DNA from: a virus
Strand: one strand, 5' to 3'
DNA length: 64,000 bases
Virus record (IMG/VR): IMGVR_UViG_3300037264_006630
Coordinates: 120,944 to 184,943 of that record
Both the position numbers and the translations under genes were made by a program. Position 1 is the stretch's first letter. The number at the start of each line of letters is the position of its first letter. Shown here in pieces: positions 1 through 64,000 of this stretch. Under the pieces are notes generated by a model. The model made no database searches, was not told the DNA's origin, and worked only from the letters and a program-made list of their open reading frames with translations.

Positions 1-300
1 CGCATCCAGATGTTCTGCGCGATCGACGACCTGCCGCCGGTCTGGAAGGTCGCGGTGGAGCGGATGAAAGCGGCCGGCGAGCTGCGCACCGTGAACCTCA
101 AGACGAGCGACCCGAACAAGCCCAAGCCCGGCATCCGGGTGGGTGAGGCGTACGCCTGCCATTCCTGCAAGCGCGAGCTCGAGATCGCGGCGGCCAGGGC
201 GCCGAGCTTCTACGTGGTGGCGATCGATCGGCAGGAGCAGACGGCGGGCGCGCAGGTCCAGGGCGGGCTGATCCTGCTCCCCTCCCACGCCGGGGGGTGA
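1..300 (+). CDS. hypothetical protein, 5' end open at window edge
   Basis: The frame is open from the first base, so this is probably the 3' part of a longer gene; the first ATG inside the window is at position 10 and would give 96 residues. The sequence has a short Cys pair (ACHSCKRE) that could be half of a zinc site. It ends 3 bases before the MuF-like minor head gene, so it belongs to the head module. It may be a portal C-terminus or a small accessory protein. I do not recognise a family. Confidence 0.55.
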   Translation, partial: RIQMFCAIDDLPPVWKVAVERMKAAGELRTVNLKTSDPNKPKPGIRVGEAYACHSCKRELEIAAARAPSFYVVAIDRQEQTAGAQVQGGLILLPSHAGG

Positions 301-303
301 GGC

Positions 304-1752
304 GTGGACCTCAAGCGCTACCTCGCGATCCTCCGCGAGCAACGGCACCGGCTGGAGGTGATGGCGAGGGTCCAGGGGGTGGTGCCGCTCCGGGGGGTCT
401 ACGACGCGCTGCTCGCCACCATCGCCAAGGGGTCAGGCGGCGGGAAGATGGACCGAGGCCAGCAGATTGAGATCATGCAGCGCGCGCGGCAGGCGATGTC
501 GCGGTTCGTCCGCTCCGGCGCCGACGTGCTCAACATCGCCGCGGCCCACGTCGTCACCGCCACCGCCGGGCAGGCGTTCGGCGTGATGTCGGCGCTCGAG
601 CGGGACCGGACAGGACGACCGCTGATCATGTCCGACCGTGCCCGCGACGCGATCGCGTCGGCAGGGCCCAAGCCCGGAACGCTCATCGGCGCGCACCAGC
701 GCAGCCTCGCCAGGTACGGCGCCCACGTCGTCACCCGGATCGACGAGCAGGTGAGTGCCGGGCTGGCGCTGGGGGAGACGCACACCGAGGTCATCGACCG
801 GGTGATGGGAGCAGCCGACCTCGAGTGGTACCAGGCCGACCGCATCGCGCGCACCGAGCTTTCCTACGCCGGCAACAGCGCGGCGCGCGCGGCGATCGGC
901 AAGGAGCACGAGATCCTGGGCGATGTGTACTCGCAGTGGACCGAGAACGCCGACGAGGACGGGCGACCGCTGGACGACATCGTGTGCGTCGACTCGCTGG
1001 CGCTGCACGGTCAGATCGCCGGGCCCGGTCAACTCTTCGTCATGCCGCCTACCTCGGTCTACCCGGACGCTCGTGGGCGCACCGAGGTCCCCCTCAAGAT
1101 GATCGGCATGACCTGGGCCCATCCGCCAAACCGTCCGAACGACCGCTCCGTGATCGGACCCTGGCGTCCGCATTGGGCGACCCCAGGTTGGCGCTGGGAG
1201 GAAGAGGCCCGCATCGACAAGCGGAAGTCGCTCGAGGATGCCGAGCCGGGACAGGAAGAGCCGGCGAGCGAAGAAGACCTGGCCGCCGCGCGCCGGGTGC
1301 AGGTGCAGTCGGCCAAGGCGTTGGCGCAGACCCAGGGCGAGGCACCGCGTGGACTCAGTGGGCGTCCGCGCCAGCCGCCGGACGCTCCGGCTGTCCCGGG
1401 CGCCGCGCCGCGCCGCGCATCGGTCGCGGCTCCAGTCGTCGCTCCGCCCGGCGGCGGACGATCGGCTCCTCCGGCCCGGACGATTCCCGCTGCCACGCCA
1501 GGTGCGCGGCCTACGCTGCTCCCGGCGCCGACCATCGCCGAAGGTCGCGCCCGCGCCTTGGAGTCGACGGGCACGCCGCAACAGCGCGCGCAGGAGTTCC
1601 TCCTGGATCGCGCCAAGCGGCGAGACTCCGCAGACGAGGCAATGCGGACGATCGACAAGATCGTGGCAGACGCGGCCTCTGCCGCCGCCAAGGATATGCC
1701 ACCTCCGAAGCCATCACGGCCGCATCCCAAGCCGCCCAAGAAGGGCAAGTAG
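304..1752 (+). CDS. MuF-like minor head (head morphogenesis) protein
   Basis: 482 residues from a GTG start just after the previous stop. Residues about 150-200 carry the hallmark of the SPP1 gp7/Mu gpF minor head family: an arginine-rich helix with RIARTELSYAGN followed by an alanine-rich stretch, then a domain with conserved D and W residues (YSQWTENADEDG). The family sits at the portal vertex and helps prohead assembly or DNA ejection. The last 200 residues are rich in proline and alanine and low in complexity, probably a disordered tail. The position upstream of scaffold and capsid genes fits. The family call is good; the exact role is inferred. Confidence 0.8.
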   Translation: MDLKRYLAILREQRHRLEVMARVQGVVPLRGVYDALLATIAKGSGGGKMDRGQQIEIMQRARQAMSRFVRSGADVLNIAAAHVVTATAGQAFGVMSALERDRTGRPLIMSDRARDAIASAGPKPGTLIGAHQRSLARYGAHVVTRIDEQVSAGLALGETHTEVIDRVMGAADLEWYQADRIARTELSYAGNSAARAAIGKEHEILGDVYSQWTENADEDGRPLDDIVCVDSLALHGQIAGPGQLFVMPPTSVYPDARGRTEVPLKMIGMTWAHPPNRPNDRSVIGPWRPHWATPGWRWEEEARIDKRKSLEDAEPGQEEPASEEDLAAARRVQVQSAKALAQTQGEAPRGLSGRPRQPPDAPAVPGAAPRRASVAAPVVAPPGGGRSAPPARTIPAATPGARPTLLPAPTIAEGRARALESTGTPQQRAQEFLLDRAKRRDSADEAMRTIDKIVADAASAAAKDMPPPKPSRPHPKPPKKGK

Positions 1753-1774
1753 ACCACGCTCCGCACACTTGACC

Positions 1775-1803
1775 TTGCGCGCGCTTCTGCGCGCTCGGCA
1801 TCC
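1775..1803 (+). promoter_or_regulatory. putative late promoter PL1
   Basis: TTGCGC at 1775-1780, a 17-bp spacer containing GCGCGC inverted arms, then GCATCC at 1798-1803. The -35-like box and spacing match sites upstream of the capsid, tube and adhesin genes. The -10 is the weakest of the four. A strong Shine-Dalgarno (TAGGAGGA) follows before the ATG at 1832. Confidence 0.45.
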
Positions 1804-1831
1804 TCCGGCGCAAGTAGGAGGATTGCCACCC

Positions 1832-2179
1832 ATGTTCCCCGCCGCATCGCCCATCGCGAGCCCCCTGATCGGGGGTGACCCCGCCGTCACTCCGGTCGCA
1901 GCCCCCCTGCCCGAGCCCGCCGCCGCCTGGTCGGAGGCCGCCGCGCAGGCGGTGAAGGACCACGCCGCCCTCATCGCGTCGGTCACCTCCGCGCTCGAGA
2001 ACGCCGAGGAGAGCGACTTCTGCGAGAAGCCCGACGAGGATCTCATGAAGGCCGCGCTCGTCACCCTCACCGGCATGACCGCCGATCTGGCCAAGGTCGT
2101 CGAGGCAGCGAAGGTCGCCGTCGAGGACGAAGCCGAGGCCGCCGAGCAGGCTGCCGCGGAAGCCGCTCCCCCGGGCTGA
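1832..2179 (+). CDS. hypothetical Ala/Pro/Glu-rich virion-region protein
   Basis: 115 residues. The ATG at 1832 is chosen because TAGGAGGA lies 10 bases upstream; the frame is open further upstream but overlaps the minor head gene. The N-terminal 40 residues are Pro/Ala-rich and the rest is predicted to be helical and acidic, ending in an alanine/glutamate-rich tail. No family is recognised. The place between minor head protein and capsid suggests a head accessory or decoration-type component. Confidence 0.7.
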   Translation: MFPAASPIASPLIGGDPAVTPVAAPLPEPAAAWSEAAAQAVKDHAALIASVTSALENAEESDFCEKPDEDLMKAALVTLTGMTADLAKVVEAAKVAVEDEAEAAEQAAAEAAPPG

Positions 2180-2181
2180 CC

Positions 2182-2565
2182 ATGGCCGACCTCGCCGACA
2201 TCGCGCTTTGCGTCACCGCCGCTCGAGCCGTCACCTCGACGAGCCTGAGCGGTAGTCATGCGAAGTACGAGGCCACCGAGGCGTTCGACCGCATCGAGAC
2301 GCGCACCATCGACCTCGAAACCGACAGCCCCGAGAGCGTGGCCTTCGGTGATCTTCCGTCGGCGGCGCTCGTCATGCTCCAGTCTCCCGGGGGCAAGGTT
2401 CGCGCCCGCCTGACCTCGGCCGATGGGACCTTGCAGTCGGTCCCCGTCGACCCGGTGGCGTTCATCCTCTCCCTCACCGTCCCCATCACCGCCATCGACC
2501 TGACCCGGGTTGCCGGGTCTCCCACCGTCCGTGTCAGCGCCACCCTCGGCGCGCCAACTGTCTGA
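2182..2565 (+). CDS. hypothetical structural-module protein
   Basis: 127 residues, starting 2 bases after the previous stop. The composition (alternating Val/Thr/Ser, many beta-prone runs such as RVRVSATLG-like endings) suggests a small beta-rich protein, possibly a head decoration protein. No motif or family is recognised. It is co-directional and tightly packed with the head genes. Confidence 0.7.
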   Translation: MADLADIALCVTAARAVTSTSLSGSHAKYEATEAFDRIETRTIDLETDSPESVAFGDLPSAALVMLQSPGGKVRARLTSADGTLQSVPVDPVAFILSLTVPITAIDLTRVAGSPTVRVSATLGAPTV

Positions 2566-2583
2566 CCTCACAGGAGCCCCGCC

Positions 2584-3027
2584 ATGCCGACCGAGTTCAC
2601 CGTCACGTCCGCCCTCGAGCAGCTCAACCCCAACTACCTCGCGGACGCGCTCCGCAGGCTCCACATCGGGCTCCGCGAGGCCGGCGTCAAGGTGGCGGTC
2701 GCCGCCAGCGTGCAGACCCCGGCGGTCGGCCGCGGCACGATCGAGAGCCCCAAGGTCACCGTGGCCACCGTCGTGGCGACCTTCGACCCGCCGATCGCGG
2801 CGGTGAAGGCGCTGCGCGTCACCTCGGGCGCGGCGACCGGCGGTCGCATCCTGCTCGATGCCGCCGGCACCGCCGCGCAGATCGGCACCTCCGGCGTGTA
2901 CGCGGCCGTCATCTCCGACGACGGCTCGACGATCACGTTCGAGGCCACCATCACCGGCTTCGTGATCTCGTACATCCCGCGCCTGTCGGCGGCCGACCTC
3001 GCCGCCAAGTTCTACCCCCTGACCTGA
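2584..3027 (+). CDS. hypothetical structural-module protein
   Basis: 147 residues with an ATG preceded by CAGGAG. The middle is beta-rich with repeated Thr/Val (TVATVVATFDPP) and the end carries a hydrophobic strand (ITGFVISYIP). A soluble beta-sandwich virion protein is likely. I do not recognise a family; the location before scaffold and capsid suggests a head role. Confidence 0.7.
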   Translation: MPTEFTVTSALEQLNPNYLADALRRLHIGLREAGVKVAVAASVQTPAVGRGTIESPKVTVATVVATFDPPIAAVKALRVTSGAATGGRILLDAAGTAAQIGTSGVYAAVISDDGSTITFEATITGFVISYIPRLSAADLAAKFYPLT

Positions 3028-3190
3028 TCGCTTCGGCGACTGGTCAGCGGTTCGACGCCGCACTCACCCCGAACACGTCAACCCTTCACCCCTGAACCGT
3101 CCGCTTCACCCACAGTCGTCTCGCTGTCTACGCTCACGCGAACAACGGCGGAACAATCAGTTGGAAGAAACGGGACCCTGAAAGGCAAGC

Positions 3191-4327
3191 ATGACGGTCG
3201 CAGCCAACGCCACGGACCCTCCAGCCCAGCCTGCCCCGCCGCCACCGGCGAGTGCGGCCACGGCCGATCCCCCATCGCCAGTGGCCGCGCCCATCCCGCC
3301 CGAGAGCCAGCCCCAGGTCGTCTTCGAGGTCCCGCCCGTCTCGCCGGTTGTCCCGGCAGTCGTGGTGGCGCCCGCGCCGACCGAGGTGACGCCACCGCCC
3401 CAAGTCGTCCCGCCTCCCACGCCATCGCCCGAGTCGCCCCCGGTCACTGCGGTTCCCGCCGCTCCCGATCCGGATCTCGACGAAGACGACGTGAAGGAGG
3501 GCGCGGTCGCCAAGGGCGATGTCCTGACCGTCCCCCGCAAGTCGTTCAACGGACGCATGTCGCGCGAGCGCCGCAAGGGACGCGAGGCCGCCGAAGAGAA
3601 GCTCCTCCAGCCAGTGCTGGCCGCGGGGTTCACCTCCTTCGCCGACGTTCTCGAGCACGCCACGAAGTACAAGCAGCAACAGGCCAAGGCCAAGGAGATC
3701 CCCGTGACCGTTCCCGCAGTCGTTCCCATCCCCGATCCCGCGGCCATCGCCGCGACCACCCAGCCGCCGGGCACGCCGCCGCCCCTGATCGCGCCCCCCC
3801 CGAGCGGTCAGCCGCCGGGCGACGGTCGCACCCTGTCGGCCGAGGAGCGCAAGAGCCAGCGGATGGCGCGCCAGCAGGCGGCGCAGGCCGAGGCCGATCG
3901 CAAGGCCGCGGTCGAGCGGTCCAACGCCGAAGTCGCCGCGGCCAAGGCCGAGACGGACCGCATCAAGGCGCGGACCACGATCGGCTACAAGCTGGCCGCC
4001 GAGCGCCCGGTCGACATCGAGTTCGCGCTCGCGCGCTACGACACCCACGTCGCCACCCTGGACGACGCCGGCAAGGCGGCGCTCGCCACCACCGACGGCT
4101 GGAACAAGTGGATGGCCGACTTCAAGAAGGCCAACCCGTTCCTCTTCGCCTCGCCAGCGCCGACGCAGGTCCCGGCCACCACCGGCCCCGTCGTCATCCC
4201 GCCCCCGGCCCCCGGCCCCGCCGCGGTCGGCGCGGTCGCGGGCGACGGTGCCAAGATCGACGCGCGCACCATGACCCCGGCGGCGTACGCGCAGCTCAAG
4301 CAGCAACGCGGCCTGGCCGCACGCTGA
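3191..4327 (+). CDS. putative scaffold/prohead assembly protein
   Basis: 378 residues directly upstream of the major capsid gene. The first 110 residues are proline/alanine-rich and disordered. A charged helical region follows (about 110-160, RRKGREAAEEK), then a second Pro-rich linker, then a long charged coiled-coil segment (about 215-270, repeated AxxEA and KAE). Disordered plus coiled-coil architecture and position fit a scaffolding protein. No protease motif is visible. It is preceded by a 163-bp gap (3028-3190) in which I see only a weak Shine-Dalgarno (GAAAGG). The function is inferred from context. Confidence 0.6.
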   Translation: MTVAANATDPPAQPAPPPPASAATADPPSPVAAPIPPESQPQVVFEVPPVSPVVPAVVVAPAPTEVTPPPQVVPPPTPSPESPPVTAVPAAPDPDLDEDDVKEGAVAKGDVLTVPRKSFNGRMSRERRKGREAAEEKLLQPVLAAGFTSFADVLEHATKYKQQQAKAKEIPVTVPAVVPIPDPAAIAATTQPPGTPPPLIAPPPSGQPPGDGRTLSAEERKSQRMARQQAAQAEADRKAAVERSNAEVAAAKAETDRIKARTTIGYKLAAERPVDIEFALARYDTHVATLDDAGKAALATTDGWNKWMADFKKANPFLFASPAPTQVPATTGPVVIPPPAPGPAAVGAVAGDGAKIDARTMTPAAYAQLKQQRGLAAR

Positions 4328-4334
4328 CCCGACC

Positions 4335-4363
4335 TTGCGCGCGGTGATTTCGCGCTCGTAGCC
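4335..4363 (+). promoter_or_regulatory. putative late promoter PL2 (capsid)
   Basis: TTGCGC at 4335-4340, 17-bp spacer, GTAGCC at 4358-4363. The spacer again ends in CGCGCTC as at PL1. It lies 38 bases upstream of the capsid start codon, as expected for a strong separate promoter of the most abundant virion protein. Confidence 0.55.
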
Positions 4364-4401
4364 TTTCTCGCACCACCTCTCTTCACCTCCCGGAGAACCC
4401 C

Positions 4402-5829
4402 ATGAGCATCCTCGACACGCCGTACTACCGCTCGCTGGTGCAGGACAACCTGATCATCGCCGAGTTCCAGTTGGCCCTCTTCCCCCTCCTCCAGTTCCGG
4501 GACGAGGCGCTGCCCGAGGCGTGGGGCGAGAACACCGGCGACACCAAGATCTTCACCGCCAACGGCCTGCTCCCGACGCGGACCGCGCCGATCCGGCAGG
4601 GTGACGAGCCGCCCGTGGCCAACTACGGCCGCGAGCAGTGGGCGGTGACCCAGCAGGCGTACGGCACGTCGATCGACACCAACGTGCCGACCGCGACCCA
4701 GGCGGCGGTGAACCTGCTCCTCCAGGACATCAAGGAGCTCGGCCGGGCGGCGGGCCGTTCGATCAACCAGATCGCGCGCAACGTGATGTACAACGCGGCG
4801 CTCTCCGGCCACACCGTCTGCTACGGCGGCTCGGGCGGTTCGACGGTCACCATCCCGGTGCTCCGCCTGAACGGCCTCACCCGCGCCCGGCGCCCCGACC
4901 TCGCGGCCGGCTCGCCCGTCCGCTACGACACGGTGTCGGTGAGCAACCCGCTCCCGATCAGGTGGGGCGCGACCCTGTCCACCACCGCGCTCGTGGTCGG
5001 CTACACCCCGACCTTCACGGGCGACGAGATCGGGCCCGGCACCATCACGCTGGCCGTGGCGGCGTCCATCGCCGACCGCGACCCGATCGTGGCGGACACC
5101 GCGACCTGGATCCGGCGCTCCGGCGGCGGCAACTCGGTCGACTCGCTGTCGACCTCGGACCTGCTCACGTTCGCCGACCTGCGCGAGGCCCTGGCCCGCC
5201 TCGGCAACATGAACATCCCGCGCCACGCGGACGGCTACTACCACGGCCACTTCGACTCGATCTCGAGCAACCAGATCTTCTCGGACACCGAGTGGCGGCA
5301 GCTCACGGAGACCCGGGTCGACGGCATCCAGTACCAGGAGCACGCCATCGGGCAGAAGCTCAACACGGTCTGGTACAAGAACGAGGAGTCGCCGACCCCG
5401 TACACCGTCAACCTGCCCAACGGCCAGACCGACGGCACGGCCGGCGACCAGTTCCGCCCGACCGTGGACAACTTCGCGGGCGAGCTCTACTCGAACGGCG
5501 ACCCGGCCTCCGGTGTGGCGGTCCACCGCACCCTCATCACCGGCGGCGAGGGCCTCCGGGAGTACTACGTCGACCAGGACGCGTACATCACCGAGGCCGG
5601 CACCACCGGCAAGATCTCGGACTGCCCGCTGGTCACCGCGGGCGCGGTGCAGATGGCGACTACCAACGCGCACATCAAGCTCATCCAGCGCGCGCCGCTC
5701 GATCGCCGCCAGCAGACGGTGTCGAACACCTGGAGCTACGACGGCGCGTTCGTCGAGCGCACGGACGGCGCGTCGGGCGATGGTCGCTACTTCAAGCGCG
5801 TCGCCGTGGTCGAGCACGGTCGCCCCTGA
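4402..5829 (+). CDS. major capsid protein
   Basis: 475 residues, ATG preceded by CCCGGAGAA. The size, position after a scaffold-like gene, its own promoter and a strong terminator immediately downstream all point to the major capsid protein. The sequence has an N-terminal helical arm, an E-loop-like Gly/Pro/Arg segment (about 45-75), a helical stretch (AAVNLLLQDIKELGRAAGRS, about 100-120) like an HK97-fold spine helix, and a beta-rich C-terminal half. No clear cleavage site is visible. The HK97 fold is inferred, not proved by a motif. Confidence 0.75.
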   Translation: MSILDTPYYRSLVQDNLIIAEFQLALFPLLQFRDEALPEAWGENTGDTKIFTANGLLPTRTAPIRQGDEPPVANYGREQWAVTQQAYGTSIDTNVPTATQAAVNLLLQDIKELGRAAGRSINQIARNVMYNAALSGHTVCYGGSGGSTVTIPVLRLNGLTRARRPDLAAGSPVRYDTVSVSNPLPIRWGATLSTTALVVGYTPTFTGDEIGPGTITLAVAASIADRDPIVADTATWIRRSGGGNSVDSLSTSDLLTFADLREALARLGNMNIPRHADGYYHGHFDSISSNQIFSDTEWRQLTETRVDGIQYQEHAIGQKLNTVWYKNEESPTPYTVNLPNGQTDGTAGDQFRPTVDNFAGELYSNGDPASGVAVHRTLITGGEGLREYYVDQDAYITEAGTTGKISDCPLVTAGAVQMATTNAHIKLIQRAPLDRRQQTVSNTWSYDGAFVERTDGASGDGRYFKRVAVVEHGRP

Positions 5830-5860
5830 TCGCTGACCGCTGAGTCCGGTCGACCTGGAG

Positions 5861-5911
5861 AACATCCCGGGGAGTGGGTCGCACCGAGTCCCATCCACCC
5901 CGGGATGTTTT
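5861..5911 (+). terminator. Rho-independent terminator after capsid gene
   Basis: Perfect 12-bp stem AACATCCCGGGG (5861-5872) with CCCCGGGATGTT (5898-5909), continued inward by TGGG/CCCA around an internal bulge, and followed by a short T run (5908-5911). It lies 31 bases after the capsid stop codon and before the next gene, so it would limit read-through from the capsid promoter. Confidence 0.8.
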
Positions 5912-5927
5912 GCGTCCAGAGGTCCCC

Positions 5928-6830
5928 ATGGTCCACGATCCGATCTTCTCCCCCGGCGCTCTCCCCGTCTCGACGGCGCTCACCGGCGACCCCAGCGTGG
6001 ACGCCATCCACACCGCGACCGAGAACGCGCGTCTCGCCGAGATGATGGCAGCGGCCCGCATCTTCGCGACGTCCGACATGGTGATCGCGTCGCCGTACGG
6101 CATGATGTCGCCGGGCGCGCTGCGCACGCTGGTCGAGAGCGTCGGGTTCCGGCACCAATCCTACGACGACCTCGAGCTCCGGCGGCTCATGGTGTACGTC
6201 GATGCTCGCCAGGTCCAGGCGGGCAAGCGGCCGTACGCGATCAAGGAGACCCAGCGCCAGTCCCACGCCGCGCCGGCGGCGCCGGTGAGGATCCCGCAGC
6301 TCCCGCGGTCGGCCTCGAACGAGTGGGAGGTGACCGAGCTCCACAACCGGGTGTGCATCCCGGGCGGGGTCTACACCTGGCGCAAGGGTCTCATCGTCAA
6401 GCTCGCCGAGCTCGGCGAGGTCACCCTGCGCTCGGTCGTCGAGCAGGGCGTGAAGCTCAAGGCGTACCCCGAGGAGATGCCGCGGCGCACCTGTTCGACC
6501 TGCGACACGAGCTGGCCGGCGGACCTGCCGAACGGCGCCTCCTGCCCGATGTGCTTCCTCAACGAGCGCGGCGAGGACACGCGGCTCCGCGCTGTGGCCG
6601 AGCGCCTGGAAGCGATGGTCGGCTGGGCGCTCGCCGTGGGCGCGCCGCCGCTGGACGGCGACGGGACGTGGAGCGGTCAGCCGACCCCGGACCCCGGCAA
6701 GCTCGAGGTTCCCAAGACGATCGCGGCCCCGGTCGTGGAGTCGGTGGCCGACCCGCTGGCGGCCACGACCGAAGGTGCCGCCGAGTCGGAGCCGGTCGGC
6801 GGCAAGAAGCGCGCGAAGAAGGACGGCTGA
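5928..6830 (+). CDS. hypothetical zinc-ribbon protein of head/connector region
   Basis: 300 residues from the ATG at 5928, which lies after the terminator and follows AGAGGT; a longer in-frame start would run through the terminator. A four-Cys zinc-ribbon-like site sits around residues 190-215 (CSTCDTSW then CPMC). The C-terminus is low complexity and lysine-rich (GGKKRAKKDG). No family is recognised. The location after the capsid suggests a head-completion or virion accessory protein. Confidence 0.7.
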   Translation: MVHDPIFSPGALPVSTALTGDPSVDAIHTATENARLAEMMAAARIFATSDMVIASPYGMMSPGALRTLVESVGFRHQSYDDLELRRLMVYVDARQVQAGKRPYAIKETQRQSHAAPAAPVRIPQLPRSASNEWEVTELHNRVCIPGGVYTWRKGLIVKLAELGEVTLRSVVEQGVKLKAYPEEMPRRTCSTCDTSWPADLPNGASCPMCFLNERGEDTRLRAVAERLEAMVGWALAVGAPPLDGDGTWSGQPTPDPGKLEVPKTIAAPVVESVADPLAATTEGAAESEPVGGKKRAKKDG

Positions 6831-6833
6831 TCC

Positions 6834-7238
6834 GTGGCGGCGCTCTCGGCTGCGGACAAGGCCCGGGTGCGCTATCACCTGGGATACCAGGCCGCCATGC
6901 CGGGCATGGGGTTCACGTTCGGCGTGCCGATCCTGTCGGCGCCGCACTACATCTTCGAGAGCGCGGTCCAGCACCTCATCGCCGAGAACGTGCCACAGGT
7001 CATCCGGCTGCTCGACACTCTCGACTGCATCGAACAGAAGATGATGGCGAGCGCGACTGCCGGGTATCCTGCGATCCGAGCCGAGGACGTGGAGCCAAAC
7101 CTCGACGAGGGCGAGACGATGGAGCGCGAGTACGTGCGCTGGGCGAACCGTCTGGCCGACATCTTGGGCTGCCCGCTCTCGCCGTGGGCCGAGCGGTTCA
7201 AGCGATCCTCCAGCATCGGCAACGTCCGCGTCCGGTGA
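6834..7238 (+). CDS. putative head-tail connector protein
   Basis: 134 residues from a GTG start 3 bases after the preceding stop. Predicted mainly helical, with a Tyr/Arg/Leu helical N-terminal part and a C-terminal amphipathic helix (EYVRWANRLADILG). Small helical proteins at this position are typically head-tail adaptors, but no diagnostic motif is visible, so the role is inferred from gene order. Confidence 0.6.
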   Translation: MAALSAADKARVRYHLGYQAAMPGMGFTFGVPILSAPHYIFESAVQHLIAENVPQVIRLLDTLDCIEQKMMASATAGYPAIRAEDVEPNLDEGETMEREYVRWANRLADILGCPLSPWAERFKRSSSIGNVRVR

Positions 7239-7242
7239 ACCC

Positions 7243-7785
7243 ATGACCCAGCCCTGCCAGTGCGCCGCTCTCTGCCTGTGCCCGGCGCGCTTCCGGGCCG
7301 CGGGCGACATCAACTGCCGGCTGTCGGCGGTGATGGACCGCGCCCGCGATGTGGCAGCGCAGCTCGGCCTGCGGCCCTACCGGGTGTCGTTCGTCCACGT
7401 TCGGTGGACCGGCCGCGTGCGGGGTGACGGCTCCGAGGAGGTGGTCACCCAGCGGGACATCCTGCCGGCGCCCAAGGTCTCCGACCTGTCCGGCCTGACG
7501 CGCGAGCTCACGCCGTCCCAGATCGACGAGGCCGGGACCCTCCTGCTCACCAAGATCAGCGCGGCCTACACCGAGGATCAGATCCTCTGCCGCCCGGCGT
7601 CCGGCAAGCCGCTCCCGCCGAACGAGGCCATCTACTACGAGATCCAACTCGGCACCGGCGGCGAGCGGCGGCGCATGGTGCCCGTGGGCGGCGGCGCCCC
7701 GACCCTCAAGGCGGTGGAGGGATGGACGATCGCGGTCACGCTGCAAGCTGGTGCGCGCGGTCGCAGCGGCGCGAACCGGCCGTGA
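7243..7785 (+). CDS. hypothetical head-tail region protein
   Basis: 180 residues. The N-terminus is unusually Cys-rich (MTQPCQCAALCLCPARF), followed by a mixed alpha/beta region and a C-terminal basic tail. No family is recognised. It overlaps the next gene by 4 bases (GTGA), so the two are translationally coupled. Confidence 0.65.
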   Translation: MTQPCQCAALCLCPARFRAAGDINCRLSAVMDRARDVAAQLGLRPYRVSFVHVRWTGRVRGDGSEEVVTQRDILPAPKVSDLSGLTRELTPSQIDEAGTLLLTKISAAYTEDQILCRPASGKPLPPNEAIYYEIQLGTGGERRRMVPVGGGAPTLKAVEGWTIAVTLQAGARGRSGANRP

Positions 7786-8300
7786 CCGTCCAGCGGTTCA
7801 CGGTCGAGCAGTGGGTGGGCTACCACACCCACCTCGGCGAGCGGATGCACCGGGCGGCGGTCCGCGGGTTGGCCAACGCGTCGGTGAAGATCATCGCGCT
7901 CCTGGTCGAGCGCACGCGCGCGGCCGACCCGGCCAGTCCAGGTGGAGCGTTCGGGGCGACCGACACCAACACCTTCCTGCGGGCCTGGCACGTCGTCCCC
8001 GACGGCATGGGCCTGCGCATCTACAACTCCATGCCCTACGCGGGCGTGATCGAGTACGGGCGGCGGCCGGGCAGCAAGCAGCCGCCCAAGGAGCCGATCG
8101 AGCGGTGGCTCATGAGCCGCGGCGGCATGACGGCGAGCAAGGCCAGGGCGACGGCGTGGGTGGTCGCGCGCGCCATCGGCATCCGTGGTCTCCGAGGGAG
8201 GCACATCTTGACCGCGCCGGAGGCAACCGCGCAGATTGTCGACATTGTGGAGACCTCGATCAACGACGAGATCGCGCGTGAAATCGGCAGGCCAAGGTGA
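7782..8300 (+). CDS. HK97 gp10-like neck / tail-completion protein
   Basis: 172 residues from a GTG that overlaps the previous TGA as GTGA. The core motif YAGVIEYGRRPG (about residues 78-90) is the signature of the HK97 gp10/tail-completion family, in which a basic N-terminal helix is followed by a beta domain. The length is usual. It would sit at the head-tail interface. It is coupled to the next gene by another GTGA overlap. Confidence 0.7.
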   Translation: MTVQRFTVEQWVGYHTHLGERMHRAAVRGLANASVKIIALLVERTRAADPASPGGAFGATDTNTFLRAWHVVPDGMGLRIYNSMPYAGVIEYGRRPGSKQPPKEPIERWLMSRGGMTASKARATAWVVARAIGIRGLRGRHILTAPEATAQIVDIVETSINDEIAREIGRPR

Positions 8301-9082
8301 GCGTCGACTGCGACACCGACGCGGAAGACCGCGTCCCGGTGGATGCCGGGCTCGGCCTGGACCCGACGCCGGAAGAGGTCACCACTTGGCTGGTGGATCC
8401 GGAGAGCGATGAGCCGGGCGCCGAGTGGTCGCTGCGGTGCGACAACTCGGTCCACGGCGCGGTGGTGCGCGGGCTGGTCCAGTACGTCTGGACCGTCGGG
8501 AGCCGTGCGCTGGGCCGCATCCTGCGCTTCAACCGGGTGATGGGTGAGCACGCCGACACCGGCGACGAGCGCGTGGACTACCCGGTCGCGGTCGTGATGG
8601 GCGAGCAGGGCGAAGGCCGGTACGCCTCGCCAGCGCGCAACCCAACCATCGTCACTGCCGCTTCCCCGGCGCAACGCGCCATGACCTCGCCGGGGATCGT
8701 CGCCAACCCGCGGCAACCGGTACGGTTCACCGAGCCCGGATCAGGCGACATCCTGGGGCTGTCCTGGGCCTCGGTCTACACCTTCGAGCAGCTCCTGGTG
8801 AGCATCACCTGCGGCTCGAAGCCCGAGCGCGACGCGATGGCCAAGGCCATGGAGGACGCCAGCAATCCGCACGTCTCGTCCGGCGGCGTCCATCTGCGGC
8901 TGGGGCACTACTACGGCGCGGTGGCCGTCTACACCCTCCAGTCCCAGGTCCGTCCCGACTCGCCAGCCGACGCTGCTTCCGACGCCTGGGTGGCGACCTT
9001 TCGCTACCGCGTCGAGTGCCCGACTATCCGCGCACACCGCATCGCCAGCGCCGATCCGCGCGCGCAGGTCTCCGTCACCTGA
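8297..9082 (+). CDS. hypothetical protein preceding sheath (tail terminator position)
   Basis: 261 residues, GTGA-coupled to the neck protein. The first 30 residues are acidic. The body mixes helices and strands with an AMAKAMEDA helix and a long loop around residues 110-145. The place just before the sheath gene matches a tail terminator/neck gene in many myoviruses, but no signature is seen. Function not assigned. Confidence 0.6.
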   Translation: MSVDCDTDAEDRVPVDAGLGLDPTPEEVTTWLVDPESDEPGAEWSLRCDNSVHGAVVRGLVQYVWTVGSRALGRILRFNRVMGEHADTGDERVDYPVAVVMGEQGEGRYASPARNPTIVTAASPAQRAMTSPGIVANPRQPVRFTEPGSGDILGLSWASVYTFEQLLVSITCGSKPERDAMAKAMEDASNPHVSSGGVHLRLGHYYGAVAVYTLQSQVRPDSPADAASDAWVATFRYRVECPTIRAHRIASADPRAQVSVT

Positions 9083-9109
9083 TCCTCGATCTCCTCCAAG
9101 GAGCCCCTC

Positions 9110-11134
9110 ATGTCGTTCCTGTCTCGCTATCCCAACATGCCGTCGAACGACGTGCTCTCCGAGATCGAGGGCGTCGTCATCATCGACGGCACCGTGGCTG
9201 GGACGCCCCGCGGCGCCTCCACCGGCGTGGCCGCGTGCGTCGGCGAGTTCACCGACTGCACCTACGGCGTCGCCATCGACGCCAACGGCGTGGTCACCAC
9301 CAGCCCGCGGCCCGTCGAGATCGAGGGCGGCGACTTCGAGGAGCTCGTTGGTGGCTGGGACGAGACGATCGGCGAGTTCGGCGGCGATGGTGGGTCCGGC
9401 TTCCTCGCGTGCAAGAACAAGACGTTCGCGCGGCTCCTGGTCGTGCCGACCAACATCGCCAGCTCGCAGGGCGTGCGCCTGTACCGCGAGCTCCCCACCA
9501 ACCGCAGCGCGACCGACCCGACCCCGGTGGTCGAGATCTCGGGCGTCACCATCCGCGCTGGCACCGAGTTCAAGAGCGGCAACAACCGCGTCCGCCTCGC
9601 GGCGTCGGTGACCTTCCTCGGTTCGGCCGAGTACACCTCCGGCGTGGACGGCGCGATGACCGCGGCCGGCGCCCCGGCGGCGTTCCAGACCTTCAACTCG
9701 GCGGGCGGCCTCTTCACTACGTTCATCCGCCCCGACGGCAAGACCGGCGTCAAGGTCGGCGACATCTTGGTCCTGGGCGTGGTCGGCGGCGCTGGCGCGC
9801 TGGGCGCCAACGCGTACACCCTCCGCGTTCGCTCGGTCACCGGCGCCACGGCGCTCGTGGTCGAGAAGCTCGACGGAACCACCTTCGACTGGACCACCGG
9901 CACCGCGCAGCCGTGGCGCCTGTACGCGGGTGCGGTCGCGGACACCGGCCTGGAGACCCACGTCGGCACCCAGGCCGGCTACAAGATCCCGGCCCGCCCG
10001 CTCGACGCCACCATCGCGATCAACACCACCCTCACCCCCACCGTCCAGGCCGACCCGACCGCGCCCACCGCGGACAATTGGGCCCCGCTGTCCGGGCTCA
10101 AGCTGCGGTCGGCGACGGTCACCGGCATCGTCTACACCGCGACGGTGCAGGGCGTGAACGCGGTGAACGACGCGACGATCGACGCGCTCTACACGCTCGC
10201 CATCGCGGCGCTGCTCGAGGACAACGACCCGGTCAACCAGGTGACGACCATCTGGGCGGCGCGCTCGTCGCAGGGCATCCGCGACCAGCTCTCGTCCGCG
10301 GTCCGCAAGCGCTACGGCAACGGCCGCGGCATGCAGGCCCACTACTCGCCGGCGCTCGACGTGGTCTCCAAGACCGTGGCCCTGTCGAACACCTACCCCG
10401 GCGTCGGCGCCCTGCGATCGCGCGAGATGGCGTTCAACTGGCCGGGCGTGAAGACCTTCCTCAAGGAGGCGGTTGGCTTCTCGGTGAAGCGCGCCGACGG
10501 GACCTTCACGACGGACGGTCAGCTCGACACCACCTCGGACGGCTGGGCCGTGTCGGTGGCGTCGAGCCTGCCCCCGGAGAAGAACCCGGGCGAGGAGAGC
10601 GACGCGGTGCAGTCGGTGCTGGCGCCGTGGATCTCGCTCCAGACCGGCGTGGGCCCCGGCCTCGATCGCGGCTTCTACAAGCGCGCCAAGGCGCTCGGCA
10701 TGATGGCGCCGCGTATCAGCCGGTCGAACGGCGGGCGCATCCTCAACTACTTCGAGAGCGGCGTCACGGCGTCGATCAACGCGGCCAACGGCGAGACGGA
10801 GTACCGCGAGCGCCGGTTCTCCTTCTACGTGCAGGACTCGATGGCGGCGATCGTGGCGCCGTTCTCCAAGCAGGAGCTCACCAAGAAGCTCCAGGGCGAC
10901 ATGGTGTCGGCGGTCGCCGAGTGGCTCCAGGTGCTCAAGGACGACGGCCGTTGCGTGGACTTCACCATCGACGCGATCAGCGGCAACAACGCCAAGCTCA
11001 GGAAGCTGGGCATCTACGTGATCAAGGTCGTGGTCGAGATGAACTCCGACCTCCGAGTGGCGGTGCTCGACACCCGGGTGGGCGTGGGCGCCCTGCCCTC
11101 CACCGAGGTGTCGTTCAACCAGCGCGCGGCCTGA
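9110..11134 (+). CDS. tail sheath protein
   Basis: 674 residues, ATG preceded by CAAGGAG. The C-terminal 120 residues have the conserved sheath fold: RRFSFYVQDSMAAIVAPF followed by a helical stretch (LTKKLQGDMVSAVAEWLQ) and a terminal beta segment (VVVEMNSDL) that interlocks neighbouring subunits. The N-terminal half carries variable insertion domains exposed outside. It is followed, after a promoter, by the tube gene, the standard myovirus order. This makes the phage contractile-tailed. Confidence 0.9.
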   Translation: MSFLSRYPNMPSNDVLSEIEGVVIIDGTVAGTPRGASTGVAACVGEFTDCTYGVAIDANGVVTTSPRPVEIEGGDFEELVGGWDETIGEFGGDGGSGFLACKNKTFARLLVVPTNIASSQGVRLYRELPTNRSATDPTPVVEISGVTIRAGTEFKSGNNRVRLAASVTFLGSAEYTSGVDGAMTAAGAPAAFQTFNSAGGLFTTFIRPDGKTGVKVGDILVLGVVGGAGALGANAYTLRVRSVTGATALVVEKLDGTTFDWTTGTAQPWRLYAGAVADTGLETHVGTQAGYKIPARPLDATIAINTTLTPTVQADPTAPTADNWAPLSGLKLRSATVTGIVYTATVQGVNAVNDATIDALYTLAIAALLEDNDPVNQVTTIWAARSSQGIRDQLSSAVRKRYGNGRGMQAHYSPALDVVSKTVALSNTYPGVGALRSREMAFNWPGVKTFLKEAVGFSVKRADGTFTTDGQLDTTSDGWAVSVASSLPPEKNPGEESDAVQSVLAPWISLQTGVGPGLDRGFYKRAKALGMMAPRISRSNGGRILNYFESGVTASINAANGETEYRERRFSFYVQDSMAAIVAPFSKQELTKKLQGDMVSAVAEWLQVLKDDGRCVDFTIDAISGNNAKLRKLGIYVIKVVVEMNSDLRVAVLDTRVGVGALPSTEVSFNQRAA

Positions 11135-11138
11135 GTCC

Positions 11139-11167
11139 TTGCGCGGCGGCGCCGCGCCCCTGTAGAT
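11139..11167 (+). promoter_or_regulatory. putative late promoter PL3 (tail tube)
   Basis: TTGCGC at 11139-11144, 17-bp spacer, GTAGAT at 11162-11167. A 7-bp stem with GGC loop (11141-11157) overlaps it; there is no T tract, so it is not read as a terminator. The rest of the 204-bp gap to the tube gene contains no ORF I can support and would form a long leader. Confidence 0.5.
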
Positions 11168-11338
11168 CGAAGCATCGAAGCACGCCGCCGGGGACGTCCC
11201 GCGGTGCGCGCCTCACCACCCCGCCATGCGGGCCAGGGATAGGGCGCGGAAGGCAAGCCGGAACATCCGGCCCCTCCCGCGCCCTTCGTCGTTTCGGCCA
11301 CCGCTCTCTGCCTCCCCACCCACCGAAGGATCCGCCTC

Positions 11339-11779
11339 ATGTCGACTCCCTTGATCATCGGACAGGACAACGTGCTCTCGGTGCAGATCGACAGCGTGGT
11401 CTACCAGTCGCTGGCTATCACCAGCTCGGAGATCACCTACAAGCTCTCCCGCAAGGAGACCGGGATCCTGGGCACCAACACCATGCGGATCGACGAGGTG
11501 TTCGTGGGCATCGAGGGGAGCCTGGAGGTCAAGATCGGCGACCCGGACATGTTCCAGATCATCAACATCATCCGCGACCGCGCGCAGCGCCGCGCGCCGC
11601 CGTACCCGCGGGTGACGCTCAAGAGCGAGTTCACCTTCCCCGCCGACAACCGCCGCGCGCTCATCGTGATCCCGGACCTCAAGTTCGGTGACATCCCGAT
11701 CACGACCGGCGCCCGCGAGGAACACGCCACGATCAAGCTCTCGTACGGCGCCGAGCAGGCGCCCATCTACTTCATCTGA
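11339..11779 (+). CDS. tail tube protein
   Basis: 146 residues, the usual size for a myovirus tube subunit, directly after the sheath gene and before the chaperone pair and tape measure. The sequence is beta-rich with an internal acidic helix (DPDMFQIINIIRDRAQRR). The gp19/XkdM-like fold is inferred from order and size. It follows CGAAGGAT-type ribosome binding sequence. Confidence 0.8.
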   Translation: MSTPLIIGQDNVLSVQIDSVVYQSLAITSSEITYKLSRKETGILGTNTMRIDEVFVGIEGSLEVKIGDPDMFQIINIIRDRAQRRAPPYPRVTLKSEFTFPADNRRALIVIPDLKFGDIPITTGAREEHATIKLSYGAEQAPIYFI

Positions 11780-11796
11780 ACCGAACCCGAGGTCCC

Positions 11797-12327
11797 ATGC
11801 AGCTCGAGAAGCCCGCGCCGTCCGCGCCCGTTGGCCACGCCAGCCTCGCCGATGCCACCAGCAACATGCCGCGCCGCACGTACATCGAGTACGAGGTGCC
11901 AGCGTCCTGCCCGCTCGACGAGCGTCAGCTCGTCATGGCCGGCGAGCGCTACGCGCTGCTCGTCGCCACGTTCAAGCTCCCGTCCGTCTTCGAGGAGCGC
12001 CGGGTCTTCCAGCGCATCGGCGCCGACATCGACAAGCCGATGATCATCGCGACGGTGCAGACCACCGAGGCGCTGTCGTTCATCCTCTGCGCGGCGGTGC
12101 ATGTCGTCCTCGACGCGGACGGCAACCCGCAGGAGAGCTTCGACCCGGACCGGACCAAGGCGTTCGAGTTCCGGTGCTCGAGCATCGACGGCACCGCCGA
12201 GGGCACATTCGCCGCGATGCACCCGGCGATGCGGACCTTGCTCATGATGGGCTACGCGACGTCGGTGCAAGCCTCGGAGGAGACCGCAGCGCTTTTTCTC
12301 AAGAGCCGACGCACGGTCACACGCTGA
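11797..12327 (+). CDS. tail assembly chaperone, short form (G-like)
   Basis: 176 residues between tube and tape measure, the conserved place of the tail assembly chaperone. The N-terminal 25 residues are Pro/Ala-rich. A compact alpha/beta domain follows (KAFEFRCSSIDG). The 3' end holds a T5 slip run in CTT TTT CTC near 12292-12300 followed by a GC-rich hairpin, so a fraction of ribosomes should shift -1 into the next frame. The start follows GAGGTCCC at a normal distance. Confidence 0.75.
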   Translation: MQLEKPAPSAPVGHASLADATSNMPRRTYIEYEVPASCPLDERQLVMAGERYALLVATFKLPSVFEERRVFQRIGADIDKPMIIATVQTTEALSFILCAAVHVVLDADGNPQESFDPDRTKAFEFRCSSIDGTAEGTFAAMHPAMRTLLMMGYATSVQASEETAALFLKSRRTVTR

Positions 12328-12341
12328 GAAGTGTGCTCGGC
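12292..12341 (+). promoter_or_regulatory. programmed -1 ribosomal frameshift signal
   Basis: Zero-frame codons CTT TTT CTC (12292-12300) contain five T residues, so the P-site Phe tRNA re-pairs perfectly after a -1 slip at 12294-12296. A stem of 9 bp with one bulged C (12305-12314 with 12333-12341, GCCGA-C-GCAC / GTGC-TCGGC) starts 7 bases downstream, the usual spacing for a stimulatory hairpin. The A-site re-pairing is imperfect, so efficiency may be modest. Confidence 0.6.
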
Positions 12342-12569
12342 CGGAAGCACGTCGGCGACGTCGCGAACCTGATCATCGCGAGGCGGCAGAAGGACTGGAA
12401 GGGGGTCGCCAAGGCCGAGGAAGAGATCGACGACGCGCTCATGCGCCTGGGACGGTACGGCTACCAGGACGTGCCGAAGCTTGAGGAGCTTGAAGTCCAC
12501 CGCGTCCGCGCCATGCACGACTCGCTCTGCCGCCTACTCGAAGAAGAACACAAGGCCACCAAGCACTGA
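12297..12569 (+). CDS. tail assembly chaperone extension (T-like, -1 frameshift product)
   Basis: Second frame of the chaperone pair. It lacks a convincing start of its own (only a GTG at 12333). It is open through the slip site, giving a fusion of about 257 residues: 167 from the first frame plus 90 encoded here. The extension is helical and charged (RRQKDWKGVAKAEEEIDDAL) as in lambda gpGT/P2 E+E' type extensions that contact the tape measure. It ends 6 bases before the tape-measure start. Confidence 0.7.
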   Translation, partial: SQEPTHGHTLRSVLGRKHVGDVANLIIARRQKDWKGVAKAEEEIDDALMRLGRYGYQDVPKLEELEVHRVRAMHDSLCRLLEEEHKATKH

Positions 12570-12575
12570 CCGACC

Positions 12576-14435
12576 ATGGGCACCCAGACCAATATCATCG
12601 AAGAGCACGTCCTCCTCCGCGACGGACAGGCGGTCGGCGCGCTCGATCGGCTCGGGCACCGGATCAGCGGCATCGGCCGCGCCTTCGCCGGCATCCGGAC
12701 GATCGTCGGCGGCGCCGCTGGGCTGGCCGGGCTCTACGGAGTGGCGCACAGCGTGGCCGGGGTGACCGCTCTCTACGAGAAGGTCGGCCGGCTGCGAGCG
12801 GTCACCGGCCTGGCGGCGGCGGACATCCATGGTCTCAACGATGCGATGGAGCTCACCGGCTCCGAGGCATCCGCGGAGAAGGTGATCACTCGCTTGGCCG
12901 CGGTGCAGCAACGCGCGCGCGGCGGTACCAAGGAGGCGCAGAAGCTCCAGGCGTCGCTCGGTCGCGTCGGCGTCGAGATGAAAGGAGGCGTCAACCAAGC
13001 GTTTCTTTCGATGGCGACGGCCGTCCAGAAGGGGAAGCTCGGCATCAACGACATGTCGCGCACCTTCAAGATCCCGCTGGCGCAGGCCGGGCAGGTGATG
13101 AAGACGCTTGAGCAGGGGCCGGATCGTCTCAAGAGGATCATGCAGGAGACGAAGAACAGCGCGGACGTGGTCGACGATGCCGCGCTCGCATCGTTCGAGA
13201 AGATGCAACAGGGCAAGCGAGAGCTCAAGGACGCCTGGGATGGGCTCGTCGGTACTGTCCACAAGAAGCTCACGCCGGGGATCACGGACCTGATCAATCG
13301 GCTCACCAAGGGACTGGAGAGCGCACAGCCGATCGTCGAGAAGATCGGGACCTTTCTGGCCGACCACATGGAGTTGGTGGTCAAGAGCGCGAAGCTCTAC
13401 CTGATGTACTTGGTCGCGGCCAAGGCGGTGGAGGCCGGGACCGGCGGCAAGCAAACCCTCGGCGGCTTGGCCAAGAACGCGCTGGGCGGCGGCGAGAAGG
13501 GCGGTCCACTCAAGGATCTGATGGGCAAGTTGTTCGGCAAGGGCGGCACAGGCGGCGTGGCCAAGGCGGCGGGCGGCAAGCCTGCGGCGGAGGCGGCCGG
13601 CGCGATCGCGGATGCCATCAAGGCCAAGGGCTTGCCGGGGCTGGGCCAAGCCTTCGCGCAGATCGGACGTCAGGCGGCGACCCGTCGTGCGACCGGCACC
13701 ATCGCGATGGGCGCCGCGCCGGCCGGCGTCTCCGCGCTGGCGCGGATCGGCCCGATGGCAGCGCGTCTGTCGTCGCTGCTTCCGGTCCTGCGCATGTTCA
13801 TGGCGGTGATCGGCCGCATGAGCATCGTCGGTCTGGTGATCGTGACCGTCATCGGGGTCATCACGGCCATGTACCGGGTCCTGTCGAAGGACATCGGCGG
13901 CCACGCCACCCGGTTGAAACAGTTGTTCTCGGACTTCTTCGCGCAGATCAGGGGCGTTCAGAGTGCGCTCAAGCCGGTCTTCGACGTGGTCAAGAAGATC
14001 TTCGGCTTCTGGTTCATGCTGGTCGCCCGCACGATCCTCTACTACGTCGAGTTGTCGATGAAGGTCATCAACGGGATGGTCCGGGTGATCATGGCGATCG
14101 GCTACTTCATCGGCGAGTTGTTCTCGTCTCCTATCAAGACCGCGCGCAACATGGGCAAGACCTGGAGCGATGCCTGGTTCAAGGCTGGGCCCGACTCGAC
14201 CCTCAAGCTCAACCCATTCAGCAAGAAAGAAGAGAAGAAGGCTGACGAGAAGAAGACCCCGCCCGGGAACAATCAGGACTTTCGCGGGTCGAAGTTCACG
14301 ATCAACCAGAACTTCGCAGAAGGATTTGATCCCGGCCGCATCGCGGTGGCGATCACCGATGACCTCGCCGCCACCGCCGATCGTCGTCGGCAGTCGGGCT
14401 TCGCGCCCCTCTACTCGATCCGGAGCCCTGGCTGA
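12576..14435 (+). CDS. tape measure protein
   Basis: 619 residues directly after the chaperone pair. The sequence is mostly helical, with a Gly/Ala-rich N-terminal hydrophobic part, a Gly/Lys-rich linker (about 295-350) and several hydrophobic helices (about 395-435 and 475-520) typical of tape measures that insert in membranes. It ends with a Lys-rich segment and a short C-terminal domain. It is short for the family, which predicts a tail of roughly 90-95 nm by the usual 1.5 angstrom per residue. It overlaps the next gene as TGATG. Confidence 0.85.
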   Translation: MGTQTNIIEEHVLLRDGQAVGALDRLGHRISGIGRAFAGIRTIVGGAAGLAGLYGVAHSVAGVTALYEKVGRLRAVTGLAAADIHGLNDAMELTGSEASAEKVITRLAAVQQRARGGTKEAQKLQASLGRVGVEMKGGVNQAFLSMATAVQKGKLGINDMSRTFKIPLAQAGQVMKTLEQGPDRLKRIMQETKNSADVVDDAALASFEKMQQGKRELKDAWDGLVGTVHKKLTPGITDLINRLTKGLESAQPIVEKIGTFLADHMELVVKSAKLYLMYLVAAKAVEAGTGGKQTLGGLAKNALGGGEKGGPLKDLMGKLFGKGGTGGVAKAAGGKPAAEAAGAIADAIKAKGLPGLGQAFAQIGRQAATRRATGTIAMGAAPAGVSALARIGPMAARLSSLLPVLRMFMAVIGRMSIVGLVIVTVIGVITAMYRVLSKDIGGHATRLKQLFSDFFAQIRGVQSALKPVFDVVKKIFGFWFMLVARTILYYVELSMKVINGMVRVIMAIGYFIGELFSSPIKTARNMGKTWSDAWFKAGPDSTLKLNPFSKKEEKKADEKKTPPGNNQDFRGSKFTINQNFAEGFDPGRIAVAITDDLAATADRRRQSGFAPLYSIRSPG

Positions 14436-15616
14436 TGTCCTCGCTCGCGCAAGGGCTCAGGAAGGACGGTACGCTCATCTCCGGTGGGGCCTCGGACGCG
14501 GTCCCCTCGTTCGAGATCCGCGAGATCGTCGGCGGCAACCGGGTCCTCATCCTCCAGCGCAACGCGATGCCGGAGCCCCCGCTCCGGTTCGGCGTGTCGC
14601 ACGATCTGGCCGAAACGCGCAGCCTGGGCTCGCCCTACAACACCCAGCAGGCGCTGGGCGCCAACTGCATGCCGACCACCATCCGCGGCAAGTGGTGCGA
14701 CGTGTTCCTGTCCCAGGGCGGGGCGGATCTCTCCGAGGCGGGCGAGGAGACCATCGACGGCATTTCGTTCATCGTGATCGACAACCGCACCGTGCGCACT
14801 GCTCGTGAGGCGTGGGCCGTCGTCGAGGACATGTGCAAGCGGGGCGTCGTGATCCGGGTGTCGTGGGGCCACCTCGCGCGCATCGGCCGCATCAAGGATG
14901 CGACGCCCGACTGGCTCACCCTCCACGACGTGGATTGGGAGATCACGTTCAACTGGATCGGCGACGACGAGACGACCGAGGTGAGCCCACCCGCGGTGGT
15001 CGACTCGGCGACCGACCTGCGGATCCTGAACGAGGCCACCGACAAGGTCATCGAGGCCACCAACTACGTCACCAGCGGGATGGACCCGACGGTGATCGAG
15101 GTGATCGACACCCGGATCGCCCGCGTGTCCCAGACCATCCTCGATCTCTCCGACCGCGTGCGCTCGCGCGTGGACGGCGTGACCTCGGCGCTCGACGTGT
15201 TCCGCCGTTCGGTTGGCGTCCTGGGCCTGGCCATCGACGAGGCCAAGCTGCTCGGCCTCGAGATCGACTCGCGGGTGTCGGGGACCTGGCTGGCGAACAT
15301 CGACTACGAGGACATGAGCAACGTCAAGCCGGCCGACATCCTGTCGATCGTCACCGCCAACCGGATCGCTGCCACGGCGGCGCGCAACATCGCGCACGAG
15401 GCGCTCCATCGTCGGCAGGCCACGTACACCTCCGTCGAGGAGATCGCCGACATCGTCATCAGCCGCGAGGGCGAAGACCTCCAGACCATCGCGCTTGCCG
15501 TGTGGGGCTCGTCGGACGGCTGGCAGGTGCTGCGCGACTTCAACAACTTCACGGGGGGGACTCTCACTCCGGGCACGGTCGTGCTCATCCCGCAGCGCGG
15601 CACGAGGTCGGGATGA
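14435..15616 (+). CDS. LysM-containing tail/baseplate protein
   Basis: 393 residues. The C-terminal 50 residues form a LysM-like module (EDLQTIALAVWGSSDGWQVL then a hydrophobic TVVLIPQR end). The N-terminal half is beta-rich and recalls XkdP/Mu gpN-position proteins. The middle (about 185-260) is helical with AxxxID repeats. Located between tape measure and hub, it is likely a baseplate or tail-tip connector that may bind peptidoglycan. It overlaps the hub gene by 4 bases (ATGA). Confidence 0.75.
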   Translation: MSSLAQGLRKDGTLISGGASDAVPSFEIREIVGGNRVLILQRNAMPEPPLRFGVSHDLAETRSLGSPYNTQQALGANCMPTTIRGKWCDVFLSQGGADLSEAGEETIDGISFIVIDNRTVRTAREAWAVVEDMCKRGVVIRVSWGHLARIGRIKDATPDWLTLHDVDWEITFNWIGDDETTEVSPPAVVDSATDLRILNEATDKVIEATNYVTSGMDPTVIEVIDTRIARVSQTILDLSDRVRSRVDGVTSALDVFRRSVGVLGLAIDEAKLLGLEIDSRVSGTWLANIDYEDMSNVKPADILSIVTANRIAATAARNIAHEALHRRQATYTSVEEIADIVISREGEDLQTIALAVWGSSDGWQVLRDFNNFTGGTLTPGTVVLIPQRGTRSG

Positions 15617-17715
15617 CCACCTACCCCGTCGACACCGGGTACTACCCGAGCTGCGTGGTCCACTTCACCCTGCGTTTTGACGAGGCGCTCCAGGTGGCGG
15701 AGAACGAGGGCGATCTCCAGAAGGCGATCCTGTCGGGCGAGTACGGCCTCCGGCCGGAGGCGCTGCGCGAGGTGACCGGTCGCGTCGGGGACATCGTCGG
15801 CGACCACTACGACCAGAGCGGCGGGTTCACCCGGAACACCAGCACCGGCCGGCGCACGGTCACCCAGACCTTCGGGCCGCAGGTCCGCATGGGCGACGTG
15901 ACCGCGCAGCGCTACGACGCAGACGGCAACCTCGTGACCTCGGCGGTGGTGACGGAGCACGAGGTTGGTGACGAGGGTGGGCGCTCGCTGTCGCCGCTCA
16001 CCTTCACCGGCGACAAGTTCACCACCCTCATGAACCTGGTGCCGACCACCGGCAACTTCGACCTGCCGCACCCGCGTCAGGCGGCGACGTGGTCCCTCAC
16101 CTTCCCGTACGACACGCTGCCCATCGACCCCCGGCTCCTGCGCGCGGTCGGCGTCGAGATCCATCTGGGCTGCGTGGACGCGCGCGACTACGGCAACGCG
16201 ATGGTGGGCGCGCACGGGCGCGACGGTCAGGCGAGCTCGATCCTGCCCACGCGCTCCGGCCTCGTCGACCCGTTCACCGGCAAGCCGGCGTCGCGCGACT
16301 CGACCCTTCTGTTCTACGGGACATGTGACATGTGGGAGGCCGAGCACGCGCCCGGCGGATCGACGGCGACGCTCACCGGCCGGTCGATCGTGGGCATCCT
16401 GCTCGATGGCAAGCCGCCCGTGAACGTGATGGACGAGCTCGACCTCGAGCGCCCGATCCACCGCGTGATCGCCGACCTCATCGCCACCATCCCGACCGAC
16501 AACCGGCTGGCGATCGACGTGGTCACCGACGCCTCCGAGTGGGAAGGCGGCGTGGTGCCGAGCCCGGGGAACATTACCGGCTACAACACCGCCCGCATCG
16601 GGACCAAGACCGGCAAGGTGAAGCAGGGGTCCGGTGCGGCGACCGACCGCATCTCGTATTGGGACCTGATCACCAACCTCTGCAACTCGGTCGGTGGCAT
16701 CCCCCATCTCCAGGGTGCGCAGCTCTGGGTCCGCCCCGGCCGAAGCATCTTCGAGATCCAGGCCCGGCCCGGCATCGGCCCGTTCCAGAGCGACCGCATC
16801 GCCCCGGACGGCAAGCTCGCGGTGCGCCGGCTGGTGCTCGGCCGCAACGTCGAGAAGCTCAAGCTGTCGCGCAAGTTCGGCGGCGTCGTCGTCCCGGTGG
16901 TGATCGCCTACGGCTTCGACGACCAGGCCCAAGGCGCGGCGCGGCTCATCAGCGGGCAGTGGCCGCCGGCCGACTCGCCGGAAGCTGGCGCGAAGAAGGA
17001 GGGTGACGAGCACCGCATCACGATCGCCGGCATCCGGGACCGGGACCGGCTCATCCAGATCGCGCGCGACGTGTACGAGGAGATCGGCCGCGGCGAGACG
17101 GGGTGCGAGTTCTCGACCGCCACTCTGGCTTCGTTCGGCGGCGACAACGCCGACCCCGACATGCTGCGCCTCCGCCCCCTCGAGCCGATCGAAGCCACCG
17201 TGGACGCAGCGAGGGGGCCGACGCCCATCGTTCACCAGCTCACGATGCAGGCCAACTCGACGTTCCAGCAGGAGGTCGACGCCCTGCGGTCGCGCATCGG
17301 CGACGTGGACGCCGCGCGTGCGATCGTGGCCGCGCGGCGCGGCGCAGTGGTCGGCATCCTCGACGCCTTCCGCGTCATCAGCGTCAACTTCTCGCTCTCC
17401 GACAAGGGCGTGGCCATCTCGGGGACCTGCCAGAACTACATCGTTTCGCGGCACGGGTCGTCCGCCGCCGCGGCGCGTGCGAACAAGGGCAAGCCGGACA
17501 TCAAGACCGCGCGAGCGACCGTGCCCGGCGGCAACCGCCAGAAGAAGGTCCACCAGCCGACCACCTCCGCGTGGCAGGAGTTCGCCGAGGAATCGCAGAA
17601 GAGGGCCGCCAAGACCCTCGCCGATCCTGATGCTCAGTCCGAGCGCCAAATCCGTGAGGCCGCACGCGCCGCTGACCGCTTCGAGCGTGCCGACCGCAAC
17701 TCGAGGTTCCAGTGA
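15613..17715 (+). CDS. baseplate hub protein (gp27/gpD-like)
   Basis: 700 residues. The ATG at 15613 overlaps the preceding stop as ATGA; a longer in-frame extension is only antisense-like filler. Position (after the LysM protein, before the gpV-like spike) and size match the late-control gpD/gp44 hub that closes the tail tube. It has a beta-rich N-terminal half, a long middle domain and a Lys/Arg-rich helical C-terminus (about 615-700) that looks disordered. The family is inferred mostly from context. Confidence 0.7.
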   Translation: MTTYPVDTGYYPSCVVHFTLRFDEALQVAENEGDLQKAILSGEYGLRPEALREVTGRVGDIVGDHYDQSGGFTRNTSTGRRTVTQTFGPQVRMGDVTAQRYDADGNLVTSAVVTEHEVGDEGGRSLSPLTFTGDKFTTLMNLVPTTGNFDLPHPRQAATWSLTFPYDTLPIDPRLLRAVGVEIHLGCVDARDYGNAMVGAHGRDGQASSILPTRSGLVDPFTGKPASRDSTLLFYGTCDMWEAEHAPGGSTATLTGRSIVGILLDGKPPVNVMDELDLERPIHRVIADLIATIPTDNRLAIDVVTDASEWEGGVVPSPGNITGYNTARIGTKTGKVKQGSGAATDRISYWDLITNLCNSVGGIPHLQGAQLWVRPGRSIFEIQARPGIGPFQSDRIAPDGKLAVRRLVLGRNVEKLKLSRKFGGVVVPVVIAYGFDDQAQGAARLISGQWPPADSPEAGAKKEGDEHRITIAGIRDRDRLIQIARDVYEEIGRGETGCEFSTATLASFGGDNADPDMLRLRPLEPIEATVDAARGPTPIVHQLTMQANSTFQQEVDALRSRIGDVDAARAIVAARRGAVVGILDAFRVISVNFSLSDKGVAISGTCQNYIVSRHGSSAAAARANKGKPDIKTARATVPGGNRQKKVHQPTTSAWQEFAEESQKRAAKTLADPDAQSERQIREAARAADRFERADRNSRFQ

Positions 17716-18299
17716 AGCCCGACGTCCTCAAGATGGGGCTGGCGCAGTCCTTCCCCGGCATCGACCCACGCATCTTCGTCGCGCTGGCGATCGTCGAAGA
17801 GGTGAGCGTCACCCGGGCCGGCGTCAAGGCGGACGTGCGCGTACTTCCGTTCAACGAGCCCGAGACGGTGATGGTCGGTGCGCCCGGGGCGAACAACGGA
17901 AGCGGCCTCTACATCCCGGTCACCCCGGGGCAGATCGTGATCGTTGCCTTCCCCCGCGGCTCGTCAGATGAAGGCGGGCGCATCATCGGCAGCTCGTGGG
18001 ACACCGGCGATCCGCCGCCGGCCGCGGCGCTCGATCACCCCGGGGACGTGGCGCTGGTGGCCGCGGCGGCGACGGCGATCAGGCTGGTCACCACCGCCAC
18101 CGGCGTGATCGTGATCGCGAGCGGTGGCGCCACGCTCCTCGGTGCCGAGACGGCGACGCTGGGCGTGGCCAGGCTCGGTGACACCGTCCAGGTCACCATC
18201 CCCATCGGTACGTTCGACATCGGAGGTGTGCCCAACCCCGTCCCGGTCATCGTAACTGGCACCATCACCAGCGCCAGTGCGAAGGTCAAGACGCTATGA
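17712..18299 (+). CDS. baseplate spike / assembly protein V
   Basis: 195 residues from a GTG overlapping the hub stop. The N-terminal OB-fold region has the gpV/gp45 motif PVTPGQIVIVAFPRGSSDEG (about 75-95), followed by Ala/Thr/Val repeats that fit a triple-stranded beta-helix, and a short C-terminal tip without an obvious HxH iron site. It would form the central membrane-piercing spike. Confidence 0.8.
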   Translation: MKPDVLKMGLAQSFPGIDPRIFVALAIVEEVSVTRAGVKADVRVLPFNEPETVMVGAPGANNGSGLYIPVTPGQIVIVAFPRGSSDEGGRIIGSSWDTGDPPPAAALDHPGDVALVAAAATAIRLVTTATGVIVIASGGATLLGAETATLGVARLGDTVQVTIPIGTFDIGGVPNPVPVIVTGTITSASAKVKTL

Positions 18300-19120
18300 G
18301 CTACGGGACCGCCGGATACGGGACCACGCCTTACGGCGGCGCGGCCGGGGCCATCACGATCGCGCGCGCGTGGGCGACCTCGACGCGGACCATCCACGTC
18401 GAGACGACCACGCCGGCCAAGGCCGATGATCCGCTCGACCCCGGCGACGCGCTCAACCCGGCCACCTGGCTGGTGAACCGGCTCGACACCATGGCCGCGT
18501 TCACGCCGAGCGAGGTGATGGCGGCGGGCGGTGATGGGCTCTCGTTCGATGTGACCATCCTCGAGTCGTTGGCTTCCCACCTGGTGAGCCACCGCATCGG
18601 ATCGACCACGCTCCTGTCGCAGCTGGGCGCGCTCATCACCAACCCGTACCAGGCCACCTTCACCGGCATGGTCTACACGATCGACCCGATCGAGGCGGTG
18701 CAGCGCCGGCCGATCGTGCGCGACCTGGCCAACCCGCCGCGTGGCAACCCCCTCACCGGCGAACCGGTCTCCGCCATCCTGGTGTCGGGCGGCAACTACG
18801 TGGGCGAGATCGACAAGGCCGTCGTGAAGAAGGGGATCATCCGCCGGCTGACCACGCCCATCGGCTCGATCCGCCACCTGCCCAACTACGGCATCCGCTA
18901 CACCATCAAGGGCGAGTTCCCGAGCGGCGGTGACCGCGAGGCCCTGCGCGTCGCCATCGAGAAGCAGTGCTTGCAGGAGCCGGGTGTGGACAGGGTCCGC
19001 GCGGTCATCGCCGCGCTGGGCGCGGGCACCTTCCGCATCGGGGTGGCAGCCAGCATGATTGGCGGCCTGGTCACCGTGGCGGTCAAGCGCGAGAGCAGCG
19101 GTCGCTTCATCACGATCTGA
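18296..19120 (+). CDS. baseplate wedge protein, GPW/gp25 family
   Basis: 274 residues, ATGA-coupled to the spike gene. The C-terminal half carries the gp25 core: RRLTTPIGSIRHLPNYGI (about 184-201) then an amphipathic helix (ALRVAIEKQCLQEPGVDRV) and a terminal beta hairpin. The N-terminal 100 residues, starting with a Tyr/Gly-rich stretch, are extra compared with the usual 110-150 residue gp25. It nucleates the sheath on the baseplate. Confidence 0.8.
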   Translation: MSYGTAGYGTTPYGGAAGAITIARAWATSTRTIHVETTTPAKADDPLDPGDALNPATWLVNRLDTMAAFTPSEVMAAGGDGLSFDVTILESLASHLVSHRIGSTTLLSQLGALITNPYQATFTGMVYTIDPIEAVQRRPIVRDLANPPRGNPLTGEPVSAILVSGGNYVGEIDKAVVKKGIIRRLTTPIGSIRHLPNYGIRYTIKGEFPSGGDREALRVAIEKQCLQEPGVDRVRAVIAALGAGTFRIGVAASMIGGLVTVAVKRESSGRFITI

Positions 19121-19130
19121 GGACCCACCC

Positions 19131-20327
19131 ATGGACCTACCCCGCCACGATCAACTGGTCCGCGTGTACGCCGCCGAGCTCCTCGACGCGAACCCCAACG
19201 TCGCGCTCGATGCCGTCCTCCGTGACGGGCTGGACGCCAACCTGCTCGCTCACGGCGCCGCGGCCATGGGTGACGAGGTCGTCTCGCAGCTCTCCGACGT
19301 CGCGCGGAACCTGATCATGGAGACGGCCACCGGCCCCGGTGCCACGCGGCTGGGCCTCTCACAACACGGGCTTCTCCCCAAGCCAGCGGCGGCGCCGTTC
19401 GTCGACCAGTTCTTCTACCGTGCGGGGCTCGCGGCGGTCGTCACCGCGTTCACGATCCCGGCCGGCACCAAGATCCGATCCGCCGACGGCAAGCAGTACG
19501 AGACGGTGCTGGATCTAGCGATCGCCGCCGGCACCACGGTCCCGCAGTCGGTGCGCGCGCGCTCGACCCTGGCGGGGTCGTCGCAGGCGGTCGCCGCCAA
19601 CAAGCTGACCTCGATCACGTCGACCATCCCCGGCGCTCCGACCGACCTCATCACGATCAACCTCCAGGCGTCGGCCGGCGGCGCCGATGCCGAGCGCGAG
19701 GACGACTACAAGAACCGCTGCAAGGCCGAGCCGCGCAGCCGCGCGCGGGGGACCCGGGACGCGCTGGTGTCCGGGGCCCTGCTCTACCCGGGCGTGGTGA
19801 GGGCCACCGCGTTCGAGGGCATCGACTCCAACGGCCGGGCAAACCGGCTGGTGGGCATCGTGATCTCGGACCAGTTCGTCGACTCGCTGGTCCGCCAGGG
19901 CGTCTCGTTGCCGACCTACGATTCGCAGTCCCAGGCGTTCGCGCGTGTCGTGGAGCGCTACCTCGACGAGTACCGCGCGTACGGCATCCACGTCTCGGTG
20001 ATCGTGGCGCAGGTCGCCATGGTGTCGACCACCCTGCGTCTGCGCTTCCGCGCCAACGCCAACACCGAGCGGACCAAGCTGGCCGCCGCCGCCACGGTGG
20101 TCAACTACGTCAACGCGCTGGCGTCGGGACAGCCCTACGTGCCGAGCGCGATCGTCACCGCCCTGCGCGCCGTGAACGGGCTGGATGTGCGCGGCGACGA
20201 GATCGAGAACCCGGCCGGGACCATCGTCACGAGCTCGCCCTACCAGGTGCTCCGCACCAACCTGTCGCTGGTCCACTTCTCGACTGGCACCGGCACCGAG
20301 TCGGCCTTCAACATCATCACCGTCTGA
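19131..20327 (+). CDS. baseplate J-like wedge protein
   Basis: 398 residues from the ATG at 19131, 10 bases after the gp25 stop. It has the gpJ/gp47 layout: N-terminal helical region, beta domain around residues 90-150 (FTIPAGTKIRSADGKQYET), the conserved DYKNRCK-type helix near 205 and a C-terminal alpha/beta domain (about 240-370). It forms the wedge together with gp25 and the next gene. Confidence 0.85.
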   Translation: MDLPRHDQLVRVYAAELLDANPNVALDAVLRDGLDANLLAHGAAAMGDEVVSQLSDVARNLIMETATGPGATRLGLSQHGLLPKPAAAPFVDQFFYRAGLAAVVTAFTIPAGTKIRSADGKQYETVLDLAIAAGTTVPQSVRARSTLAGSSQAVAANKLTSITSTIPGAPTDLITINLQASAGGADAEREDDYKNRCKAEPRSRARGTRDALVSGALLYPGVVRATAFEGIDSNGRANRLVGIVISDQFVDSLVRQGVSLPTYDSQSQAFARVVERYLDEYRAYGIHVSVIVAQVAMVSTTLRLRFRANANTERTKLAAAATVVNYVNALASGQPYVPSAIVTALRAVNGLDVRGDEIENPAGTIVTSSPYQVLRTNLSLVHFSTGTGTESAFNIITV

Positions 20328-20329
20328 CC

Positions 20330-21484
20330 ATGGCCCCGCCCACCCCATTCAGTCTCACCCAGGAGCAGTTGCTCGCTGTCGCGCGGCGCGCGCTCGGCCC
20401 CTACGCCGAGCAGCTCGAGGCGGCCGGCACCGGCGGCTGGGAAATCCTGCGCGCCAACGCGGCGATGTTCGCGCGCATCTCGCTGGCGATCGGTCGCTGG
20501 GAGCTCGAGGCATCGCCGTCAACCGCAACCGGCCCGGCCCGCGCCACCGTCGCGGTCACCTTCAACCGGCCGACCTTCGCGGCGGGCGCGGTCACCGTGA
20601 AGGCCGGCACCCTCGTGCGGGCGCGCACCAGCGGGGCGGTCTTCAAGACCCTCACCGATGCGGTCTTCGGGGCATCCGCTCTGGGCCCGGTCACCGTGAC
20701 GGCCGAGGCAGTTGGCGCCTCCGAGGAGTGGAACGTGATGGGCCAGTACGTGGCGCCGAGCGGCGACGTGCTGCGCGGTGAGATCGACACCATCGATCTG
20801 GCGCTCCTCGATCCGCCACTCGGCGACCAGTCGATCACCGTCGAGAACATCCCGAGCGCCGAGGGCGGACGGGTCGGATTCCTCGACATCCACGGCGCCT
20901 CCGTCCTTGTCGAGCGCACGCCGGGCGAGGCCGACGAGCACTACGCCCCGCGCGTGATGGCAGTCGCCGATGCGATTTCGCCCAACGCAGTGCGCCGGCA
21001 GATCCGACGTTTCTTCGACGGCATCGGCTACACCGAGGCCGACTGGTACCTGGTCGAGACCTGGGAGCACCGGTTCGCCGCCGTCTACGACGCGCCGCTT
21101 GCGTCGTTCACCTACTACCCCGACTACGACCCGTCGTTGTTCGCGTTCGATGACCCGCGCGACGCGTCGCCCATCCGCAACCGCTGGCTCGACATGCCCA
21201 ACGCCGAGGCGGCGGCCATCCTCGAGTTCAAGGATCTGTGCTCGGTCCGCGAGCATGGGTTCGCGATGGACGACCCCGCCAACACCCAGGCCGGGCTCGT
21301 CACCGCGCTCGGCTCGCGGGCCACGCCGGCCTTCGACCTCGACGACAACGTGGTCACCGCCCGCCATTGCTGTTATGACGGGGGCGACTTCGAGCGCGAG
21401 AAGATCCTGCTCCGGCTCTCGGACCTCACCCGCAACATCACCGCGCTCGGCGTCAACGTGACGTTCGTCGCCCGAGGAGACTGA
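20330..21484 (+). CDS. second baseplate J-like / wedge protein
   Basis: 384 residues, starting 2 bases after the J-like gene. Residues about 65-130 repeat the J-type beta domain (FNRPTFAAGAVTVKAGTLV, then VFKTLTDAVFG), so it appears paralogous to its neighbour. The rest (DDPRDASPIRNRWLDMPNA and a C-terminal strand) is unfamiliar. A P2-like gpI is normally found here and looks different; a duplicated wedge component is more likely. Moderately sure. Confidence 0.65.
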   Translation: MAPPTPFSLTQEQLLAVARRALGPYAEQLEAAGTGGWEILRANAAMFARISLAIGRWELEASPSTATGPARATVAVTFNRPTFAAGAVTVKAGTLVRARTSGAVFKTLTDAVFGASALGPVTVTAEAVGASEEWNVMGQYVAPSGDVLRGEIDTIDLALLDPPLGDQSITVENIPSAEGGRVGFLDIHGASVLVERTPGEADEHYAPRVMAVADAISPNAVRRQIRRFFDGIGYTEADWYLVETWEHRFAAVYDAPLASFTYYPDYDPSLFAFDDPRDASPIRNRWLDMPNAEAAAILEFKDLCSVREHGFAMDDPANTQAGLVTALGSRATPAFDLDDNVVTARHCCYDGGDFEREKILLRLSDLTRNITALGVNVTFVARGD

Positions 21485-21486
21485 CC

Positions 21487-22665
21487 ATGGCTGACCAGGT
21501 GTTCGACCGCGCTCCGATTGGCTACCTGGAGAAGCCGATCTCGGACGACTTCAACCGCGCCCAGAGCCAGTTCGACCGGACGATCCGCGAGGTGGTGATG
21601 CAGATCCTGGGCGGGCGGGCGGCCGACACTTCGGAAGCTCTCGCCCCCCAGAACGTGTGCTGGAACTCCGGGTTCGAGCTCGTGCCGAGCTCGCCGGCCG
21701 CGATGACCGTGCAGGTCAACGCGGGTCTGGCATGGCAGTACCTCACCAGCGGAACAGCCACCGACATCGGCGTGCCGGACCTGATCGGGGTCGACGACCT
21801 CGCGACCTACCGACCGCTTCTCTTGACCACGCCCCAGGTCTTCTCGGTGCCGAGTGTGTCGGTGCCGAACAACCGCATCGACATCATCGAGGTTCGTGCC
21901 GACCGGCAACTGATCGACTCGCTGACCCGTCGCCAACTCGACCCGGTCACGGGTAGCTTCGACCCGCACAACTACTACAAGACGCTGACCCACCTTATCA
22001 ACGGGCTCACCGGCACGGTGGCGGCGCCGGCCGTTTCCACGGCGCCGATCTCGTACGTGACCGGGGTTGCCGCGGGGGCGCCCACGGCGCCAACGGTCAC
22101 CTCCGGCTACTTCAAGCTGGCGGAGATCGTGGTGTCGAACACCACCACCACCATCACCGTTGCCGAGATCATCGATCGACGCAAGCTCGCCGCACCGGGT
22201 GGAGTGCTCGCCGGCAACTTCCGCCTGCGCGTCCAGTACAACGCCGGCACCCCCATCTACACCTGGCGGTCGGTGTGCCTGCCGCCCGGGGTGCAGATCG
22301 CCGCTGGCATCCAGCCTGGCGCCGCCGCCAACCGGGCGTTCGTTCGGATCTACCTTATCGCTGGTGGTGTCACCGAGTTCGCCGGGATCACGAAGGGCAC
22401 CAACTACGCGGCCTCGCCTTCCGGTCTGCTCGTCTCCGACATGCGGCCGAGCGCCGTCTCCACGGACTACATCGTGACGGCCGACGCGACGCTCAAGGCG
22501 GCGATCCTCGCGGCGACGCCGAGCACGGTGGTCGCCGTTGGCCAGCCGGTCGTCGTCATCGACCACAAGTCGACGTACTCCAGTGCGATCGGCGTCTTCG
22601 ATGCCACGAACTCCTTTCTCGACGACATCGAGATTCAGGGGAACGTCGCGCTCTCTTACCTCTGA
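21487..22665 (+). CDS. tail fibre / baseplate-attached protein A
   Basis: 392 residues, 2 bases after the wedge gene. The N-terminal 240 residues are probably the baseplate-attachment part; the C-terminal 150 residues (from RLRVQYNAGTPIYTW to DDIEIQGNVALSYL) form a beta-rich domain repeated in the next gene. Position downstream of the wedge genes suggests a fibre or fibre-adaptor. Receptor role is inferred. Confidence 0.65.
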   Translation: MADQVFDRAPIGYLEKPISDDFNRAQSQFDRTIREVVMQILGGRAADTSEALAPQNVCWNSGFELVPSSPAAMTVQVNAGLAWQYLTSGTATDIGVPDLIGVDDLATYRPLLLTTPQVFSVPSVSVPNNRIDIIEVRADRQLIDSLTRRQLDPVTGSFDPHNYYKTLTHLINGLTGTVAAPAVSTAPISYVTGVAAGAPTAPTVTSGYFKLAEIVVSNTTTTITVAEIIDRRKLAAPGGVLAGNFRLRVQYNAGTPIYTWRSVCLPPGVQIAAGIQPGAAANRAFVRIYLIAGGVTEFAGITKGTNYAASPSGLLVSDMRPSAVSTDYIVTADATLKAAILAATPSTVVAVGQPVVVIDHKSTYSSAIGVFDATNSFLDDIEIQGNVALSYL

Positions 22666-22680
22666 GGGGTGGATCTAGCC

Positions 22681-23178
22681 ATGGGACTCAGCGTCGCTCG
22701 CGTCACCTTCAATCTCCGGGTCCAGTGGAACTCGGGGCATCCGCTCTATGCGTTCCGGCTGTTCGAGTCGGAGAACCTACCGGTGGTCGGCCAGATTGCG
22801 GCTGGTCGCATCCCCAAGGTCAGCGACCGCGGACTGGCGGCGATCTACATCGAAGCAGGGCCGGTGCGGGATGTCGCCTTCAACATCCAGACGATGCCCG
22901 GCATCACGGCCCCGACCGGCATCATCTACGGGAACACCCGCCCTCGAGTCGCCGGCAGTCCCGAGGGCGCCGAGTACGTGATCGCTGCTGACCAGACTCT
23001 GCTGGATGAGATCACGCAGACGGCTGCTCCTGCGATGAACCTCGCCCTGGGGCAGCCAGTCGTCGCCCTCTACCACTATCCGTTCTACTCGGCGGCCAGC
23101 CTCACGGTGAACGCGAGCAACGACGATCTGTTCCTGAACGACGTCGAGATCCACGGCACCGTCACCCTCGCCTACTGA
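22681..23178 (+). CDS. tail fibre domain paralogue B
   Basis: 165 residues. The ATG at 22681 is preferred because GGTGGA lies 7 bases before it; a GTG at 22669 is the alternative. The whole protein aligns with the C-terminal domain of the preceding gene (NLRVQWNSGHPLYAF against RLRVQYNAGTPIYTW, ALGQPVVALYHY against AVGQPVVVIDHK, LNDVEIHGTVTLAY against LDDIEIQGNVALSY), so it arose by domain duplication and stands alone without an attachment part. Confidence 0.7.
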   Translation: MGLSVARVTFNLRVQWNSGHPLYAFRLFESENLPVVGQIAAGRIPKVSDRGLAAIYIEAGPVRDVAFNIQTMPGITAPTGIIYGNTRPRVAGSPEGAEYVIAADQTLLDEITQTAAPAMNLALGQPVVALYHYPFYSAASLTVNASNDDLFLNDVEIHGTVTLAY

Positions 23179-23184
23179 GGTCCC

Positions 23185-24435
23185 ATGCCCGCCGCCGTCA
23201 TCGAGATCAACGCCGTCGCGGTCACGTCTTCGACGTTGCCGCTCAACACGCCTGTGCAGCTCTCGAACCAGGACATCGGCGGCGAGACCACGTACGCCTG
23301 GACCATCCTGAGCCAACCCGACGGCTCGCCGGTCGACGTCCTGTCGAACCCGGCGATCGAGAACCCGGTCTTCACCCCGACGCGCGAGGGCAGCTACCTC
23401 CTGCGGTTGGTGGTGAACGCGGGCGGCGGGGTGAACGAGAAGATCGGGTACGCGGTGGTCGGCGTGGTCATGCTGCGGACGCAGCTCCGCATGCCCGCAG
23501 GCGGGGAGATCCTCCAGTACAACACCGTGGTCGGCTGGGCGTTCGCGGTGAACAAGTGGCTGGAGATGCTCGACAAGCTCCGGGGTGACTCCAACGTGGT
23601 CATCTGCACGGCGACCGCGGCGATGGGGTTGGGATCGATCGTGCGCTACGCCAGTGCCACCGACATCATCAAGCCCGGCCTCTACGGGCAGGAGACGGTG
23701 ATGCGGGCGGCGCTGGCCACGGCGACAACGGTGGCGGCGGTGACGGGCGAGCTCGGCGTGGTGATCGCGGTGTGCGACGGCACGAGCATCGGCGCCGGCA
23801 AGCTCATCCTGGCGCGTCGGTTCGGCATGTCGGAGATCCGGCCGAGCGGCACGCCGACTGTCGGCGACTTCGTGCTCATCGACAACCTTGGCGGCCCGAG
23901 CCTGCTCTACACCGCCACCGTCCCCCGCATCGTGGGGCGCGTCATCGAGGTGAGCGGCGGCTTCTACACCTGGGTGATCGAGCCGGGTCACATCCTCGAG
24001 CGCCGGCCGACTTCGGCGCTCGAGTTCGAGATCTGGTCTGGCTCATCGTGGACCACGATCGGCGGCGGCGCCGGCGCGTCGGGTCCGGCGTTCAACACGA
24101 CCTCGGGGTCGGCGGCCGGGCTCCACGCGCCGCTCAAGGTCAACCAGGGCGAGGTGCTCTACGCGGTCACCCTGGACATCGACCAGGACACGGTGAGCAC
24201 GATCACCGCCCTCCTGTCCCGGGGCAACTACGTCGCGGGCGTCACGCAGTCCGACGCCATGGTGTCGCCGGCCAGCGCGACCCCGCAGATCTGGAACATC
24301 GTTCCGACCGGCGCCCTGGTCCTGCCCGCCGAGCTCACCGCCGACAACGCGTTCTGGCTGTTCATCTCGACCACCGGCGCCGGCAACAAGATCGTGTCCG
24401 GGGCCACCGCCTTCGTGCGGCCCGCCAGCCCCTGA
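23185..24435 (+). CDS. putative virion adhesin with PKD/Ig-like N-terminus
   Basis: 416 residues. Residues about 20-95 look like a PKD/Ig-like domain (TYAWTILSQPDGSPV, then YLLRLVVNAGG). The middle (about 115-290) is alpha/beta, and a C-terminal jelly-roll-like beta domain (about 300-416) ends in an FVRP strand. It lies in the fibre cluster and is probably surface-exposed. No enzymatic motif is seen. Confidence 0.6.
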   Translation: MPAAVIEINAVAVTSSTLPLNTPVQLSNQDIGGETTYAWTILSQPDGSPVDVLSNPAIENPVFTPTREGSYLLRLVVNAGGGVNEKIGYAVVGVVMLRTQLRMPAGGEILQYNTVVGWAFAVNKWLEMLDKLRGDSNVVICTATAAMGLGSIVRYASATDIIKPGLYGQETVMRAALATATTVAAVTGELGVVIAVCDGTSIGAGKLILARRFGMSEIRPSGTPTVGDFVLIDNLGGPSLLYTATVPRIVGRVIEVSGGFYTWVIEPGHILERRPTSALEFEIWSGSSWTTIGGGAGASGPAFNTTSGSAAGLHAPLKVNQGEVLYAVTLDIDQDTVSTITALLSRGNYVAGVTQSDAMVSPASATPQIWNIVPTGALVLPAELTADNAFWLFISTTGAGNKIVSGATAFVRPASP

Positions 24436-24446
24436 TCCTGGGCTTC

Positions 24447-24475
24447 TGGCGCGGCTTTCCCGATTCCGGGTAGCT
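24447..24475 (+). promoter_or_regulatory. putative late promoter PL4, leaderless
   Basis: TGGCGC at 24447-24452, 17-bp spacer, GTAGCT at 24470-24475. The GTG start of the large adhesin follows after only 7 bases (24476-24482), so the mRNA would begin at or next to the start codon. Spacing and -10 match PL2 and PL3. Confidence 0.5.
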
Positions 24476-24482
24476 TCGGCGG

Positions 24483-26906
24483 GTGGTAATCCAGATCACC
24501 GGCGTGCTCGAGGACGGCGCCCCCGCCGCACAGTGGGTGCCGTTCGACGCGCGCGCGCCCATCGAGATCCCGTCCGGCATCACGACCACCATCGTCATGC
24601 GCCTGGTCACCCGCGCTGGCGTCGCCGTGCGACTGGCCAGCGGCGACCAGTTGCTCCTGACCGCCCGCGAGTCGACCATCCGGCCGTCGCGGCTCTACTT
24701 CACGGCATCCGCCGTGGCGGTCCCCGATCTCGGTCCGGGGATGTACCGGTTCACGATCCAGACCGACACCACCAAGTACCTGGGTGGCCTGAACGGCGTC
24801 TACGACGTGCGCTTGGTGCGGTCGGGCTACGCCGACTCAGTCATCCCGACCAGCGCCATCCGCTTCCCCGGGGTCGCGGCGGCGGCAGTTCCGGCACCGG
24901 CGGTGGGCCCGGTCATCCTCGATCTATCGCCGGCCGATCTGGGCCCGTCGGTCCAGTCGATCCCGACCACGATCGCCGCCGCCAACGCACTCAGCGGCGC
25001 CACGTTCACGGAGATCTGGAAGTGCAACGCCACGAGCGGCAACCTCGTCGGCGCGAACGGGGCCGTGCTCACGAGTGGGGGGAGCGCCGCCAATCGCTAC
25101 GCCAAGATGGTGCCAGCGTGGGACGGCACCGACTACACGAGCAGCTACCGCGCGATCGAATTCGCCGGCACCGACTCGACGGCGCAGAGCTTCGCTGCTT
25201 CCAGCGGTGCCGCCTACGGCCTCTCGCAGTCCGTGACGTGGGTGATGGCGGTCCGGCTTCCTCGAGCGCTCGGTGGTACGCGAGGGATCTTCGGGTGCAA
25301 GAGCTCGTCTGACGCGACCGGAGTCGGCTATTGTGCGCAGATGTCGTCGGGCGGCGCGCCGACGCTGGTGGTCTCCGACGGATCGACGTCGGCGACGGCG
25401 CAGACCGTCGGGGTCCTCACCGAGCAAGACGCGCTCGCCAACGGCTCCATCCAGTGGATGGCGTTCCAGATGAACCTGACCACTGGCCTCGCCACGGTCA
25501 TGGCCTATCGGGCCGTCGGCACGCCCGTCGTGATGCCAGCCGGAAGTAAAGTCGCAGCGACGGCGTGGCGCCTGGGCGGCCAGCCCTACCTCTTCTCTGG
25601 CGAGGGTCTCCAGGTGCTGTGGATGGGGGTCCTCCTCGGAACCAACGCCGAAGCCTTCACGCTCTCGATGTTGAACGCGATGGACAACGTGTGCCGCGCC
25701 CCGGCGGCTCTCGCTGGCCACGTCCGCTACTCCTGCCTTGCGCCGATCATCGGTAGCGACGCCACCGGCGTGCGGGTGCAGATGCTGGCTGGCTCGGCGG
25801 TGACGCCGAGCAAGATCGACTTCGCGCACGCCTACGCCGCCGCGGCGACCTCGCCCGGCAAGATCGGGATCCTCTGCGAGCGAGGCACCACCATCGCCGT
25901 CGACAACACGACGACGTTGCAGCGGCGCAACCGGCTGCTCAACAGCGACGACTTCGCCAACGCGAGTTGGGTGAAGACCAACGTCACGCCCGTTGCTCGA
26001 GCTGGCGAGGATCCGGCGGGCTTTCACGGTGCGGCGTCACTCACCGCGTCGGCAGGCAGCGGCACCGTGACGCAGAACTTCACGGGCACGGCCAGTGAGA
26101 CGCACACGAACAGCTTCTTCGGGCAGCGCAACCAGGGGACGGACGTCGCAGCTCGACTCTCGCTCTACGACGTCACCGGCGCGCCAGTCGAACTGGCCGG
26201 CGTCAACATCACGATCGGCGCGCTGCGTGAGCGGTTCGCGATCGAGGTGCCGGCGGCGACCATCGGCGCCGTGACCGCGCTCCAGTGGCGCCTCACGATC
26301 ACGACGAGCGGCCACTCCATCTTCGCGTGGGGCGGCCAGGCGCAGATGGGCTGGCTGGGCAGCTACCAGCCGCAGCGGGCCGCACTGATCAGCGCCGACG
26401 ACACCGAGTTCTACATCGACAACGCCGCCGGCCAAGCGTTCGATATCGTCGGTGGTCGCGTCGAGGTGACGTGTACCGGGCACCACGCCACCGTCGACAG
26501 CACCGGCTGCTACGTCTTCTCGACGAACACCGGCGCGGCGAATGAGGATCGGTTCGTCGTCCAGCGGGACGCCCTGCGCTCGACGTATCCGCACGACTCG
26601 CAGCACCGCAACGCCGCGGGGACTATCATCGCGCAGATCGCCCGGCCGACCGCGTTCCACACCGCCGAGATCACCTACGCGCACGAGTGGGACTCGCGCT
26701 TGCCGATCATCGGTGAGTCGGTCCGCGCGCTCGACGACGTGGGCGCCGTGCGCTACCGCAGCGACGCGGCGTCCGTGGTCCATGCAACTACGGCGTGGAC
26801 GACCGGGTCTGCGGCGGATCGACTGACGCTGGGGATGCGGCATAACAACGTGGCGCATCTCGAAGGAATCATCACGGCTGTGCGGACGTACGGGCGGGCG
26901 ACGTGA
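24483..26906 (+). CDS. large receptor-binding / adhesin protein with lectin-like domains
   Basis: 807 residues from GTG 24483. An Ig-like beta N-terminus (about 1-130) is followed by a concanavalin/LamG-like domain (about 160-405, with RAIEFAGTDSTAQSF and QWMAFQMNLTTG) and a carbohydrate-binding-like module (about 475-640, starting LLNSDDFANASWVKTNV, a form common in phage tail fibres). A final beta region covers residues 640-807. This is the best candidate for the receptor-binding protein. Two-domain lectin content is inferred by pattern only. Confidence 0.65.
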   Translation: MVIQITGVLEDGAPAAQWVPFDARAPIEIPSGITTTIVMRLVTRAGVAVRLASGDQLLLTARESTIRPSRLYFTASAVAVPDLGPGMYRFTIQTDTTKYLGGLNGVYDVRLVRSGYADSVIPTSAIRFPGVAAAAVPAPAVGPVILDLSPADLGPSVQSIPTTIAAANALSGATFTEIWKCNATSGNLVGANGAVLTSGGSAANRYAKMVPAWDGTDYTSSYRAIEFAGTDSTAQSFAASSGAAYGLSQSVTWVMAVRLPRALGGTRGIFGCKSSSDATGVGYCAQMSSGGAPTLVVSDGSTSATAQTVGVLTEQDALANGSIQWMAFQMNLTTGLATVMAYRAVGTPVVMPAGSKVAATAWRLGGQPYLFSGEGLQVLWMGVLLGTNAEAFTLSMLNAMDNVCRAPAALAGHVRYSCLAPIIGSDATGVRVQMLAGSAVTPSKIDFAHAYAAAATSPGKIGILCERGTTIAVDNTTTLQRRNRLLNSDDFANASWVKTNVTPVARAGEDPAGFHGAASLTASAGSGTVTQNFTGTASETHTNSFFGQRNQGTDVAARLSLYDVTGAPVELAGVNITIGALRERFAIEVPAATIGAVTALQWRLTITTSGHSIFAWGGQAQMGWLGSYQPQRAALISADDTEFYIDNAAGQAFDIVGGRVEVTCTGHHATVDSTGCYVFSTNTGAANEDRFVVQRDALRSTYPHDSQHRNAAGTIIAQIARPTAFHTAEITYAHEWDSRLPIIGESVRALDDVGAVRYRSDAASVVHATTAWTTGSAADRLTLGMRHNNVAHLEGIITAVRTYGRAT

Positions 26907-27364
26907 TGCAGCCCACCGCGACCACGGCCTCCACGGGTCAACCGGTCCCGTCGCAGCACATCGTCGACAACAACAGCATGGCGGTGACCGGCATGCTCAT
27001 CGGCGCGATCATCGCGCTGGCGGGCGCCATCGCGGTCCTGTGGCGTCGCAGCGAGCGCCGTGCCGAGCGCCAACTCAAGGTGGCCGAGGAGACCCGCGAA
27101 CGCGACGCCAAGGCGGCGGCCGAGGCGCTGGCGCGCGAGGTGGCCCGCACGAACGAACTCGCCAGGGAGCTCGCTGCCACCCGCAGGGAGTTCACGTTGG
27201 TCCTCGAGAAGCAGCGCGAAGACTTCGGGAAGATGCTGCACGACACCGTGACGCGGCAAGCCGAGGCCGACCGCACGCGGGACGCCACCATGGCCGACCT
27301 GGTCCAGCGTCTCTCGGTCGTCCTGGATGCTGCCCAACGGCGCATGGTACGAGTCAAGGGATGA
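26906..27364 (+). CDS. membrane-anchored coiled-coil protein
   Basis: 152 residues; the ATG at 26906 overlaps the adhesin stop (a GTG 3 bases earlier is possible). One transmembrane segment (about 26-46, MAVTGMLIGAIIALAGAIAV) is followed by about 95 residues of charged coiled coil. The topology would be N-terminus out or in with a long helical domain, like i-spanins or holin partners. It is the first gene of the lysis cassette and ATGA-coupled to the next. Confidence 0.65.
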   Translation: MQPTATTASTGQPVPSQHIVDNNSMAVTGMLIGAIIALAGAIAVLWRRSERRAERQLKVAEETRERDAKAAAEALAREVARTNELARELAATRREFTLVLEKQREDFGKMLHDTVTRQAEADRTRDATMADLVQRLSVVLDAAQRRMVRVKG

Positions 27365-27681
27365 TCACCCCCAAGCGACGACTGCCCACGGACCCGCGCG
27401 AACGATCCATCGAGCTCGTTCGCCGCTCGGCGTCATCCCCGCAGGTCCCGCCAACCGGGCTCCCGCCTGACCTCGACGAGATGGTCCGCAAGGGTGAGCG
27501 CGAGCGCGCCGTTCTCTACGCTCGCGTGGACGATGTGCTCGACCGCTGCGACCGACTCGCCGAGTCCATCTCCTCCTCCGGGATCGTGGTCGACCTCATC
27601 GACGGCGGCGACGACAACAGCCTGGCCCACTCCATCGAGGGCCTGCACGACGCGCAGGCCGAGCTCGCCATCCACCACTGA
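27361..27681 (+). CDS. hypothetical lysis-region protein
   Basis: 106 residues from the ATG at 27361, overlapping the previous stop as ATGA. The N-terminal 40 residues are basic and Pro-rich; a helix (DEMVRKGERERAVLYARVDD) and an acidic part (DLIDGGDDNS) follow. No membrane segment and no family recognised. Its role in the cassette is unknown. Confidence 0.6.
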   Translation: MITPKRRLPTDPRERSIELVRRSASSPQVPPTGLPPDLDEMVRKGERERAVLYARVDDVLDRCDRLAESISSSGIVVDLIDGGDDNSLAHSIEGLHDAQAELAIHH

Positions 27682-27695
27682 CCCTCCGAGGCCCC

Positions 27696-28181
27696 GTGAA
27701 GTACATCATCCCCTTCCTCTGGGCCGCCGTCTGGCTGTGCCTGCTCGCCTCTTCGGCCTGTGCGCAGTCCGACGTGGGGACCGACCCCGGATTCCTCGCC
27801 GACCTCTACCGCGCGATGGTCCACGGCCAGCTCGGCTGGTGTGCGGGCCTGGCGCTCATCGCCATCATCGAGCCGGTCAAGCGACTCCTGCGGACGCGAA
27901 TCGCCTTCTTCGCAACCAAGGTCGGCGGCACGCTCCTGGCCTTCCTGATGGCGACCGTCACCGGCTGTGCGCATGCCCTCTCGGCCGGCGCTGCCTGGGA
28001 CCTTGATCTGGCGAGCGCCATCTTCCTCAACGCGGTGGTCGCCATCGGCGGCTACACGGCGATCAAGAAGACCCTGGTGGCGCAGTACCCCTGGCTCGAA
28101 AAGATCATCGGGGCCAAGCTCGAGCCTCCGAAGCCAGCGGTCGCGGCCGTCCCGTCCAACTTCGTTCGGGAGAGCGTCTGA
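27696..28181 (+). CDS. putative holin-like membrane protein with signal peptide
   Basis: 161 residues from GTG 27696. A signal-peptide-like N-terminus (basic MKY, hydrophobic core to about 20, then SACA-Q cleavage site) is followed by three hydrophobic segments (about 45-62, 74-92, 107-125) and a charged tail. Size and position among lysis genes fit a holin or pinholin, but membrane protein holins share no universal motif. Function inferred. Confidence 0.55.
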   Translation: MKYIIPFLWAAVWLCLLASSACAQSDVGTDPGFLADLYRAMVHGQLGWCAGLALIAIIEPVKRLLRTRIAFFATKVGGTLLAFLMATVTGCAHALSAGAAWDLDLASAIFLNAVVAIGGYTAIKKTLVAQYPWLEKIIGAKLEPPKPAVAAVPSNFVRESV

Positions 28182-28513
28182 TGCCGACCGGAGATCTGCC
28201 GACCTGCACCTGCCTCCGGGCGTCCTGGCCGCCCTGGCTCGGGGCGTCGCCGTCCGACTGTCCGGTCCACCACCCGCGACACTTCGAGGTCGGCACGGCG
28301 CCGCAGGGTCGCCCGGAACCGTTCGTCATCGGCTCGGCCGCTCCGATCTCGACCATGGGCCCGAGTTGCCTCGCCGTGACCGCGGTGGTCGACCGGATGG
28401 AGGCGAGTGCCCGCGGCGGCGCCGTGCCCGAGGTGGCCGCGAGCCTCGAGCAGTGGGCAGCGGATCTGCGGGTCGCGCTCCGCGAGGGCTTCGGCCCGGG
28501 GGACGCATGCTGA
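28181..28513 (+). CDS. hypothetical Cys/His-rich small protein
   Basis: 110 residues; the ATG overlaps the previous gene's stop. The N-terminus has CTCLRASW and later DCPVHH, which could bind a metal. A C-terminal helix (EVAASLEQWAADLRVALREG) follows. No family is recognised. It overlaps the following membrane gene by 7 bases. Confidence 0.55.
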   Translation: MPTGDLPTCTCLRASWPPWLGASPSDCPVHHPRHFEVGTAPQGRPEPFVIGSAAPISTMGPSCLAVTAVVDRMEASARGGAVPEVAASLEQWAADLRVALREGFGPGDAC

Positions 28514-28893
28514 CCTGGGTGAGCGCCAAGGTGACCGCCTACCGCAAGCGCGGCTGGGTCTGGCGTGCCATCGCTGTGGGGCTGGTGGTGCTCACCGTCC
28601 TTATCGCCTGGGCGGTCTTGATGTGGAGGCGTCGAGCGCAGGCCGCCCGAGAGCACGAGTTGTTCGTGGCGCAGGTTGACGCGCGCGAGGCCGCCGAGCT
28701 GGCCCGCACGAACGCGGACGACGCACAGGTGGATGTGCTCAAGGAACGCGCCGCGGCGGCGGCGCGGCGCGAGGATCTGGCCGCTGCGGAAGCCGCGAGC
28801 GCACAACTGCGGCATGCAGAGGATCTCATTTCGATCGATCGTATTCGCTCTTGGTCTGATGTGCCTGACGGCCCACGCCGACCCGGTCTCTGA
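28507..28893 (+). CDS. putative inner-membrane spanin-like protein
   Basis: 128 residues from ATG 28507. A single N-terminal transmembrane segment (about 20-41) is preceded by basic residues, and a long Ala/Glu/Arg coiled coil follows (about 45-110), the layout of an i-spanin (Rz). The next gene is embedded in its 3' end in another frame, the arrangement known for Rz/Rz1. No conserved Rz sequence is seen, so the call rests on topology and context. Confidence 0.6.
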   Translation: MLTWVSAKVTAYRKRGWVWRAIAVGLVVLTVLIAWAVLMWRRRAQAAREHELFVAQVDAREAAELARTNADDAQVDVLKERAAAAARREDLAAAEAASAQLRHAEDLISIDRIRSWSDVPDGPRRPGL

Positions 28894-29305
28894 CCCGCCG
28901 CGGGAGTACGTCCCGGTCAACCTGCCGCAGTGCGAGAAGTACACGATCCCGGGCGTCGGGACCGTCTGCGGCTACTTCGACGTGGGGTCCTGGAAGGCCG
29001 TCTTGCGGGCCGATGCCGCGCTCACGCTGGCGCGCGCACAGGTTGACGCCACGGCCCGCCAGGCGGCGGCGGCGCACGAGGAGGCGGTAGCGCTCCGCGA
29101 CGCCCTGGCGCTACGCGAGGCGGCCCTGGACGCGAGCCAGCGCAGCTTGGTGCTCGAGCGGGCGAACCTCAAGGAGCGAGACTTGATGTACCGCCGAGAG
29201 CTTCACCGACCGCGGTGGGGCACCAAGTTGTCCTGGGGCCTCGCGCTGACCGCGACCGCAGCGGCAGTCGTGCTGGGCGCCGTGGTCTACGTGGACCACC
29301 GCTGA
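28814..29305 (+). CDS. putative spanin-like protein (signal peptide plus C-terminal membrane helix)
   Basis: 163 residues from ATG 28814, starting 80 bases inside the previous gene in a different frame. It has an N-terminal signal (about 1-22, ending CLTAHA), a periplasmic coiled coil (about 60-130) and a C-terminal transmembrane helix (about 138-158, WGLALTATAAAVVLGAVV). This resembles a unimolecular spanin, but the sequence before the Cys (LGLMC) is not a proper lipobox. It may instead pair with the preceding protein. Confidence 0.55.
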   Translation: MQRISFRSIVFALGLMCLTAHADPVSDPPREYVPVNLPQCEKYTIPGVGTVCGYFDVGSWKAVLRADAALTLARAQVDATARQAAAAHEEAVALRDALALREAALDASQRSLVLERANLKERDLMYRRELHRPRWGTKLSWGLALTATAAAVVLGAVVYVDHR

Positions 29306-29309
29306 TCGG

Positions 29310-29338
29310 TTGACCTCGGCCGCGAGCAGTGGCATGGT
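29310..29338 (+). promoter_or_regulatory. possible promoter ahead of endolysin leader
   Basis: TTGACC at 29310-29315, 17-bp spacer, CATGGT at 29333-29338, right after the spanin-like gene. It would transcribe the 335-bp gene-free stretch and the endolysin. The boxes are only a fair match, so this is tentative. Confidence 0.35.
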
Positions 29339-29640
29339 GCCCTCTCCCTGGGTCGCTACCAGAAGGGGTCGGCAGAGGCGGGGGTTGCAGCCCGTCCCGC
29401 GGCCCTGGGACAATGGCCCGAGGGGCGCGACCTCAGAGCCCGTCGATGTCGGAGTAGCTACCCGACCGCTCGACGGGTTCGGCACGTCCGGAGTCTTGCC
29501 CGTTGGCATCGGCGCCTGATAGGTTGTCGGCATCACACCGCTCGGGCCTCTGCGCAAGCAAGCTCTACTTCGGGCGGTCTTATGGATGCGGGGGGAGGGA
29601 GGGACGTTGCGGCGCACGAGCACCGCGGCGACCCTGGGGT
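29339..29640 (+). other. gene-free leader with stable hairpin
   Basis: No credible ORF lies between the spanin-like and endolysin genes. A strong two-part hairpin occurs at 29439-29477: CCCGTCGA pairs with TCGACGGG, enclosing GTCGG/CCGAC with a 9-base loop. There is no T tract after it, so it is not a simple terminator. The stretch could be a regulatory leader or a small RNA; the sequence does not decide. Confidence 0.4.
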
Positions 29641-30333
29641 ATGCAGACCGATGACAAGTTGCGCGAGGCTGGCGCTGCGGCGCTGGCCAAGGCGATCGCG
29701 CTGTTCAACCTCGACGTGTGGGACCCTCCGATCCGCGACAAAAGGCCGGTCGCCGAGCGCTGGCGCGACGTCATCACCGACTGCATCGGCGGCGACGGCA
29801 AGGGCAACGGGCTCGCGTGGGGGTGGGAGGGTCGCTACGCCGGTGACGGTGACTACGAGTGGTGCGGCGCGCTCGCCGCGCGGTGCTGGCAGGAGGGCGG
29901 GCTCGTGAAGCAGGCGCGCACCGACTCGTGGTCGAGTTGCTACCGGCTCCAGCGGTGGGCGAGCTACCGCGCCGCGAGCGAGCGGGTACTCAACGCCAAG
30001 CCGAGCGTCGGCCCGTACCGGCTGTGCGTCGCGCTCGATGAGCATTCGACGCGGATCCCCGATGGCGTCGAGGTGCGCCCCGGTGACATCCTCATCGTGG
30101 GTGGCGTCGGCACCGGGCCCGGCAAGCACATCACGGTCATCGAGCGCTTCGATGAAGTTCGCCGCGTCTTCCTCACTCGCGAGGGCAACGGCGGTGGCAT
30201 CGGCCCCGACGGCAAGCGTCGGCAGGGCATCGTGCGCGGCGAGCGCCCCCTGGGTCTGCCGAGGGGCGCGGCGGAGCCCACGTACCATGCCCGCTGGCTC
30301 GTGCGCCCCGCGCCGAGCGACTTGACGCCGTGA
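29641..30333 (+). CDS. putative CHAP/NlpC-type endolysin
   Basis: 230 residues from the ATG at 29641; the frame is open upstream but that part is noncoding-like. The order of a papain-like peptidase is visible: a Trp-Cys (EWCGAL, Cys75) at a helix start, a GDILIVGG strand, a catalytic-type His in GKHITVIE (His163), and a TREGN turn near 180. It would cut peptidoglycan in the lysis cassette. The first 65 residues are family-atypical. No cell-wall binding domain is visible. Confidence 0.65.
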   Translation: MQTDDKLREAGAAALAKAIALFNLDVWDPPIRDKRPVAERWRDVITDCIGGDGKGNGLAWGWEGRYAGDGDYEWCGALAARCWQEGGLVKQARTDSWSSCYRLQRWASYRAASERVLNAKPSVGPYRLCVALDEHSTRIPDGVEVRPGDILIVGGVGTGPGKHITVIERFDEVRRVFLTREGNGGGIGPDGKRRQGIVRGERPLGLPRGAAEPTYHARWLVRPAPSDLTP

Positions 30334-30334
30334 C

Positions 30335-30664
30335 CTACCGCGGGTGCTCGCTGCGGGACCGGCCGCAGTAGCCGCCACCGGGCGTGGCCAGCGAACAGCC
30401 GACGTAGGCACGGTCGCCGCTGGCGTAGCGGTTCTCGCCGGCCGAGAGGTAGCTGTGGTCGGCCAACGGCGGCGGGACCGGGATGGACGGGGCGGCCGTT
30501 GGAGCGATGGCCTGGAGGGCGATGCCCTGCATGTCGATCACCTCCTCACCGCCCTCGCGATGGAAGGCGTGCTGGTACCCGGCGGCCTCGAGCGCCGCTC
30601 GGACCTCGGCGTAGGCGGCCGGGCTGACCGGGAGGATGGCGTAGGTGCGGGTCATGCGGATCAT
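30335..30664 (-). CDS. hypothetical protein
   Basis: 109 residues; the ATG at 30664 has AAGGAG 7 bases upstream. The first 55 residues form an alpha/beta unit (ILPVSPAAYAEVRAALEAAG); the C-terminal part is Pro/Gly-rich and ends basic. It is the last gene of the leftward unit and converges with the endolysin gene with a single-base gap; no terminator is visible between them. Confidence 0.65.
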   Translation of the reverse strand: MIRMTRTYAILPVSPAAYAEVRAALEAAGYQHAFHREGGEEVIDMQGIALQAIAPTAAPSIPVPPPLADHSYLSAGENRYASGDRAYVGCSLATPGGGYCGRSRSEHPR

Positions 30665-31182
30665 CGTCGGCTCCTTCGCGTGTCGATCATGGTGATGTGG
30701 CCCTTGCAGATGGCGTAGAGCGCCCGGTCGATGGCGTATTGAGTGCGAGCCTCGGCCAACTCGCGGGTGACGGGCAGACCGAGCCAGGCGACGAGGTAGC
30801 GGACCTCCTGGCGCCAGCGCCGGCAGTGGCCGATGCGGGATGGCGTCGCTGCGTGGGCGAGCTCGTGGAGCAGGCTGGCCATCGCATCCCACGGCTCGCT
30901 CGCGGGGCCGGCCTGACCGGCGAAGATCTGGATGCACCCGACATCGGCGCGCCGGCCGTCGCTCATCTCGTTCCAGTGGATGCGGCCGAGCTCCGCGAAG
31001 GCGCCCTCTGGATCCGGGAAGGCGATGTGCAAGATCGTCCGCTCGGCGCGTCCATGTAGCCGAGGCCAGTTGCGAGCCACCCGCCACAGGGCCCGGATGT
31101 TCATCCCCCAGACCGTCCGCTGGGTGCGGATGGTCATGCGGTCGAGCGCCGCCGCCACGTCCATGGTCGCCGCGGCGCTCAC
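30661..31182 (-). CDS. putative zinc metallopeptidase (HELAH, SprT/WSS-like)
   Basis: 173 residues from a GTG overlapping the upstream stop as GTGA. The motif LLHELAHAATPSRIGHCRRW (about 108-127) has the HExxH zinc/catalytic site with a third His a short distance downstream. The pattern recalls SprT-like or phage Zn-peptidases; SprT proteins of eukaryotes act on DNA-protein crosslinks, but that function is not shown here. The N-terminal 40 residues are basic. Confidence 0.65.
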   Translation of the reverse strand: MSAAATMDVAAALDRMTIRTQRTVWGMNIRALWRVARNWPRLHGRAERTILHIAFPDPEGAFAELGRIHWNEMSDGRRADVGCIQIFAGQAGPASEPWDAMASLLHELAHAATPSRIGHCRRWRQEVRYLVAWLGLPVTRELAEARTQYAIDRALYAICKGHITMIDTRRSRR

Positions 31183-31865
31183 TCGTGGCCCGCGGCGACG
31201 CGCTCGGCGCGGATGGGGCAGCCGCGCTTGCGGCAGGCGTCCGCGTCGTCGTGGGCCATCGCTCCGCACTTCGCGCGCTCGCACCAGACGTACCCGCCGT
31301 CCTCCGACGACGCGAGGTAGTCGTGGCCCCTGGGTACGTCCAGCCGGGCGTCGCCGGGGTCGATGAACGAGAACAGGTTGATCACCTGCGCTGCCTGCCG
31401 CGGCGTCAGGGGCTTCTCGTCGAAGGAGACGCCCTCGCTCTCGCGCCCGCGCATCACCTCGTACATGTGCTCCATGCGGTCGCGGTAGTAGCTCTCGGTC
31501 CAGCGCTCGGGCGGGACGCGGATCTGCGTGAGGCCGTGCCAGAAGGTCTTGGCGTCCCGAACCTTCATCCGCTCGGCGGCGCCGGTCGGCTTCTTCTTCT
31601 GCCACTCGATGAGGGCATTGTAGAACCAGATGACCCACTGGTTGTGGCGTTGCGCGAGCTCGCAGAAGACCTTGTCGCTCACCCCGTCGCGCGGGACCGC
31701 CGTGTGGCCCCAATGCGGCGTGTCCTGCGTGCGCCAGGTCCGCTCGTACCCCAGGGAAGCCTCGACGAGCCGGACGTGGTCCTGGCAGCTCTTGACCGTG
31801 CCGGCCGGGACGGTCATGGCGCGGGCGATACCGGTCGAGAAATCGAAGAAGACGTGGTAGCTCAC
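31179..31865 (-). CDS. hypothetical protein with C-terminal Cys cluster
   Basis: 228 residues, GTG start overlapping the upstream stop. The body is helical and Trp-rich (HNQWVIWFYNALIEWQKKK). The C-terminus has four Cys (CERAKC and CRKRGC with an intervening His/Asp run) that may bind zinc. No family is recognised. It is part of a run of GTGA-coupled genes. Confidence 0.6.
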   Translation of the reverse strand: MSYHVFFDFSTGIARAMTVPAGTVKSCQDHVRLVEASLGYERTWRTQDTPHWGHTAVPRDGVSDKVFCELAQRHNQWVIWFYNALIEWQKKKPTGAAERMKVRDAKTFWHGLTQIRVPPERWTESYYRDRMEHMYEVMRGRESEGVSFDEKPLTPRQAAQVINLFSFIDPGDARLDVPRGHDYLASSEDGGYVWCERAKCGAMAHDDADACRKRGCPIRAERVAAGHE

Positions 31866-32119
31866 GTCGCCTCGGGGTCGGGATCGGCCGAGGCGAGAGC
31901 GGGAACGTAGCCCACGAGCTTGCCGAGGTAGTTGAAGCGCCGGGTGAGCCTGAGCAGGGCGGCCATGATCTTGTCGTACTGCGCCTTGTCCTCGCTGCGG
32001 TCGCAGCGCTGCTCGAGCGCGGTCACGGCCTGCGCGATGGTGTCGCCGTCCCGGTTGAGGTGGATCAGCGCCTTGCGGAGCTTGTCGTCCAGGGCTTGTG
32101 ACGGCGGTCCGGCGGTCAC
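31862..32119 (-). CDS. hypothetical small helical protein
   Basis: 85 residues, GTG start in a GTGA overlap. The sequence is an amphipathic helical hairpin (LDDKLRKALIHLNRDGDT, then KAQYDKIMAALLRLTRR). No family is recognised. It is sandwiched between two coupled genes. Confidence 0.6.
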   Translation of the reverse strand: MTAGPPSQALDDKLRKALIHLNRDGDTIAQAVTALEQRCDRSEDKAQYDKIMAALLRLTRRFNYLGKLVGYVPALASADPDPEAT

Positions 32120-32472
32120 TGCGGACCCTTGCGCTCGGCGTCGCGCACGGCGGCGGCGAGTTGGGCCGCGGGGCTACGCGCCTTCGCGGCCTTCCGCTCC
32201 TTGGCGTGCCTGGCGATGGTGAACAGCGGGGCCATGGGACTGGTCTTGCCCTCCTTGGCGCGCGGCCACCACCAGTAGAGCGGGTACGAGATGCCGTAGA
32301 CCGCGATGGCCCACGGGATCGCGAACCACCAGAAGATCGGCGAGTGCGTCGACCGCAGGTAGATGCACAGCAGGATGCCGGGCCACTCGTCGAGGGCGAT
32401 GATCAGGCGTTGCTGCAACGATGTGATCGGCGGCGCGGCCGGCGGGTGGTGGTGGTGATGATCTGGATCCAT
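32116..32472 (-). CDS. small membrane protein with His-rich N-terminus
   Basis: 118 residues from the ATG at 32472; the frame is open further upstream but that part is a translated tRNA. After an N-terminal MDPDHHHHH run, two closely spaced hydrophobic segments (about 25-45 and 48-72, very Trp/Tyr-rich) indicate a membrane protein with a basic C-terminal tail. No family is recognised. It begins 4 bases after the tRNA. Confidence 0.6.
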   Translation of the reverse strand: MDPDHHHHHPPAAPPITSLQQRLIIALDEWPGILLCIYLRSTHSPIFWWFAIPWAIAVYGISYPLYWWWPRAKEGKTSPMAPLFTIARHAKERKAAKARSPAAQLAAAVRDAERKGPQ

Positions 32473-32475
32473 GCG

Positions 32476-32547
32476 TACCCCGGGCCGGGATCGAACCGAC
32501 GGCCTGTGCCTGGTAAGGGCCACGCTCTGCCTCTGAGCTACCGGGGC
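32476..32547 (-). tRNA. tRNA-Val (anticodon UAC)
   Basis: A 72-base cloverleaf reads leftward: acceptor GCCCCGG/CCGGGGT with a terminal G-U pair, D-stem GCTC/GAGC, T-arm GTCGG-TTCGATC-CCGGC, discriminator A, no encoded CCA. The loop CTTACCA gives anticodon UAC (32513-32515). The anticodon stem needs either two mismatches or one bulged G (GTG-G-CC against GGCAC), and base 37 is C instead of a purine, so decoding may be altered. Valine GTA/GTG codons are frequent in these genes. Confidence 0.8.
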
Positions 32548-32603
32548 GAAGCCACTGCCGCGGGGGCGGTGGCTGTCTACTCGTTCCTCCAACGGGTCGC
32601 CGA

Positions 32604-33503
32604 CTACTCGGTGCGCTTCATGGCGGCCTCCTTGCTCTCGACGGCAGTGGCAAGGCGAACCCAGCCGGCACAGCGCGGCCCGCCGGTTGCCCAGCACAGG
32701 GCGATGTTGCTGCGCACGTCGTAGTCGTTGCCGAGCTTGCCGGCCGTGCCCTCGTCGAGCATCGCCTGGGTGATGAGCTTGCGGCGGCACTTCGGGCAGA
32801 CCGTGCCGGCGCGAGCGTGAACCTCGGCCTCGACCTCGGGGGCGCTGGCGCGGAAGTCGAGAAACGTGTCCCGCATGATCCCGGGCCCGGTCCAGGCGTC
32901 GGCCGCGGCCTGGAGCTTCCGATCGATGACCGCCAGCGCGGCCTCGGCGTCATCGAGCCGGGCGCGCAGGAAGGCCAACTCGTCCAGGCGAGCGGTCTCG
33001 CTGGGCGGACCGGAATCGATCGTCCCGGCACCGGGCAGCGGTTCGGCGCCCGCGATCTCGGCCTGGAGGGCAGCCTGCAACTCGGCCACCGGGTCGTGAA
33101 CCCCTGCGCTCCCGGACGTCGCGATGGCGAGCATGGCGAGCTCGTGGGCGCTGGGATCGTTCACGCCACCAACAGCGGCGACGATGACCTCGATGGCCTC
33201 GGCGCCGGCTGCCACGGCACTGGCGAGATGCCCCTCGGAGACGAGGGTGCCGCGCAGCGACCTCGCCAACGCGGCGGCGCGCGCTGTCGAGGTGAGGGGC
33301 TGGACGGTCCACGGCACGCCGTAGCCGGCCCTGTCGAAGAGATCCACCAGATGGTCGTTGATCTGCTCGGCCAGTCGCCGCAGGTGCTGCAACAGGATCG
33401 TCAGGCCCCGGTCCATCCGGGAGCCCGGGGCGATGCGACGCAGAGCCGGGGCGTCGCCCTCGAGCGCGAGGCGGACCATACCGCCGTCATCGACGTGTTT
33501 CAT
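32604..33503 (-). CDS. hypothetical protein with C-terminal zinc-finger-like region
   Basis: 299 residues. The ATG at 33503 is chosen because it lies 7 bases after the -10 box of a conserved leaderless promoter; the extra upstream codons fall inside the promoter. The helical body (about 30-200) has charged repeats (ELAFLRARLDDAEAALAV). The C-terminal part carries CPKC near 248, then C-W-A-T and a final Cys (CAGW), which may bind zinc. Function unknown. Confidence 0.65.
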   Translation of the reverse strand: MKHVDDGGMVRLALEGDAPALRRIAPGSRMDRGLTILLQHLRRLAEQINDHLVDLFDRAGYGVPWTVQPLTSTARAAALARSLRGTLVSEGHLASAVAAGAEAIEVIVAAVGGVNDPSAHELAMLAIATSGSAGVHDPVAELQAALQAEIAGAEPLPGAGTIDSGPPSETARLDELAFLRARLDDAEAALAVIDRKLQAAADAWTGPGIMRDTFLDFRASAPEVEAEVHARAGTVCPKCRRKLITQAMLDEGTAGKLGNDYDVRSNIALCWATGGPRCAGWVRLATAVESKEAAMKRTE

Positions 33504-33540
33504 GCGCCTGAACATACGCACGAACCACCAGCCCCGTCAA
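33504..33540 (-). promoter_or_regulatory. leftward leaderless early promoter PE-a
   Basis: Read on the minus strand: TTGACG (35-40 end of 335xx block, 33535-33540), an 18-bp spacer, TATGTT (33511-33516), then 7 bases (CAGGCGC) and the ATG. The block GTTCGTGCGTATGTTCAGG is shared almost exactly with PE-b and PE-c. Confidence 0.75.
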
Positions 33541-33544
33541 GCAA

Positions 33545-33760
33545 TCAGCACCGCTCGCCCCACTCCTCGTCGCTGCAATCGCTGGCCTTGCAGTCGCAGT
33601 AGAGCCCGCCACTGCGCAGGATGCAGCACGTCTCGTGGAAGGACGGCGAGCCGTATGGCCAGCGGTCTGGCGGCACCGGGCGCAGGAGCCGGGCGCTGTT
33701 GGCGTTCAGGTCGGATGGGCGAGGGCCGGTCCATGTCGCTCGGTCGCTGATCACCACCAC
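33545..33760 (-). CDS. small Cys-rich protein
   Basis: 71 residues from GTG 33760 (there are three consecutive GTG codons; the last, at 33754, overlaps the upstream TGA as GTGA). The C-terminal 28 residues hold seven cysteines (CCILRSG, CDCKASDC, GERC), which suggests a metal-binding or disulphide-knotted small protein. No family is recognised. It is followed downstream by promoter PE-a. Confidence 0.55.
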   Translation of the reverse strand: MVVISDRATWTGPRPSDLNANSARLLRPVPPDRWPYGSPSFHETCCILRSGGLYCDCKASDCSDEEWGERC

Positions 33761-34053
33761 CGCCCACGCTCCTCGGCATCCTCTTGGGCGACGAGGAAGG
33801 TGTGAAGGCAGTACGCCTCGGTGAACTTCGAGACGACGCGCAGGAAGACGGCGACCGGGATGGTCTGCGGCACGCCGTTGAGCGCGCCGGTACGGAGGGC
33901 GACCGCATCGACCGTGCAGGAGCCGGAGGGCAGGCCACCGGAGCCGCGGACAGCGGGCGTGAACTGGACCACGGCAGTCCCATCGAAGGCGCCGTCGTAG
34001 TGAACGCGAGCCTCCCCGAAGGGCGAGCAGTCGACGACGAGGGTGTGGGACAT
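33751..34053 (-). CDS. hypothetical protein
   Basis: 100 residues from ATG 34053. A beta-rich N-terminal half (HTLVVDCSPFGEARVHY) is followed by a helical region (PVAVFLRVVSKFTEAYCLHTF). No family is recognised. It sits 13 bases downstream of the DUF5131-like gene. Confidence 0.6.
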   Translation of the reverse strand: MSHTLVVDCSPFGEARVHYDGAFDGTAVVQFTPAVRGSGGLPSGSCTVDAVALRTGALNGVPQTIPVAVFLRVVSKFTEAYCLHTFLVAQEDAEERGRWW

Positions 34054-34066
34054 GGCGGGGCTCCGG

Positions 34067-35224
34067 TCAGGCTGCGAGGTCGGAGACGTCGGGGAACTCG
34101 CGATGCGCCACGCCGTCGAGCTCCGGCATCTCGATGAGGCCGCCGGCCTTGAGCCGGGAGAACTCTCCCATGGAGATGCCGCCGCCGCTGGCGTCGTGCT
34201 CGGGCGCCAGGAGGGACCGCTGGTGCCGTTCCTGGCGCTCGGGGCCCTGCGCCTGCTTGAGCCAGAACGCGGTGCCCGTGTTGCGGCAGGCGTTGCGCAG
34301 CGCGCGCAGCCACTCCACGTCGCACGGCCGCGCGTTGGGCCCGCTCTCGCAACCTCCAATAATCCACGAGATTCCCTCGACGCCGAGCCAGTGGCCGGCG
34401 CTGCACTCGCAGTCGTGCTCGCTGCACCACGGTGTTCCATCGTCGGCGAAGGTGATGTGCTCGGTGCCATCGCCGTAGCCGGAGTCGATGCAGTGCTCGC
34501 ACCGCATGAGGTCGAGCTCCACCAACCCGAGCAGCGGTTCGCACGACAGGAACCGGATCACGGCCGGCGTCCGCAGGAGCTGGGGAACGCGCTTCTCGGC
34601 GGTGTCCTGGTTCTCGACGGACGTTCCGATCCACGCGTTCACCAGAGGCCACTCGATCTCGGCGGCCTGGGTGATGAACTTCGCGTTGTAGTCCGAGCGC
34701 TCGAAGTCGGGCCGCGCGATGCAGGCGTACTCCCAACACACCATCGCGTGCTCGTCGTAGTCGAGGGCCCGCCCACGCTCCTTCGCGCGCTGGGCGACCT
34801 TGGCGTCCAGCCAGGCGAACCACTCCGGCATGCGCGCGGTGCGCTTGGTGAGGAGTTGAAAGGTGTGCCGGCCGCTCGCCGCCATCACCCCGAAGATCGC
34901 GGCGATCTCCTCGTTCGTGATGTCCTCGTGGAACATGTCGGACATCGAGTCGACGAAGATCTTGCGGGGCTTGGTCCACGCCAGCGGGATCGACAGCCGC
35001 TCGGCGACGAACTTGACGACGCCGGTCCAGTGCGGCTTGCCGCCCTTGAGCTCGATCACGTCGTCGTAGAGCGTGTTCCCCATGCGCTTGATGCGCAGGG
35101 CCTGGCGCTCTGCGTAGCACCAGCGGCATCCTTCGCTCTCGTGCTCGCAGCCGATCGTAGGGTTCCACGTCTCGCCCTGCGAGCCGTCGTCACCCTGGGT
35201 CCACGAGATCTTGGTCTTGGTCAT
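34067..35224 (-). CDS. DUF5131 / phage Gp37-Gp68-like protein (radical-SAM-like)
   Basis: 385 residues from ATG 35224. The N-terminus has WNPTIGCEHESEGCRWCYAE, the three-Cys pattern (C-x7-C-x2-C-Y) of the Gp37/Gp68 (DUF5131) family, which resembles an Fe-S cluster site of radical-SAM-like enzymes. Further conserved-looking parts are SMSDMFHED and EPLLGLV. A second Cys group (about 220-255) is an insertion. The biochemical role of the family is not known to me. It overlaps the ASCH-like gene by 4 bases, a pairing often seen in phages. Confidence 0.75.
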   Translation of the reverse strand: MTKTKISWTQGDDGSQGETWNPTIGCEHESEGCRWCYAERQALRIKRMGNTLYDDVIELKGGKPHWTGVVKFVAERLSIPLAWTKPRKIFVDSMSDMFHEDITNEEIAAIFGVMAASGRHTFQLLTKRTARMPEWFAWLDAKVAQRAKERGRALDYDEHAMVCWEYACIARPDFERSDYNAKFITQAAEIEWPLVNAWIGTSVENQDTAEKRVPQLLRTPAVIRFLSCEPLLGLVELDLMRCEHCIDSGYGDGTEHITFADDGTPWCSEHDCECSAGHWLGVEGISWIIGGCESGPNARPCDVEWLRALRNACRNTGTAFWLKQAQGPERQERHQRSLLAPEHDASGGGISMGEFSRLKAGGLIEMPELDGVAHREFPDVSDLAA

Positions 35225-35931
35225 GCGGGCGGTCCTTGGTCGAGCAGGCGGAATGTGAGCGCGAGGACGACCGGGTTGCTCGCCCACGATGCCGAGGTGT
35301 CGACCTCGGAGGTGAACTGGTTGACCCGGGGCCACGGCCGCGGCACTCGCACCCGCCGTCGTCCGTTCAAGGTGTCCCACAACTCGCCGAACCGCACCAC
35401 CGGATTGAACGTCTGCGCCGCGTCGGTCCAGGGCTCGATGCCCTCGGCGTAGGCGTCGGCCTCGCTGATCGAGCGCACCCGCTGGACCCGGAGGTCGGTG
35501 AGCTCGAGGCTCATGCGCGAGGCCCACCGCGGCATGAAGCGCGGCGACTTCCAGCGGGTCCAGACGTGGAAGTTGCCGGGGTCGCGCGGGTCGTGCCCGT
35601 CGGCCTTGAACATCATGTAGTGCCGCGACCGTCCGCGCTGCTCCGGGTCGGCGCCGTTGATGTCCTCGCGCTCGGCGAACGTCTCGCGGACCCACAGGGT
35701 CCCGCCAACCGCGCCGAATGGGCTGGTGATCGGGATCGTGGTGGTGCCCCGGGCGTCTTCGTGAACGAGCCCGCCGTACCCGTCCTTGCCGACCTGCACG
35801 GTCCAGTCGAAGCGGTCGAACAGCCTGGCCTCGTGCTCGTTGAGTCGCAGGACGCGGCGGCTCTGGACCTTGGTCCCGACCCGGATCTTGGGGATGGAGT
35901 CGCCGGTGAAGACGATCGGATACTCGGTCAC
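35221..35931 (-). CDS. ASCH/PUA-like phage protein
   Basis: 236 residues from a GTG overlapping the upstream TGA. The motifs QSRRVLRL near the start, GTLWVRETFA in the middle, WKSPRFMPRWASRMSLELTD (about 128-147) and the terminal FNPVVRFGELWDTLN ... NPVVLALTF form the well-known phage ASCH/PUA-like pattern, thought to bind RNA or modified nucleotides. Function unproved. It is coupled to the DUF5131-like gene. Confidence 0.75.
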   Translation of the reverse strand: MTEYPIVFTGDSIPKIRVGTKVQSRRVLRLNEHEARLFDRFDWTVQVGKDGYGGLVHEDARGTTTIPITSPFGAVGGTLWVRETFAEREDINGADPEQRGRSRHYMMFKADGHDPRDPGNFHVWTRWKSPRFMPRWASRMSLELTDLRVQRVRSISEADAYAEGIEPWTDAAQTFNPVVRFGELWDTLNGRRRVRVPRPWPRVNQFTSEVDTSASWASNPVVLALTFRLLDQGPPA

Positions 35932-36149
35932 GGCGACGGTTCCTCGATGGTCATCAGGTCGGCGACCTTCGCGCGCAACGCCAGCGCCTCGGCGCGCCAG
36001 TTGTGCTCCTCGCACAGCCCACCGTACGCGCGCCAGCACAGCGACAGGCAGCGGTCGCACTCGCAGCCGCCGGGACAGGCGTCGAAGTCGGCCGGGGTCG
36101 CATGGGGCTTGTCGCAGCGATGGCAGTTGTCCGGGACGGGCTTGCTCAT
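35928..36149 (-). CDS. small zinc-finger-like protein
   Basis: 73 residues from ATG 36149. The Cys/His order CHRC, CPGGCECDRC, C, CEEH suggests one or two zinc sites in the first 50 residues, followed by a helix (WRAEALALRAKVADLM). No family is recognised. Coupled to both neighbours by 4-base overlaps. Confidence 0.65.
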   Translation of the reverse strand: MSKPVPDNCHRCDKPHATPADFDACPGGCECDRCLSLCWRAYGGLCEEHNWRAEALALRAKVADLMTIEEPSP

Positions 36150-36322
36150 GCGGCCTCGAGATCGTCGGTGTAGAACCAGCGGTGGCGGTTGTTTCCGAGA
36201 ACGACCAGCCGCTGGCTGGTCGCGGGCGACGTGTCGATGATGACGCCGCGCAGCTTGCGGGCGTTCTTGGAGCGGACGTAGGCGCCTACGGGCAGATCCT
36301 CGGTCGGCTCGGGGCCGGTCAC
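36146..36322 (-). CDS. small basic protein, SH3/KOW-like
   Basis: 58 residues, GTG 36322 to TGA 36146, with no internal stops and 4-base overlaps on both sides (GTGA upstream, ATGA downstream), which supports it as a real gene. Read from the bases, it starts MTGPEPTEDLPVGAYVR and ends with RHRWFYTDDLEAA. The short beta-strand pattern with a terminal WFYTDDL resembles a KOW/SH3-like fold; this is only a guess. Confidence 0.55.
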   Translation of the reverse strand: MTGPEPTEDLPVGAYVRSKNARKLRGVIIDTSPATSQRLVVLGNNRHRWFYTDDLEAA

Positions 36323-36560
36323 GCCAGCACGCTCCTCGCCCGGACGCGGAGTCCCTGAATCTCGAGGCGTCGGCAGATCACCAGCACGGTGTCCGCGTGG
36401 TCTTGTGCCACCACCTCGGCCGACAGCGGCTCCAACGTGACGATGGCGAAGTCCCGGAAGTAGAGATCACCTGGCTGACGTAGGCGACCTGGGCAAACCG
36501 AGCTCCCATGTACAGGTCAACCACCACGGCGACGATCATGTCCCTGGTCATGACCGCCAT
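36319..36560 (-). pseudogene. hypothetical gene with -1 frame break
   Basis: The N-terminal frame (MTRDMIVAVVVDLYMGARFA, ATG at 36551 or 36560) runs into junk after QVAYV. An overlapping frame without any start continues as PGDLYFRDFAIVTLEPLSAE to a stop at 36319 that overlaps the next gene as GTGA. The span is 242 bases, one short of a multiple of 3, so a single deleted base near 36480 explains both. It may be a decayed gene, a sequence error, or a programmed shift. Product about 80 residues, unknown. Confidence 0.5.
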
Positions 36561-36583
36561 CCCGACCGACAGAGCGGACAAGG

Positions 36584-36925
36584 TCAAGGATTCCAGCCCT
36601 TCGGTGCCCGCCAACCAGCGGCCAGGGCGGTCGTGGCCCACTCCGGCCAGGGTCGGTTGGTCGGGTGCTTGTAGGCGGTGTTGGCGACCTTCCGAGCGGT
36701 GTCGGCATCCTTCTCCCTGTGCCAGTAGAACCCCGTACGGTCCTTGCCGTCCGGCGTCACCGTGGCGGCGGCCTCGCTTGCGACGCGGTGGTTTCGGCCA
36801 GCGTCATCGCAGGCGTCGCCGAGACAGAGCCCCTCCTCGCGACCATCAGCGCCGTCGACCTCCCAGCACACGCGGTGTTGGTAGTGCTCTCCGGCCACCA
36901 TGTAGACGATCAGACGGTCCGCCAT
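36584..36925 (-). CDS. hypothetical protein
   Basis: 113 residues from ATG 36925 preceded by GGAGGC-type sequence. An N-terminal beta region (RLIVYMVAGEHYQHRVCWEV) precedes a helical part (KDADTARKVANTAYKH) and a Trp-rich end. No family is recognised. Confidence 0.6.
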   Translation of the reverse strand: MADRLIVYMVAGEHYQHRVCWEVDGADGREEGLCLGDACDDAGRNHRVASEAAATVTPDGKDRTGFYWHREKDADTARKVANTAYKHPTNRPWPEWATTALAAGWRAPKGWNP

Positions 36926-37002
36926 GCGGCCTCCAGATACGCGGCGTCCCGGAGCTTGCCGGACAGGCCGTGCCTGGCGAGCAGGGTGACGATGTCCGTC
37001 AT
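36910..37002 (-). CDS. short peptide, ATGA-coupled
   Basis: 30 residues, from ATG 37002 to TGA 36910. It starts in an ATGA overlap with the upstream reading frame and runs 16 bases into the next gene. The sequence is helical (TDIVTLLARHGLSGKLRD). It may be a real leader-type peptide or a chance ORF; the overlap pattern is the only support. Confidence 0.3.
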   Translation of the reverse strand: MTDIVTLLARHGLSGKLRDAAYLEAAWRTV

Positions 37003-37320
37003 GGCTTCCGTGGACGGCACGATCCACGCGAGACGCCGCAGGTGTGCAGGTCGAGTCCGTGACGCTCGGCTTCGTCGACCAGAGGGTCGATGTGGTGGAT
37101 GTTGTCCGAGGTCGCCCACAGGTCGATGAGACGTTGATGGATGACCTCGGCCGGTTCGTCCATCAACTCGACCACAACGCGGTAGCCCAGACCTCCGGCG
37201 CTGTGCGCGCAGGTTGTAGACGGCGAGCGTCGGGTACCCGAAGGCGAATGCTTCCGTGTGCTCGGGCGGGCTCGGCGATGGCTTGGGTGCGGATCGGTGC
37301 GCCATCGGATCAGCCTTCAT
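36999..37320 (-). pseudogene. hypothetical gene with +1 frame break
   Basis: The first frame starts at ATG 37320 (MKADPMAHRSAPKPS, later AFAFGYPTLAVYNLRAQ). It degenerates after 37205, while the neighbouring frame continues as SAGGLGYRVVVELMDEPAEV to the stop at 36999. The span is 322 bases, one more than a multiple of 3, consistent with one extra base. Alternatively the second part is its own 54-residue gene from ATG 37163. No family is recognised. Confidence 0.45.
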
Positions 37321-37543
37321 CCGGCGGCGGCGCGAGCTCGCCGGGCGCGAGCTCGCCGGGCGTGACCACCGACCACCGACCGCCGGTGCTCACGATCCGC
37401 CCGGCCTTGCGGAGCCGCAGAACGGTCCGGTCGTACCTGGGCATGCTGAGACCGGTCACTTCCTGGATCTTGGCCGCCTTGTCCGCACCGCCCGCGATGG
37501 CTTCGCAGACCAGATCCTCGTCCTCTTCGCTTCGCGTTTTCAT
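37310..37543 (-). CDS. winged-helix DNA-binding protein
   Basis: 77 residues from ATG 37543, which lies 7 bases after a conserved leaderless promoter. Residues about 15-60 show a winged helix: ADKAAKIQEVTGLSMPRYDR then TVLRLRKAGRIVSTGGRWSV. The C-terminus contains PGELAPGELAPP, encoded by a 15-bp tandem duplication (37332-37361). It is a likely early transcription regulator acting on the shared promoters, by inference. Confidence 0.65.
   Translation of the reverse strand: MKTRSEEDEDLVCEAIAGGADKAAKIQEVTGLSMPRYDRTVLRLRKAGRIVSTGGRWSVVTPGELAPGELAPPPDEG
37332..37361. repeat. 15-bp tandem duplication
   Basis: GCGAGCTCGCCGGGC occurs twice head to tail. Each copy contains the palindrome GCGAGCTCGC. 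It encodes the repeated PGELA of the winged-helix protein tail. Confidence 0.8.
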
Positions 37544-37579
37544 GCGCCTGAACGTACGCGCGAACCACGCAGTCGTCAA
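37544..37579 (-). promoter_or_regulatory. leftward leaderless early promoter PE-b
   Basis: Minus strand: TTGACG (37574-37579), 17-bp spacer, TACGTT (37551-37556), 7 bases (CAGGCGC), then the ATG at 37543. Nearly identical to PE-a over the -10 and downstream bases. Confidence 0.75.
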
Positions 37580-37589
37580 GTGCTCAGGT

Positions 37590-37847
37590 TCATCGCCGGG
37601 GGCCGACGTGGTCGCCGTTCACGATCCGGACGAAGTCGGGGAAGTGCAGATAGCCAGCGACCTCGGGCGGGAACAGAGCGATGAGGGTCTGCGCCGCCGC
37701 AGCGACAACGGGCTTGCAGGTGGCGCAGATCCACTCAAGCTCGAGCCCGTTCCGCACGTTGGCGATGTGGGTGGCGCCGTGCTCGCGGCCTTCGCGAACA
37801 CTGCTGAACTCCCCGATCTCGGCCTTGCAGACGATGCAGTGGATCAC
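37590..37847 (-). CDS. small zinc-finger-like protein
   Basis: 85 residues from GTG 37847 in a GTGA overlap. It has CIVC near residue 4 and CATC near 40 with a His in between, the spacing of a zinc ribbon. The rest is hydrophobic/helical (AAAAQTLIALFPPEVAG). No family is recognised. It is the last gene before promoter PE-b, so this unit ends here. Confidence 0.6.
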   Translation of the reverse strand: MIHCIVCKAEIGEFSSVREGREHGATHIANVRNGLELEWICATCKPVVAAAAQTLIALFPPEVAGYLHFPDFVRIVNGDHVGPRR

Positions 37848-38098
37848 GCGGTCCTCCTGGCGGCCTTCGCCAACTCGGCGAGCCGCAGCCGGTGGTACTC
37901 AGCCTCGGTGATGGTGCTGACCTGGAGGTCGCGGGAGCCGAGGCTGTGGCCGCAGGGCGTGATGATGATCGGACGCGACATGCCGTAGGGGATGAAGTCG
38001 TAGAAGTAGACCCGACCGCAGCCCTTCGCGCGACAGCGCATGAACCGGCGCTTCATGCCGCGGCGGATCGGCGGCACCTTCGCCTTGGCGGCGGTCAT
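37844..38098 (-). CDS. small basic zinc-finger-like protein
   Basis: 84 residues from ATG 38098. The N-terminal 20 residues are very basic (MTAAKAKVPPIRRGMKRRF), then C-x4-C (CRAKGC) and a later CGH give a possible Cys/His zinc site. It could bind nucleic acid. No family is recognised. Confidence 0.6.
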   Translation of the reverse strand: MTAAKAKVPPIRRGMKRRFMRCRAKGCGRVYFYDFIPYGMSRPIIITPCGHSLGSRDLQVSTITEAEYHRLRLAELAKAARRTA

Positions 38099-38592
38099 CG
38101 GTCGAGACCCACGTCCACGCCGTCGACCAGGATCATGGCCGGGCAGTCGAGGTCGTCGGGAGTGAGCGAGTAGGGCAGCCAGTCCTTCTCCTTGTCGAGG
38201 TAGTCGAGCCCCGAGACGTAGCGGATGACCAGCGTGGGGTCGGCGCTCTCAGGCGGCGCCTTGTACCAGAACCGGATCGGCTTGCCCTGCTGGAGCACCT
38301 CGGACCGGCGCAGGGCGCGCGCCACGGTGAGGGGCATCTTGGCCTCGATAGCGGCGAGGAACTCATCCATCGCCTTGTCGCAGGCTTCGGCGGCGAGGTC
38401 CGGGGTGATGAAGCCGTCGCCCTGCTTGACGATGCCGGTACCACCGTCTTGGAGGCTGCGAGCTTCGTCGGAGAAGAGGTACCAGAGGTGCCGGCCCGGA
38501 TTGACGATCTCGACCACGCCGCACAGCGGGCCGTAATCGCGCTCCGAGCGTTGGCGCCAGTGGCCGGTGATGGGCTTCCAACCCGGGTTCAC
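38095..38592 (-). CDS. hypothetical protein
   Basis: 165 residues from GTG 38592, GTGA-coupled to the SbcC-like gene upstream. Mixed alpha/beta; contains CDKAMDEFLAAIEAKMP (helix) and FWYKAPPESADPTLVIRYV (strands). No motif is recognised. Confidence 0.6.
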   Translation of the reverse strand: MNPGWKPITGHWRQRSERDYGPLCGVVEIVNPGRHLWYLFSDEARSLQDGGTGIVKQGDGFITPDLAAEACDKAMDEFLAAIEAKMPLTVARALRRSEVLQQGKPIRFWYKAPPESADPTLVIRYVSGLDYLDKEKDWLPYSLTPDDLDCPAMILVDGVDVGLDR

Positions 38593-39962
38593 GGCGTGAC
38601 CTCGGACTGCGGCACGCCGTAGTTGCCCTCTTGGATGACGATGGCGCCGGGGTCGCGCCGCCCGGGGCGCTCGACCCAGACCCGACAGTCCATCTCCACG
38701 GCGAGTTGCCGCAGGAGGTCGATGCCCTCGTCCTCGTCGAGCCGCGAGCCGTCGCGGACCCACACGTCCCGGAGGCGCGGCGCCTGCCGCATGGCGATCG
38801 CGAGCGCGCACCGGAGCTGCTCGGCCTGCGAGGCGTTCGAGAACACGGCCCCGCCGAGCTTGAGGCCGTCCTCGGTGACCTCCAAGTCCGGCACCGGCAT
38901 CTCGGCGGCGGCGAGCTGCTCGGCCTTGCTCGCGTCGATGGCCTTGAGCCGCTCGGTGAGCCGCTCCTGCTCCACGGAGCGATCGCGGATCTCCGCTTCG
39001 GCGGCGGCGATCTGACGGTTGGTCGCCGCGGCGGTGGCCTGCCAGCGGCCGTAGTTCTCGCTACGGTTGGCCTCGGCCTGGAGCTCGCGGCGGCGCTCCT
39101 CGAACCCGGCGAACGTCTCCTCCGTCGGGACCTGCGCGGCGGCCTCGGCGACTGTGGCGACGCCGACCAAGCGCCGCTCCATGTTGGCGGCGAGGGTGGC
39201 GCGCGCCGCGACCAGCGCGGCCTCGAGCTTGGAGATCTCGGCGTGGTTGCCGTCGATGATCTGGTCGAGCGTGGCCAGCCGACCAGCCAAGGCGACGTGC
39301 TTGGCGCGCGCCTCGTCGGCGGCGCGGCGCTGGGCGGCCACCGCTTCGATCTCGGCGGTGATCTCCGAGATGCGCCGCGCATCCGCGGGCGACTCGGTCA
39401 TCGGGAAGATCTTGGCGCGGACGGCCTGGGCCTGCTTGAGCAGGCGACCCACGCCGGTGCGCTCGGCGAAGAGGCGGTCGCGCTCCTCGTCGAGGCCGGT
39501 CACGTCGATTCCGACCAGGGCCAGGAGGATGGCCCGCTGCTCCTTGGCCGGGCGCGAGATGAAGCCGATCGGATCGAGGAAGCGGCCGGACACCAGGGTG
39601 TCGAGCCACGCCTGGGGCGGGGTGATGCGCCCGTCCGGGCCGGTGATGGTGAGGGTGGTCTTGCCCTTGGTCGTCGCGGTGGTGGCGGTGATCGTCCGGC
39701 GGATCAGGTAGTCCCCGCCGTTCAGGTGGATCTCGACTTCGGCCTTGTCGGCGCCCCATCGGACCGCGTCGTCCGGGATGGCATCGGCGCCGAAGAAGGC
39801 GATGGACAGCGCGTCCATGAAGGACGACTTGCCGGCCTTGTTCTTCCCGGCGACCAGCAGGACGTGGGCGTCCGCGCCGGGCTCGATGTGGACGTGCGCG
39901 ATGCGCTTGACGTTGCGCACGTCGACCGCAGTGATCTCCAGACGCGACTCGCGTGTGTTCAT
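38589..39962 (-). CDS. SbcC/RecF-like ATPase
   Basis: 457 residues from ATG 39962, 7 bases after a leaderless promoter. The N-terminus has a RecF/SbcC-type start (ITAVDVRNVKRIAHVHI) and a Walker A GKNKAGKSSFMDALS (about 40-54). A coiled-coil middle (about 190-365) follows, and the C-terminal lobe has FSNASQAEQLRCALAIAM as a signature-like helix and RDGSRLDEDEG in place of Walker B/D-loop. It lacks a clear DE Walker B. In phages such proteins act with exonucleases in DNA end processing; no SbcD partner is seen here. Confidence 0.75.
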   Translation of the reverse strand: MNTRESRLEITAVDVRNVKRIAHVHIEPGADAHVLLVAGKNKAGKSSFMDALSIAFFGADAIPDDAVRWGADKAEVEIHLNGGDYLIRRTITATTATTKGKTTLTITGPDGRITPPQAWLDTLVSGRFLDPIGFISRPAKEQRAILLALVGIDVTGLDEERDRLFAERTGVGRLLKQAQAVRAKIFPMTESPADARRISEITAEIEAVAAQRRAADEARAKHVALAGRLATLDQIIDGNHAEISKLEAALVAARATLAANMERRLVGVATVAEAAAQVPTEETFAGFEERRRELQAEANRSENYGRWQATAAATNRQIAAAEAEIRDRSVEQERLTERLKAIDASKAEQLAAAEMPVPDLEVTEDGLKLGGAVFSNASQAEQLRCALAIAMRQAPRLRDVWVRDGSRLDEDEGIDLLRQLAVEMDCRVWVERPGRRDPGAIVIQEGNYGVPQSEVTP

Positions 39963-39999
39963 GCGCTTGAACATACGCACGAACGCCGTACCCCGTCAA
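39963..39999 (-). promoter_or_regulatory. leftward leaderless early promoter PE-c
   Basis: Minus strand: TTGACG (39994-39999), 18-bp spacer, TATGTT (39970-39975), 7 bases (CAAGCGC), then ATG 39962. Shares GTTCGTGCGTATGTTCA with PE-a. Confidence 0.75.
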
Positions 40000-40003
40000 G
40001 GGG

Positions 40004-41677
40004 TCAGTTCGCGGGAGGCGGCGTGATCGGAGCCAACTCGTCGACCACCGGCGGCGCCGGGACTTCGGGCTCGGCGATCTCGAGCGGCGCCGGGTCGGTC
40101 TCTGCCTCGCACTGCGGCGGCACGGCATCTGGCACCGGCCGCTCGACCGGATCGACGGGCGCCCCCGACAGGGAGACGCCGACCAGCGTCGCGACCGCGC
40201 GGAGTTCGTCCGGTGGCTCGGCGCTCACGCCGACCTCGGCGACCAGGAGCGCGACGAGCACCGTTCGAGGAGTCGGCAAGGTGCGCTCGGCGCCGGCGCC
40301 AGCGGACCAGCCGGGATCGCCCGCGAAGATCGACTCCGGGTCGAGGCCACCCGCCTTCGCCACCGCCTTGACCGTGGCCGGGGCCACGATGCGGCGGGCC
40401 GTGAACGTGAGCATCACGTTGTCGGTGAGGACGCCGCTGCTGGCGATGACCGCCTTCACGAGCTCGGTCTCCTTGGCGTTCCGCGCGTCCTTGGCGGCGC
40501 GCATGGTGGCGCGGGCGGGGTCAGCGGCGGCTTCTGCTTTGGCGGCTGCGCTCTCGGGCTGGTGCCGGACGGCGTTGCGGATGGGCGCCGCGACCGAGCG
40601 CTCCACGTAGAGCACCCGCGGCCGTCCGTCCTGATCGCGCAGGAGCGCGCGCTCGGGGGTGAAGCCGGCGGTCGCGACCGCGGCCTCCCAGGTCGAGCCC
40701 GGCATGAGCGGGCAGTCGCCCTCGGGGTCGACGTAGCCCGACGAGCGCGCGACCATCGGCCGCGCACCGTGGCGCACCAGGAAGGTGAGGTCCGGGTTGC
40801 GGTCCACGACCTCGTACTCCTCGCTCACGGCGAGCGTGGCCGCGCGCTCGTAGGCGTGATCCATCTTCCCCTGCCAGCACTTCGGCACCGCGCACATGTC
40901 GGCGGCCCCGGCGATGTCAGGGAACAGGTCCGGCTGCTTGCCGGTCCGATTCGGACAGTCGTTGCACGAGCCCGGCTTGCCGTCTGCCTTGGGCATCGTC
41001 TTGTCATTGAGGGCCCACTCCACGCTGTCCTCGTCGAGCGGCGCCAGGACGTGCCGGCGGATCCACGAGTTCATGTCGGCGTCGTTCGAGATCCGCTTGT
41101 CCTTGATGGCCTCCCACAGCACGTTCTGTTGCTGCGAGGCCGGGATCATCGCGATCCGCCGGGCTTGGTCGTGGGTGAGCGCACCGTCGCCGTACGCCTT
41201 GCGGCACTTCGGCGAGAGCCGGAGCAGGCGCAGGCGTTCGCGGATGAAGGAGACCGGCTTCTGGACGCGGCGCGCCAGGGTGCGCAGGTCGTGGGCGAAC
41301 TGCTCGGTGAGAAGGTGGAACTGGTGGGCCTCGTCGAGCGGGTGCGAGAGCTCGCGGTCCGCGTTCTCGCGGTACTGTGCCTCGATCACCTCGTCGTCCG
41401 TCATCTCTCTCACCTCGACGTCCACGAACGCGAGGCCGGCGGTCACCGCGCCGAGCTTGCGGCGGTGGCCGAAGACGATCTCGAGCGCGTTGGGATTGTC
41501 GTGGGGGATGCGGCAGACGATGCGCTGGAGAATGCCGTTCTCGGCGATCGACTTGGCGAAGTCGCGCTTGTCCCCCCAATTGGTGCGCTTGTGGAAAGGG
41601 GAGTCGATGAGCGATGCGGGTTCGGCCCGGCGGATGACGGGTGGCGGAGCGGGGGTAGGCGTGGAGTCGGCGGTCAT
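40004..41677 (-). CDS. ParB/RepB-like protein
   Basis: 557 residues; ATG 41677 is preferred because GAGG lies 6 bases upstream. The N-terminal ParB/sulfiredoxin-like domain is clear: KSIAENGILQRIVCRI, FGHRRKLGAV (the GxRR box) and a MTDDEVIEAQYREN helix (about 50-120), then a helix-turn-helix (TLARRVQKPVSFIRERLRLL, about 135-155). The middle has Cys residues (CNDCPNRTG, CAVPKCW) that may bind zinc. The Pro-rich C-terminus is disordered. It may regulate transcription or act as a DNA-binding CTPase or nuclease; the function cannot be chosen from sequence alone. Confidence 0.75.
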   Translation of the reverse strand: MTADSTPTPAPPPVIRRAEPASLIDSPFHKRTNWGDKRDFAKSIAENGILQRIVCRIPHDNPNALEIVFGHRRKLGAVTAGLAFVDVEVREMTDDEVIEAQYRENADRELSHPLDEAHQFHLLTEQFAHDLRTLARRVQKPVSFIRERLRLLRLSPKCRKAYGDGALTHDQARRIAMIPASQQQNVLWEAIKDKRISNDADMNSWIRRHVLAPLDEDSVEWALNDKTMPKADGKPGSCNDCPNRTGKQPDLFPDIAGAADMCAVPKCWQGKMDHAYERAATLAVSEEYEVVDRNPDLTFLVRHGARPMVARSSGYVDPEGDCPLMPGSTWEAAVATAGFTPERALLRDQDGRPRVLYVERSVAAPIRNAVRHQPESAAAKAEAAADPARATMRAAKDARNAKETELVKAVIASSGVLTDNVMLTFTARRIVAPATVKAVAKAGGLDPESIFAGDPGWSAGAGAERTLPTPRTVLVALLVAEVGVSAEPPDELRAVATLVGVSLSGAPVDPVERPVPDAVPPQCEAETDPAPLEIAEPEVPAPPVVDELAPITPPPAN

Positions 41678-41696
41678 GAGCACCTCGGGGGTTGGG

Positions 41697-43175
41697 TCAC
41701 GCCAGCACGTAGACGAGCTCGTGCCGCGCGCGGGTCATGGTGACGTAGCGCAGATTGGCGGCTTCGATCACCTCGATCGGAGAATCGGTGGCACGCGGTG
41801 GCGTGAACGACGTGGTCAGCATCCAGACCCGGTCGGCCTCGAGCCCCTTGGCCTTGTGGACGGTCGAGCACACGACGTGGCCGGTGGAGCCGTCGTCGTC
41901 GAACAGGTCGTGGATGCGCTGGACCATCTCGTCGATGGTGTCGCAGTCGTCGAGGATCGCATCGAGGACGGCGCCCTTGTCCTTGGCCAACGCCTCGGCC
42001 TGCTCGCTCTTGCGCGCGCGGGCGGTGCGGACCTCGCGGTCCTGCCAGGCGGCGATCCGCTCGGCCATCTTCACCATGTCGCCGCCGGTGCCGCGAGCCA
42101 GCCGGCGCACGAGCGCGCTCATGGTGGGCGCCAGGTCGGAGCCGACCACGCGGGCGCGGGTGCCAGCGCGCAGCATGCGCAGGCAGGCCAGCACCAGGAT
42201 GGCGTTGGTCCTGCCGATGACGAAGTCGCCGGCCCTGGCACCGGTCGCGAGATCCTTCCACGCGCAGGACCGTACGGTGCCGTCGGGGGCGCCGGGCGCT
42301 GCCTCGATGTCCGGGACGATCGACTGCGCCTCCTTGACGATGAGGCGCGCGCAGCGGTGGGTGATGGTGAGCTTATACTCGCGGGCCTTGAGACCGGTGC
42401 GGATGCGATCGAGTGCGTCGGGGAAGGCCCCTCTCCACGAGTAGAGCGATTGCCGGTCGTCTCCGAGACCCATGAACCTCCCGCCTTGCGCGCGGAGGCT
42501 GGTCGACAGTCGGAGTTGCGCCAGGTTGAGGTCTTGCAGCTCGTCTACGACCACAATGTCCGAGCGTTCGGTGGGCAGCCGCATCACCAGCGGCAGGTAC
42601 AACATGTCCGGGAAGCTGATCACGCCGTCCCGCTCAACATCCAGCGCTCGGTCCACCACGGTCGCCGCCGCCCGCAGTACCCCGGTCCGGGTCCAGGCTG
42701 TCTCCGCAAGCTCTTCCGCGCTGGGCATGACGCCTATCCGCACTCCGACCCGTTCGATCTCCTCGGTGTCGGTGGCCTTGTCGGGCGCCATCTCCTTCGC
42801 CGCACAGGCCAAGTCGGATACCGCGTCGATCACCAGGACTGGCTCGTCGGCGCCGCACACCTCGAGCGCTTGACGGCGCTCCCGGTTGCGGTCGATGGCG
42901 ACCCCGCGGAAGCGGCGATCCACGGCGGTCTTGCCGATGCCGTGGAGGGTGCGCGCACGCACGCCGGGCGGCGCCTTCCGGAGCAGCTCCTTGGCGATGT
43001 CGGTGTTGAACGCGCACAGGATGGCGCTCTGGCCGCGGGGGCGCTTGGCGACCGCTTGCAGAAGCGTCCAGGTCTTCCCGGTCCCAGCTCGCGCGCGAAC
43101 GATCAGATCGCCATCTTCGCCCGAAGCGACCGCAGCGATCACATCCTCCTGCTGCGCGGTCGCTTCGACGGTCAC
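41697..43175 (-). CDS. UvrD/Rep-family (superfamily 1) helicase
   Basis: 492 residues from GTG 43175, GTGA-coupled to the RecT-like gene. Helicase motifs in order: Q-motif-like start (TAQQEDVIAAV), Walker A RARAGTGKTW (about 22-31), motif II VVVDELQDLN, motif III GDDRQSLYSWRG, motif IV-V region (VCSTVHKAKGLEADRV) and motif VI YVTMTRARHELV near the end. All core motifs are intact. Acts with the exonuclease and annealing protein in recombination or fork repair. Confidence 0.9.
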   Translation of the reverse strand: MTVEATAQQEDVIAAVASGEDGDLIVRARAGTGKTWTLLQAVAKRPRGQSAILCAFNTDIAKELLRKAPPGVRARTLHGIGKTAVDRRFRGVAIDRNRERRQALEVCGADEPVLVIDAVSDLACAAKEMAPDKATDTEEIERVGVRIGVMPSAEELAETAWTRTGVLRAAATVVDRALDVERDGVISFPDMLYLPLVMRLPTERSDIVVVDELQDLNLAQLRLSTSLRAQGGRFMGLGDDRQSLYSWRGAFPDALDRIRTGLKAREYKLTITHRCARLIVKEAQSIVPDIEAAPGAPDGTVRSCAWKDLATGARAGDFVIGRTNAILVLACLRMLRAGTRARVVGSDLAPTMSALVRRLARGTGGDMVKMAERIAAWQDREVRTARARKSEQAEALAKDKGAVLDAILDDCDTIDEMVQRIHDLFDDDGSTGHVVCSTVHKAKGLEADRVWMLTTSFTPPRATDSPIEVIEAANLRYVTMTRARHELVYVLA

Positions 43176-44314
43176 GACTTCTTGCAGTGGTCGCAGGTGC
43201 CGGGCTTCTCGACGGGTCCACCGCAGCCGGGACAGAGCGGATCCTTCTGGTCCTTGGCACGGGCCTCGGCGGCCCGCTCGGCAACCCGACTCACCGTGCC
43301 GCGCTTCGCCGGGACGGGTTCCGGCTCGGGCCGCCGAGGTGCTTCGGTGCTGCGCTCGAACGCCTCGCGCATGTCGGCCGGGATGGCGCCGGTATCGGCT
43401 GCCAGAGCCAGGGGGGCGGCCCCCGCCATCGGCGTCCCGTCCTTGGCGTTCTCCACCGTCGTCCGGGTGAGCGGCATGATCACGACCTCCTCTCCGCGGG
43501 CTTCGATGGCATCGCGGAGCTCGTCGGGATCGTAGAAGCCGCCGGTGATGTCGGAGTAGTTGAAGCGCATGGTCTTGGTGCAGGCGCGCCACAGGAGCAT
43601 GACGTCCTCCTGGGTGTTCCACTGGTTCCGCGCCGGGTTCTTGCCCTTGTCGCAGAACCCCATCCGCTTCGCGGCGGCGTGCGTGTAGCTCATCTCGGTG
43701 GGCTCGGACTCGCCGAGGCGGAGCGTGCGCCAGGTCGCGATCTCGTCGGTCGTGACGACCGGCTTGATCCACTTGCAGAACTGCGACCGTCGCACGAGGG
43801 CGAGTTGGGTCTGGGCCGGGACGCAGACCTTGCCCTCGATCACGTAGAGCGCGGCCGACTGCATGATGTTGAGGCCCATCTGCTTGCCGGCCATGAGCAT
43901 GTACATCACGTCGTTGGGACTGCCACGCACGACCTCGGGGACGAACACCGTGTTGGCCAGCCACCGCGCGAAGCGCCACATCTCGTCCCAATTGGTGGGC
44001 TCGAAGCCCATCGGGAGCACCGGAATCATGGGGCGGACGAGCCGGGTCTCTCCGTCCTTGGGGGGCTCGGCTGCACCGCCACCGTTCGCTGCGGCACTGG
44101 CGGGTGCGGTCTTGGCGTCGACTGCTGGCGCATTGGGCGCGTCGCTGGGCGGCGTCTCGGGGTCGGACGGCGGAGGGCGATCGCCATCGCCAGCCGGCAC
44201 CGGCGTCGCCGCGGGAGGGTCGATGACGGCGAGGCCGTCTGAGGTCTTGGTGACGGTGAACCCGGACGCCGCGATGGCGCCGGTGGAGAGCTCGGTCTGG
44301 GTGTTGGGGGGCAT
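43172..44314 (-). CDS. RecT-like single-strand annealing protein
   Basis: 380 residues (ATG 44314; a second ATG 18 bases upstream overlaps the exonuclease gene). After a Pro/Ala-rich N-terminus of about 90 residues, the core (about 110-250) has MAGKQMGLNIMQSAALYVIE, then QTQLALVRRSQ and CTKTMRFNYSDITGGFYDPD, the pattern of RecT-type recombinases in which an aligned helix is followed by an RARA-like region. A four-Cys zinc ribbon closes the C-terminus (CPGCGG, CDHC). It is downstream of a YqaJ exonuclease, the standard recombinase pair. Confidence 0.75.
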   Translation of the reverse strand: MPPNTQTELSTGAIAASGFTVTKTSDGLAVIDPPAATPVPAGDGDRPPPSDPETPPSDAPNAPAVDAKTAPASAAANGGGAAEPPKDGETRLVRPMIPVLPMGFEPTNWDEMWRFARWLANTVFVPEVVRGSPNDVMYMLMAGKQMGLNIMQSAALYVIEGKVCVPAQTQLALVRRSQFCKWIKPVVTTDEIATWRTLRLGESEPTEMSYTHAAAKRMGFCDKGKNPARNQWNTQEDVMLLWRACTKTMRFNYSDITGGFYDPDELRDAIEARGEEVVIMPLTRTTVENAKDGTPMAGAAPLALAADTGAIPADMREAFERSTEAPRRPEPEPVPAKRGTVSRVAERAAEARAKDQKDPLCPGCGGPVEKPGTCDHCKKS

Positions 44315-44319
44315 GGGTC

Positions 44320-45441
44320 TCACTTCTTCCATCGGGCGTGGGGAACGGTGAAGGTACGGCTGGCCTCGCCGAGGTGAGCGGCCTCGTGCCGCTCCCGCTC
44401 GACGGCATTCCAGCCGAGGGCTTGGTAGAGGACGTCGATGGCTTTGCGCCACGAGAGCTTGCCGGCGCGCGTGGCCCACGAGATCGGGCCGAGATGCGTC
44501 TCCGTGCGCTCGTGCTCTCCCATCGCGTCCTTGACGGTCTGGCTCAGGGCCTCGAGCCTGCGGTCCGCGTCCTTGCTGGCGAGCCAAGCGGACTTGAGGT
44601 CTCGCACGATCTCGTCGAGAGCCGGCGACGCCTTGACCACCGAGCCGCCGATCGAGGTCTTGTACTTGCGCCGGAGGTGGCGGTTCCACCCCTCGCTTCC
44701 GTCGGGGCTGGGCTCGATGCCTTTCAGGATGTGCTTGGCCCAGAAGTCCTCACCGATGGTGAGGAGGTCGGCCACGAAGTCCTGGTTGATGGTCCAGGTC
44801 CAGTTGCGGCGGACGTGGGTGTCCATGAGGGCCGCGAGGCTGGCGTGCTTGATTGACCACAGGTCGCCGTACCAACTCGCCTGGATGACCATGCTGGGCG
44901 GCACCGGCTCATCGGCGTCGGGCTCGCGCGAGTAGACCATCGAGCCGTGGTAGCCGTGGGTCTTCACCTCGACGACCCGTGCCCACCAGTCGTGGATGCC
45001 GGGCGGCGTAAACTGGAGGAAGGCGTTGCAGTCGGGGATGTACAGCTCGTCGACCGTCGGGATCTCGAGCCCATCGGCCGACCCGCGCTGCCACTCACGA
45101 CCCTTGCGGCAGACCAGCGGCGGACGCCAGACGGTGACCGGGCCGCCGGGGCGGGGCCAGAACTCCCCGCCCTTGATGTAGAGGTCGCCGAGGATGCGGG
45201 GCTCGAGGTACTGCCCCATCCACAGCCGGTCGGTGTTGTCGCGGCGCGTCTCGGCCCACTCCGGCCGGACGATCGAGTCGTAGACCTCGATGGCGTTCTT
45301 GAACGGGTTCTCGTTGCAGATGGCGCTCATGTCCGATCCGCCGAGCCCGCCCTGCCGTCCTACCAACCACTTCGATCGGTCGGCTTGGTCCGCGATCCAA
45401 ATGAGATCCTCGGCCGCTTTCCGGGCCTGCGCTGCGTCCAT
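44320..45441 (-). CDS. YqaJ-like viral recombinase exonuclease
   Basis: 373 residues from ATG 45441, which sits 7 bases after the -10 box of the divergent leftward promoter. N-terminal GGLGGSDMSAICNENPF (about 29-45) and GQYLEPRILGDLYIKG, then VVEVKTHGY (about 160-168) with the acidic-Lys catalytic signature, and QASWYGDLW, typical of YqaJ/lambda exonuclease PD-(D/E)XK nucleases. It would resect double-strand ends to load the annealing protein. It is the first gene of the leftward unit. Confidence 0.85.
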   Translation of the reverse strand: MDAAQARKAAEDLIWIADQADRSKWLVGRQGGLGGSDMSAICNENPFKNAIEVYDSIVRPEWAETRRDNTDRLWMGQYLEPRILGDLYIKGGEFWPRPGGPVTVWRPPLVCRKGREWQRGSADGLEIPTVDELYIPDCNAFLQFTPPGIHDWWARVVEVKTHGYHGSMVYSREPDADEPVPPSMVIQASWYGDLWSIKHASLAALMDTHVRRNWTWTINQDFVADLLTIGEDFWAKHILKGIEPSPDGSEGWNRHLRRKYKTSIGGSVVKASPALDEIVRDLKSAWLASKDADRRLEALSQTVKDAMGEHERTETHLGPISWATRAGKLSWRKAIDVLYQALGWNAVERERHEAAHLGEASRTFTVPHARWKK

Positions 45442-45448
45442 AAAATTA

Positions 45449-45478
45449 TCCCTACCACGCGCCTCTGACGCCTGTCCA
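45449..45478 (-). promoter_or_regulatory. leftward divergent promoter (exonuclease), leaderless
   Basis: Minus strand: TGGACA (45473-45478), 18-bp spacer, TAGGGA (45449-45454), then 7 bases (TAATTTT) and ATG 45441. It is back-to-back with a rightward promoter, with one inverted-repeat operator between them. Confidence 0.65.
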
Positions 45479-45481
45479 CGG

Positions 45482-45498
45482 TTTCGGGCGACACCCGA
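45482..45498. promoter_or_regulatory. operator O1 between divergent promoters
   Basis: TTTCGGGCGACACCCGA: inverted repeat TCGGG-5-CCCGA. It sits upstream of both -35 boxes at the divide. Two further copies lie at 45933-45949 and 59740-59756 next to other early promoters. Confidence 0.65.
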
Positions 45499-45506
45499 TG
45501 CGGACC

Positions 45507-45535
45507 TTGCCGTGATTGGGCTCGGCCGATAGGGT
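45507..45535 (+). promoter_or_regulatory. rightward divergent early promoter, leaderless
   Basis: TTGCCG (45507-45512), 17-bp spacer, TAGGGT (45530-45535). The GTG start of the first rightward gene follows after 6 bases. Confidence 0.65.
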
Positions 45536-45541
45536 CCCCTC

Positions 45542-45925
45542 GTGACCGAAGCCGCTGGCATGCTTGGTGATCCGCAGCCGGAGGTGCGGCGCATCGGGCG
45601 ACCCGCCGAGCGGGAGATCCCACGAACCCACCTGCACGACTGGATGGGGAGCCAGAAGATCTCGAGCCAAGCCTTCCACCAGAAGTGCGCGGACATCGCC
45701 GTCTCGCGGAAGATCTCGGTGGAGTTCGTCCCCACGAAGAGCTCGGTCGATGACATGAAGGTGGCCCGGTTCTACCCCTCTCTCGTGGTCGCGTATCTCA
45801 TCGAGATTGCGACCGGCGGCGACATCGGGTTGAAGCAGTGGGCGGACGACATCAAGCGGCACGGGACCCGGCACGGCAAGCGGCATACCAGCCGGGCCAG
45901 CACGCGCGCCGGAAGCACGGCGTAA
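45542..45925 (+). CDS. hypothetical early protein
   Basis: 127 residues from GTG 45542, 6 bases after the -10 box. The middle is alpha/beta with HLHDWMGSQKISSQAFHQKC and a helix (YPSLVVAYLIEIATGGDIG); the C-terminal 25 residues are basic and His-rich (RHGTRHGKRHTSRASTRAG). As the first gene of the rightward operon it may be a regulator. No family is recognised. Confidence 0.65.
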   Translation: MTEAAGMLGDPQPEVRRIGRPAEREIPRTHLHDWMGSQKISSQAFHQKCADIAVSRKISVEFVPTKSSVDDMKVARFYPSLVVAYLIEIATGGDIGLKQWADDIKRHGTRHGKRHTSRASTRAGSTA

Positions 45926-45932
45926 GGGATAC

Positions 45933-45985
45933 GGTTTCGGGCAACACCCGAATCGTTTGACGGCTGACGCGGGCTCGTGTTAGTC
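45933..45985 (+). promoter_or_regulatory. operator O2 and promoter of replication initiator
   Basis: TTTCGGGCAACACCCGA (45933-45949) matches O1. TTGACG follows (45955-45960) with a 19-bp spacer and TTAGTC (45980-45985). The initiator ATG at 45996 leaves only a few leader bases. The -10 is poor, so activation or weak expression is possible. Confidence 0.45.
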
Positions 45986-45995
45986 GAATGGGGGA

Positions 45996-47165
45996 ATGCA
46001 TGGCGTCCCACACGACCGGTGGCCTCTATTGGCCGTCGGGTCCTGGCTGTGGTCGCTCGAGCATTCCCACCTCCGCGTGTACCTCGCCCTCACCTCCCTC
46101 GCCGCCCCCGAGCCGATCGTGGTTCGCGTCCCCGTTTGGGGCGAGGTAAGCCTGCGTCGGGGCGACGTTCTCACCACCCTGGACCGCCTTGCTGGAGCGG
46201 CCAAGGTGACCAAGGCTGTCGTGCGCAGCGCCCTCAAGGCCCTCGCCGCCGGCCCGCAGCGCGACGGTCGCGACCCCGCGATCGTGGTGGACCCTCGCCT
46301 GCGAGGATTCACCATCATCGCCGTGTGCAGCACAGCAAGCAGCACAGGGTCCAGCACAGCCGATAGCACAGCGGCGGCGGCGGGAACCGCGAGCAATGTC
46401 GAGCAGATGCCGGCCCCGGCCAACCTCGAAGAGCACAGCAAGCAGCACAGGGTCCAGCACAGCGAGCAGCACAGCGCCGCCTCCGACAGCACAGCGAACA
46501 GCACAGGCAATCGCACAGCCACTACCACGGAAATGACGAGCAGCCGCATTGAGTTGCCAGTCTCGTCTGACGTGGGACAGCACAGCGAACAGCACAGGCA
46601 ATCGCACAGCCACCCCCCTGGGGATGGGTCTGGCACGCAACCTGCTCTCTTCTCAGATCCGGATCAGGTTCCGGGAGACTCCGGATCTCCGGAGATCTAT
46701 CGAACTATTGTCGGCGATTCCGAGGCTGACACCTACATCCTCCCCTCCCCCGAAAGCCTCTCGGCCGAGGAGACCCCCGAGACGCGCACCAAGGCGTCGC
46801 GGATCAGCCCCCAGGCGTGGAAGGCCGCCGACTACCTGCGCGCCAAGATCCTGGACGAGAACCCCGAGGCCGCCATCGGCAAGCGGCCGTGGTCGGCGCA
46901 CAAGCAGACCGGCCTCCGGCTGGCCTGGGCCGAGGAGTTCCGCACCATGAAAGAGCGCGACGGGCGCCGCTTCGAGGACGCCAAGACGCTCATGGACTGG
47001 CTGTTCGGTGGCCAGTTGAGCGAGTTCAAGTACGTGGTCCACAGCCCGTCGGCACTCCGAGCGAAGTGGGACCGCATCGTCTTGGCACGGAAGAAGGAGG
47101 CGGCACCGAAGACGGCACCGCCGAAGCCGTCGTCAGTGATGCCTCGCAAGACGGAGGCGCTCTGA
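45996..47165 (+). CDS. replication initiator with internal iterons
   Basis: 389 residues. The N-terminal 110 residues form a winged helix-turn-helix (LRVYLALTSLAAPEPIVVRV, then AKVTKAVVRSALKALAAG). The middle (about 110-205) is low complexity because it encodes 12-bp-spaced iterons. A C-terminal helical domain (about 265-370, WSAHKQTGLRLAWAEEFRT) follows. Layout and position before DnaB match lambda O/P22-like initiators that carry the origin inside the gene. The start codon is TGATG-free and preceded by GGGGGA. Confidence 0.7.
   Translation: MHGVPHDRWPLLAVGSWLWSLEHSHLRVYLALTSLAAPEPIVVRVPVWGEVSLRRGDVLTTLDRLAGAAKVTKAVVRSALKALAAGPQRDGRDPAIVVDPRLRGFTIIAVCSTASSTGSSTADSTAAAAGTASNVEQMPAPANLEEHSKQHRVQHSEQHSAASDSTANSTGNRTATTTEMTSSRIELPVSSDVGQHSEQHRQSHSHPPGDGSGTQPALFSDPDQVPGDSGSPEIYRTIVGDSEADTYILPSPESLSAEETPETRTKASRISPQAWKAADYLRAKILDENPEAAIGKRPWSAHKQTGLRLAWAEEFRTMKERDGRRFEDAKTLMDWLFGGQLSEFKYVVHSPSALRAKWDRIVLARKKEAAPKTAPPKPSSVMPRKTEAL
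46329..46609 (+). repeat. iteron array, putative replication origin
   Basis: 14 copies of AGCACAG (two read CGCACAG) at a 12-bp period in four groups: 46329-46371, 46432-46474, 46488-46518 and 46579-46609. The spacers repeat too (CAAGC, GGTCC, CGAAC, GCAAT). The copies are translated in different frames within the initiator (STASSTGSST in one group, HSKQHRVQHS in another), so the DNA, not the peptide, is conserved. A 7-bp inverted repeat (CTCCGGA-TC-TCCGGAG, 46679-46694) lies downstream. Confidence 0.75.
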
Positions 47166-48604
47166 TGCGGATGCGCGAGCCCAAGCCAGGACGGGTCCTG
47201 CCCCACAACCTCGACGCCGAAGCCTCGGTGCTCGGCGGCATCCTCTTGCGCAACGAAGCTCTCAGGATGCTCGACACGCTCGAGGTCGAGGACTTCTACA
47301 GCCCGAAGCACCAGGCCGTGTTCGCGGCAATGCGCAACCTCGAAGCCACGGCGGTCCCGATCGACCCGGTCACCGTGGACGAGGAGCTCCAGCGGCAGAG
47401 CAAGAGCGCCGCGGTGGGTGGCCTCGGCTTCATCGGCGAGCTCGCGCTGCGCGTGCCGTCGGTCGACAACGTCCTCCACTACGCCGCCATCGTCCAGAAG
47501 CATCGCAAGACGGTGCTCCTGATCAAGGCCCTAGCCGAGTGCATGGAGAACTGCTACGACGCGCACGGTGACTTGAACGAGGACGAGGACTGGCAGGGCG
47601 ACGAGGCTGTGCGTCGATCCCACGCCAAGCTGATGTCCCTCGCTGGCAAGCAGAGCGACGGCGCGCGCACGGTCGGGCAGTTGATGCGGGCGGAGATGAA
47701 GGCGGTCTACGAAGACCTCCAGTCGATGGAGGCCAACCAGGGCTTCATCGTGGGCGTGCCATTCGGCATCACATCGATCGACAAGAAGATCGGCGGCCAG
47801 CCCATCGGCGTCGTCACCGCCATCTACGGCGGCAGTGGCCACGGCAAGAGCACCATCCTGGGTGCTGGCGCCGCCGCGGCGTCTGCGGCCGACGTACTGG
47901 CCTACGTCTTCTCGTGCGAGGACGCGAGCGAGTTCTGGGGCGCGCGCTCACTGGCGCAGGAGTCCGGGGTCCAGACCCAGCAAATCGTCGCTCGCACCCT
48001 CACCCGCGACGACCTGGCCCGCTTGAACCACGCGCTCCTGCGCGCCGACATGCGCCGCGAGCAGGTCATCCCGTCGGCGGGCTGGACCATCGACGACATC
48101 ATCAGCGATGCGCTGGCGCGGCGGTACCGCGACCAGGCCATCCTCGGCGGCAAGAAGCGCCGCGCCGCGCTCTACCTCGACTACCTCCAGGTGGTCCGGA
48201 TCTCGGCGCAGTTCACGCCCAAGGAGCGCACGCAGGCGATCGCGTACATGCTCGACCGTCTCCAGTGGCTGGCGCAGGGCGCGGGTTCCACCGATCGCGA
48301 AGATCGCTGGGCGGTGATGGTCGCGTCCCAGGTGAAGCCCGAGGTGAGCAAGGAGCGGCGGGCGCCGTCGCTCGAGGATTGGGTCGACAGCGCGTCGATC
48401 AAGACCGTGCCGAAGCTCATCTTCGGCTTCGACCGCCCGGCCACCTACGACCCGCAGGCCGATCCCAAGCGGGGCAAACTCACCTGCCTCAAGCGCAGCC
48501 AGGGCAATGCCGAGATCCACGCCGACGTGGAGATCGACCTCTCCGTCCACAGCGTGTGGGACATCAACGACCCGTCGCCGCCGCAGTTCGGGAGGCTCCT
48601 GTGA
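47165..48604 (+). CDS. replicative DNA helicase, DnaB family
   Basis: 479 residues, TGATG-coupled to the initiator. N-terminal helical domain with PHNLDAEASVLGGILLRNEA (about 14-33), linker, then RecA-like domain with Walker A GGSGHGKST (residues 222-230), Walker B-like LYLDYLQVV, and the DnaB H4 region (AQFTPKERTQAIAYMLDRLQ). It should unwind the origin after recruitment by the initiator. Complete. Confidence 0.9.
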   Translation: MRMREPKPGRVLPHNLDAEASVLGGILLRNEALRMLDTLEVEDFYSPKHQAVFAAMRNLEATAVPIDPVTVDEELQRQSKSAAVGGLGFIGELALRVPSVDNVLHYAAIVQKHRKTVLLIKALAECMENCYDAHGDLNEDEDWQGDEAVRRSHAKLMSLAGKQSDGARTVGQLMRAEMKAVYEDLQSMEANQGFIVGVPFGITSIDKKIGGQPIGVVTAIYGGSGHGKSTILGAGAAAASAADVLAYVFSCEDASEFWGARSLAQESGVQTQQIVARTLTRDDLARLNHALLRADMRREQVIPSAGWTIDDIISDALARRYRDQAILGGKKRRAALYLDYLQVVRISAQFTPKERTQAIAYMLDRLQWLAQGAGSTDREDRWAVMVASQVKPEVSKERRAPSLEDWVDSASIKTVPKLIFGFDRPATYDPQADPKRGKLTCLKRSQGNAEIHADVEIDLSVHSVWDINDPSPPQFGRLL

Positions 48605-49404
48605 CCCTCGACTACTCCATCGACACCGGCGACTACCTGGCGATCGCACCGTCCATCCCGAGCCGCTCGTTCGATCACGTCTTCAAGGACTCGCCCTACT
48701 CGAATCGCACCCACGACAACTACCGACAGGGCGGTGGTGACGAGAAGCGCCGCGGCGTGCGCCAGGCCGTCTCGACCGGACGCGACCTGGCCTACTCCGC
48801 GCTCACCCCGGCTCACCGCCGGCAGTGGGCCTACGAGTCGGCGCGCATCGCGCGGCGCTGGGTGCTCGCCTTCACCGATGACGCTGGCATCGACGGCTGG
48901 AAGACGGACTTCGAGGCGGCGGGCCTCATCTACGTCCGGCTGCTCGTCTGGGTGCGGGGCGCCGAGGACATCGATCAGGAGACGGTGACCACCGCGGTCC
49001 GCGGCCGGAAGGGGGCACCGCAGTTCACGGGCGATCGTCCAGCTCAGGGCTGCGAGTTCATGGTCCTCTGCCACACCGCCGACACCCCGATGCGGTGGAA
49101 CGGCCGCGGCGCACGCACGGACGGCACTGGCGGCAAGACTGGCGGGGGCTCCGTCTACTTCGCCGACATCGCCAGCGAGGAGCGGCTGTGCGGTGCCGAC
49201 GGCAAGTCGATCGACGGGCAGAAGCCACTGGGGTTGATCTCCGAGCTCATGCGCGACCTGACCAATCCGGGCGACAGCATCCTCGATCCGTTCGTGGGCT
49301 CAGGCACGCTGGTGCGTGCCGCGATCAACGAAGGCCGCAGCGCGCGCGGCATCGAGATCAACCCCGGCCGCGCCGCCGCCGCGCGCGCGAGGTGCAAGCT
49401 GTGA
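48601..49404 (+). CDS. N-type DNA methyltransferase (beta-class layout)
   Basis: 267 residues from GTG 48601 (GTGA overlap). The catalytic motif IV DSPYS (residues 30-34, a variant of DPPY) comes before motif I LDPFVGSGT (228-236), the beta-class order for N4-cytosine or N6-adenine methyltransferases. The variable part between them would recognise DNA. An orphan phage methyltransferase that protects DNA is likely; the target is not readable from sequence. Confidence 0.8.
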   Translation: MTLDYSIDTGDYLAIAPSIPSRSFDHVFKDSPYSNRTHDNYRQGGGDEKRRGVRQAVSTGRDLAYSALTPAHRRQWAYESARIARRWVLAFTDDAGIDGWKTDFEAAGLIYVRLLVWVRGAEDIDQETVTTAVRGRKGAPQFTGDRPAQGCEFMVLCHTADTPMRWNGRGARTDGTGGKTGGGSVYFADIASEERLCGADGKSIDGQKPLGLISELMRDLTNPGDSILDPFVGSGTLVRAAINEGRSARGIEINPGRAAAARARCKL

Positions 49405-49601
49405 CCCTCGGCGACGTGTACCTGGCCCTGGCGATCGTGCTCGTCGCGAGCACAGTGGTCATCCCGGGCCTGGCCACGCTCGCCATCCGCGCCTACCGGC
49501 GCCACCAGATTTCGGGGCCGATCGAACCGGTCGATCTCACCGGGCTGCCAAGGCAGTCCATCCCCCAGGCACGGTCGCGCCGCCGTGCTCGGTTCCTCTG
49601 A
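49401..49601 (+). CDS. small single-pass membrane protein
   Basis: 66 residues from GTG 49401 in a GTGA overlap. A transmembrane helix covers about residues 5-28 (VYLALAIVLVASTVVIPGLA) followed by a basic cytoplasmic tail (RRRARFL end). No family is recognised. It lies between methyltransferase and RusA-region genes. Confidence 0.6.
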   Translation: MTLGDVYLALAIVLVASTVVIPGLATLAIRAYRRHQISGPIEPVDLTGLPRQSIPQARSRRRARFL

Positions 49602-49619
49602 GGGCGCAGGAGACAGATC

Positions 49620-49979
49620 ATGGCACGCAAGAAGAGTGGACCCGCCGCGGTCCAGACCCAGGTCCCCGGCACCGAGCGCCACTCGATCGAAAAGATCGAC
49701 GAAGCGGCGGTGGAGTACGTCACCCACCGCGACGCCCGAATGGCCGCCGCCGAGTTGGAGAAGGCGGCGAAGAAGCGGCTCCACGCGCAGGTGGAGGCGC
49801 ACAAGGACGAGCTCACCAAGCGGGAGAACGGCGAGGTCGTCTACCGATTCGAGCCGGCCGACGGCAGCACGCTCGAGGTGCTGCTCAAGCCGGTGAACGT
49901 GAAGCTCACCGTGCGGAAGGTCGACCCCGAGTCGATGCCCGGGTCGAGCGGCGACGAAGAGAAGCCCACGGAGGACTGA
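49620..49979 (+). CDS. hypothetical helical protein
   Basis: 119 residues; ATG preceded by AGGAGA. Central coiled coil (ARMAAAELEKAAKKRLHAQV), then a beta region and an acidic C-terminus. No family is recognised. It overlaps the RusA gene as TGATG. Confidence 0.6.
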   Translation: MARKKSGPAAVQTQVPGTERHSIEKIDEAAVEYVTHRDARMAAAELEKAAKKRLHAQVEAHKDELTKRENGEVVYRFEPADGSTLEVLLKPVNVKLTVRKVDPESMPGSSGDEEKPTED

Positions 49980-50644
49980 TGTTCGAGTTCGTCGTCCAGG
50001 GCGATCCGGTCCCGCAGGGATCGATGACCGCCATCCCGTTCCACATGCCGTGTCCGCAGTGCGCCGAGAAGAAGCGCTACTGCGGCAGGGCGAAGATCTG
50101 CATCCTGCCCGCGGGCGAGGTGCTGGGACGGCAACTCCGCGCGAACATCATCCACGACAACTCCGGCGAGTTGAAGACGTGGCGCTCGATGATCGCCCTG
50201 GAGGCGAAGCTCGCGTTCAACCGGGCCGGGATGATGGCGCGCCCCGTCTTCCCGGAGGGCACCGGCGTCGTGGTGGGGTGCGTGTTTTTCCTCAAGCGCC
50301 CACAAGGTCACCTGACCTCGAAGGGCGTGCTCTCGGCGGATGGCTTGCGCAACCCGACGCCGTGCAAGAAGCCGGACGCCGACAAGCTACTCCGCGGCGC
50401 GGTCGATGCGATGAGCGCTTCTACGAGTGCCGACATCGGCGGCGAGATCTATCACGACGACAACCAAGTCCTGTCGCCGTGGCCGTGGAAGACCTGGGCG
50501 CCGCTCACCGCGCGCACCGGCCACACCGTCATCGTCATCGAGCGCGCCGACCCGTCCGACATCGCTGCCATCGCGAAGGTCAGCGCGCGCCTCATCGAGA
50601 TCGTCCGCGCGTCGCGGCCGTCCACCGGGGAGCTGTTCGGATGA
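49979..50644 (+). CDS. RusA-like Holliday junction resolvase
   Basis: 221 residues from ATG 49979. N-terminal VQGDPVPQGSM, the PCKKPDADKLLRGAVDAM stretch and the YHDDNQV motif provide the Asp residues conserved in RusA (catalytic metal site). The family works as a dimer that cuts four-way junctions made during phage recombination. An insert with CPQC and further Cys (about 24-40) is extra and may bind zinc. Confidence 0.8.
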   Translation: MFEFVVQGDPVPQGSMTAIPFHMPCPQCAEKKRYCGRAKICILPAGEVLGRQLRANIIHDNSGELKTWRSMIALEAKLAFNRAGMMARPVFPEGTGVVVGCVFFLKRPQGHLTSKGVLSADGLRNPTPCKKPDADKLLRGAVDAMSASTSADIGGEIYHDDNQVLSPWPWKTWAPLTARTGHTVIVIERADPSDIAAIAKVSARLIEIVRASRPSTGELFG

Positions 50645-51282
50645 CCCGGAAGTTGCGCGTCCGCGGCGGCGTCATCGACACCCTGGGCAACCTCGGCGAG
50701 AACCTCGAGATGGTTGGCGCCGCCATCGCCGTGGTGATCTTGAGCCCGAAGATCCGGCGCGACTGCAAGGACATGCCGCGGCCGTGCTGGAAGGTCGGAT
50801 GCCGTTCGAACATGATCCTCGACGTGACCGAGAACGGCGCCATCATGCTCAACAGCGGGCTGTCCGACGACGACCGCGGCGAGGGCGCCGCGCGCATCCT
50901 GGGCGACGACGTGTCCGACGAGGAGTTCTACGCGCAGGTCGATCAGGTGCTCGACTGGTGGGTGTACCGCACCGACAAGGCCCGCCGCCTCGGCACCCGC
51001 CAGCCGCAGTCCTGTCTGGAGGACGTGATCGACGCGATGCAGGGCGATGAGATGCTGCTCGAGGACGTGGGCGCGGTCATGCACATCACGCGCGAGCGGG
51101 CGCGGCAGATCGAAGAAGCCGCCCTCCTCGCACTCACGAAGTCCGGAGACCGCATCAAGAAGCTCCTGGGTGGCAGCTTCGCGCGTCGGCTGTTCCACCG
51201 CCTCACCTCCCCGCAGGTTCTGCCTCAGGGGCCGCCCGTTCCGCTCGTCAAGATCCGCCGCCGCAAGGAGCCCACCGCATGA
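50641..51282 (+). CDS. sigma-70 region-4-like DNA-binding protein
   Basis: 213 residues, ATGA-coupled to RusA. A central Cys segment (PRPCWKVGCRSNMILDV) precedes a helix-turn-helix (about 145-170, LLEDVGAVMHITRERARQIE) that matches the sigma-70 region 4 recognition motif (VTRERIRQIE in sigma70). No region 2 is present, so it cannot be a full sigma factor; it may steer host RNA polymerase to the phage early or late promoters. Similar Cys-plus-region-4 proteins occur in Myxococcota, as I recall. Confidence 0.7.
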   Translation: MTRKLRVRGGVIDTLGNLGENLEMVGAAIAVVILSPKIRRDCKDMPRPCWKVGCRSNMILDVTENGAIMLNSGLSDDDRGEGAARILGDDVSDEEFYAQVDQVLDWWVYRTDKARRLGTRQPQSCLEDVIDAMQGDEMLLEDVGAVMHITRERARQIEEAALLALTKSGDRIKKLLGGSFARRLFHRLTSPQVLPQGPPVPLVKIRRRKEPTA

Positions 51283-51662
51283 ACCCTGACAACCGCACCG
51301 AGCGCAGCCGTGCGATCGAGCGCGCGCTCCGAGCTGGCAAAAGCATCGCTGATGCCGCGCGCGCGGTCGACCCGCCGGCCCTTCACCAGGAGGTCTACCG
51401 CGTGCGGCGCGACCACTGCACCGACATGGAGTTCGCTCGCGCGCCACGGCCCACTGGCGACAACTACAAGCTGATCGTCACCATGATGAAGGAAGCCGCC
51501 ACCAGGGGCATGACCCCCGTCTTCGCCGACCTCGCGCGCGTGTGTTCGCCCGCGCTCACTCGCGCGCGTGTCGTCCAGATCGTCGAGAACGCCCGCCGTC
51601 GCGGCGACCTCCCACCCGCCCCCGTGCCAGCACCGCCACCCGCCCCCGAGCCGCCGCCGTGA
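51279..51662 (+). CDS. helix-turn-helix-like regulator candidate
   Basis: 127 residues, ATGA-coupled. The first 50 residues (RAIERALRAGKSIADAARAV) and the part around 70-105 look like small helical bundles with HTH spacing; the C-terminal 20 residues are Pro/Ala repeats. No family is recognised; DNA binding is an inference. Confidence 0.5.
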   Translation: MNPDNRTERSRAIERALRAGKSIADAARAVDPPALHQEVYRVRRDHCTDMEFARAPRPTGDNYKLIVTMMKEAATRGMTPVFADLARVCSPALTRARVVQIVENARRRGDLPPAPVPAPPPAPEPPP

Positions 51663-52057
51663 TCGAGCAAGCCGCCATCGCGATCGGGCGCGCGCTTGCC
51701 GGTCGCCGGTGGCGCGGACGCACCGAGCTCGACATCGCCAACGAGATCGAGCGCGTGCTGGGGCTGGCCACCTTCACCGACCCGCCCATCCGCTTCGTGC
51801 GCGAGCATCCCCTCACCGCGGCCGACCGACTCGACTTCGCCGCCGTGCTTCCCGGTGAGCTGGCCAACATCATCGTCATCGAGGTGAAGATCGAACGAGC
51901 GACGGTCACCGACACCGCGCGCCAGGCGCAGCGCTACCTGGCGCATCAGCAGGTGGGCGCGCTCATCTTGGCCTCGACATCGAGGCGCCTCGCCACCCAG
52001 ATGCCGCGCGAGCTCCAGGGCAAGCCCGTCTACTCGATCGTCCTCCCGCGGATGTAA
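51659..52057 (+). CDS. PD-(D/E)XK-like nuclease
   Basis: 132 residues from GTG 51659 (GTGA overlap). The core has TAADRLDFAAVLPGELANII then VIEVKIERA, i.e. an acidic residue followed by the E-x-K catalytic signature at the expected spacing, and a downstream helix (DTARQAQRYLAHQ). This resembles restriction-endonuclease-like and VRR-type nucleases. It lies right before the C5-methyltransferase, but the two have separate promoters. Confidence 0.65.
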   Translation: MIEQAAIAIGRALAGRRWRGRTELDIANEIERVLGLATFTDPPIRFVREHPLTAADRLDFAAVLPGELANIIVIEVKIERATVTDTARQAQRYLAHQQVGALILASTSRRLATQMPRELQGKPVYSIVLPRM

Positions 52058-52065
52058 CCGACCCC

Positions 52066-52096
52066 TTGACGACGCACGATCGATCGTGCGTATGGT
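52066..52096 (+). promoter_or_regulatory. leaderless promoter with 20-bp palindrome in spacer
   Basis: TTGACG (52066-52071), 19-bp spacer, TATGGT (52091-52096). The spacer is filled by a perfect palindrome ACGCACGATCGATCGTGCGT (52072-52091) that overlaps the first base of the -10 box. The methyltransferase ATG at 52104 follows after 7 bases. A repressor bound here would block the polymerase directly. Confidence 0.75.
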
Positions 52097-52103
52097 GACG
52101 AGT

Positions 52104-54161
52104 ATGAAAGCACGCAGTACCAAGGGGAGAGCTCGCCCGGTGGCGCGAGCACGAGGGCGAGCAGCCAACCAGCTCGAGTTCCCCACGCAGGGCGCTGGCC
52201 GTGCGCCGGTTGTGCGTGCCTTTTTCAACAACGACCACATCGTGGCCGACAACTTCTGCGGCGGCGGTGGCGCCAGCCTGGGCATCGAGATGGCGCTGGG
52301 GCGTTCACCCGATGTCGCGGTGAACCACGACGCCGAGGCGATCGCGATGCACGCGGTGAACCACCCGTTCACCAAGCACTACACCGAGAGCGTCTGGAAG
52401 ATCGACCCGAGGAAGGTGTGCGGCAAGCGGAGGGTGGCTCTTTGTTGGTTGAGCCCCGACTGCTCGTCGCACTCCAACGCCAAGGGCGGCGAGCCTCGCG
52501 ATCAGAAGAAGCGATGCCTCGCCTGGATCGCGGTGACGTGGGCGCACCGCGTGAAGCCGGATGTCTTTGCCCTCGAGAACATCGTCGAGTGGTTGAAGTG
52601 GGGCCCGCTCCATCGTGAGCACACCGACGCGACCTGCCTCGGGCGAGAGTGCAGAACCCACAAGGGGAAGAAGATCGACGTGGCGGACTGCAACCGCTGC
52701 AAGGGCGAAGGTTGCTGCAAGCGGATCTGTCGACGGAACAAGCCCATCCTCGCCCGCGAGGGGGAGACGTTCCGCGCCTGGAAGCAGAAGCTCGAGAGCC
52801 TGGGCTACGTCGTCGAGTGGCGGGTCCTGCGTGCCTGCGACTACGGCGCGCCGACCAAGCGCCGCCGACTATTCCTCGTCGCCCGTCGTGACGGACAGCC
52901 GATCGTCTGGCCGGAACCGACGCATGGGCCGCGCCAACTCGCAGACCAACCCCCGAGCGCCGCCGCGCCGCTCAAGCCCTACCGCACCACGGCCGAATGC
53001 GTGGACTGGTCACGGCACTGCCCGAGCATCTTCGACCGGGATAACCCGCTAGCCGACAAGACGCTGGCGCGCATCGCACGCGGGATCCACAAGTTCGTGC
53101 TCACAGCGAAGCGGCCGTTCGTCGTGCCGGTCAACCACGCGGGCGGTCACGGTCGCGTCCACAGCATCGACGAGCCCATGCCGACGATCACGGCGCAGTG
53201 CCGCGGATCGCACGCTCTGGTGGTGCCGACCATCGTGCGCACCGCGCACGGCGACGTGACTCAGGAGGGCAAGAAGCGCGGCCAGTCGTCGCACAGCATC
53301 GAGGAGCCGCTCCCCACCATCACCGCGGGTGGTCGCGACTTCGCTCTGGTGTCGCCGGTCATCATCAAGGCCAAGACCCACGGCGGTGGCGGGAACGACG
53401 CCAAGAGCGCGGACGAACCGCTCGGGACGATCACCACGTCCAAGCGAGGCGAGTTCGCGGTCGCGGTGCCCTACCTCATCCACAAGTCGAACGGCGAGCG
53501 CGTTGGCCAAGCGCCGCGCATCTACGACCCGCAGGAGCCCCTTGGCACCATCGTGGCGCAGGGGAACAAGCACGCCGCCGTGTTGGCGTTCCTGGCCAAG
53601 CACTTCGGCGGCGGCTACACCGGAGCTGGTTCATCCTGCGACGAGCCCCTCGGCGCCATCACGACGATCGATCACCACGCGCTGGTGGCGGCCCACGTCG
53701 TGAAGTTCCAAGGTACCAGCGACACGCATCTGACCTCGTGCTCTTCGAGTATGGACGAGCCAGCACCGTCCATCACCGCGCAGGGGATGAAGCTCGCGCA
53801 GGTCGCGGCGTTCCTGGTCAGGTACAACGGCACCGGCGATGCCGAGCCCGTGAACGAACCGGTGGGTGCGCTCACTGCGAAGCCGCGCTTCGGCTTGGTC
53901 ACGGTGACGATCGACGGCGAAGAGTACGTCATCGTCGACATAGGCATGCGCATGCTCGAGCCTGACGAGCTCTACAAGGCGCAGGGATTTCCTCCAGAAT
54001 ACAACATCGCTCCCGTCGTTGAGCGGCGGATGGCCAACGGGAAGATGAAGCGCGCGCCGCTGACCAAGACGGCGCAGATCCGCATGTGCGGCAACTCGGT
54101 GTCCCCGCCGGTCGCCGCCGCCGTCATCCGCGCCAACCTGCCGGTGAGACTCGCCGCGTGA
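52104..54161 (+). CDS. C5-cytosine DNA methyltransferase with repeated recognition region
   Basis: 685 residues. The ATG at 52104 matches the leaderless promoter; earlier GTG/ATG codons lie inside the promoter. Motif I ADNFCGGGGAS (48-58), catalytic motif IV CWLSPDCSS with Cys120, motif VI ALENIVEW, motif VIII-like RRRLFLVARR, and motifs IX-X KAQGFPPEY and CGNSVSPPVA near the end. Between VIII and IX lie seven repeats of a DEPLxTITA type (about 350-595), far longer than a usual target recognition domain. An insert with eight Cys (about 175-215) is also present. It may protect the phage DNA from several restriction systems. Confidence 0.85.
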   Translation: MKARSTKGRARPVARARGRAANQLEFPTQGAGRAPVVRAFFNNDHIVADNFCGGGGASLGIEMALGRSPDVAVNHDAEAIAMHAVNHPFTKHYTESVWKIDPRKVCGKRRVALCWLSPDCSSHSNAKGGEPRDQKKRCLAWIAVTWAHRVKPDVFALENIVEWLKWGPLHREHTDATCLGRECRTHKGKKIDVADCNRCKGEGCCKRICRRNKPILAREGETFRAWKQKLESLGYVVEWRVLRACDYGAPTKRRRLFLVARRDGQPIVWPEPTHGPRQLADQPPSAAAPLKPYRTTAECVDWSRHCPSIFDRDNPLADKTLARIARGIHKFVLTAKRPFVVPVNHAGGHGRVHSIDEPMPTITAQCRGSHALVVPTIVRTAHGDVTQEGKKRGQSSHSIEEPLPTITAGGRDFALVSPVIIKAKTHGGGGNDAKSADEPLGTITTSKRGEFAVAVPYLIHKSNGERVGQAPRIYDPQEPLGTIVAQGNKHAAVLAFLAKHFGGGYTGAGSSCDEPLGAITTIDHHALVAAHVVKFQGTSDTHLTSCSSSMDEPAPSITAQGMKLAQVAAFLVRYNGTGDAEPVNEPVGALTAKPRFGLVTVTIDGEEYVIVDIGMRMLEPDELYKAQGFPPEYNIAPVVERRMANGKMKRAPLTKTAQIRMCGNSVSPPVAAAVIRANLPVRLAA

Positions 54162-54298
54162 TCACCATGGGCAGCCTCGTCGCCGCGTTCGTCATCCTGA
54201 GCGTGGCCCCGTCGTCCGGCCCCTGGTCCATCGTGGCCGGTCTGGCTGTAGGCATCCTCTTCGTCGTCTCGGTCATGAGTGCGGCTCGCTGGCGATGA
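54158..54298 (+). CDS. small two-pass membrane protein
   Basis: 46 residues from GTG 54158 (GTGA overlap), coupled by ATGA to the HNH-like gene. Two hydrophobic segments (about 5-18 and 22-40) with a short turn and an Arg-rich end. No family is recognised. Confidence 0.5.
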   Translation: MITMGSLVAAFVILSVAPSSGPWSIVAGLAVGILFVVSVMSAARWR

Positions 54299-54837
54299 AG
54301 CGAACCGCCTTGAAACGTACCGCGTTGAAACGTACTGCGTGGAAGCGCGAGGGGTCGAAGCTCGCACCGGGCGGCGGGCTCAAGCGCAGCCCCATGAAGC
54401 GCGGCAAGGGCAACGGGTTCTCCACGTTCAAGACGACCCCTCGCGAGTACAAGGACCGTCTCCAGGCGAGGCGCGAGGCCAAGGGGCTGGCCGACGAGCC
54501 GTACCTCGAGTGGCTGCGCAAGCAGGTCTGCGGGCTGGCGGCCTGGGCGCTGTTGCAGTGGCAACTACACCGGGTCGTCATCGACATCGGGCCCTGCGGT
54601 GGCCGCATCGATCCAGACCACGAGCGCCACAACGTCGGCATGGGACAGACCGCGCCGGACGCCAGGGCGTGGAGTATTTGCAGGTGGCATCACGACGGTC
54701 GGCACGGCGACGCCAAGGGCTTCTGGGGCAGCATGACCGGCGCCGAGATCGTCGAGTTTATTGCCGAGCGCATCGACGAACACCGCGCCCGCTACCTGGC
54801 CGAGCTCGCCGCAGGCGGGCCCAACGGAGGCATGTGA
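54295..54837 (+). CDS. HNH-like nuclease with basic repeat tail
   Basis: 180 residues. The N-terminus is three near-identical KRTAxKR repeats encoded by 15-bp tandem copies (54298-54342). A C-terminal core has CGGRIDPDHERHN, then ICRWHHDGRHGD, a Cys/His HNH-type arrangement seen in phage proteins such as DUF968/Ref-like nucleases. The role is inferred as recombination-associated nuclease. GTGA-coupled to the SNF2 helicase. Confidence 0.65.
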   Translation: MKRTALKRTALKRTAWKREGSKLAPGGGLKRSPMKRGKGNGFSTFKTTPREYKDRLQARREAKGLADEPYLEWLRKQVCGLAAWALLQWQLHRVVIDIGPCGGRIDPDHERHNVGMGQTAPDARAWSICRWHHDGRHGDAKGFWGSMTGAEIVEFIAERIDEHRARYLAELAAGGPNGGM

Positions 54838-57800
54838 AGACCTACGGCACGGTGAAGTACAAGTCGGACCCGGGCGCGCGGCTCGGCTACTTCCACATCG
54901 TCTGCGAGCCCCACGTGGCGATGGTGCTGCGCCGCATCTTCGACGGTTCCAAGCGCGGCCGGGACAACGCGGTGGTGGTCTCCGGGACCGACGCCAACTG
55001 CCACACCCTCGAATGGGCGCTCATCAAGTACCCGATGGAGGTCGACACCCCGGTGTTGAAGCGCGGCGCCGATCGCCAGCGCCAGCGGATGGCGATGGTA
55101 GAAGAGGCGCGGTCGCCGGACTACGTGCCGCCGGTCTTCGACCTCGCGATCCCCTTGCGCGACTACCAGCGGGTGGCCGCCGACCTCGCGATCCGGTCCC
55201 GGGGGCTGCTTCTCGGAGACGACGTCGGCCTGGGCAAGGCCCAACCGATCGACGCGCTGGTCCTCACGCCGACGGGGTGGCGGGCCATTGGCGATCTCCG
55301 GGTTGGAGATCGGGTTGTCGACCCTGACGGTGGAGAAGCTGCGGTCACCGGCGTCTTCCCGCAGGGCGAGCGACAGGTCTACCGGGTAACGATCAAGGAT
55401 GGGACTTCGGCCGAGTCCTGCGAGGCGCATCTCTGGGGGGTCTATACCGCCAACGATCGCACCCGCGGTGGGTCGATGCGTGTGCTCGAGCTCAAGCAGA
55501 TCATGGGCGACTTGCGAGGCAAGGAGTGGAAGGGGTGGGCATCGAGCAAATGGTTCCTGCCGCTACCGGAACCGATTGTGTTCGATGCCGCTGGTGAGCG
55601 TCCGGTCGACCCGTACTTGCTCGGCGTCTTGATTGGCGACGGAGGGCTCTCGGGCGGCGCTGTAAACCTGATGAGCCCCGATGTGGAGATCGTTTCTCGC
55701 GTACGCGCCACCATTCCGGCTGGCACGACACTGATTGCTTGCGACGGACGTGAAGGGCACTACCGGGTGTCAAGGGGTAAGCCTGGTGGTGAGAATCCGC
55801 TGATGAACGCGCTACGCGACCTTGATCTGATGGGAAAGCTCTCGGTCGAGAAGCGAATCCCGGTTGCTTACCTGCGTGCGCCGGTTGCCGAACGTCTCGA
55901 GCTGCTACGCGGCCTCATGGATACCGACGGAGACTGCACGAAGCTCGGCGCCTGCATGTTCAACACGTCGTCGCCTGGGCTACGCGATGATGTGGTCGAT
56001 CTGGTCCGTGGGTTGGGGGGGATCGCCAGCATCTACGACCGGCCGGAGCCGAAGTTCACGCACAAGGGGGAGACGCGCATCGGGCAGCCAGCCTACCGCG
56101 TGAACGTGCGCCTGGCGGTCAACCCGTTTCACCTGATCAAGAAGGCGGAGCGCTGGCACAGGCCCAACATGGCACGAGCGATCCATTCGGTGGAGCCGAC
56201 CCGTCGAGTGGAGACGGTCTGCATCCGCGTCGCGAGCAAGCGCCATCTCTACATCACCGACGGTCACATCGTCACGCACAACACCGCTGAGTGCATCGCT
56301 ACCTTCGTGGTGCCCGACACGCTGCCGGCGATCGTCGTCACCCTGACGCACCTGACCGGGCAGTGGCAGCGCGAGGTCAACCGCTTCGCCCCGGCGCTTC
56401 GCGTCCACGTCATTCAACGAGTTCAAGCCTACCCGCTCGTCGACAACTACGGCTGGGAGGTCCACAAGGGCAAGCGTCGCTACGTGCGCAGCGGCATCGC
56501 CAAGATGCCCGACGTGATCATCCTCTCCTACAGCAAGCTCGTCGGCTGGGCCGACATGTTGATCAGTATCAACCCCGGGATGCTGGTCTTCGACGAGTGC
56601 CAGGAGCTTCGCACTGGTGCGACCGACGGCGGGTCAACGCACGGCTCGAAGAAGAACGACGCAGCCAAGGCGATTGCCTTCCGATCGCGTTATCGGGTCG
56701 GCGCCTCGGTGGGGCCGGACAGCATCATCGAGCTGCGCGGGAGCCTCTTCGGGGCCGGATGGGTCGGCCGGATGGAAGACGCGGTCACCATGGTCGCATC
56801 TGTCGTCGGTGCGCAGCGGCTTGCCGAGAGCGATTTCCGCGACGTGGCGATCCTCGGGATCGAGTCCCGGGGGTGGACGGGCAATGGCTTCGGGTGGAAG
56901 CGCGTCAGGAAGTTCATCGTCCACGAGTGCAACGAGCCCGTTCGGACGCTGCGCATCGCTGGGGATGGGCTCCTTCTGACCGATGATCACGACGTGTTCG
57001 TGGCGCGGCGCCAGGGTCGCCGGGACTACCACCCGGAGGTCATCACGCCGATCGCACAGGTTCCGGCCAAGAGCATCAACAAGGGCGACATTGTCCCGGT
57101 GGACGACGGAGCCGCGTGGGGCGGCAACACCGAACGGCTCATCGACACGGCGTCCATCCTCACCCATCTTGGTTGGGCGCAGGTCCCCGTCTACTTGGGC
57201 GGTTTGGATCGGCACATCCTGGGGGTGAAGCAGTACGAGTGGGCGAACTACAGGAAGCAGGGCACGTTCGGGCACTACCTGCCGGTGAGGCTCTACTTGC
57301 AACACCGCCACCGTCTGCCGGTTCCGCCGTTCATCTACCTCTCGAAATGCAAGCGGATCACCAAGATCGCGATGACGATCCGCTTGAGCGATTGGGCCTA
57401 CGTGCTGGGCTTCTTCCTCGGTGACGGGTGGCTCGATAAGGACACGACTCGCGTTTCTTTTGCGGTTGAGCTTTCGCGGAAGGACGACTTCATCGCGCGT
57501 CTACGGTTGCTGCCCGGCATCGACCTGGACCCCAAAGTCCGCGTGATGCCAGGAAAGTCAGTCGAGATACGGGTGTCGAACGTCCTGTTCGCCAGCGTGC
57601 TGCGGCACGCGATGGGTAAGCACCTCTGCCACGAGAAGACGATCCCTGGTGAGTGGATCGTGAGTTGGCCGGAGTCCGCGCGTCGCGAGTTGCTCCGAGG
57701 AATGCTCGAGTCCGACGGGCATGTTTCCGCGCGCGCAAACCGGCGTTGGTACGCTACGTCTTCGCAGAAGATGGCGCGGGCGATGCTGTCGCTCCTTCGG

Positions 57801-59048
57801 AGTCTAGGCATCATCGGTGGCATCGGAACGCGGAAGCCAGCGGCCGGCGGGGTGATACGCGGGCGGCAGATCGTGGGGAAGCGCACCGGCTACATGGTGC
57901 ATTGGTCAGCGTTCGCCGAAGCCGGCGACAACACCGGGTACAGAGGAGCACGCCGCGCCCTTCCCGGCACCGAGGGTCGCTTCAACGAGGGAGTGGTCCG
58001 CGGTGTCGAGTCGGCGCCAGTGCCAGCGCTGGTCTACGATCTCGAGATGGACGGGCACCCGTCGTTCGTCGCCAACGGCGCGTTGGTCCATAACAGCGCG
58101 ACCCCGATTTTCAATCTTGGCGGCGAGGTCTGGAACGTGATGGACGTGCTGTCGCCGGGCCTGCTCGGCGACAAGCAGGAGTTCTACACCGAGTGGTGTA
58201 CGCCGCAGGGCAACGGCAAGTACCTCGTCAACGACATCAACGCGCTGCGCGTCTATCTGACCGGCGAGGGCGCGATGCTGCGCCGCCGCCGCAAGGACGT
58301 GGGCCGCGAGTTGCCGCCCATGATGCGCAACTGGCAGACGGTCGAGCTCAACCGCAAGGGCCTCGACTCGATCAGCAGTCACGTCGCCGAGCTGGCGCGC
58401 GCGGTGCTCCGCGACGACATCGCTCCCTTCGCCAAGATGCAGGCGGCTGGCGAGCTCGACCGCCAACTCCGACAGGCCACCGGCGTGGCGAAGATCCCAA
58501 GCGTGCTGGCGTTCGTCGAGATGCTCATCCACGGCGCCGACGAGCCCGAGTTCGAGTCGGTCGTGGTCTTCGCTCACCACCACCTCGTCTTCGATGCGCT
58601 GCTCGAGGGCCTGACCAAGGCCGGCATCAAGGCGGCCAAGTTCACCGGCAAGCAGTCGAAGAAGGAGAAGGACGAGGCGCTTGACCGGTTCACCAACGGC
58701 GACCTCCAGGTCCTGCTCCTGGCCAACCGCGCCGGCGTCGGCATCGACGGCCTCCAGGCGGTGTGCAGCGTCGGCGTGGTCGCCGAGCTCGACTGGTCGC
58801 CGGGCGTTCACCTCCAGAACGAGGGTCGGCTCAACCGCGACGGCCAGGAGGAGAACGTCGTCTTCTACTACCTCGTCTCCGATGAGGGCAGCGATCCGGT
58901 GGTGCGCGACGTGCTGGGCATCAAGGAGAGCCAGCGCCACGGCCTGGTCGATGGCGACCTGGGCGACACCAGCGACGAGCCGCCGGTGGACCTGAACCGC
59001 ATGCGGAAGATGGCGCAAGCCTACCTCGACAAGCACAAGGTGAAGTGA
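54834..59048 (+). CDS. SNF2-like helicase with two inteins
   Basis: 1404 residues from GTG 54834, GTGA-coupled. With inteins removed (348 and 463 residues) the mature protein is 593 residues. Motif Q/I GDDVGLGK-T (split by intein 1), motif Ia VVTLTHLTGQ, motif II VFDECQEL, motif III GA-SATPIF (split by intein 2), motif V ANRAGVGID and motif VI NEGRLNRDGQ are all visible, so the ATPase core is intact only after splicing. It may remodel protein-DNA complexes during replication. Ends by TGATG overlap with the next gene. Confidence 0.9.
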   Translation: MKTYGTVKYKSDPGARLGYFHIVCEPHVAMVLRRIFDGSKRGRDNAVVVSGTDANCHTLEWALIKYPMEVDTPVLKRGADRQRQRMAMVEEARSPDYVPPVFDLAIPLRDYQRVAADLAIRSRGLLLGDDVGLGKAQPIDALVLTPTGWRAIGDLRVGDRVVDPDGGEAAVTGVFPQGERQVYRVTIKDGTSAESCEAHLWGVYTANDRTRGGSMRVLELKQIMGDLRGKEWKGWASSKWFLPLPEPIVFDAAGERPVDPYLLGVLIGDGGLSGGAVNLMSPDVEIVSRVRATIPAGTTLIACDGREGHYRVSRGKPGGENPLMNALRDLDLMGKLSVEKRIPVAYLRAPVAERLELLRGLMDTDGDCTKLGACMFNTSSPGLRDDVVDLVRGLGGIASIYDRPEPKFTHKGETRIGQPAYRVNVRLAVNPFHLIKKAERWHRPNMARAIHSVEPTRRVETVCIRVASKRHLYITDGHIVTHNTAECIATFVVPDTLPAIVVTLTHLTGQWQREVNRFAPALRVHVIQRVQAYPLVDNYGWEVHKGKRRYVRSGIAKMPDVIILSYSKLVGWADMLISINPGMLVFDECQELRTGATDGGSTHGSKKNDAAKAIAFRSRYRVGASVGPDSIIELRGSLFGAGWVGRMEDAVTMVASVVGAQRLAESDFRDVAILGIESRGWTGNGFGWKRVRKFIVHECNEPVRTLRIAGDGLLLTDDHDVFVARRQGRRDYHPEVITPIAQVPAKSINKGDIVPVDDGAAWGGNTERLIDTASILTHLGWAQVPVYLGGLDRHILGVKQYEWANYRKQGTFGHYLPVRLYLQHRHRLPVPPFIYLSKCKRITKIAMTIRLSDWAYVLGFFLGDGWLDKDTTRVSFAVELSRKDDFIARLRLLPGIDLDPKVRVMPGKSVEIRVSNVLFASVLRHAMGKHLCHEKTIPGEWIVSWPESARRELLRGMLESDGHVSARANRRWYATSSQKMARAMLSLLRSLGIIGGIGTRKPAAGGVIRGRQIVGKRTGYMVHWSAFAEAGDNTGYRGARRALPGTEGRFNEGVVRGVESAPVPALVYDLEMDGHPSFVANGALVHNSATPIFNLGGEVWNVMDVLSPGLLGDKQEFYTEWCTPQGNGKYLVNDINALRVYLTGEGAMLRRRRKDVGRELPPMMRNWQTVELNRKGLDSISSHVAELARAVLRDDIAPFAKMQAAGELDRQLRQATGVAKIPSVLAFVEMLIHGADEPEFESVVVFAHHHLVFDALLEGLTKAGIKAAKFTGKQSKKEKDEALDRFTNGDLQVLLLANRAGVGIDGLQAVCSVGVVAELDWSPGVHLQNEGRLNRDGQEENVVFYYLVSDEGSDPVVRDVLGIKESQRHGLVDGDLGDTSDEPPVDLNRMRKMAQAYLDKHKVK
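55239..56282 (+). mobile_element. intein 1 in SNF2 P-loop, LAGLIDADG type, Ala1
   Basis: 348 residues (136-483), inserted between Lys and Thr of the Walker A motif. It starts with Ala (AQPIDALVLTPTGWRAIG), ends with VTHN and is followed by Thr as +1 residue. Starting with Ala instead of Cys/Ser makes it an Ala1-type intein that must skip the first acyl shift. A homing endonuclease is present: YLLGVLIGDGGLS and LLRGLMDTDGDC are the two LAGLIDADG motifs. Splicing block F/G RHLYITDGHIVTHN is intact. Confidence 0.85.
56706..58094 (+). mobile_element. intein 2 in SNF2 motif III, LAGLIDADG type, Ser1
   Basis: 463 residues (625-1087), between Ala and Ser of the SATP motif. Starts SVGPDSIIELRGS, ends ALVHN, +1 Ser. 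Two LAGLIDADG motifs, AYVLGFFLGDGWLD and LLRGMLESDGHVS, frame the endonuclease domain. Terminal block DLEMDGHPSFVANGALVHN is intact, so it should splice. Confidence 0.85.
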
Positions 59049-59728
59049 TGCCACGGGGGAAGCGCCAACCACGGCTCGTGCCGGTCGACATTGCCAGCCT
59101 GACCCGCTGGCAGTGGCTTAAGACGGCGCTGGATCTCGAGGAGACCGGCAAGCGTATCGAGTACATCGCGATGGCGTCGCTCCTCCGGGTGTCCCGGGTC
59201 GACGCTCACTTCATGCTCGCGCATCTGTGCGACAACCACCTCATCAACGGCGGGCGCGTCTCCGGGCGCGGACGCTGGGCCCTCCAGATCCCGACCCTCT
59301 GCTACTTCGCGGTGTCGCTCGATCCGATGGACCCGCACGCCAGCGCCGCCGCGGCCGTTGCCCTCGCCACCGACATCACCAGCGCGATCGGCGTGCCGCT
59401 CGTCGCGATGATGCCGTCCACCCTGGTGCTGGCGAAGGCGGCCGAGGGCGATGAGACCGCGCTCGATGCGCTGGTGGGGTTCTCGCAGCGCGCCGACGTG
59501 GTGCTGGTGATCGACGATGACCCGCTGCTCGAGCAGCGGTTCGATGTGGTCGCCGCGCAGCGCGCCGACGTGATGGTGACGGTTGCCCGGCCCGGCGAGG
59601 ATCCGCGCGCGACCCTGCACGGCGCGTTGACCCTCGATGCCTTCGACGCCGCCGACTTCTGGCGCCGCGCGCGCATGGAGCGCTTGCCGCGGAAGCACCC
59701 GGATACGGCGCGGAGACATCAACGATAA
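59048..59728 (+). CDS. hypothetical protein with N-terminal winged-helix-like part
   Basis: 226 residues from ATG 59048 (a GTG is 3 bases upstream). Residues 15-85 (RWQWLKTALDLEETGKRIEY, then SLLRVSRVDAHFMLAHLCDN) look like a winged helix. The C-terminal part is alpha/beta with VVLVIDDDPL (about 160) and similar hydrophobic strands, recalling a toprim or Rossmann-like domain. No family is recognised. Confidence 0.6.
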   Translation: MPRGKRQPRLVPVDIASLTRWQWLKTALDLEETGKRIEYIAMASLLRVSRVDAHFMLAHLCDNHLINGGRVSGRGRWALQIPTLCYFAVSLDPMDPHASAAAAVALATDITSAIGVPLVAMMPSTLVLAKAAEGDETALDALVGFSQRADVVLVIDDDPLLEQRFDVVAAQRADVMVTVARPGEDPRATLHGALTLDAFDAADFWRRARMERLPRKHPDTARRHQR

Positions 59729-59731
59729 GCC

Positions 59732-59761
59732 TTGACGACTTTCGGGCAGCGCCCGTAATGT
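59732..59761 (+). promoter_or_regulatory. leaderless promoter with operator O3 in spacer
   Basis: TTGACG (59732-59737), 18-bp spacer, TAATGT (59756-59761). The operator TTTCGGGCAGCGCCCGT (59740-59756) fills the spacer, so bound repressor would directly occlude the promoter. The next gene's ATG at 59770 follows after 8 bases. Confidence 0.7.
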
Positions 59762-59769
59762 GGCCGCAG

Positions 59770-60177
59770 ATGAACAGCCCCCTCGTGCCCCCGTCCCGTG
59801 AACAGATCGCCGCCACCGAGGCGACGGCCGCCATCCACAAGAAGGGCTTCCCGCCCGGCACGACGCAGCGGGTGAAGCGGACCCTCCACGAGAAGGCGCG
59901 GCGCGCGGCGGTCCGGCGGCTGGCCCCGAGCTTCCGGCACGGCTCGCGTCTCCAGCCCTTCGTCTACAACGAGGACAAGTCCAACTGGCGCGACCACGCG
60001 CGCCTGGCCCCTGCTATGATCGGCGAGGTGCGCGGCTTCGATCTCGACGGCAATCCGCGCATCACCTACCGCCTCAACCCGGCGTGTAGCGGGCCGCCGC
60101 TGGGGCCGTCCGCGCTCATCACGCTCGCCACCAAGAAGGCGCGGGCGCGACAGACCCACCCCGGGAAGCGCTCGTGA
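59770..60177 (+). CDS. hypothetical protein
   Basis: 135 residues; the ATG at 59770 is 8 bases past the -10 box, while the earlier in-frame ATG at 59758 overlaps the promoter. Basic N-terminal half with a helix (KRTLHEKARRAAVRRLA); the C-terminal half is beta-rich (EVRGFDLDGNPRITYRL) and may bind nucleic acid. Unknown family. Its 3' end overlaps the DnaN region. Confidence 0.6.
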   Translation: MNSPLVPPSREQIAATEATAAIHKKGFPPGTTQRVKRTLHEKARRAAVRRLAPSFRHGSRLQPFVYNEDKSNWRDHARLAPAMIGEVRGFDLDGNPRITYRLNPACSGPPLGPSALITLATKKARARQTHPGKRS

Positions 60178-60182
60178 GCGGG

Positions 60183-61277
60183 ATGGAGTTCCGGATCGCC
60201 AAGAGCGATCTGGTGCGGGGCCTGCGCCTCGCGCAGTCAGTGGCCGACCGCAAGAGCACGATGCCGATGCTTGGCAACGTGCTCCTGCGGGTGGTCGAGT
60301 CCGACAAGCTGCTCTGCGCGGCCACCGACCTGAACGTCTCGGTGGTGGCCACCCTGCCGCTGGCGCTCGGGACCGGTGGCGGCATCACGGTGGCGGCCAA
60401 GGCGCTCTACGACATCGTGGCGAACCTGCCCGGTGACACCGTCGGCATCCGCAAGGTCGAGAACAACTGGGCCGAGATCAAGGCCGGCAAGGTCAGCTAC
60501 CGCATCGTCGGCGTCCCCGACCGCGACTTCCCCAAGATCCCGGACACCACGGCTGCGCCGCTCGCCGAGGTCGACGCGAGCACCCTGCGCGAGATGATCG
60601 ACCGCACGCTCTACGCGATCTGCAACGACGAGACGCGCTTCCACCTGAACGGCGTGCTGTTCGAGAGCACCGGCACCAGCGCCCGCATGGTGTCGACCGA
60701 CGGCCACCGGCTGTCGAAGGTCGATCGCACCCTCTCCGGGCCCAAGCTCTCGCACGGCGTCATCATCCCCAAGAAGGGCCTGCTCGAGATCAAGAAGATC
60801 CTCGAAGGGGTGAAGGTCTGCCAGTTCGGCTTGAAGGTCCCGCACGTCTATTTCGCGGTCGACGGCGTCACCCTGGTCGTCAAGCTCATCGACGCGCAGT
60901 TCCCGCCGTACGATCAGGTCATCCCCAAGGAGCACAAGCACGCGGCGATCGTGAACCGTGCTCTCCTGGCCGACGCGGTGAAGCGCGTCAACCTCATGGC
61001 CTCGGACTCGCGCGGGCTCAAGCTCTCGGTCATGACCGGTGGCATCCGGCTCGCCTCGGACAACCCGGACGTGGGCGAGGTGACCGAGGATCTCGACGCC
61101 GACTACCAGGGCGAGCCGCTCACCATCGGGCTCAACCCCAGGTACGTGAGCGACATCCTGGCCCACATCGTCTCCGAGCAGGTGGTGATCGAGTTGGGCG
61201 GCGAGCTCGACCCGGCGGTCTTCCGGCCGCTCGCGGGTGACAACTACCTCGGCGTCGTCATGCCGATGCGGGTGTGA
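60183..61277 (+). CDS. dnaN: DNA polymerase III beta sliding clamp (DnaN)
   Basis: 364 residues. ATG 60183 is chosen because MEFRIAKSDLVRGLRLAQSV aligns with the usual beginning of bacterial DnaN; a GTG 9 bases upstream (GTGA overlap) is possible. Three-domain clamp features are visible: VADRKSTMPMLGNVLLRV (domain 1), TLREMIDRTLYAICNDETRF ... NGVLFES (domain 2) and the C-terminal YLGVVMPMRV ending. Length matches the E. coli protein. The phage apparently supplies its own clamp to the host polymerase. Confidence 0.9.
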   Translation: MEFRIAKSDLVRGLRLAQSVADRKSTMPMLGNVLLRVVESDKLLCAATDLNVSVVATLPLALGTGGGITVAAKALYDIVANLPGDTVGIRKVENNWAEIKAGKVSYRIVGVPDRDFPKIPDTTAAPLAEVDASTLREMIDRTLYAICNDETRFHLNGVLFESTGTSARMVSTDGHRLSKVDRTLSGPKLSHGVIIPKKGLLEIKKILEGVKVCQFGLKVPHVYFAVDGVTLVVKLIDAQFPPYDQVIPKEHKHAAIVNRALLADAVKRVNLMASDSRGLKLSVMTGGIRLASDNPDVGEVTEDLDADYQGEPLTIGLNPRYVSDILAHIVSEQVVIELGGELDPAVFRPLAGDNYLGVVMPMRV

Positions 61278-61396
61278 CCGTGGCGGACTCGGTCAAGACC
61301 GCGTGTCGAGGTGGCGCCGTCGTCGAGTCGATGCCGCTGGGTGACGGGGTCTGGTTCCACGGCCGCCGCGTCCATCTGCACCCGGAGGCGGCGTGA
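61274..61396 (+). CDS. small hypothetical protein
   Basis: 40 residues from GTG 61274, GTGA overlap on both sides (next start 61393). Read from the bases it begins MTVADSVKTACRGGAVVES. The double coupling supports translation. Unknown function. Confidence 0.45.
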   Translation: MTVADSVKTACRGGAVVESMPLGDGVWFHGRRVHLHPEAA

Positions 61397-61591
61397 CCTA
61401 CACGATCGGCAACGTGCTCGACGTGCTGCCCACGCTCGCCGCCGGCCGCTTTCCGTTGCTGCGTCACCTCGCCGCCGTATTGGGGGCTGCGCGCGTACCT
61501 GGACGGCGAGCAGGTCATCGTCCGTCGCGACCTGACGCCCGAGCAGCTCGCCTACGTCGAGGCCGAACTGAGGAAGGCGGGCTTGCTGTGA
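61393..61591 (+). pseudogene. N-terminal fragment of N-type methyltransferase, frameshifted
   Basis: Starts at GTG 61393 as MTYTIGNVLDVLPTLAAG, then the frame must shift +1 near 61446 to read RCCVTSPPYWGLRAYLDGEQ, the motif IV (TSPPY) of an N-type methyltransferase, ending at a stop at 61589. The span is 199 bases, one above a multiple of 3. The rest of the protein (motif I and C-terminus) is found from 62214, after an inserted HNH gene. Inactive as read, unless the extra base is an error. Confidence 0.65.
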
Positions 61592-62187
61592 AGATGATCG
61601 CCGTCGACGTTCTCGCGGCTGTGGACCCACTCGTGGCATCCGCGGCAGAGCGTCACCATGTTCGCGATGTCGAACCGCAGAGCGGGCGCCTCCGACCACG
61701 GCGCGATGTGGTGCGCGTGCAGGCTGCGCGGCCCGCGCTTCGGTGCGGCGCACCGACGGCACCGGAAGCCATCGCGCGCGTAGACTTCGCGCACGATCGC
61801 GGCCCACTCGCCGCTTGCGTAGATGCGCTGACGTTCGGGCGAACTGCCATCGCGGTAGCGCGGGTTGCTCGCGCCGGTGCGCCCGCTCATGCCGTTGCGC
61901 GCGCCGCGCAACCACGGCTTCGGCTTCGTCGCCGACTTGCTCAAACGCTCGCGCGTCGCGTCGCTGTGCCGATGCCCGAGCCACGGATTGCCGCGCCCGC
62001 CGAGCACGTAGTTGTCCGCGCCTCTGAGGTTCTGACCGCGTGGCCGCGTCGGGATCCCGAAGTCGCGCAGCTTGTCGTGGATCCGCTTCGGGTCGCGCCC
62101 GACGAGCGCGCCGATCTCGTACGTCGAGAGGCCGCGCGTCTCGTACTGATCGCGCAGCCAAACAGGGTCGAGATGGAGCGGCGCCAC
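61552..62187 (-). CDS. HNH homing endonuclease inserted in methyltransferase gene
   Basis: 211 residues from GTG 62187 on the minus strand. N-terminal helix-turn-helix (RGLSTYEIGALVGRDPKRIH) plus an HNH core with CRRCAAPKR, HAHHIAPWSE and TLCRGCHEW (about 145-195), typical of free-standing phage homing endonucleases. Its last 12 residues are antisense to the methyltransferase fragment, so the original insert end is near 61590. It is the only gene on this strand in the rightward region. Confidence 0.75.
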   Translation of the reverse strand: MAPLHLDPVWLRDQYETRGLSTYEIGALVGRDPKRIHDKLRDFGIPTRPRGQNLRGADNYVLGGRGNPWLGHRHSDATRERLSKSATKPKPWLRGARNGMSGRTGASNPRYRDGSSPERQRIYASGEWAAIVREVYARDGFRCRRCAAPKRGPRSLHAHHIAPWSEAPALRFDIANMVTLCRGCHEWVHSRENVDGDHLHSKPAFLSSAST

Positions 62188-62213
62188 GTCGCCATTGTAG
62201 CAAAGGCAGGCCG

Positions 62214-64000
62214 ATGACGAAGGTCTATCGTCGAGAGGAAATCCCGCCGCACCTGCTCGAATACTTCGAGCCGGCGAGGGCGATCGAGTTGGGGTCCGAG
62301 CCGACGCCGGCCGCGTACGTCGAGCGCATGGTCGCGGTGTTCCGCGAGGTGCGGCGCGTGCTCGCCGATGACGGCACCGCGTGGATCAATATCGGCGACA
62401 GCTACGCGGGATCGCGATGCGGCGAGCAGGGCGCGACCGGCGCGCTGACCGATCGCTCCGTCGAGAAGCAACGCGCGCGGATGCGACCTGGCGCCGTTCC
62501 CGGAAGCGGCGGACAGCAAGGCGGCGCGCGCAACCTCGACGGCCTCGGCCTCGTCGATGGCTGCAAGCCGAAGGATCTCGTCGGCATCCCGTGGCGCCTC
62601 GCCTTCGCGCTGCAAGCTGATGGGTGGTACCTGCGCTCGGACATCATCTGGTGCCTGTCCGGCGGCGAGTGGGTCTACGCGCGCGCAGAAGGGCGACATG
62701 CCGGTGATGGTCAAGGATCTCGTCCGGCTCGATCCGTCGACGGTCCGGCTGTGGAACGGCGAGAAGTGGACGCGCGTCCTCGGATGGAACGCGAGCGTGG
62801 ACACGTCCGAGCGCATCGAGATCACACTGCGATCGGGCGAGCGCATCGGCTGCACGGGCGGTCACCAGTGGCCGACGCAGCGCGGGAACGTCCGCGCGCG
62901 CGACCTCGCGATCGGCGACGTGATCGAGACGTGCGATTTGCCCGAGCCGAGCAACGCGACCGCGCCCGGTCACCTGTCGACGGATGCGTGTTGGCTCGCC
63001 GGGCTGTATCTCGCCGAGGGCAGCAGGTCGGGCGACAAGCTGCAACTGTCGCTGCACGCCGACGAGCGCCCGTGGTTCGATCGGATCGATGCCGTCGCGC
63101 GCCACTACGGCGGGTCGGCGTCGTACACCATCGACGGCAACAGCCTCACGGTCCGCATGTACGGGCGGATCCTCGTCGCGGTCATCGACTCGATCATCGG
63201 CGGCGCAACCGCCATCGACAAGCATCTGCGCGCCGAGGCGTGGCGACTGCCGAACACGCACCTTCGCGCCATCGCGCAGGGCTACCTCGACGGTGACGGC
63301 CACGACGACAAGGCGAACGGTCGGATCCGTCTCGGGTTCTGCCGCAACTACTCGCTCGAGCGCGACCTGCGCACGCTCGCGGCGCGACTCGGCGCGACGA
63401 TCACGCTCAACCCGACGACGGCGACGTACCAGGGCGGCACGCGTCCGACGTTCCGCGGCGAGTGGCGATGGTCGCGCAGCGGGCACCACAACGAACGCGA
63501 CCGCGGCGAGATCGTAGGCATCGGCCGCAGCAAGGCGCGGCACTTCTGGGACATCGGCGTCGAGGACGAGCCGCACCTGTTCGCGCTCGCGTCCGGCGTG
63601 CTCACCCACAACAGCAAGCCGAACCCGATGCCCGAGTCGGTGACGGACCGGCCGACGAAAGCGCACGAGTACGTCTTTTTGCTTTCCAAGTCGGCGCGGT
63701 ACTTCTACGACGCTGCGGCCATCGCGGAACCGGCGCTCGTCGGCAATCACCATCGGACCGTCCTCGACAACGCGACGAAGGCGACGCCGCCGGGCACGCC
63801 GCCGCACACCGGGTTGCGCACGACCGACGGCTCGACGCGCAACGCCCGCTCCGTGTGGACCATCGCATCGCAGCCGTACGCGGGCGCTCACTTCGCGACG
63901 ATGCCGCCCGCGCTTGCCGAGCGATGCATCCTCGCAGGTAGCGCGATGGGCGACGAGGTGCTCGATCCGTTCCTCGGGTCGGGTACCACCGGCATGGTCG
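62214..64000 (+). pseudogene. C-terminal part of N-type methyltransferase, with intein and frame break (3' truncated by window)
   Basis: Restarts at ATG 62214 (GGCAGG upstream) as MTKVYRREEIPPHLLEYFEP, then IELGSEPTPAAYVERMVAVF and DIIW, a hallmark of phage N4/N6 methyltransferases. The intein 62652-63612 interrupts DIIW-SKPNPMPESV, which then continues to the motif I LDPFLGSGTTG at the window edge. The intein contains one extra base, so the flanking halves lie in different frames. A complete gene would need the N-terminal fragment at 61393 and a corrected base. 3' end lies beyond the window. Confidence 0.65.
62652..63612 (+). mobile_element. intein 3 in methyltransferase, LAGLIDADG type, frameshifted
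   Basis: 961 bases = 320 residues plus one extra base. Starts CLSGGEWVYAR; the frame changes in a GCGCGCGC tract near 62680, where +1 restores QKGDMPVMVKDL. Ends GVLTHN with Ser as +1 residue. LAGLIDADG motifs LAGLYLAEGSRS and IAQGYLDGDGHDD are both present in the restored frame. As read, it would not splice; an assembly or sequencing error in the GC repeat would also explain it. Confidence 0.75.

Follow-up and report, generated by a model that had tools for sequence, protein, structure and literature searches.

The window analysed here, 64,000 nucleotides long, spans 120944-184943 in a virus record of 184,943 bp; sites outside the window are given in record coordinates. We read the remaining record in stretches and called genes by codon usage, which yielded 280 genes with approximate start positions and 90% coding over the whole record. 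A near-identity search of phage records returned no near relative. In the window, an SNF2-type helicase gene (54834-59048, plus strand) also matches LAGLIDADG and intein-splicing domains and probably contains an intein. Elsewhere, a gene of 286 aa (record 13567-14427, plus strand; L008:13567-14427) matches a release-factor (PCRF) domain, with no GGQ motif seen. A TnpB-like (OrfB_IS605) gene (record 50001-51137, plus strand; L010:10001-11137) shows atypical codon usage, and the genomes that match it best over its full length are actinobacterial, at only ~32%.

Several genes in the window are preceded by a promoter whose -10 box lies directly before the start codon. An earlier note on this DNA had listed eight sites where the -10 ends 6-8 bases before the start; we find five of them solid. 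At four of the five, TTGACG, a 17-19-bp spacer and TANNNT are followed by an ATG exactly 7 nt after the -10. On the minus strand these are ATG 33503 (-10 TATGTT 33511-33516, -35 TTGACG 33535-33540; gene 32604-33503, 299 aa), ATG 37543 (TACGTT 37551-37556, TTGACG 37574-37579; gene 37310-37543, 77 aa) and ATG 39962 (TATGTT 39970-39975, TTGACG 39994-39999), which opens an AAA ATPase gene of 457 aa (38589-39962). On the plus strand, ATG 52104 (TATGGT 52091-52096, TTGACG 52066-52071) opens a C5 DNA methylase gene (52104-54161). A dyad covers both the -10 box and the ATG at each of the four: TTCGTGCG-N10-CGCATGAA at 33499..33524, and the same class 1 dyad at 37539..37564 and 39958..39983 (all minus strand) and, with one mismatch, at 52083..52108 (plus strand). 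The fifth site, ATG 59770 (plus strand; gene 59770-60177, 135 aa), has a leaderless-type promoter without the dyad (59732..59772), in which TTGACG (59732-59737), N18 and TAATGT (59756-59761) are followed by an 8-nt gap.

Two further sites of the eight are plausible. The candidate TGGACA-N18-TAGGGA-N7-ATG 45441 (45439..45480, minus strand) is weak, as its -10 has no final T and a second TA-rich box lies nearer the ATG; its gene (44320-45441) is YqaJ-like, followed by a weak RecT match. The candidate TTGCCG-N17-TAGGGT-N6-GTG 45542 (45507..45544, plus strand) uses a GTG, with the in-frame ATG 45560 as an alternative start. We did not accept TAGCTT-N6-GTG 24483 (24471..24485, plus strand), which has only TGGCGC as its -35 and lies within a run of structural genes. 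As to the suggestion that methylation and recombination genes are both leaderless, the methylase gene carries a strong box and the recombination operon (45441) a weak one.

The eight sites had captured part of a real, larger pattern. Across the whole record we curated 24 ATG sites of class 1, with the pattern TTGAC-N16/19-TANNNT-N7-ATG. TTGAC is exact at 20 sites and inexact at 4, the -10 is a strict TANNNT at 18 and deviates at 6, and the gap to the ATG is 7 nt at 23, site 59770 having 8. A called gene opens at the ATG in 20 class 1 sites; at site 55552, recognised later than the others, the ATG under an exact dyad shares its reading frame with a called gene. The record holds 17 strict TTGAC/TANNNT promoters, 15 of which have an ATG 7-8 nt downstream, one an ACG, and one is unrelated. 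With a relaxed -35, an ATG stands at 5-8 nt in 19 of 35 promoters, as against 1 of 24-29 in shuffles. A weight matrix of the -10 block, built with the ATG columns omitted, finds 59 matches of at least 8 bits on both strands and 2-5 per shuffled strand, by which we reject chance as the source of the class 1 pattern. In control phages, a start falls 5-9 nt after a promoter-like site in 3 of 57 cases (NootNoot) and 0 of 1 (lambda); no promoter-like sites were found in Kromp. Codons 2-6 of class 1 genes consist of 35% A, 35% C and 6% T. Such A-/C-rich early codons fit reported leaderless enhancers, and we do not count them as evidence because they overlap the operator.

The class 1 dyad belongs to a 26-bp palindrome, TTCRYRCR-N10-YGYRYGAA, which has 30 exact copies in the whole record; at all other half-site spacings from 2 to 24 taken together, there is 1. 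Whereas the 17-bp repeats of Cluster O and the L5-type stoperators are off-promoter sites, each of the 30 exact dyads accompanies a class 1 or class 2 start, always at one or the other of two fixed distances; one of these starts is an ACG. In class 1 the dyad is centred at -8.5 and extends from the -10 box to codon 2, and in class 2 its centre lies -41.5 to -43.5 from the ATG. Most of the 38 promoters share this candidate operator, placed as for a repressor in one class and as for an activator in the other, and one regulator could therefore control the whole leaderless set. The sites that the earlier note had treated as independent promoters are better described as copies of one element with an operator. 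The right half-dyad reads YGYATGAA in class 1 and CGCACGAA, CGCGCGAA or CGCGTGAA in class 2. The class 1 ATG is kept at some cost to dyad symmetry; the class 2 halves have no ATG, and therefore the operator does not need one.

Class 2 follows the pattern GGC(A/C)C-N6-TGC-N13/14-ATG and has no TTGAC. Its 14 starts lie between 72 and 115 kb, none of them in the window. The generic pattern has 17 matches on both strands and 0-3 per shuffled strand, and 12 of the 14 starts carry the dyad with 0-1 mismatch. The class 2 -10 is weak: a TA stands ~11 nt before the ATG in most sites, and the -10-to-ATG gap is less well defined, at ~5-7 nt. All 14 sites contain GG-N10-GC, with TGC followed by A or T, and base -1 is C at every one; mycobacteria likewise favour C ahead of the transcription start (PMC4633059). 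Genes of recognised type include PAPS reductase. We notice a further dyad, AGTGTCGTC-N3-GACGACACT, at -87 to -91 in about half of class 2 (for example at record 98977 and 103044), which may be an enhancer, a terminator or a second regulator site. Whether the promoter is read as class-II-activated sigma-70 or as sigma-54-like, class 2 transcription would start at the ATG or within ~2 nt of it.

A tail sheath protein search of viral contigs revealed five relatives at 45-64% identity, and searches of the same contigs with the capsid, terminase and DnaB proteins returned no relative. The dyad is absent from all five tail-sheath relatives. Four of them (G001, G002, G004 and G005) carry 17 TTGAC-like/TANNNT-N5-8-ATG sites, compared with ~1 leaderless-type site per shuffled genome and at most 3 in one G004 shuffle. 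The claim that leaderless mRNAs are predicted from most readable promoters is borne out across the record and in 4 of 5 distant relatives. One repeated promoter family is particular to G002 and another to G004, and G005 retains CGTGCGTAT at the -10. That the leaderless spacing persists in genomes without the operator sequence is an argument against its being set by the operator alone. In viral contigs the class 1 block has 5 matches, all without promoter context, and the class 2 element has none; class 1 with TTGAC has 0 matches in 84,980 genomes.

The translation signals agree with these spacings. SD-like pairing (-6 kcal/mol or better) occurs at 2 of 38 class 1 and 2 starts, compared with 138 of 246 other genes (p=6e-10), and ATG is the start at 38 of 38 as against 138 of 246 (56%). 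At record 5749, 71398 and 119697, the class 1 ATG opens an ORF of 8, 10 and 7 codons, respectively, whose stop has a 4-nt overlap with the next start. Leaderless mini-ORFs of mycobacteria have been described with the same kind of coupled tetramer (PMC4633059). The conserved ATG, opening called genes or such coupled mini-ORFs, thus appears to be used as a start. Natural controls come from members without it. After the ACG copy of class 1 (record 23531) come GGAG and, at 23625, an ATG that opens 175 codons, with an SD of -5.9. In relative G004, two members of the promoter family without ATG have leaders of 42 and 58 nt and SD values of -7.4 and -8.3, whereas the leaderless-type members in relatives pair at +0.6 to -3.7, except for the G004 start 70990 at -6.3. 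The depletion of SD sites, the coupled mini-ORFs, the ATG kept against symmetry and the SD-bearing leadered members add to the case made earlier from -10 spacing. Leaderless transcription is well supported as a prediction: judging from the sequence, about 38 transcripts would start at or within 1-2 bases of the start codon.

As for the host, class 1 boxes resemble the TANNNT and NTGACC of S. coelicolor (PMC4895711), but matches to TnpB, DUF5131 and capsid are ambiguous between Actinobacteria and Alphaproteobacteria. How unusual the arrangement is, as the earlier note had called it, depends on the host, since in Actinobacteria leaderless expression is predicted for more than 20% of genes (PMC3160421). 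The record encodes an initiator-type tRNA-Met (record 61399-61472, plus strand; L011:1399-1472) with a GGG/CCC anticodon stem, C33 in place of U33 and no encoded CCA. Relatives G001 and G002 also have one (L118:8131-8205 and L124:6648-6725, minus strand). Similar sequences occur in 259 of 50,697 phage records (~0.5%), uncommon and not unique. Next to a tRNA-Ser, a tRNA-Sec-like match (L011:188-272, minus strand) scores 40.5 bits, where Rfam sets its cut-off at 47. Raised initiator tRNA is reported to enhance leaderless translation strongly and canonical translation only mildly (PMC9031893). The phage tRNA might raise fMet-tRNA and so give leaderless mRNAs a selective advantage over SD-led mRNAs of the host; one regulator, with the start codon in its operator, would meanwhile switch all leaderless units from class 1 to class 2. 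We offer this link as an idea, not a result, and a rather doubtful one. Since leaderless promoters and initiator tRNA co-occur and the latter is reported to favour leaderless translation, translational takeover by the phage is directly testable.

We think it fairly probable that the record carries a genome-wide leaderless set whose two classes are served by one dimeric dual regulator. The host housekeeping sigma factor would read TTGAC and TANNNT of class 1, and transcription would begin at the A of the ATG, the 8th base after the -10. An mRNA with that 5' end has no ribosome-binding site, and 70S ribosomes would presumably initiate at the 5' AUG. TTCRYRCR-N10-YGYRYGAA would be the binding site of a dimeric regulator, probably encoded by the phage; at class 1 the regulator would cover the -10 and the start codon and repress, and near -42 at class 2, which has no -35 box, it would allow class-II activation of leaderless or near-leaderless mRNAs. 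One regulator with these two opposite effects, such as lambda CI has at OR, is our best, tentative reading, and the GGCAC/TGC element and the -89 dyad of class 2, which one activator leaves unexplained, speak against it. Contrary to the leaderless part are the in-frame GTG or ATG codons upstream within many class 1 elements, the departures from TANNNT and TTGAC counted above, the weak class 2 -10 and the SD-like pairing at the G004 start 70990. Candidate regulators are a 96-aa LuxR/GerE protein (record 67889-68179) and a protein with a Sigma70_r4-type HTH (window 50641-51279). The LuxR/GerE gene directly follows a 483-aa gene whose N-terminus resembles a GHKL-type ATPase (together record 67889-69685, minus strand), and the two form a candidate regulator pair. 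The class 1 units may be early; PHROGs named few of the first genes of units, so this label rests on a few DNA-metabolism genes.

The spacing evidence also bears on readings in which the ATG or the dyad has another role. If the promoters were real and the conserved ATG only part of the operator, transcripts could begin further upstream and translation could use the in-frame starts found within many class 1 elements, such as GTG at -18 or ATG at -12. However, the sites do not all share any one upstream start, and 49042 has none; at four class 2 sites an in-frame stop lies within the 45 nt upstream, which leaves no other possible start. The operator does not need an ATG, as the class 2 right halves indicate, and the elements' starts are not preceded by an SD, so we regard this reading as quite improbable. 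A dispersed repeat that lies near starts by chance, with no promoter role, would account for an element that is repeated and found in no other collection searched. This explanation we reject, and hold to be hardly credible, because all 30 exact copies keep two fixed offsets from starts; relatives, moreover, share the geometry without the repeat.

Two other readings accept leaderless mRNAs and differ in what controls them. Class 2 might be of sigma-54 type, with the -89 dyad as its enhancer and the shared dyad only repressing or modulating; the invariant GG-N10-GC, the A or T after TGC and the position of the second dyad in about half of the sites fit this. Against it, no sigma-54 activator domain is among the Pfam families listed (in one list, the best 25 of 35), and the class 2 element also closely resembles a repeated regulator half-site (GCACG/CGTGC). 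The host may moreover be an actinobacterium, and to our knowledge rpoN is not known from that group. We consider this unlikely. Alternatively, the dyad protein could be a prophage repressor under which, in lysogens, the lytic genes of class 1 stay silent and class 2 stays on, instead of an early-to-later switch during infection. Lambda CI represses PR and activates PRM at OR, and its own mRNA is leaderless; the operator logic here would be the same, and a ParB-like protein is encoded. Yet no integrase or repressor is among the Pfam families listed (again the best 25 of 35 in one list), and recognised class 2 genes such as PAPS reductase do not decide the matter. This we judge improbable.

If the favoured reading with one dual regulator is true, leaderless initiation would be more than an oddity confined to repressor genes: it would be this phage's main expression strategy, with a single element combining promoter, operator and start codon. 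Leaderless phage genes are already known; what appears new from the sequence is a set that spans the genome and has its start codons within the operator. In the open-licence literature we found no precedent for the scale, the shared operator or the start codon within it. The closest cellular counterpart is the TA-led genes of Actinobacteria (PMC3160421, PMC4633059, PMC4895711), which share a -10 directly before an RTG start and the lack of an SD. Actinobacterial leaderless genes also share with the phage the preference for AUG, the C at -1 and coupled mini-ORFs. In the phage, by contrast, one element is repeated, its shared operator includes the start codon, and every start is AUG. Among phages, PY54 makes leaderless cI and cro mRNAs, as determined by RACE (PMC4488713). 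Like lambda cI from PRM, these are leaderless mRNAs from phage regulatory promoters, but they concern 1-2 repressor genes, whereas the present phage has ~38 starts genome-wide, including DNA-metabolism genes. Cluster O mycobacteriophages have predicted SigA-like promoters (PL1, PR2 and PL2) whose +1 is the first base of the start codon (PMC4351075) and, as here, many dyad copies across the genome; there, however, only these three such promoters are described and the 17-bp dyads are mostly off-promoter, whereas here all exact dyads are at promoters. The proposed regulator, repressing class 1 and activating class 2, would resemble p4 of phi29, a single phage protein with opposite effects on early promoters (repression) and a late one (activation) (PMC3100819). 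In phi29 this happens at one promoter cluster, together with p6, whereas the present phage would apply such control, by a regulator that is only proposed, to ~24 and 14 dispersed promoters.

Follow-up and report, generated by a model that had tools for sequence, protein, structure and literature searches.

A phage DNA methyltransferase gene split by an HNH endonuclease gene, with a recurrent pair of terminal peptides that may serve in docking

In the uncultivated phage analysed here a DNA methyltransferase gene lies in two open reading frames (ORFs) that jointly keep the methyltransferase motifs, carry conserved extra ends and stand on either side of an HNH endonuclease gene. At a probability of roughly two in three, we read this as the work of gene-splitting homing elements that bring their own docking peptides and leave a two-chain methyltransferase. 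The mobile element would consist of an extra C-terminal peptide ("tail"), the HNH homing endonuclease gene and an extra N-terminal peptide ("head"), all housed in the methyltransferase gene. Its endonuclease would cut unsplit methyltransferase genes just past catalytic motif IV, and repair would copy in the whole insert, which would close the first half of the gene with the tail and a stop codon and reopen the second with a start codon of its own, followed by the head. Two chains would then make up the enzyme, the small one contributing the catalytic TSPPY and the large one the SAM-binding motif, and the tail (a strand and a helix) would dock with the head and hold the chains together, for which Aeh1 NrdA offers a precedent. 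Such docking would allow the element to be tolerated without an intron or an intein.

The window, that is the whole 64-kb stretch of DNA analysed, is the 3' end of a 184,943-base IMG/VR virus record with a genome GC content of 69%. The record is circular, because its last 127 bases are identical to its first 127 (an exact terminal repeat, window 63874-64000 and record 1-127); the repeat is plausibly a leftover of a short-read assembler with k = 127. Given this circularity, the methyltransferase gene is interrupted by an arbitrary record end: it crosses the join and stops at record base 252, 125 bases beyond it. A preliminary description had placed the gene at 61393-64000, and its start, a GTG at 61393, stands, but the gene ends beyond the join. 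The GTG overlaps the stop codon of a small ORF, which in turn follows a DNA polymerase sliding-clamp gene (PF00712/02767/02768). The sole tRNA gene within the window is a tRNA-Val(TAC) at 32475-32547 on the minus strand.

When joined, the methyltransferase pieces match PF01555 (N6_N4_Mtase) at E 7e-44, in agreement with the N-type methyltransferase of the preliminary description. The enzyme is of the beta type of N6/N4 methyltransferases, with an S/DPPY motif IV upstream and an FxGxGTT motif I downstream. The joined sequence shows 40-46% identity to phage methyltransferases across 95-100% of the length, and in isolate phages the same enzyme is encoded by one continuous gene. Both pieces of the window gene lie on the plus strand. 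The N-piece has a first part (VTYTIGNVLDVLPTLAAGRF, 61393-61452) and a second part (61451-61498) with catalytic motif IV, TSPPYW, at 61466-61483, followed by GLRAY; TSPPY is invariant across 12 aligned N-pieces. It closes with a tail of 30 residues (LDGEQVIVRRDLTPEQLAYVEAELRKAGLL, 61499-61591 with its stop at 61591, plus strand) that is absent from unsplit methyltransferases. On the minus strand, at 61552-62187, follows the HNH gene (211 aa; PF01844 HNH at E 5e-10, weak NUMOD3), the HNH domain of which is located at about 61618-61761. An antisense HNH gene splitting the methyltransferase at 61590-62205 had been proposed from the letters of the window, and both the arrangement and, approximately, the coordinates hold. 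The C-piece starts with an ATG at 62214, opens with the head (MTKVYRREEIPPHLLEYFEPAR, 62214-62279, plus strand), continues to the intein described below (AIELGSEPTPAAYVERM ... SDIIW, 62280-62651) and resumes beyond it with SKPNPMPES at 63613, running through 64000 to record base 252; its end carries motif I, the SAM-binding motif FLGSGTTGM (FLGSGTTGMV).

The same layout, an N-piece with TSPPY and tail, an HNH gene, and then a C-piece opening with a head, was found in 15 further distinct IMG/VR loci on environmental phage contigs (L031, L032, L096, L097, L098, L106, L113, L114, L116, L121, L102, L196, L200, L202 and L216), 16 with the window. L031 and L032, both with an antisense HNH gene, were found first, as IMG/VR relatives aligning to the window C-piece almost from its first residues; pattern searches for tail/head, HNH and the Cys loop brought in further loci. 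The splits fall at either of two sites, which lie some 14 codons from each other. Site 1 is GLRxY, followed by [QEP]xGLE or an equivalent (the window, L102, L196, L200, L202 and L216). Site 2 lies within a four-cysteine loop, between PDC and CGECYVC, with the exception of L114, in which the cysteines are absent; the unsplit form of this loop is seen in L207, L213 and L214. The two sites are distinct, because L216 is split at site 1 and has its four-cysteine loop intact. In most site-2 splits the N-piece keeps one cysteine and the C-piece the other three, so that the two chains might jointly form a metal site. In the sequence-related Thermus structure 2zie, both sites map to the loop that links the motif IV strand to the helix after it, where the structure would tolerate a break.

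The HNH gene is antisense in 10 of the 16 loci and sense in the remaining 6 (L102, L196, L200, L202, L216 and L114). Irrespective of orientation, the HNH proteins cluster by site, one lineage being found at site 1 and others at site 2, a match between lineage and site that looks as expected of homing. The window HNH gene is inverted, since the rest of its lineage, that of site 1, is in sense orientation. A single-sequence search returned no close relatives of the window HNH protein, and its similarity to isolate phages is restricted to the HNH domain. The gene has the features of a free-standing HNH homing endonuclease, namely an HNH domain, a weak NUMOD3 and, in relatives of its site-1 kin, empty sites (L091 and L081). 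The HNH genes show pN/pS values of 0.16-0.26.

These empty sites define the boundaries of the insert. Split L202 and unsplit L091 are identical at 83 of 93 nt up to GLR and at 100 of 120 from IGLE on, and between these points seven codons of L091 are swapped for about 750 bp in L202. Comparison of L200 with unsplit L081 gave the same right boundary. Judged by these two near-identical unsplit genes, tail, HNH gene and head form one insert. Descent of all split genes from one ancestor, as a single clade, was rejected in a tree test (p-AU 1.5e-63), a rejection to which recombination within the methyltransferase genes could add.

Among the genes found, tail and head are present solely in split ones, where the pair occurs at both sites and with several HNH lineages, whichever way the HNH gene points. 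The tail follows the consensus xVxLRxDLTxxxxxYVxxxLxxxG, then a stop codon, and the head xxIPxHLLxYFEPA. No known domain for either was found in Pfam, PHROGs or PDB sequences, and a tail profile run against the ORFs of about 190 loci gave nothing convincing beyond the split N-pieces. Scored against the site-2 profiles, site-1 heads reached 22-36 bits (best of 1800 shuffles, 8.9) and the window tail 27.5 bits (best shuffle, 11.7), whereas the tails of L196 and L202 scored no better than shuffles. The tails and heads of both sites are thus homologous, with all heads and the window tail beating the shuffles and some tails not. With pN/pS values of 0.18-0.34 over a GC range of 17-61%, the heads are, by this measure, under purifying selection at the protein level; the tails are more loosely conserved (0.30-0.78). 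In the antisense loci part of the tail conservation is shared, because the tail overlaps the 3' end of the HNH gene. That the tail is merely the shadow of an antisense HNH gene was rejected, since all six sense loci share tail and head. In an AlphaFold model of the N-piece the tail forms a short strand and a helix (residues 51-63) with a pLDDT of about 80-90; a structure model of the C-piece alone was poor (mean pLDDT 55).

The tail and head could instead be an ancestral insertion domain of a methyltransferase subfamily that was repeatedly invaded by HNH genes, with halves that are functional or not. We regard this as unlikely. The end of the tail and the start of the head do read as one continuous segment in some loci (e.g. 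L098), and one tail/head family is common to several HNH lineages. The near-identical unsplit relatives, however, have neither tail nor head, the insertion sites are two, and the split genes are not a clade. A contiguous tail and head was found in none of the loci from three viral scans, in none of 84,980 bacterial and archaeal genomes and in no isolate phage, by scans with degenerate patterns that diverged forms could escape.

Further side observations concern the methyltransferase family. A sense HNH gene seems to interrupt one member, at L127:113-2327, at a third position immediately upstream of the SAM-binding motif. L102 has a second, truncated methyltransferase start (MNRVFFGDCRDTMRTLIADG, 4279-4347) downstream of its split gene. 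Two pairs of phage contigs that are >98% identical differ within this gene: L098 and L099 in a short stretch after NLGDSY (about 1222-1336), and L102 and L103 in the central region, a pattern that in both cases resembles the exchange of a target-recognition segment.

The window copy itself is damaged. Two +1 frame breaks had been reported near 61446 and 62682, and we confirm both, at ~61450 and ~62680. The first (61445-61456, plus strand) falls between the codons of ...AAGRF and RCCVTSPPYW; the first 20 codons of the N-piece are in another frame than the catalytic TSPPYWGLRAY part, and downstream coding continues in the +1 frame, whereas homologues continue LP...xCCVTSPPYW in one frame and the N-pieces of the other split loci are read in one frame without a break. 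The second (62675-62684, plus strand) lies in block A of the intein and was independently detected by a codon-usage frame scan; the inteins of L217, L219 and L220 have a single frame through this position. These breaks probably make the window methyltransferase inactive, and because the relatives' inteins read through in one frame the inactivation looks recent; a recent loss is also the most likely reading given that all other parts are still open and the HNH ORF is intact. The breaks may be real mutations, sequence errors or recoding. The scan also listed, elsewhere in the genome, about nine candidate breaks, some of which may be false calls, so that sequence error or a decaying genome may lie behind the two in the methyltransferase. 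These candidates, at 10763, 20785, 21018, 21306, 41679, 51796, 85053, 96378 (minus strand) and 108085 of record C1 and at 37206 (minus strand) of the window, are nearly all in the +1 direction, and no shared motif was seen.

Simple decay, in which the HNH insertion and the frame breaks are all inactivating and the pieces are pseudogenes, draws on this damaged copy and on the other candidate breaks of the scan, and may apply to the window copy alone. As an account of the split genes in general we consider it improbable. At the other loci the halves still have their catalytic motifs and their start and stop codons and are under purifying selection (pN/pS of the methyltransferase halves, 0.36-0.69), and the head peptides are conserved. 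All catalytic motifs are held jointly by the two ORFs, with the endonuclease gene between them and no intron, the frames being broken in the window. On the strength of these comparisons, the HNH split of the methyltransferase is not random damage, and the recurrence of the layout suggests that the peptides let the split halves still work together. The loss of function raised in the preliminary description therefore fits the two frame breaks of the window and not the HNH insertion, which is tolerated in relatives that keep both halves. Its alternative of a split gene is upheld in a stronger form, as the HNH split is found repeatedly, each half bearing a conserved extra peptide.

Phage group I introns commonly house HNH genes, and the methyltransferase halves lie on the same strand, so that an HNH gene within a self-splicing intron, with the methyltransferase joined as RNA, was also considered. 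This is very improbable. Rfam gave no match at the split in the window and 11 other loci at gathering thresholds, or at a permissive threshold in two of them; the HNH gene is found on either strand; and tail and head are conserved as codons, with a stop and a start codon. A group I or II intron-encoded endonuclease at the split was rejected on these Rfam results, and a split intein was rejected as no intein match was found in tail or head. Programmed frameshifting at both breaks as a means of regulating the enzyme is least credible, for although both breaks are +1, like most other candidates in the genome, a shared slippery motif is absent, the intein relatives and the N-pieces of the other split loci are in one frame, and the +1 excess may be a detection artefact in a genome of 69% GC.

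Genes in pieces through homing endonucleases are already known. Dassa et al. reportedly described in 2009 "fractured genes" that combine split inteins with free-standing endonucleases. The layout here is similar in that a free-standing endonuclease gene is flanked by gene halves, but the halves there are joined by split inteins, and the tail and head show no similarity to inteins. Assembly of Aeh1 NrdA is said, by Crona et al. in 2011, to proceed through element-derived interaction domains. As described in a review (PMC2988022), the HNH homing endonuclease gene mobE interrupts nrdA of Aeromonas phage Aeh1 (Friedrich et al. 2007), and the products of phage genes split through homing endonuclease insertion can come together as active enzymes. 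In that account, as here, a free-standing HNH gene divides an enzyme gene into two ORFs, the pieces carry extra terminal sequence, and the split involves no intron or intein. Our case differs in its DNA methyltransferase target, its 16 loci and two sites, its several HNH lineages in both orientations and the conserved tail/head pair that moves together with the insert; activity has been demonstrated for Aeh1 and is a prediction here. The review also lists T4 mobA, which accompanies a divided topoisomerase gene, and Aeromonas phages 25 and 44RR, in which gene 43 is split. In these too the host gene is in two coding pieces with a homing endonuclease gene; the target genes are other ones, and the passages of the review (PMC2988022) covered here record no tail/head family.

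Single two-piece phage enzymes formed after homing endonuclease insertion are thus known. On how such an element becomes harmless, the loci described here offer comparison material in the form of 16 natural splits at two sites, several endonuclease lineages, near-identical empty sites and a shared pair of peptides of ~20-30 residues. Among the papers covered, none was found to describe a recurrent, horizontally moving splitter with a conserved peptide pair of its own on a DNA methyltransferase. Evenly poised, in our judgement, is the wider proposal of a third lifestyle besides introns and inteins, in which a homing endonuclease gene travels with a portable two-part docking peptide for non-covalent assembly of the enzyme, as a diverse family (HNH lineages, orientations, two sites) across environmental phages. 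If the peptides dock, they would provide a small natural split-protein system and would account for the ability of free-standing endonuclease genes to reside in catalytic genes. Automatic annotation would call such split genes broken.

In the window phage an intein with a LAGLIDADG endonuclease has also entered the C-piece, besides the frame breaks that most likely inactivated the enzyme. The intein claimed in the preliminary description is real: it runs on the plus strand from Cys 62652 (IIW/CLSGG) to HN 63612 (THN/SKPNPMPES), with a LAGLIDADG_3 match at E 4e-5 (about 63265-63450) and a sub-threshold Intein_splicing match. Cys1, HN followed by S/T/C, the Hint blocks and a site that is empty in relatives are all present. 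Four relatives have 52-70% identity, and all three examined lie at exactly the same site in the same gene family. L217, L219 and L220 carry window-like inteins at this position in unsplit methyltransferases, and L121, like the window, combines an HNH split with an intein at the window's intein site. The window intein resembles other phage LAGLIDADG inteins in being an ordinary Hint and LAGLIDADG element at a conserved motif of its host protein, but differs in that the first block and the remainder of the intein are in different frames; the single open frame through intein and exteins is lost at ~62680 and intact in the relatives. The suggestion of a hotspot is well founded, as in many phages mobile elements have entered this family, HNH genes at two sites and inteins at one, and because the intein site is recurrent as well we regard the gene as a genuine mobile-element hotspot. 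Elsewhere in the window an SNF2-type helicase ORF (54279-59048, plus strand, 1589 aa) has two LAGLIDADG inteins inside, so that with the one in the methyltransferase the phage holds at least three.
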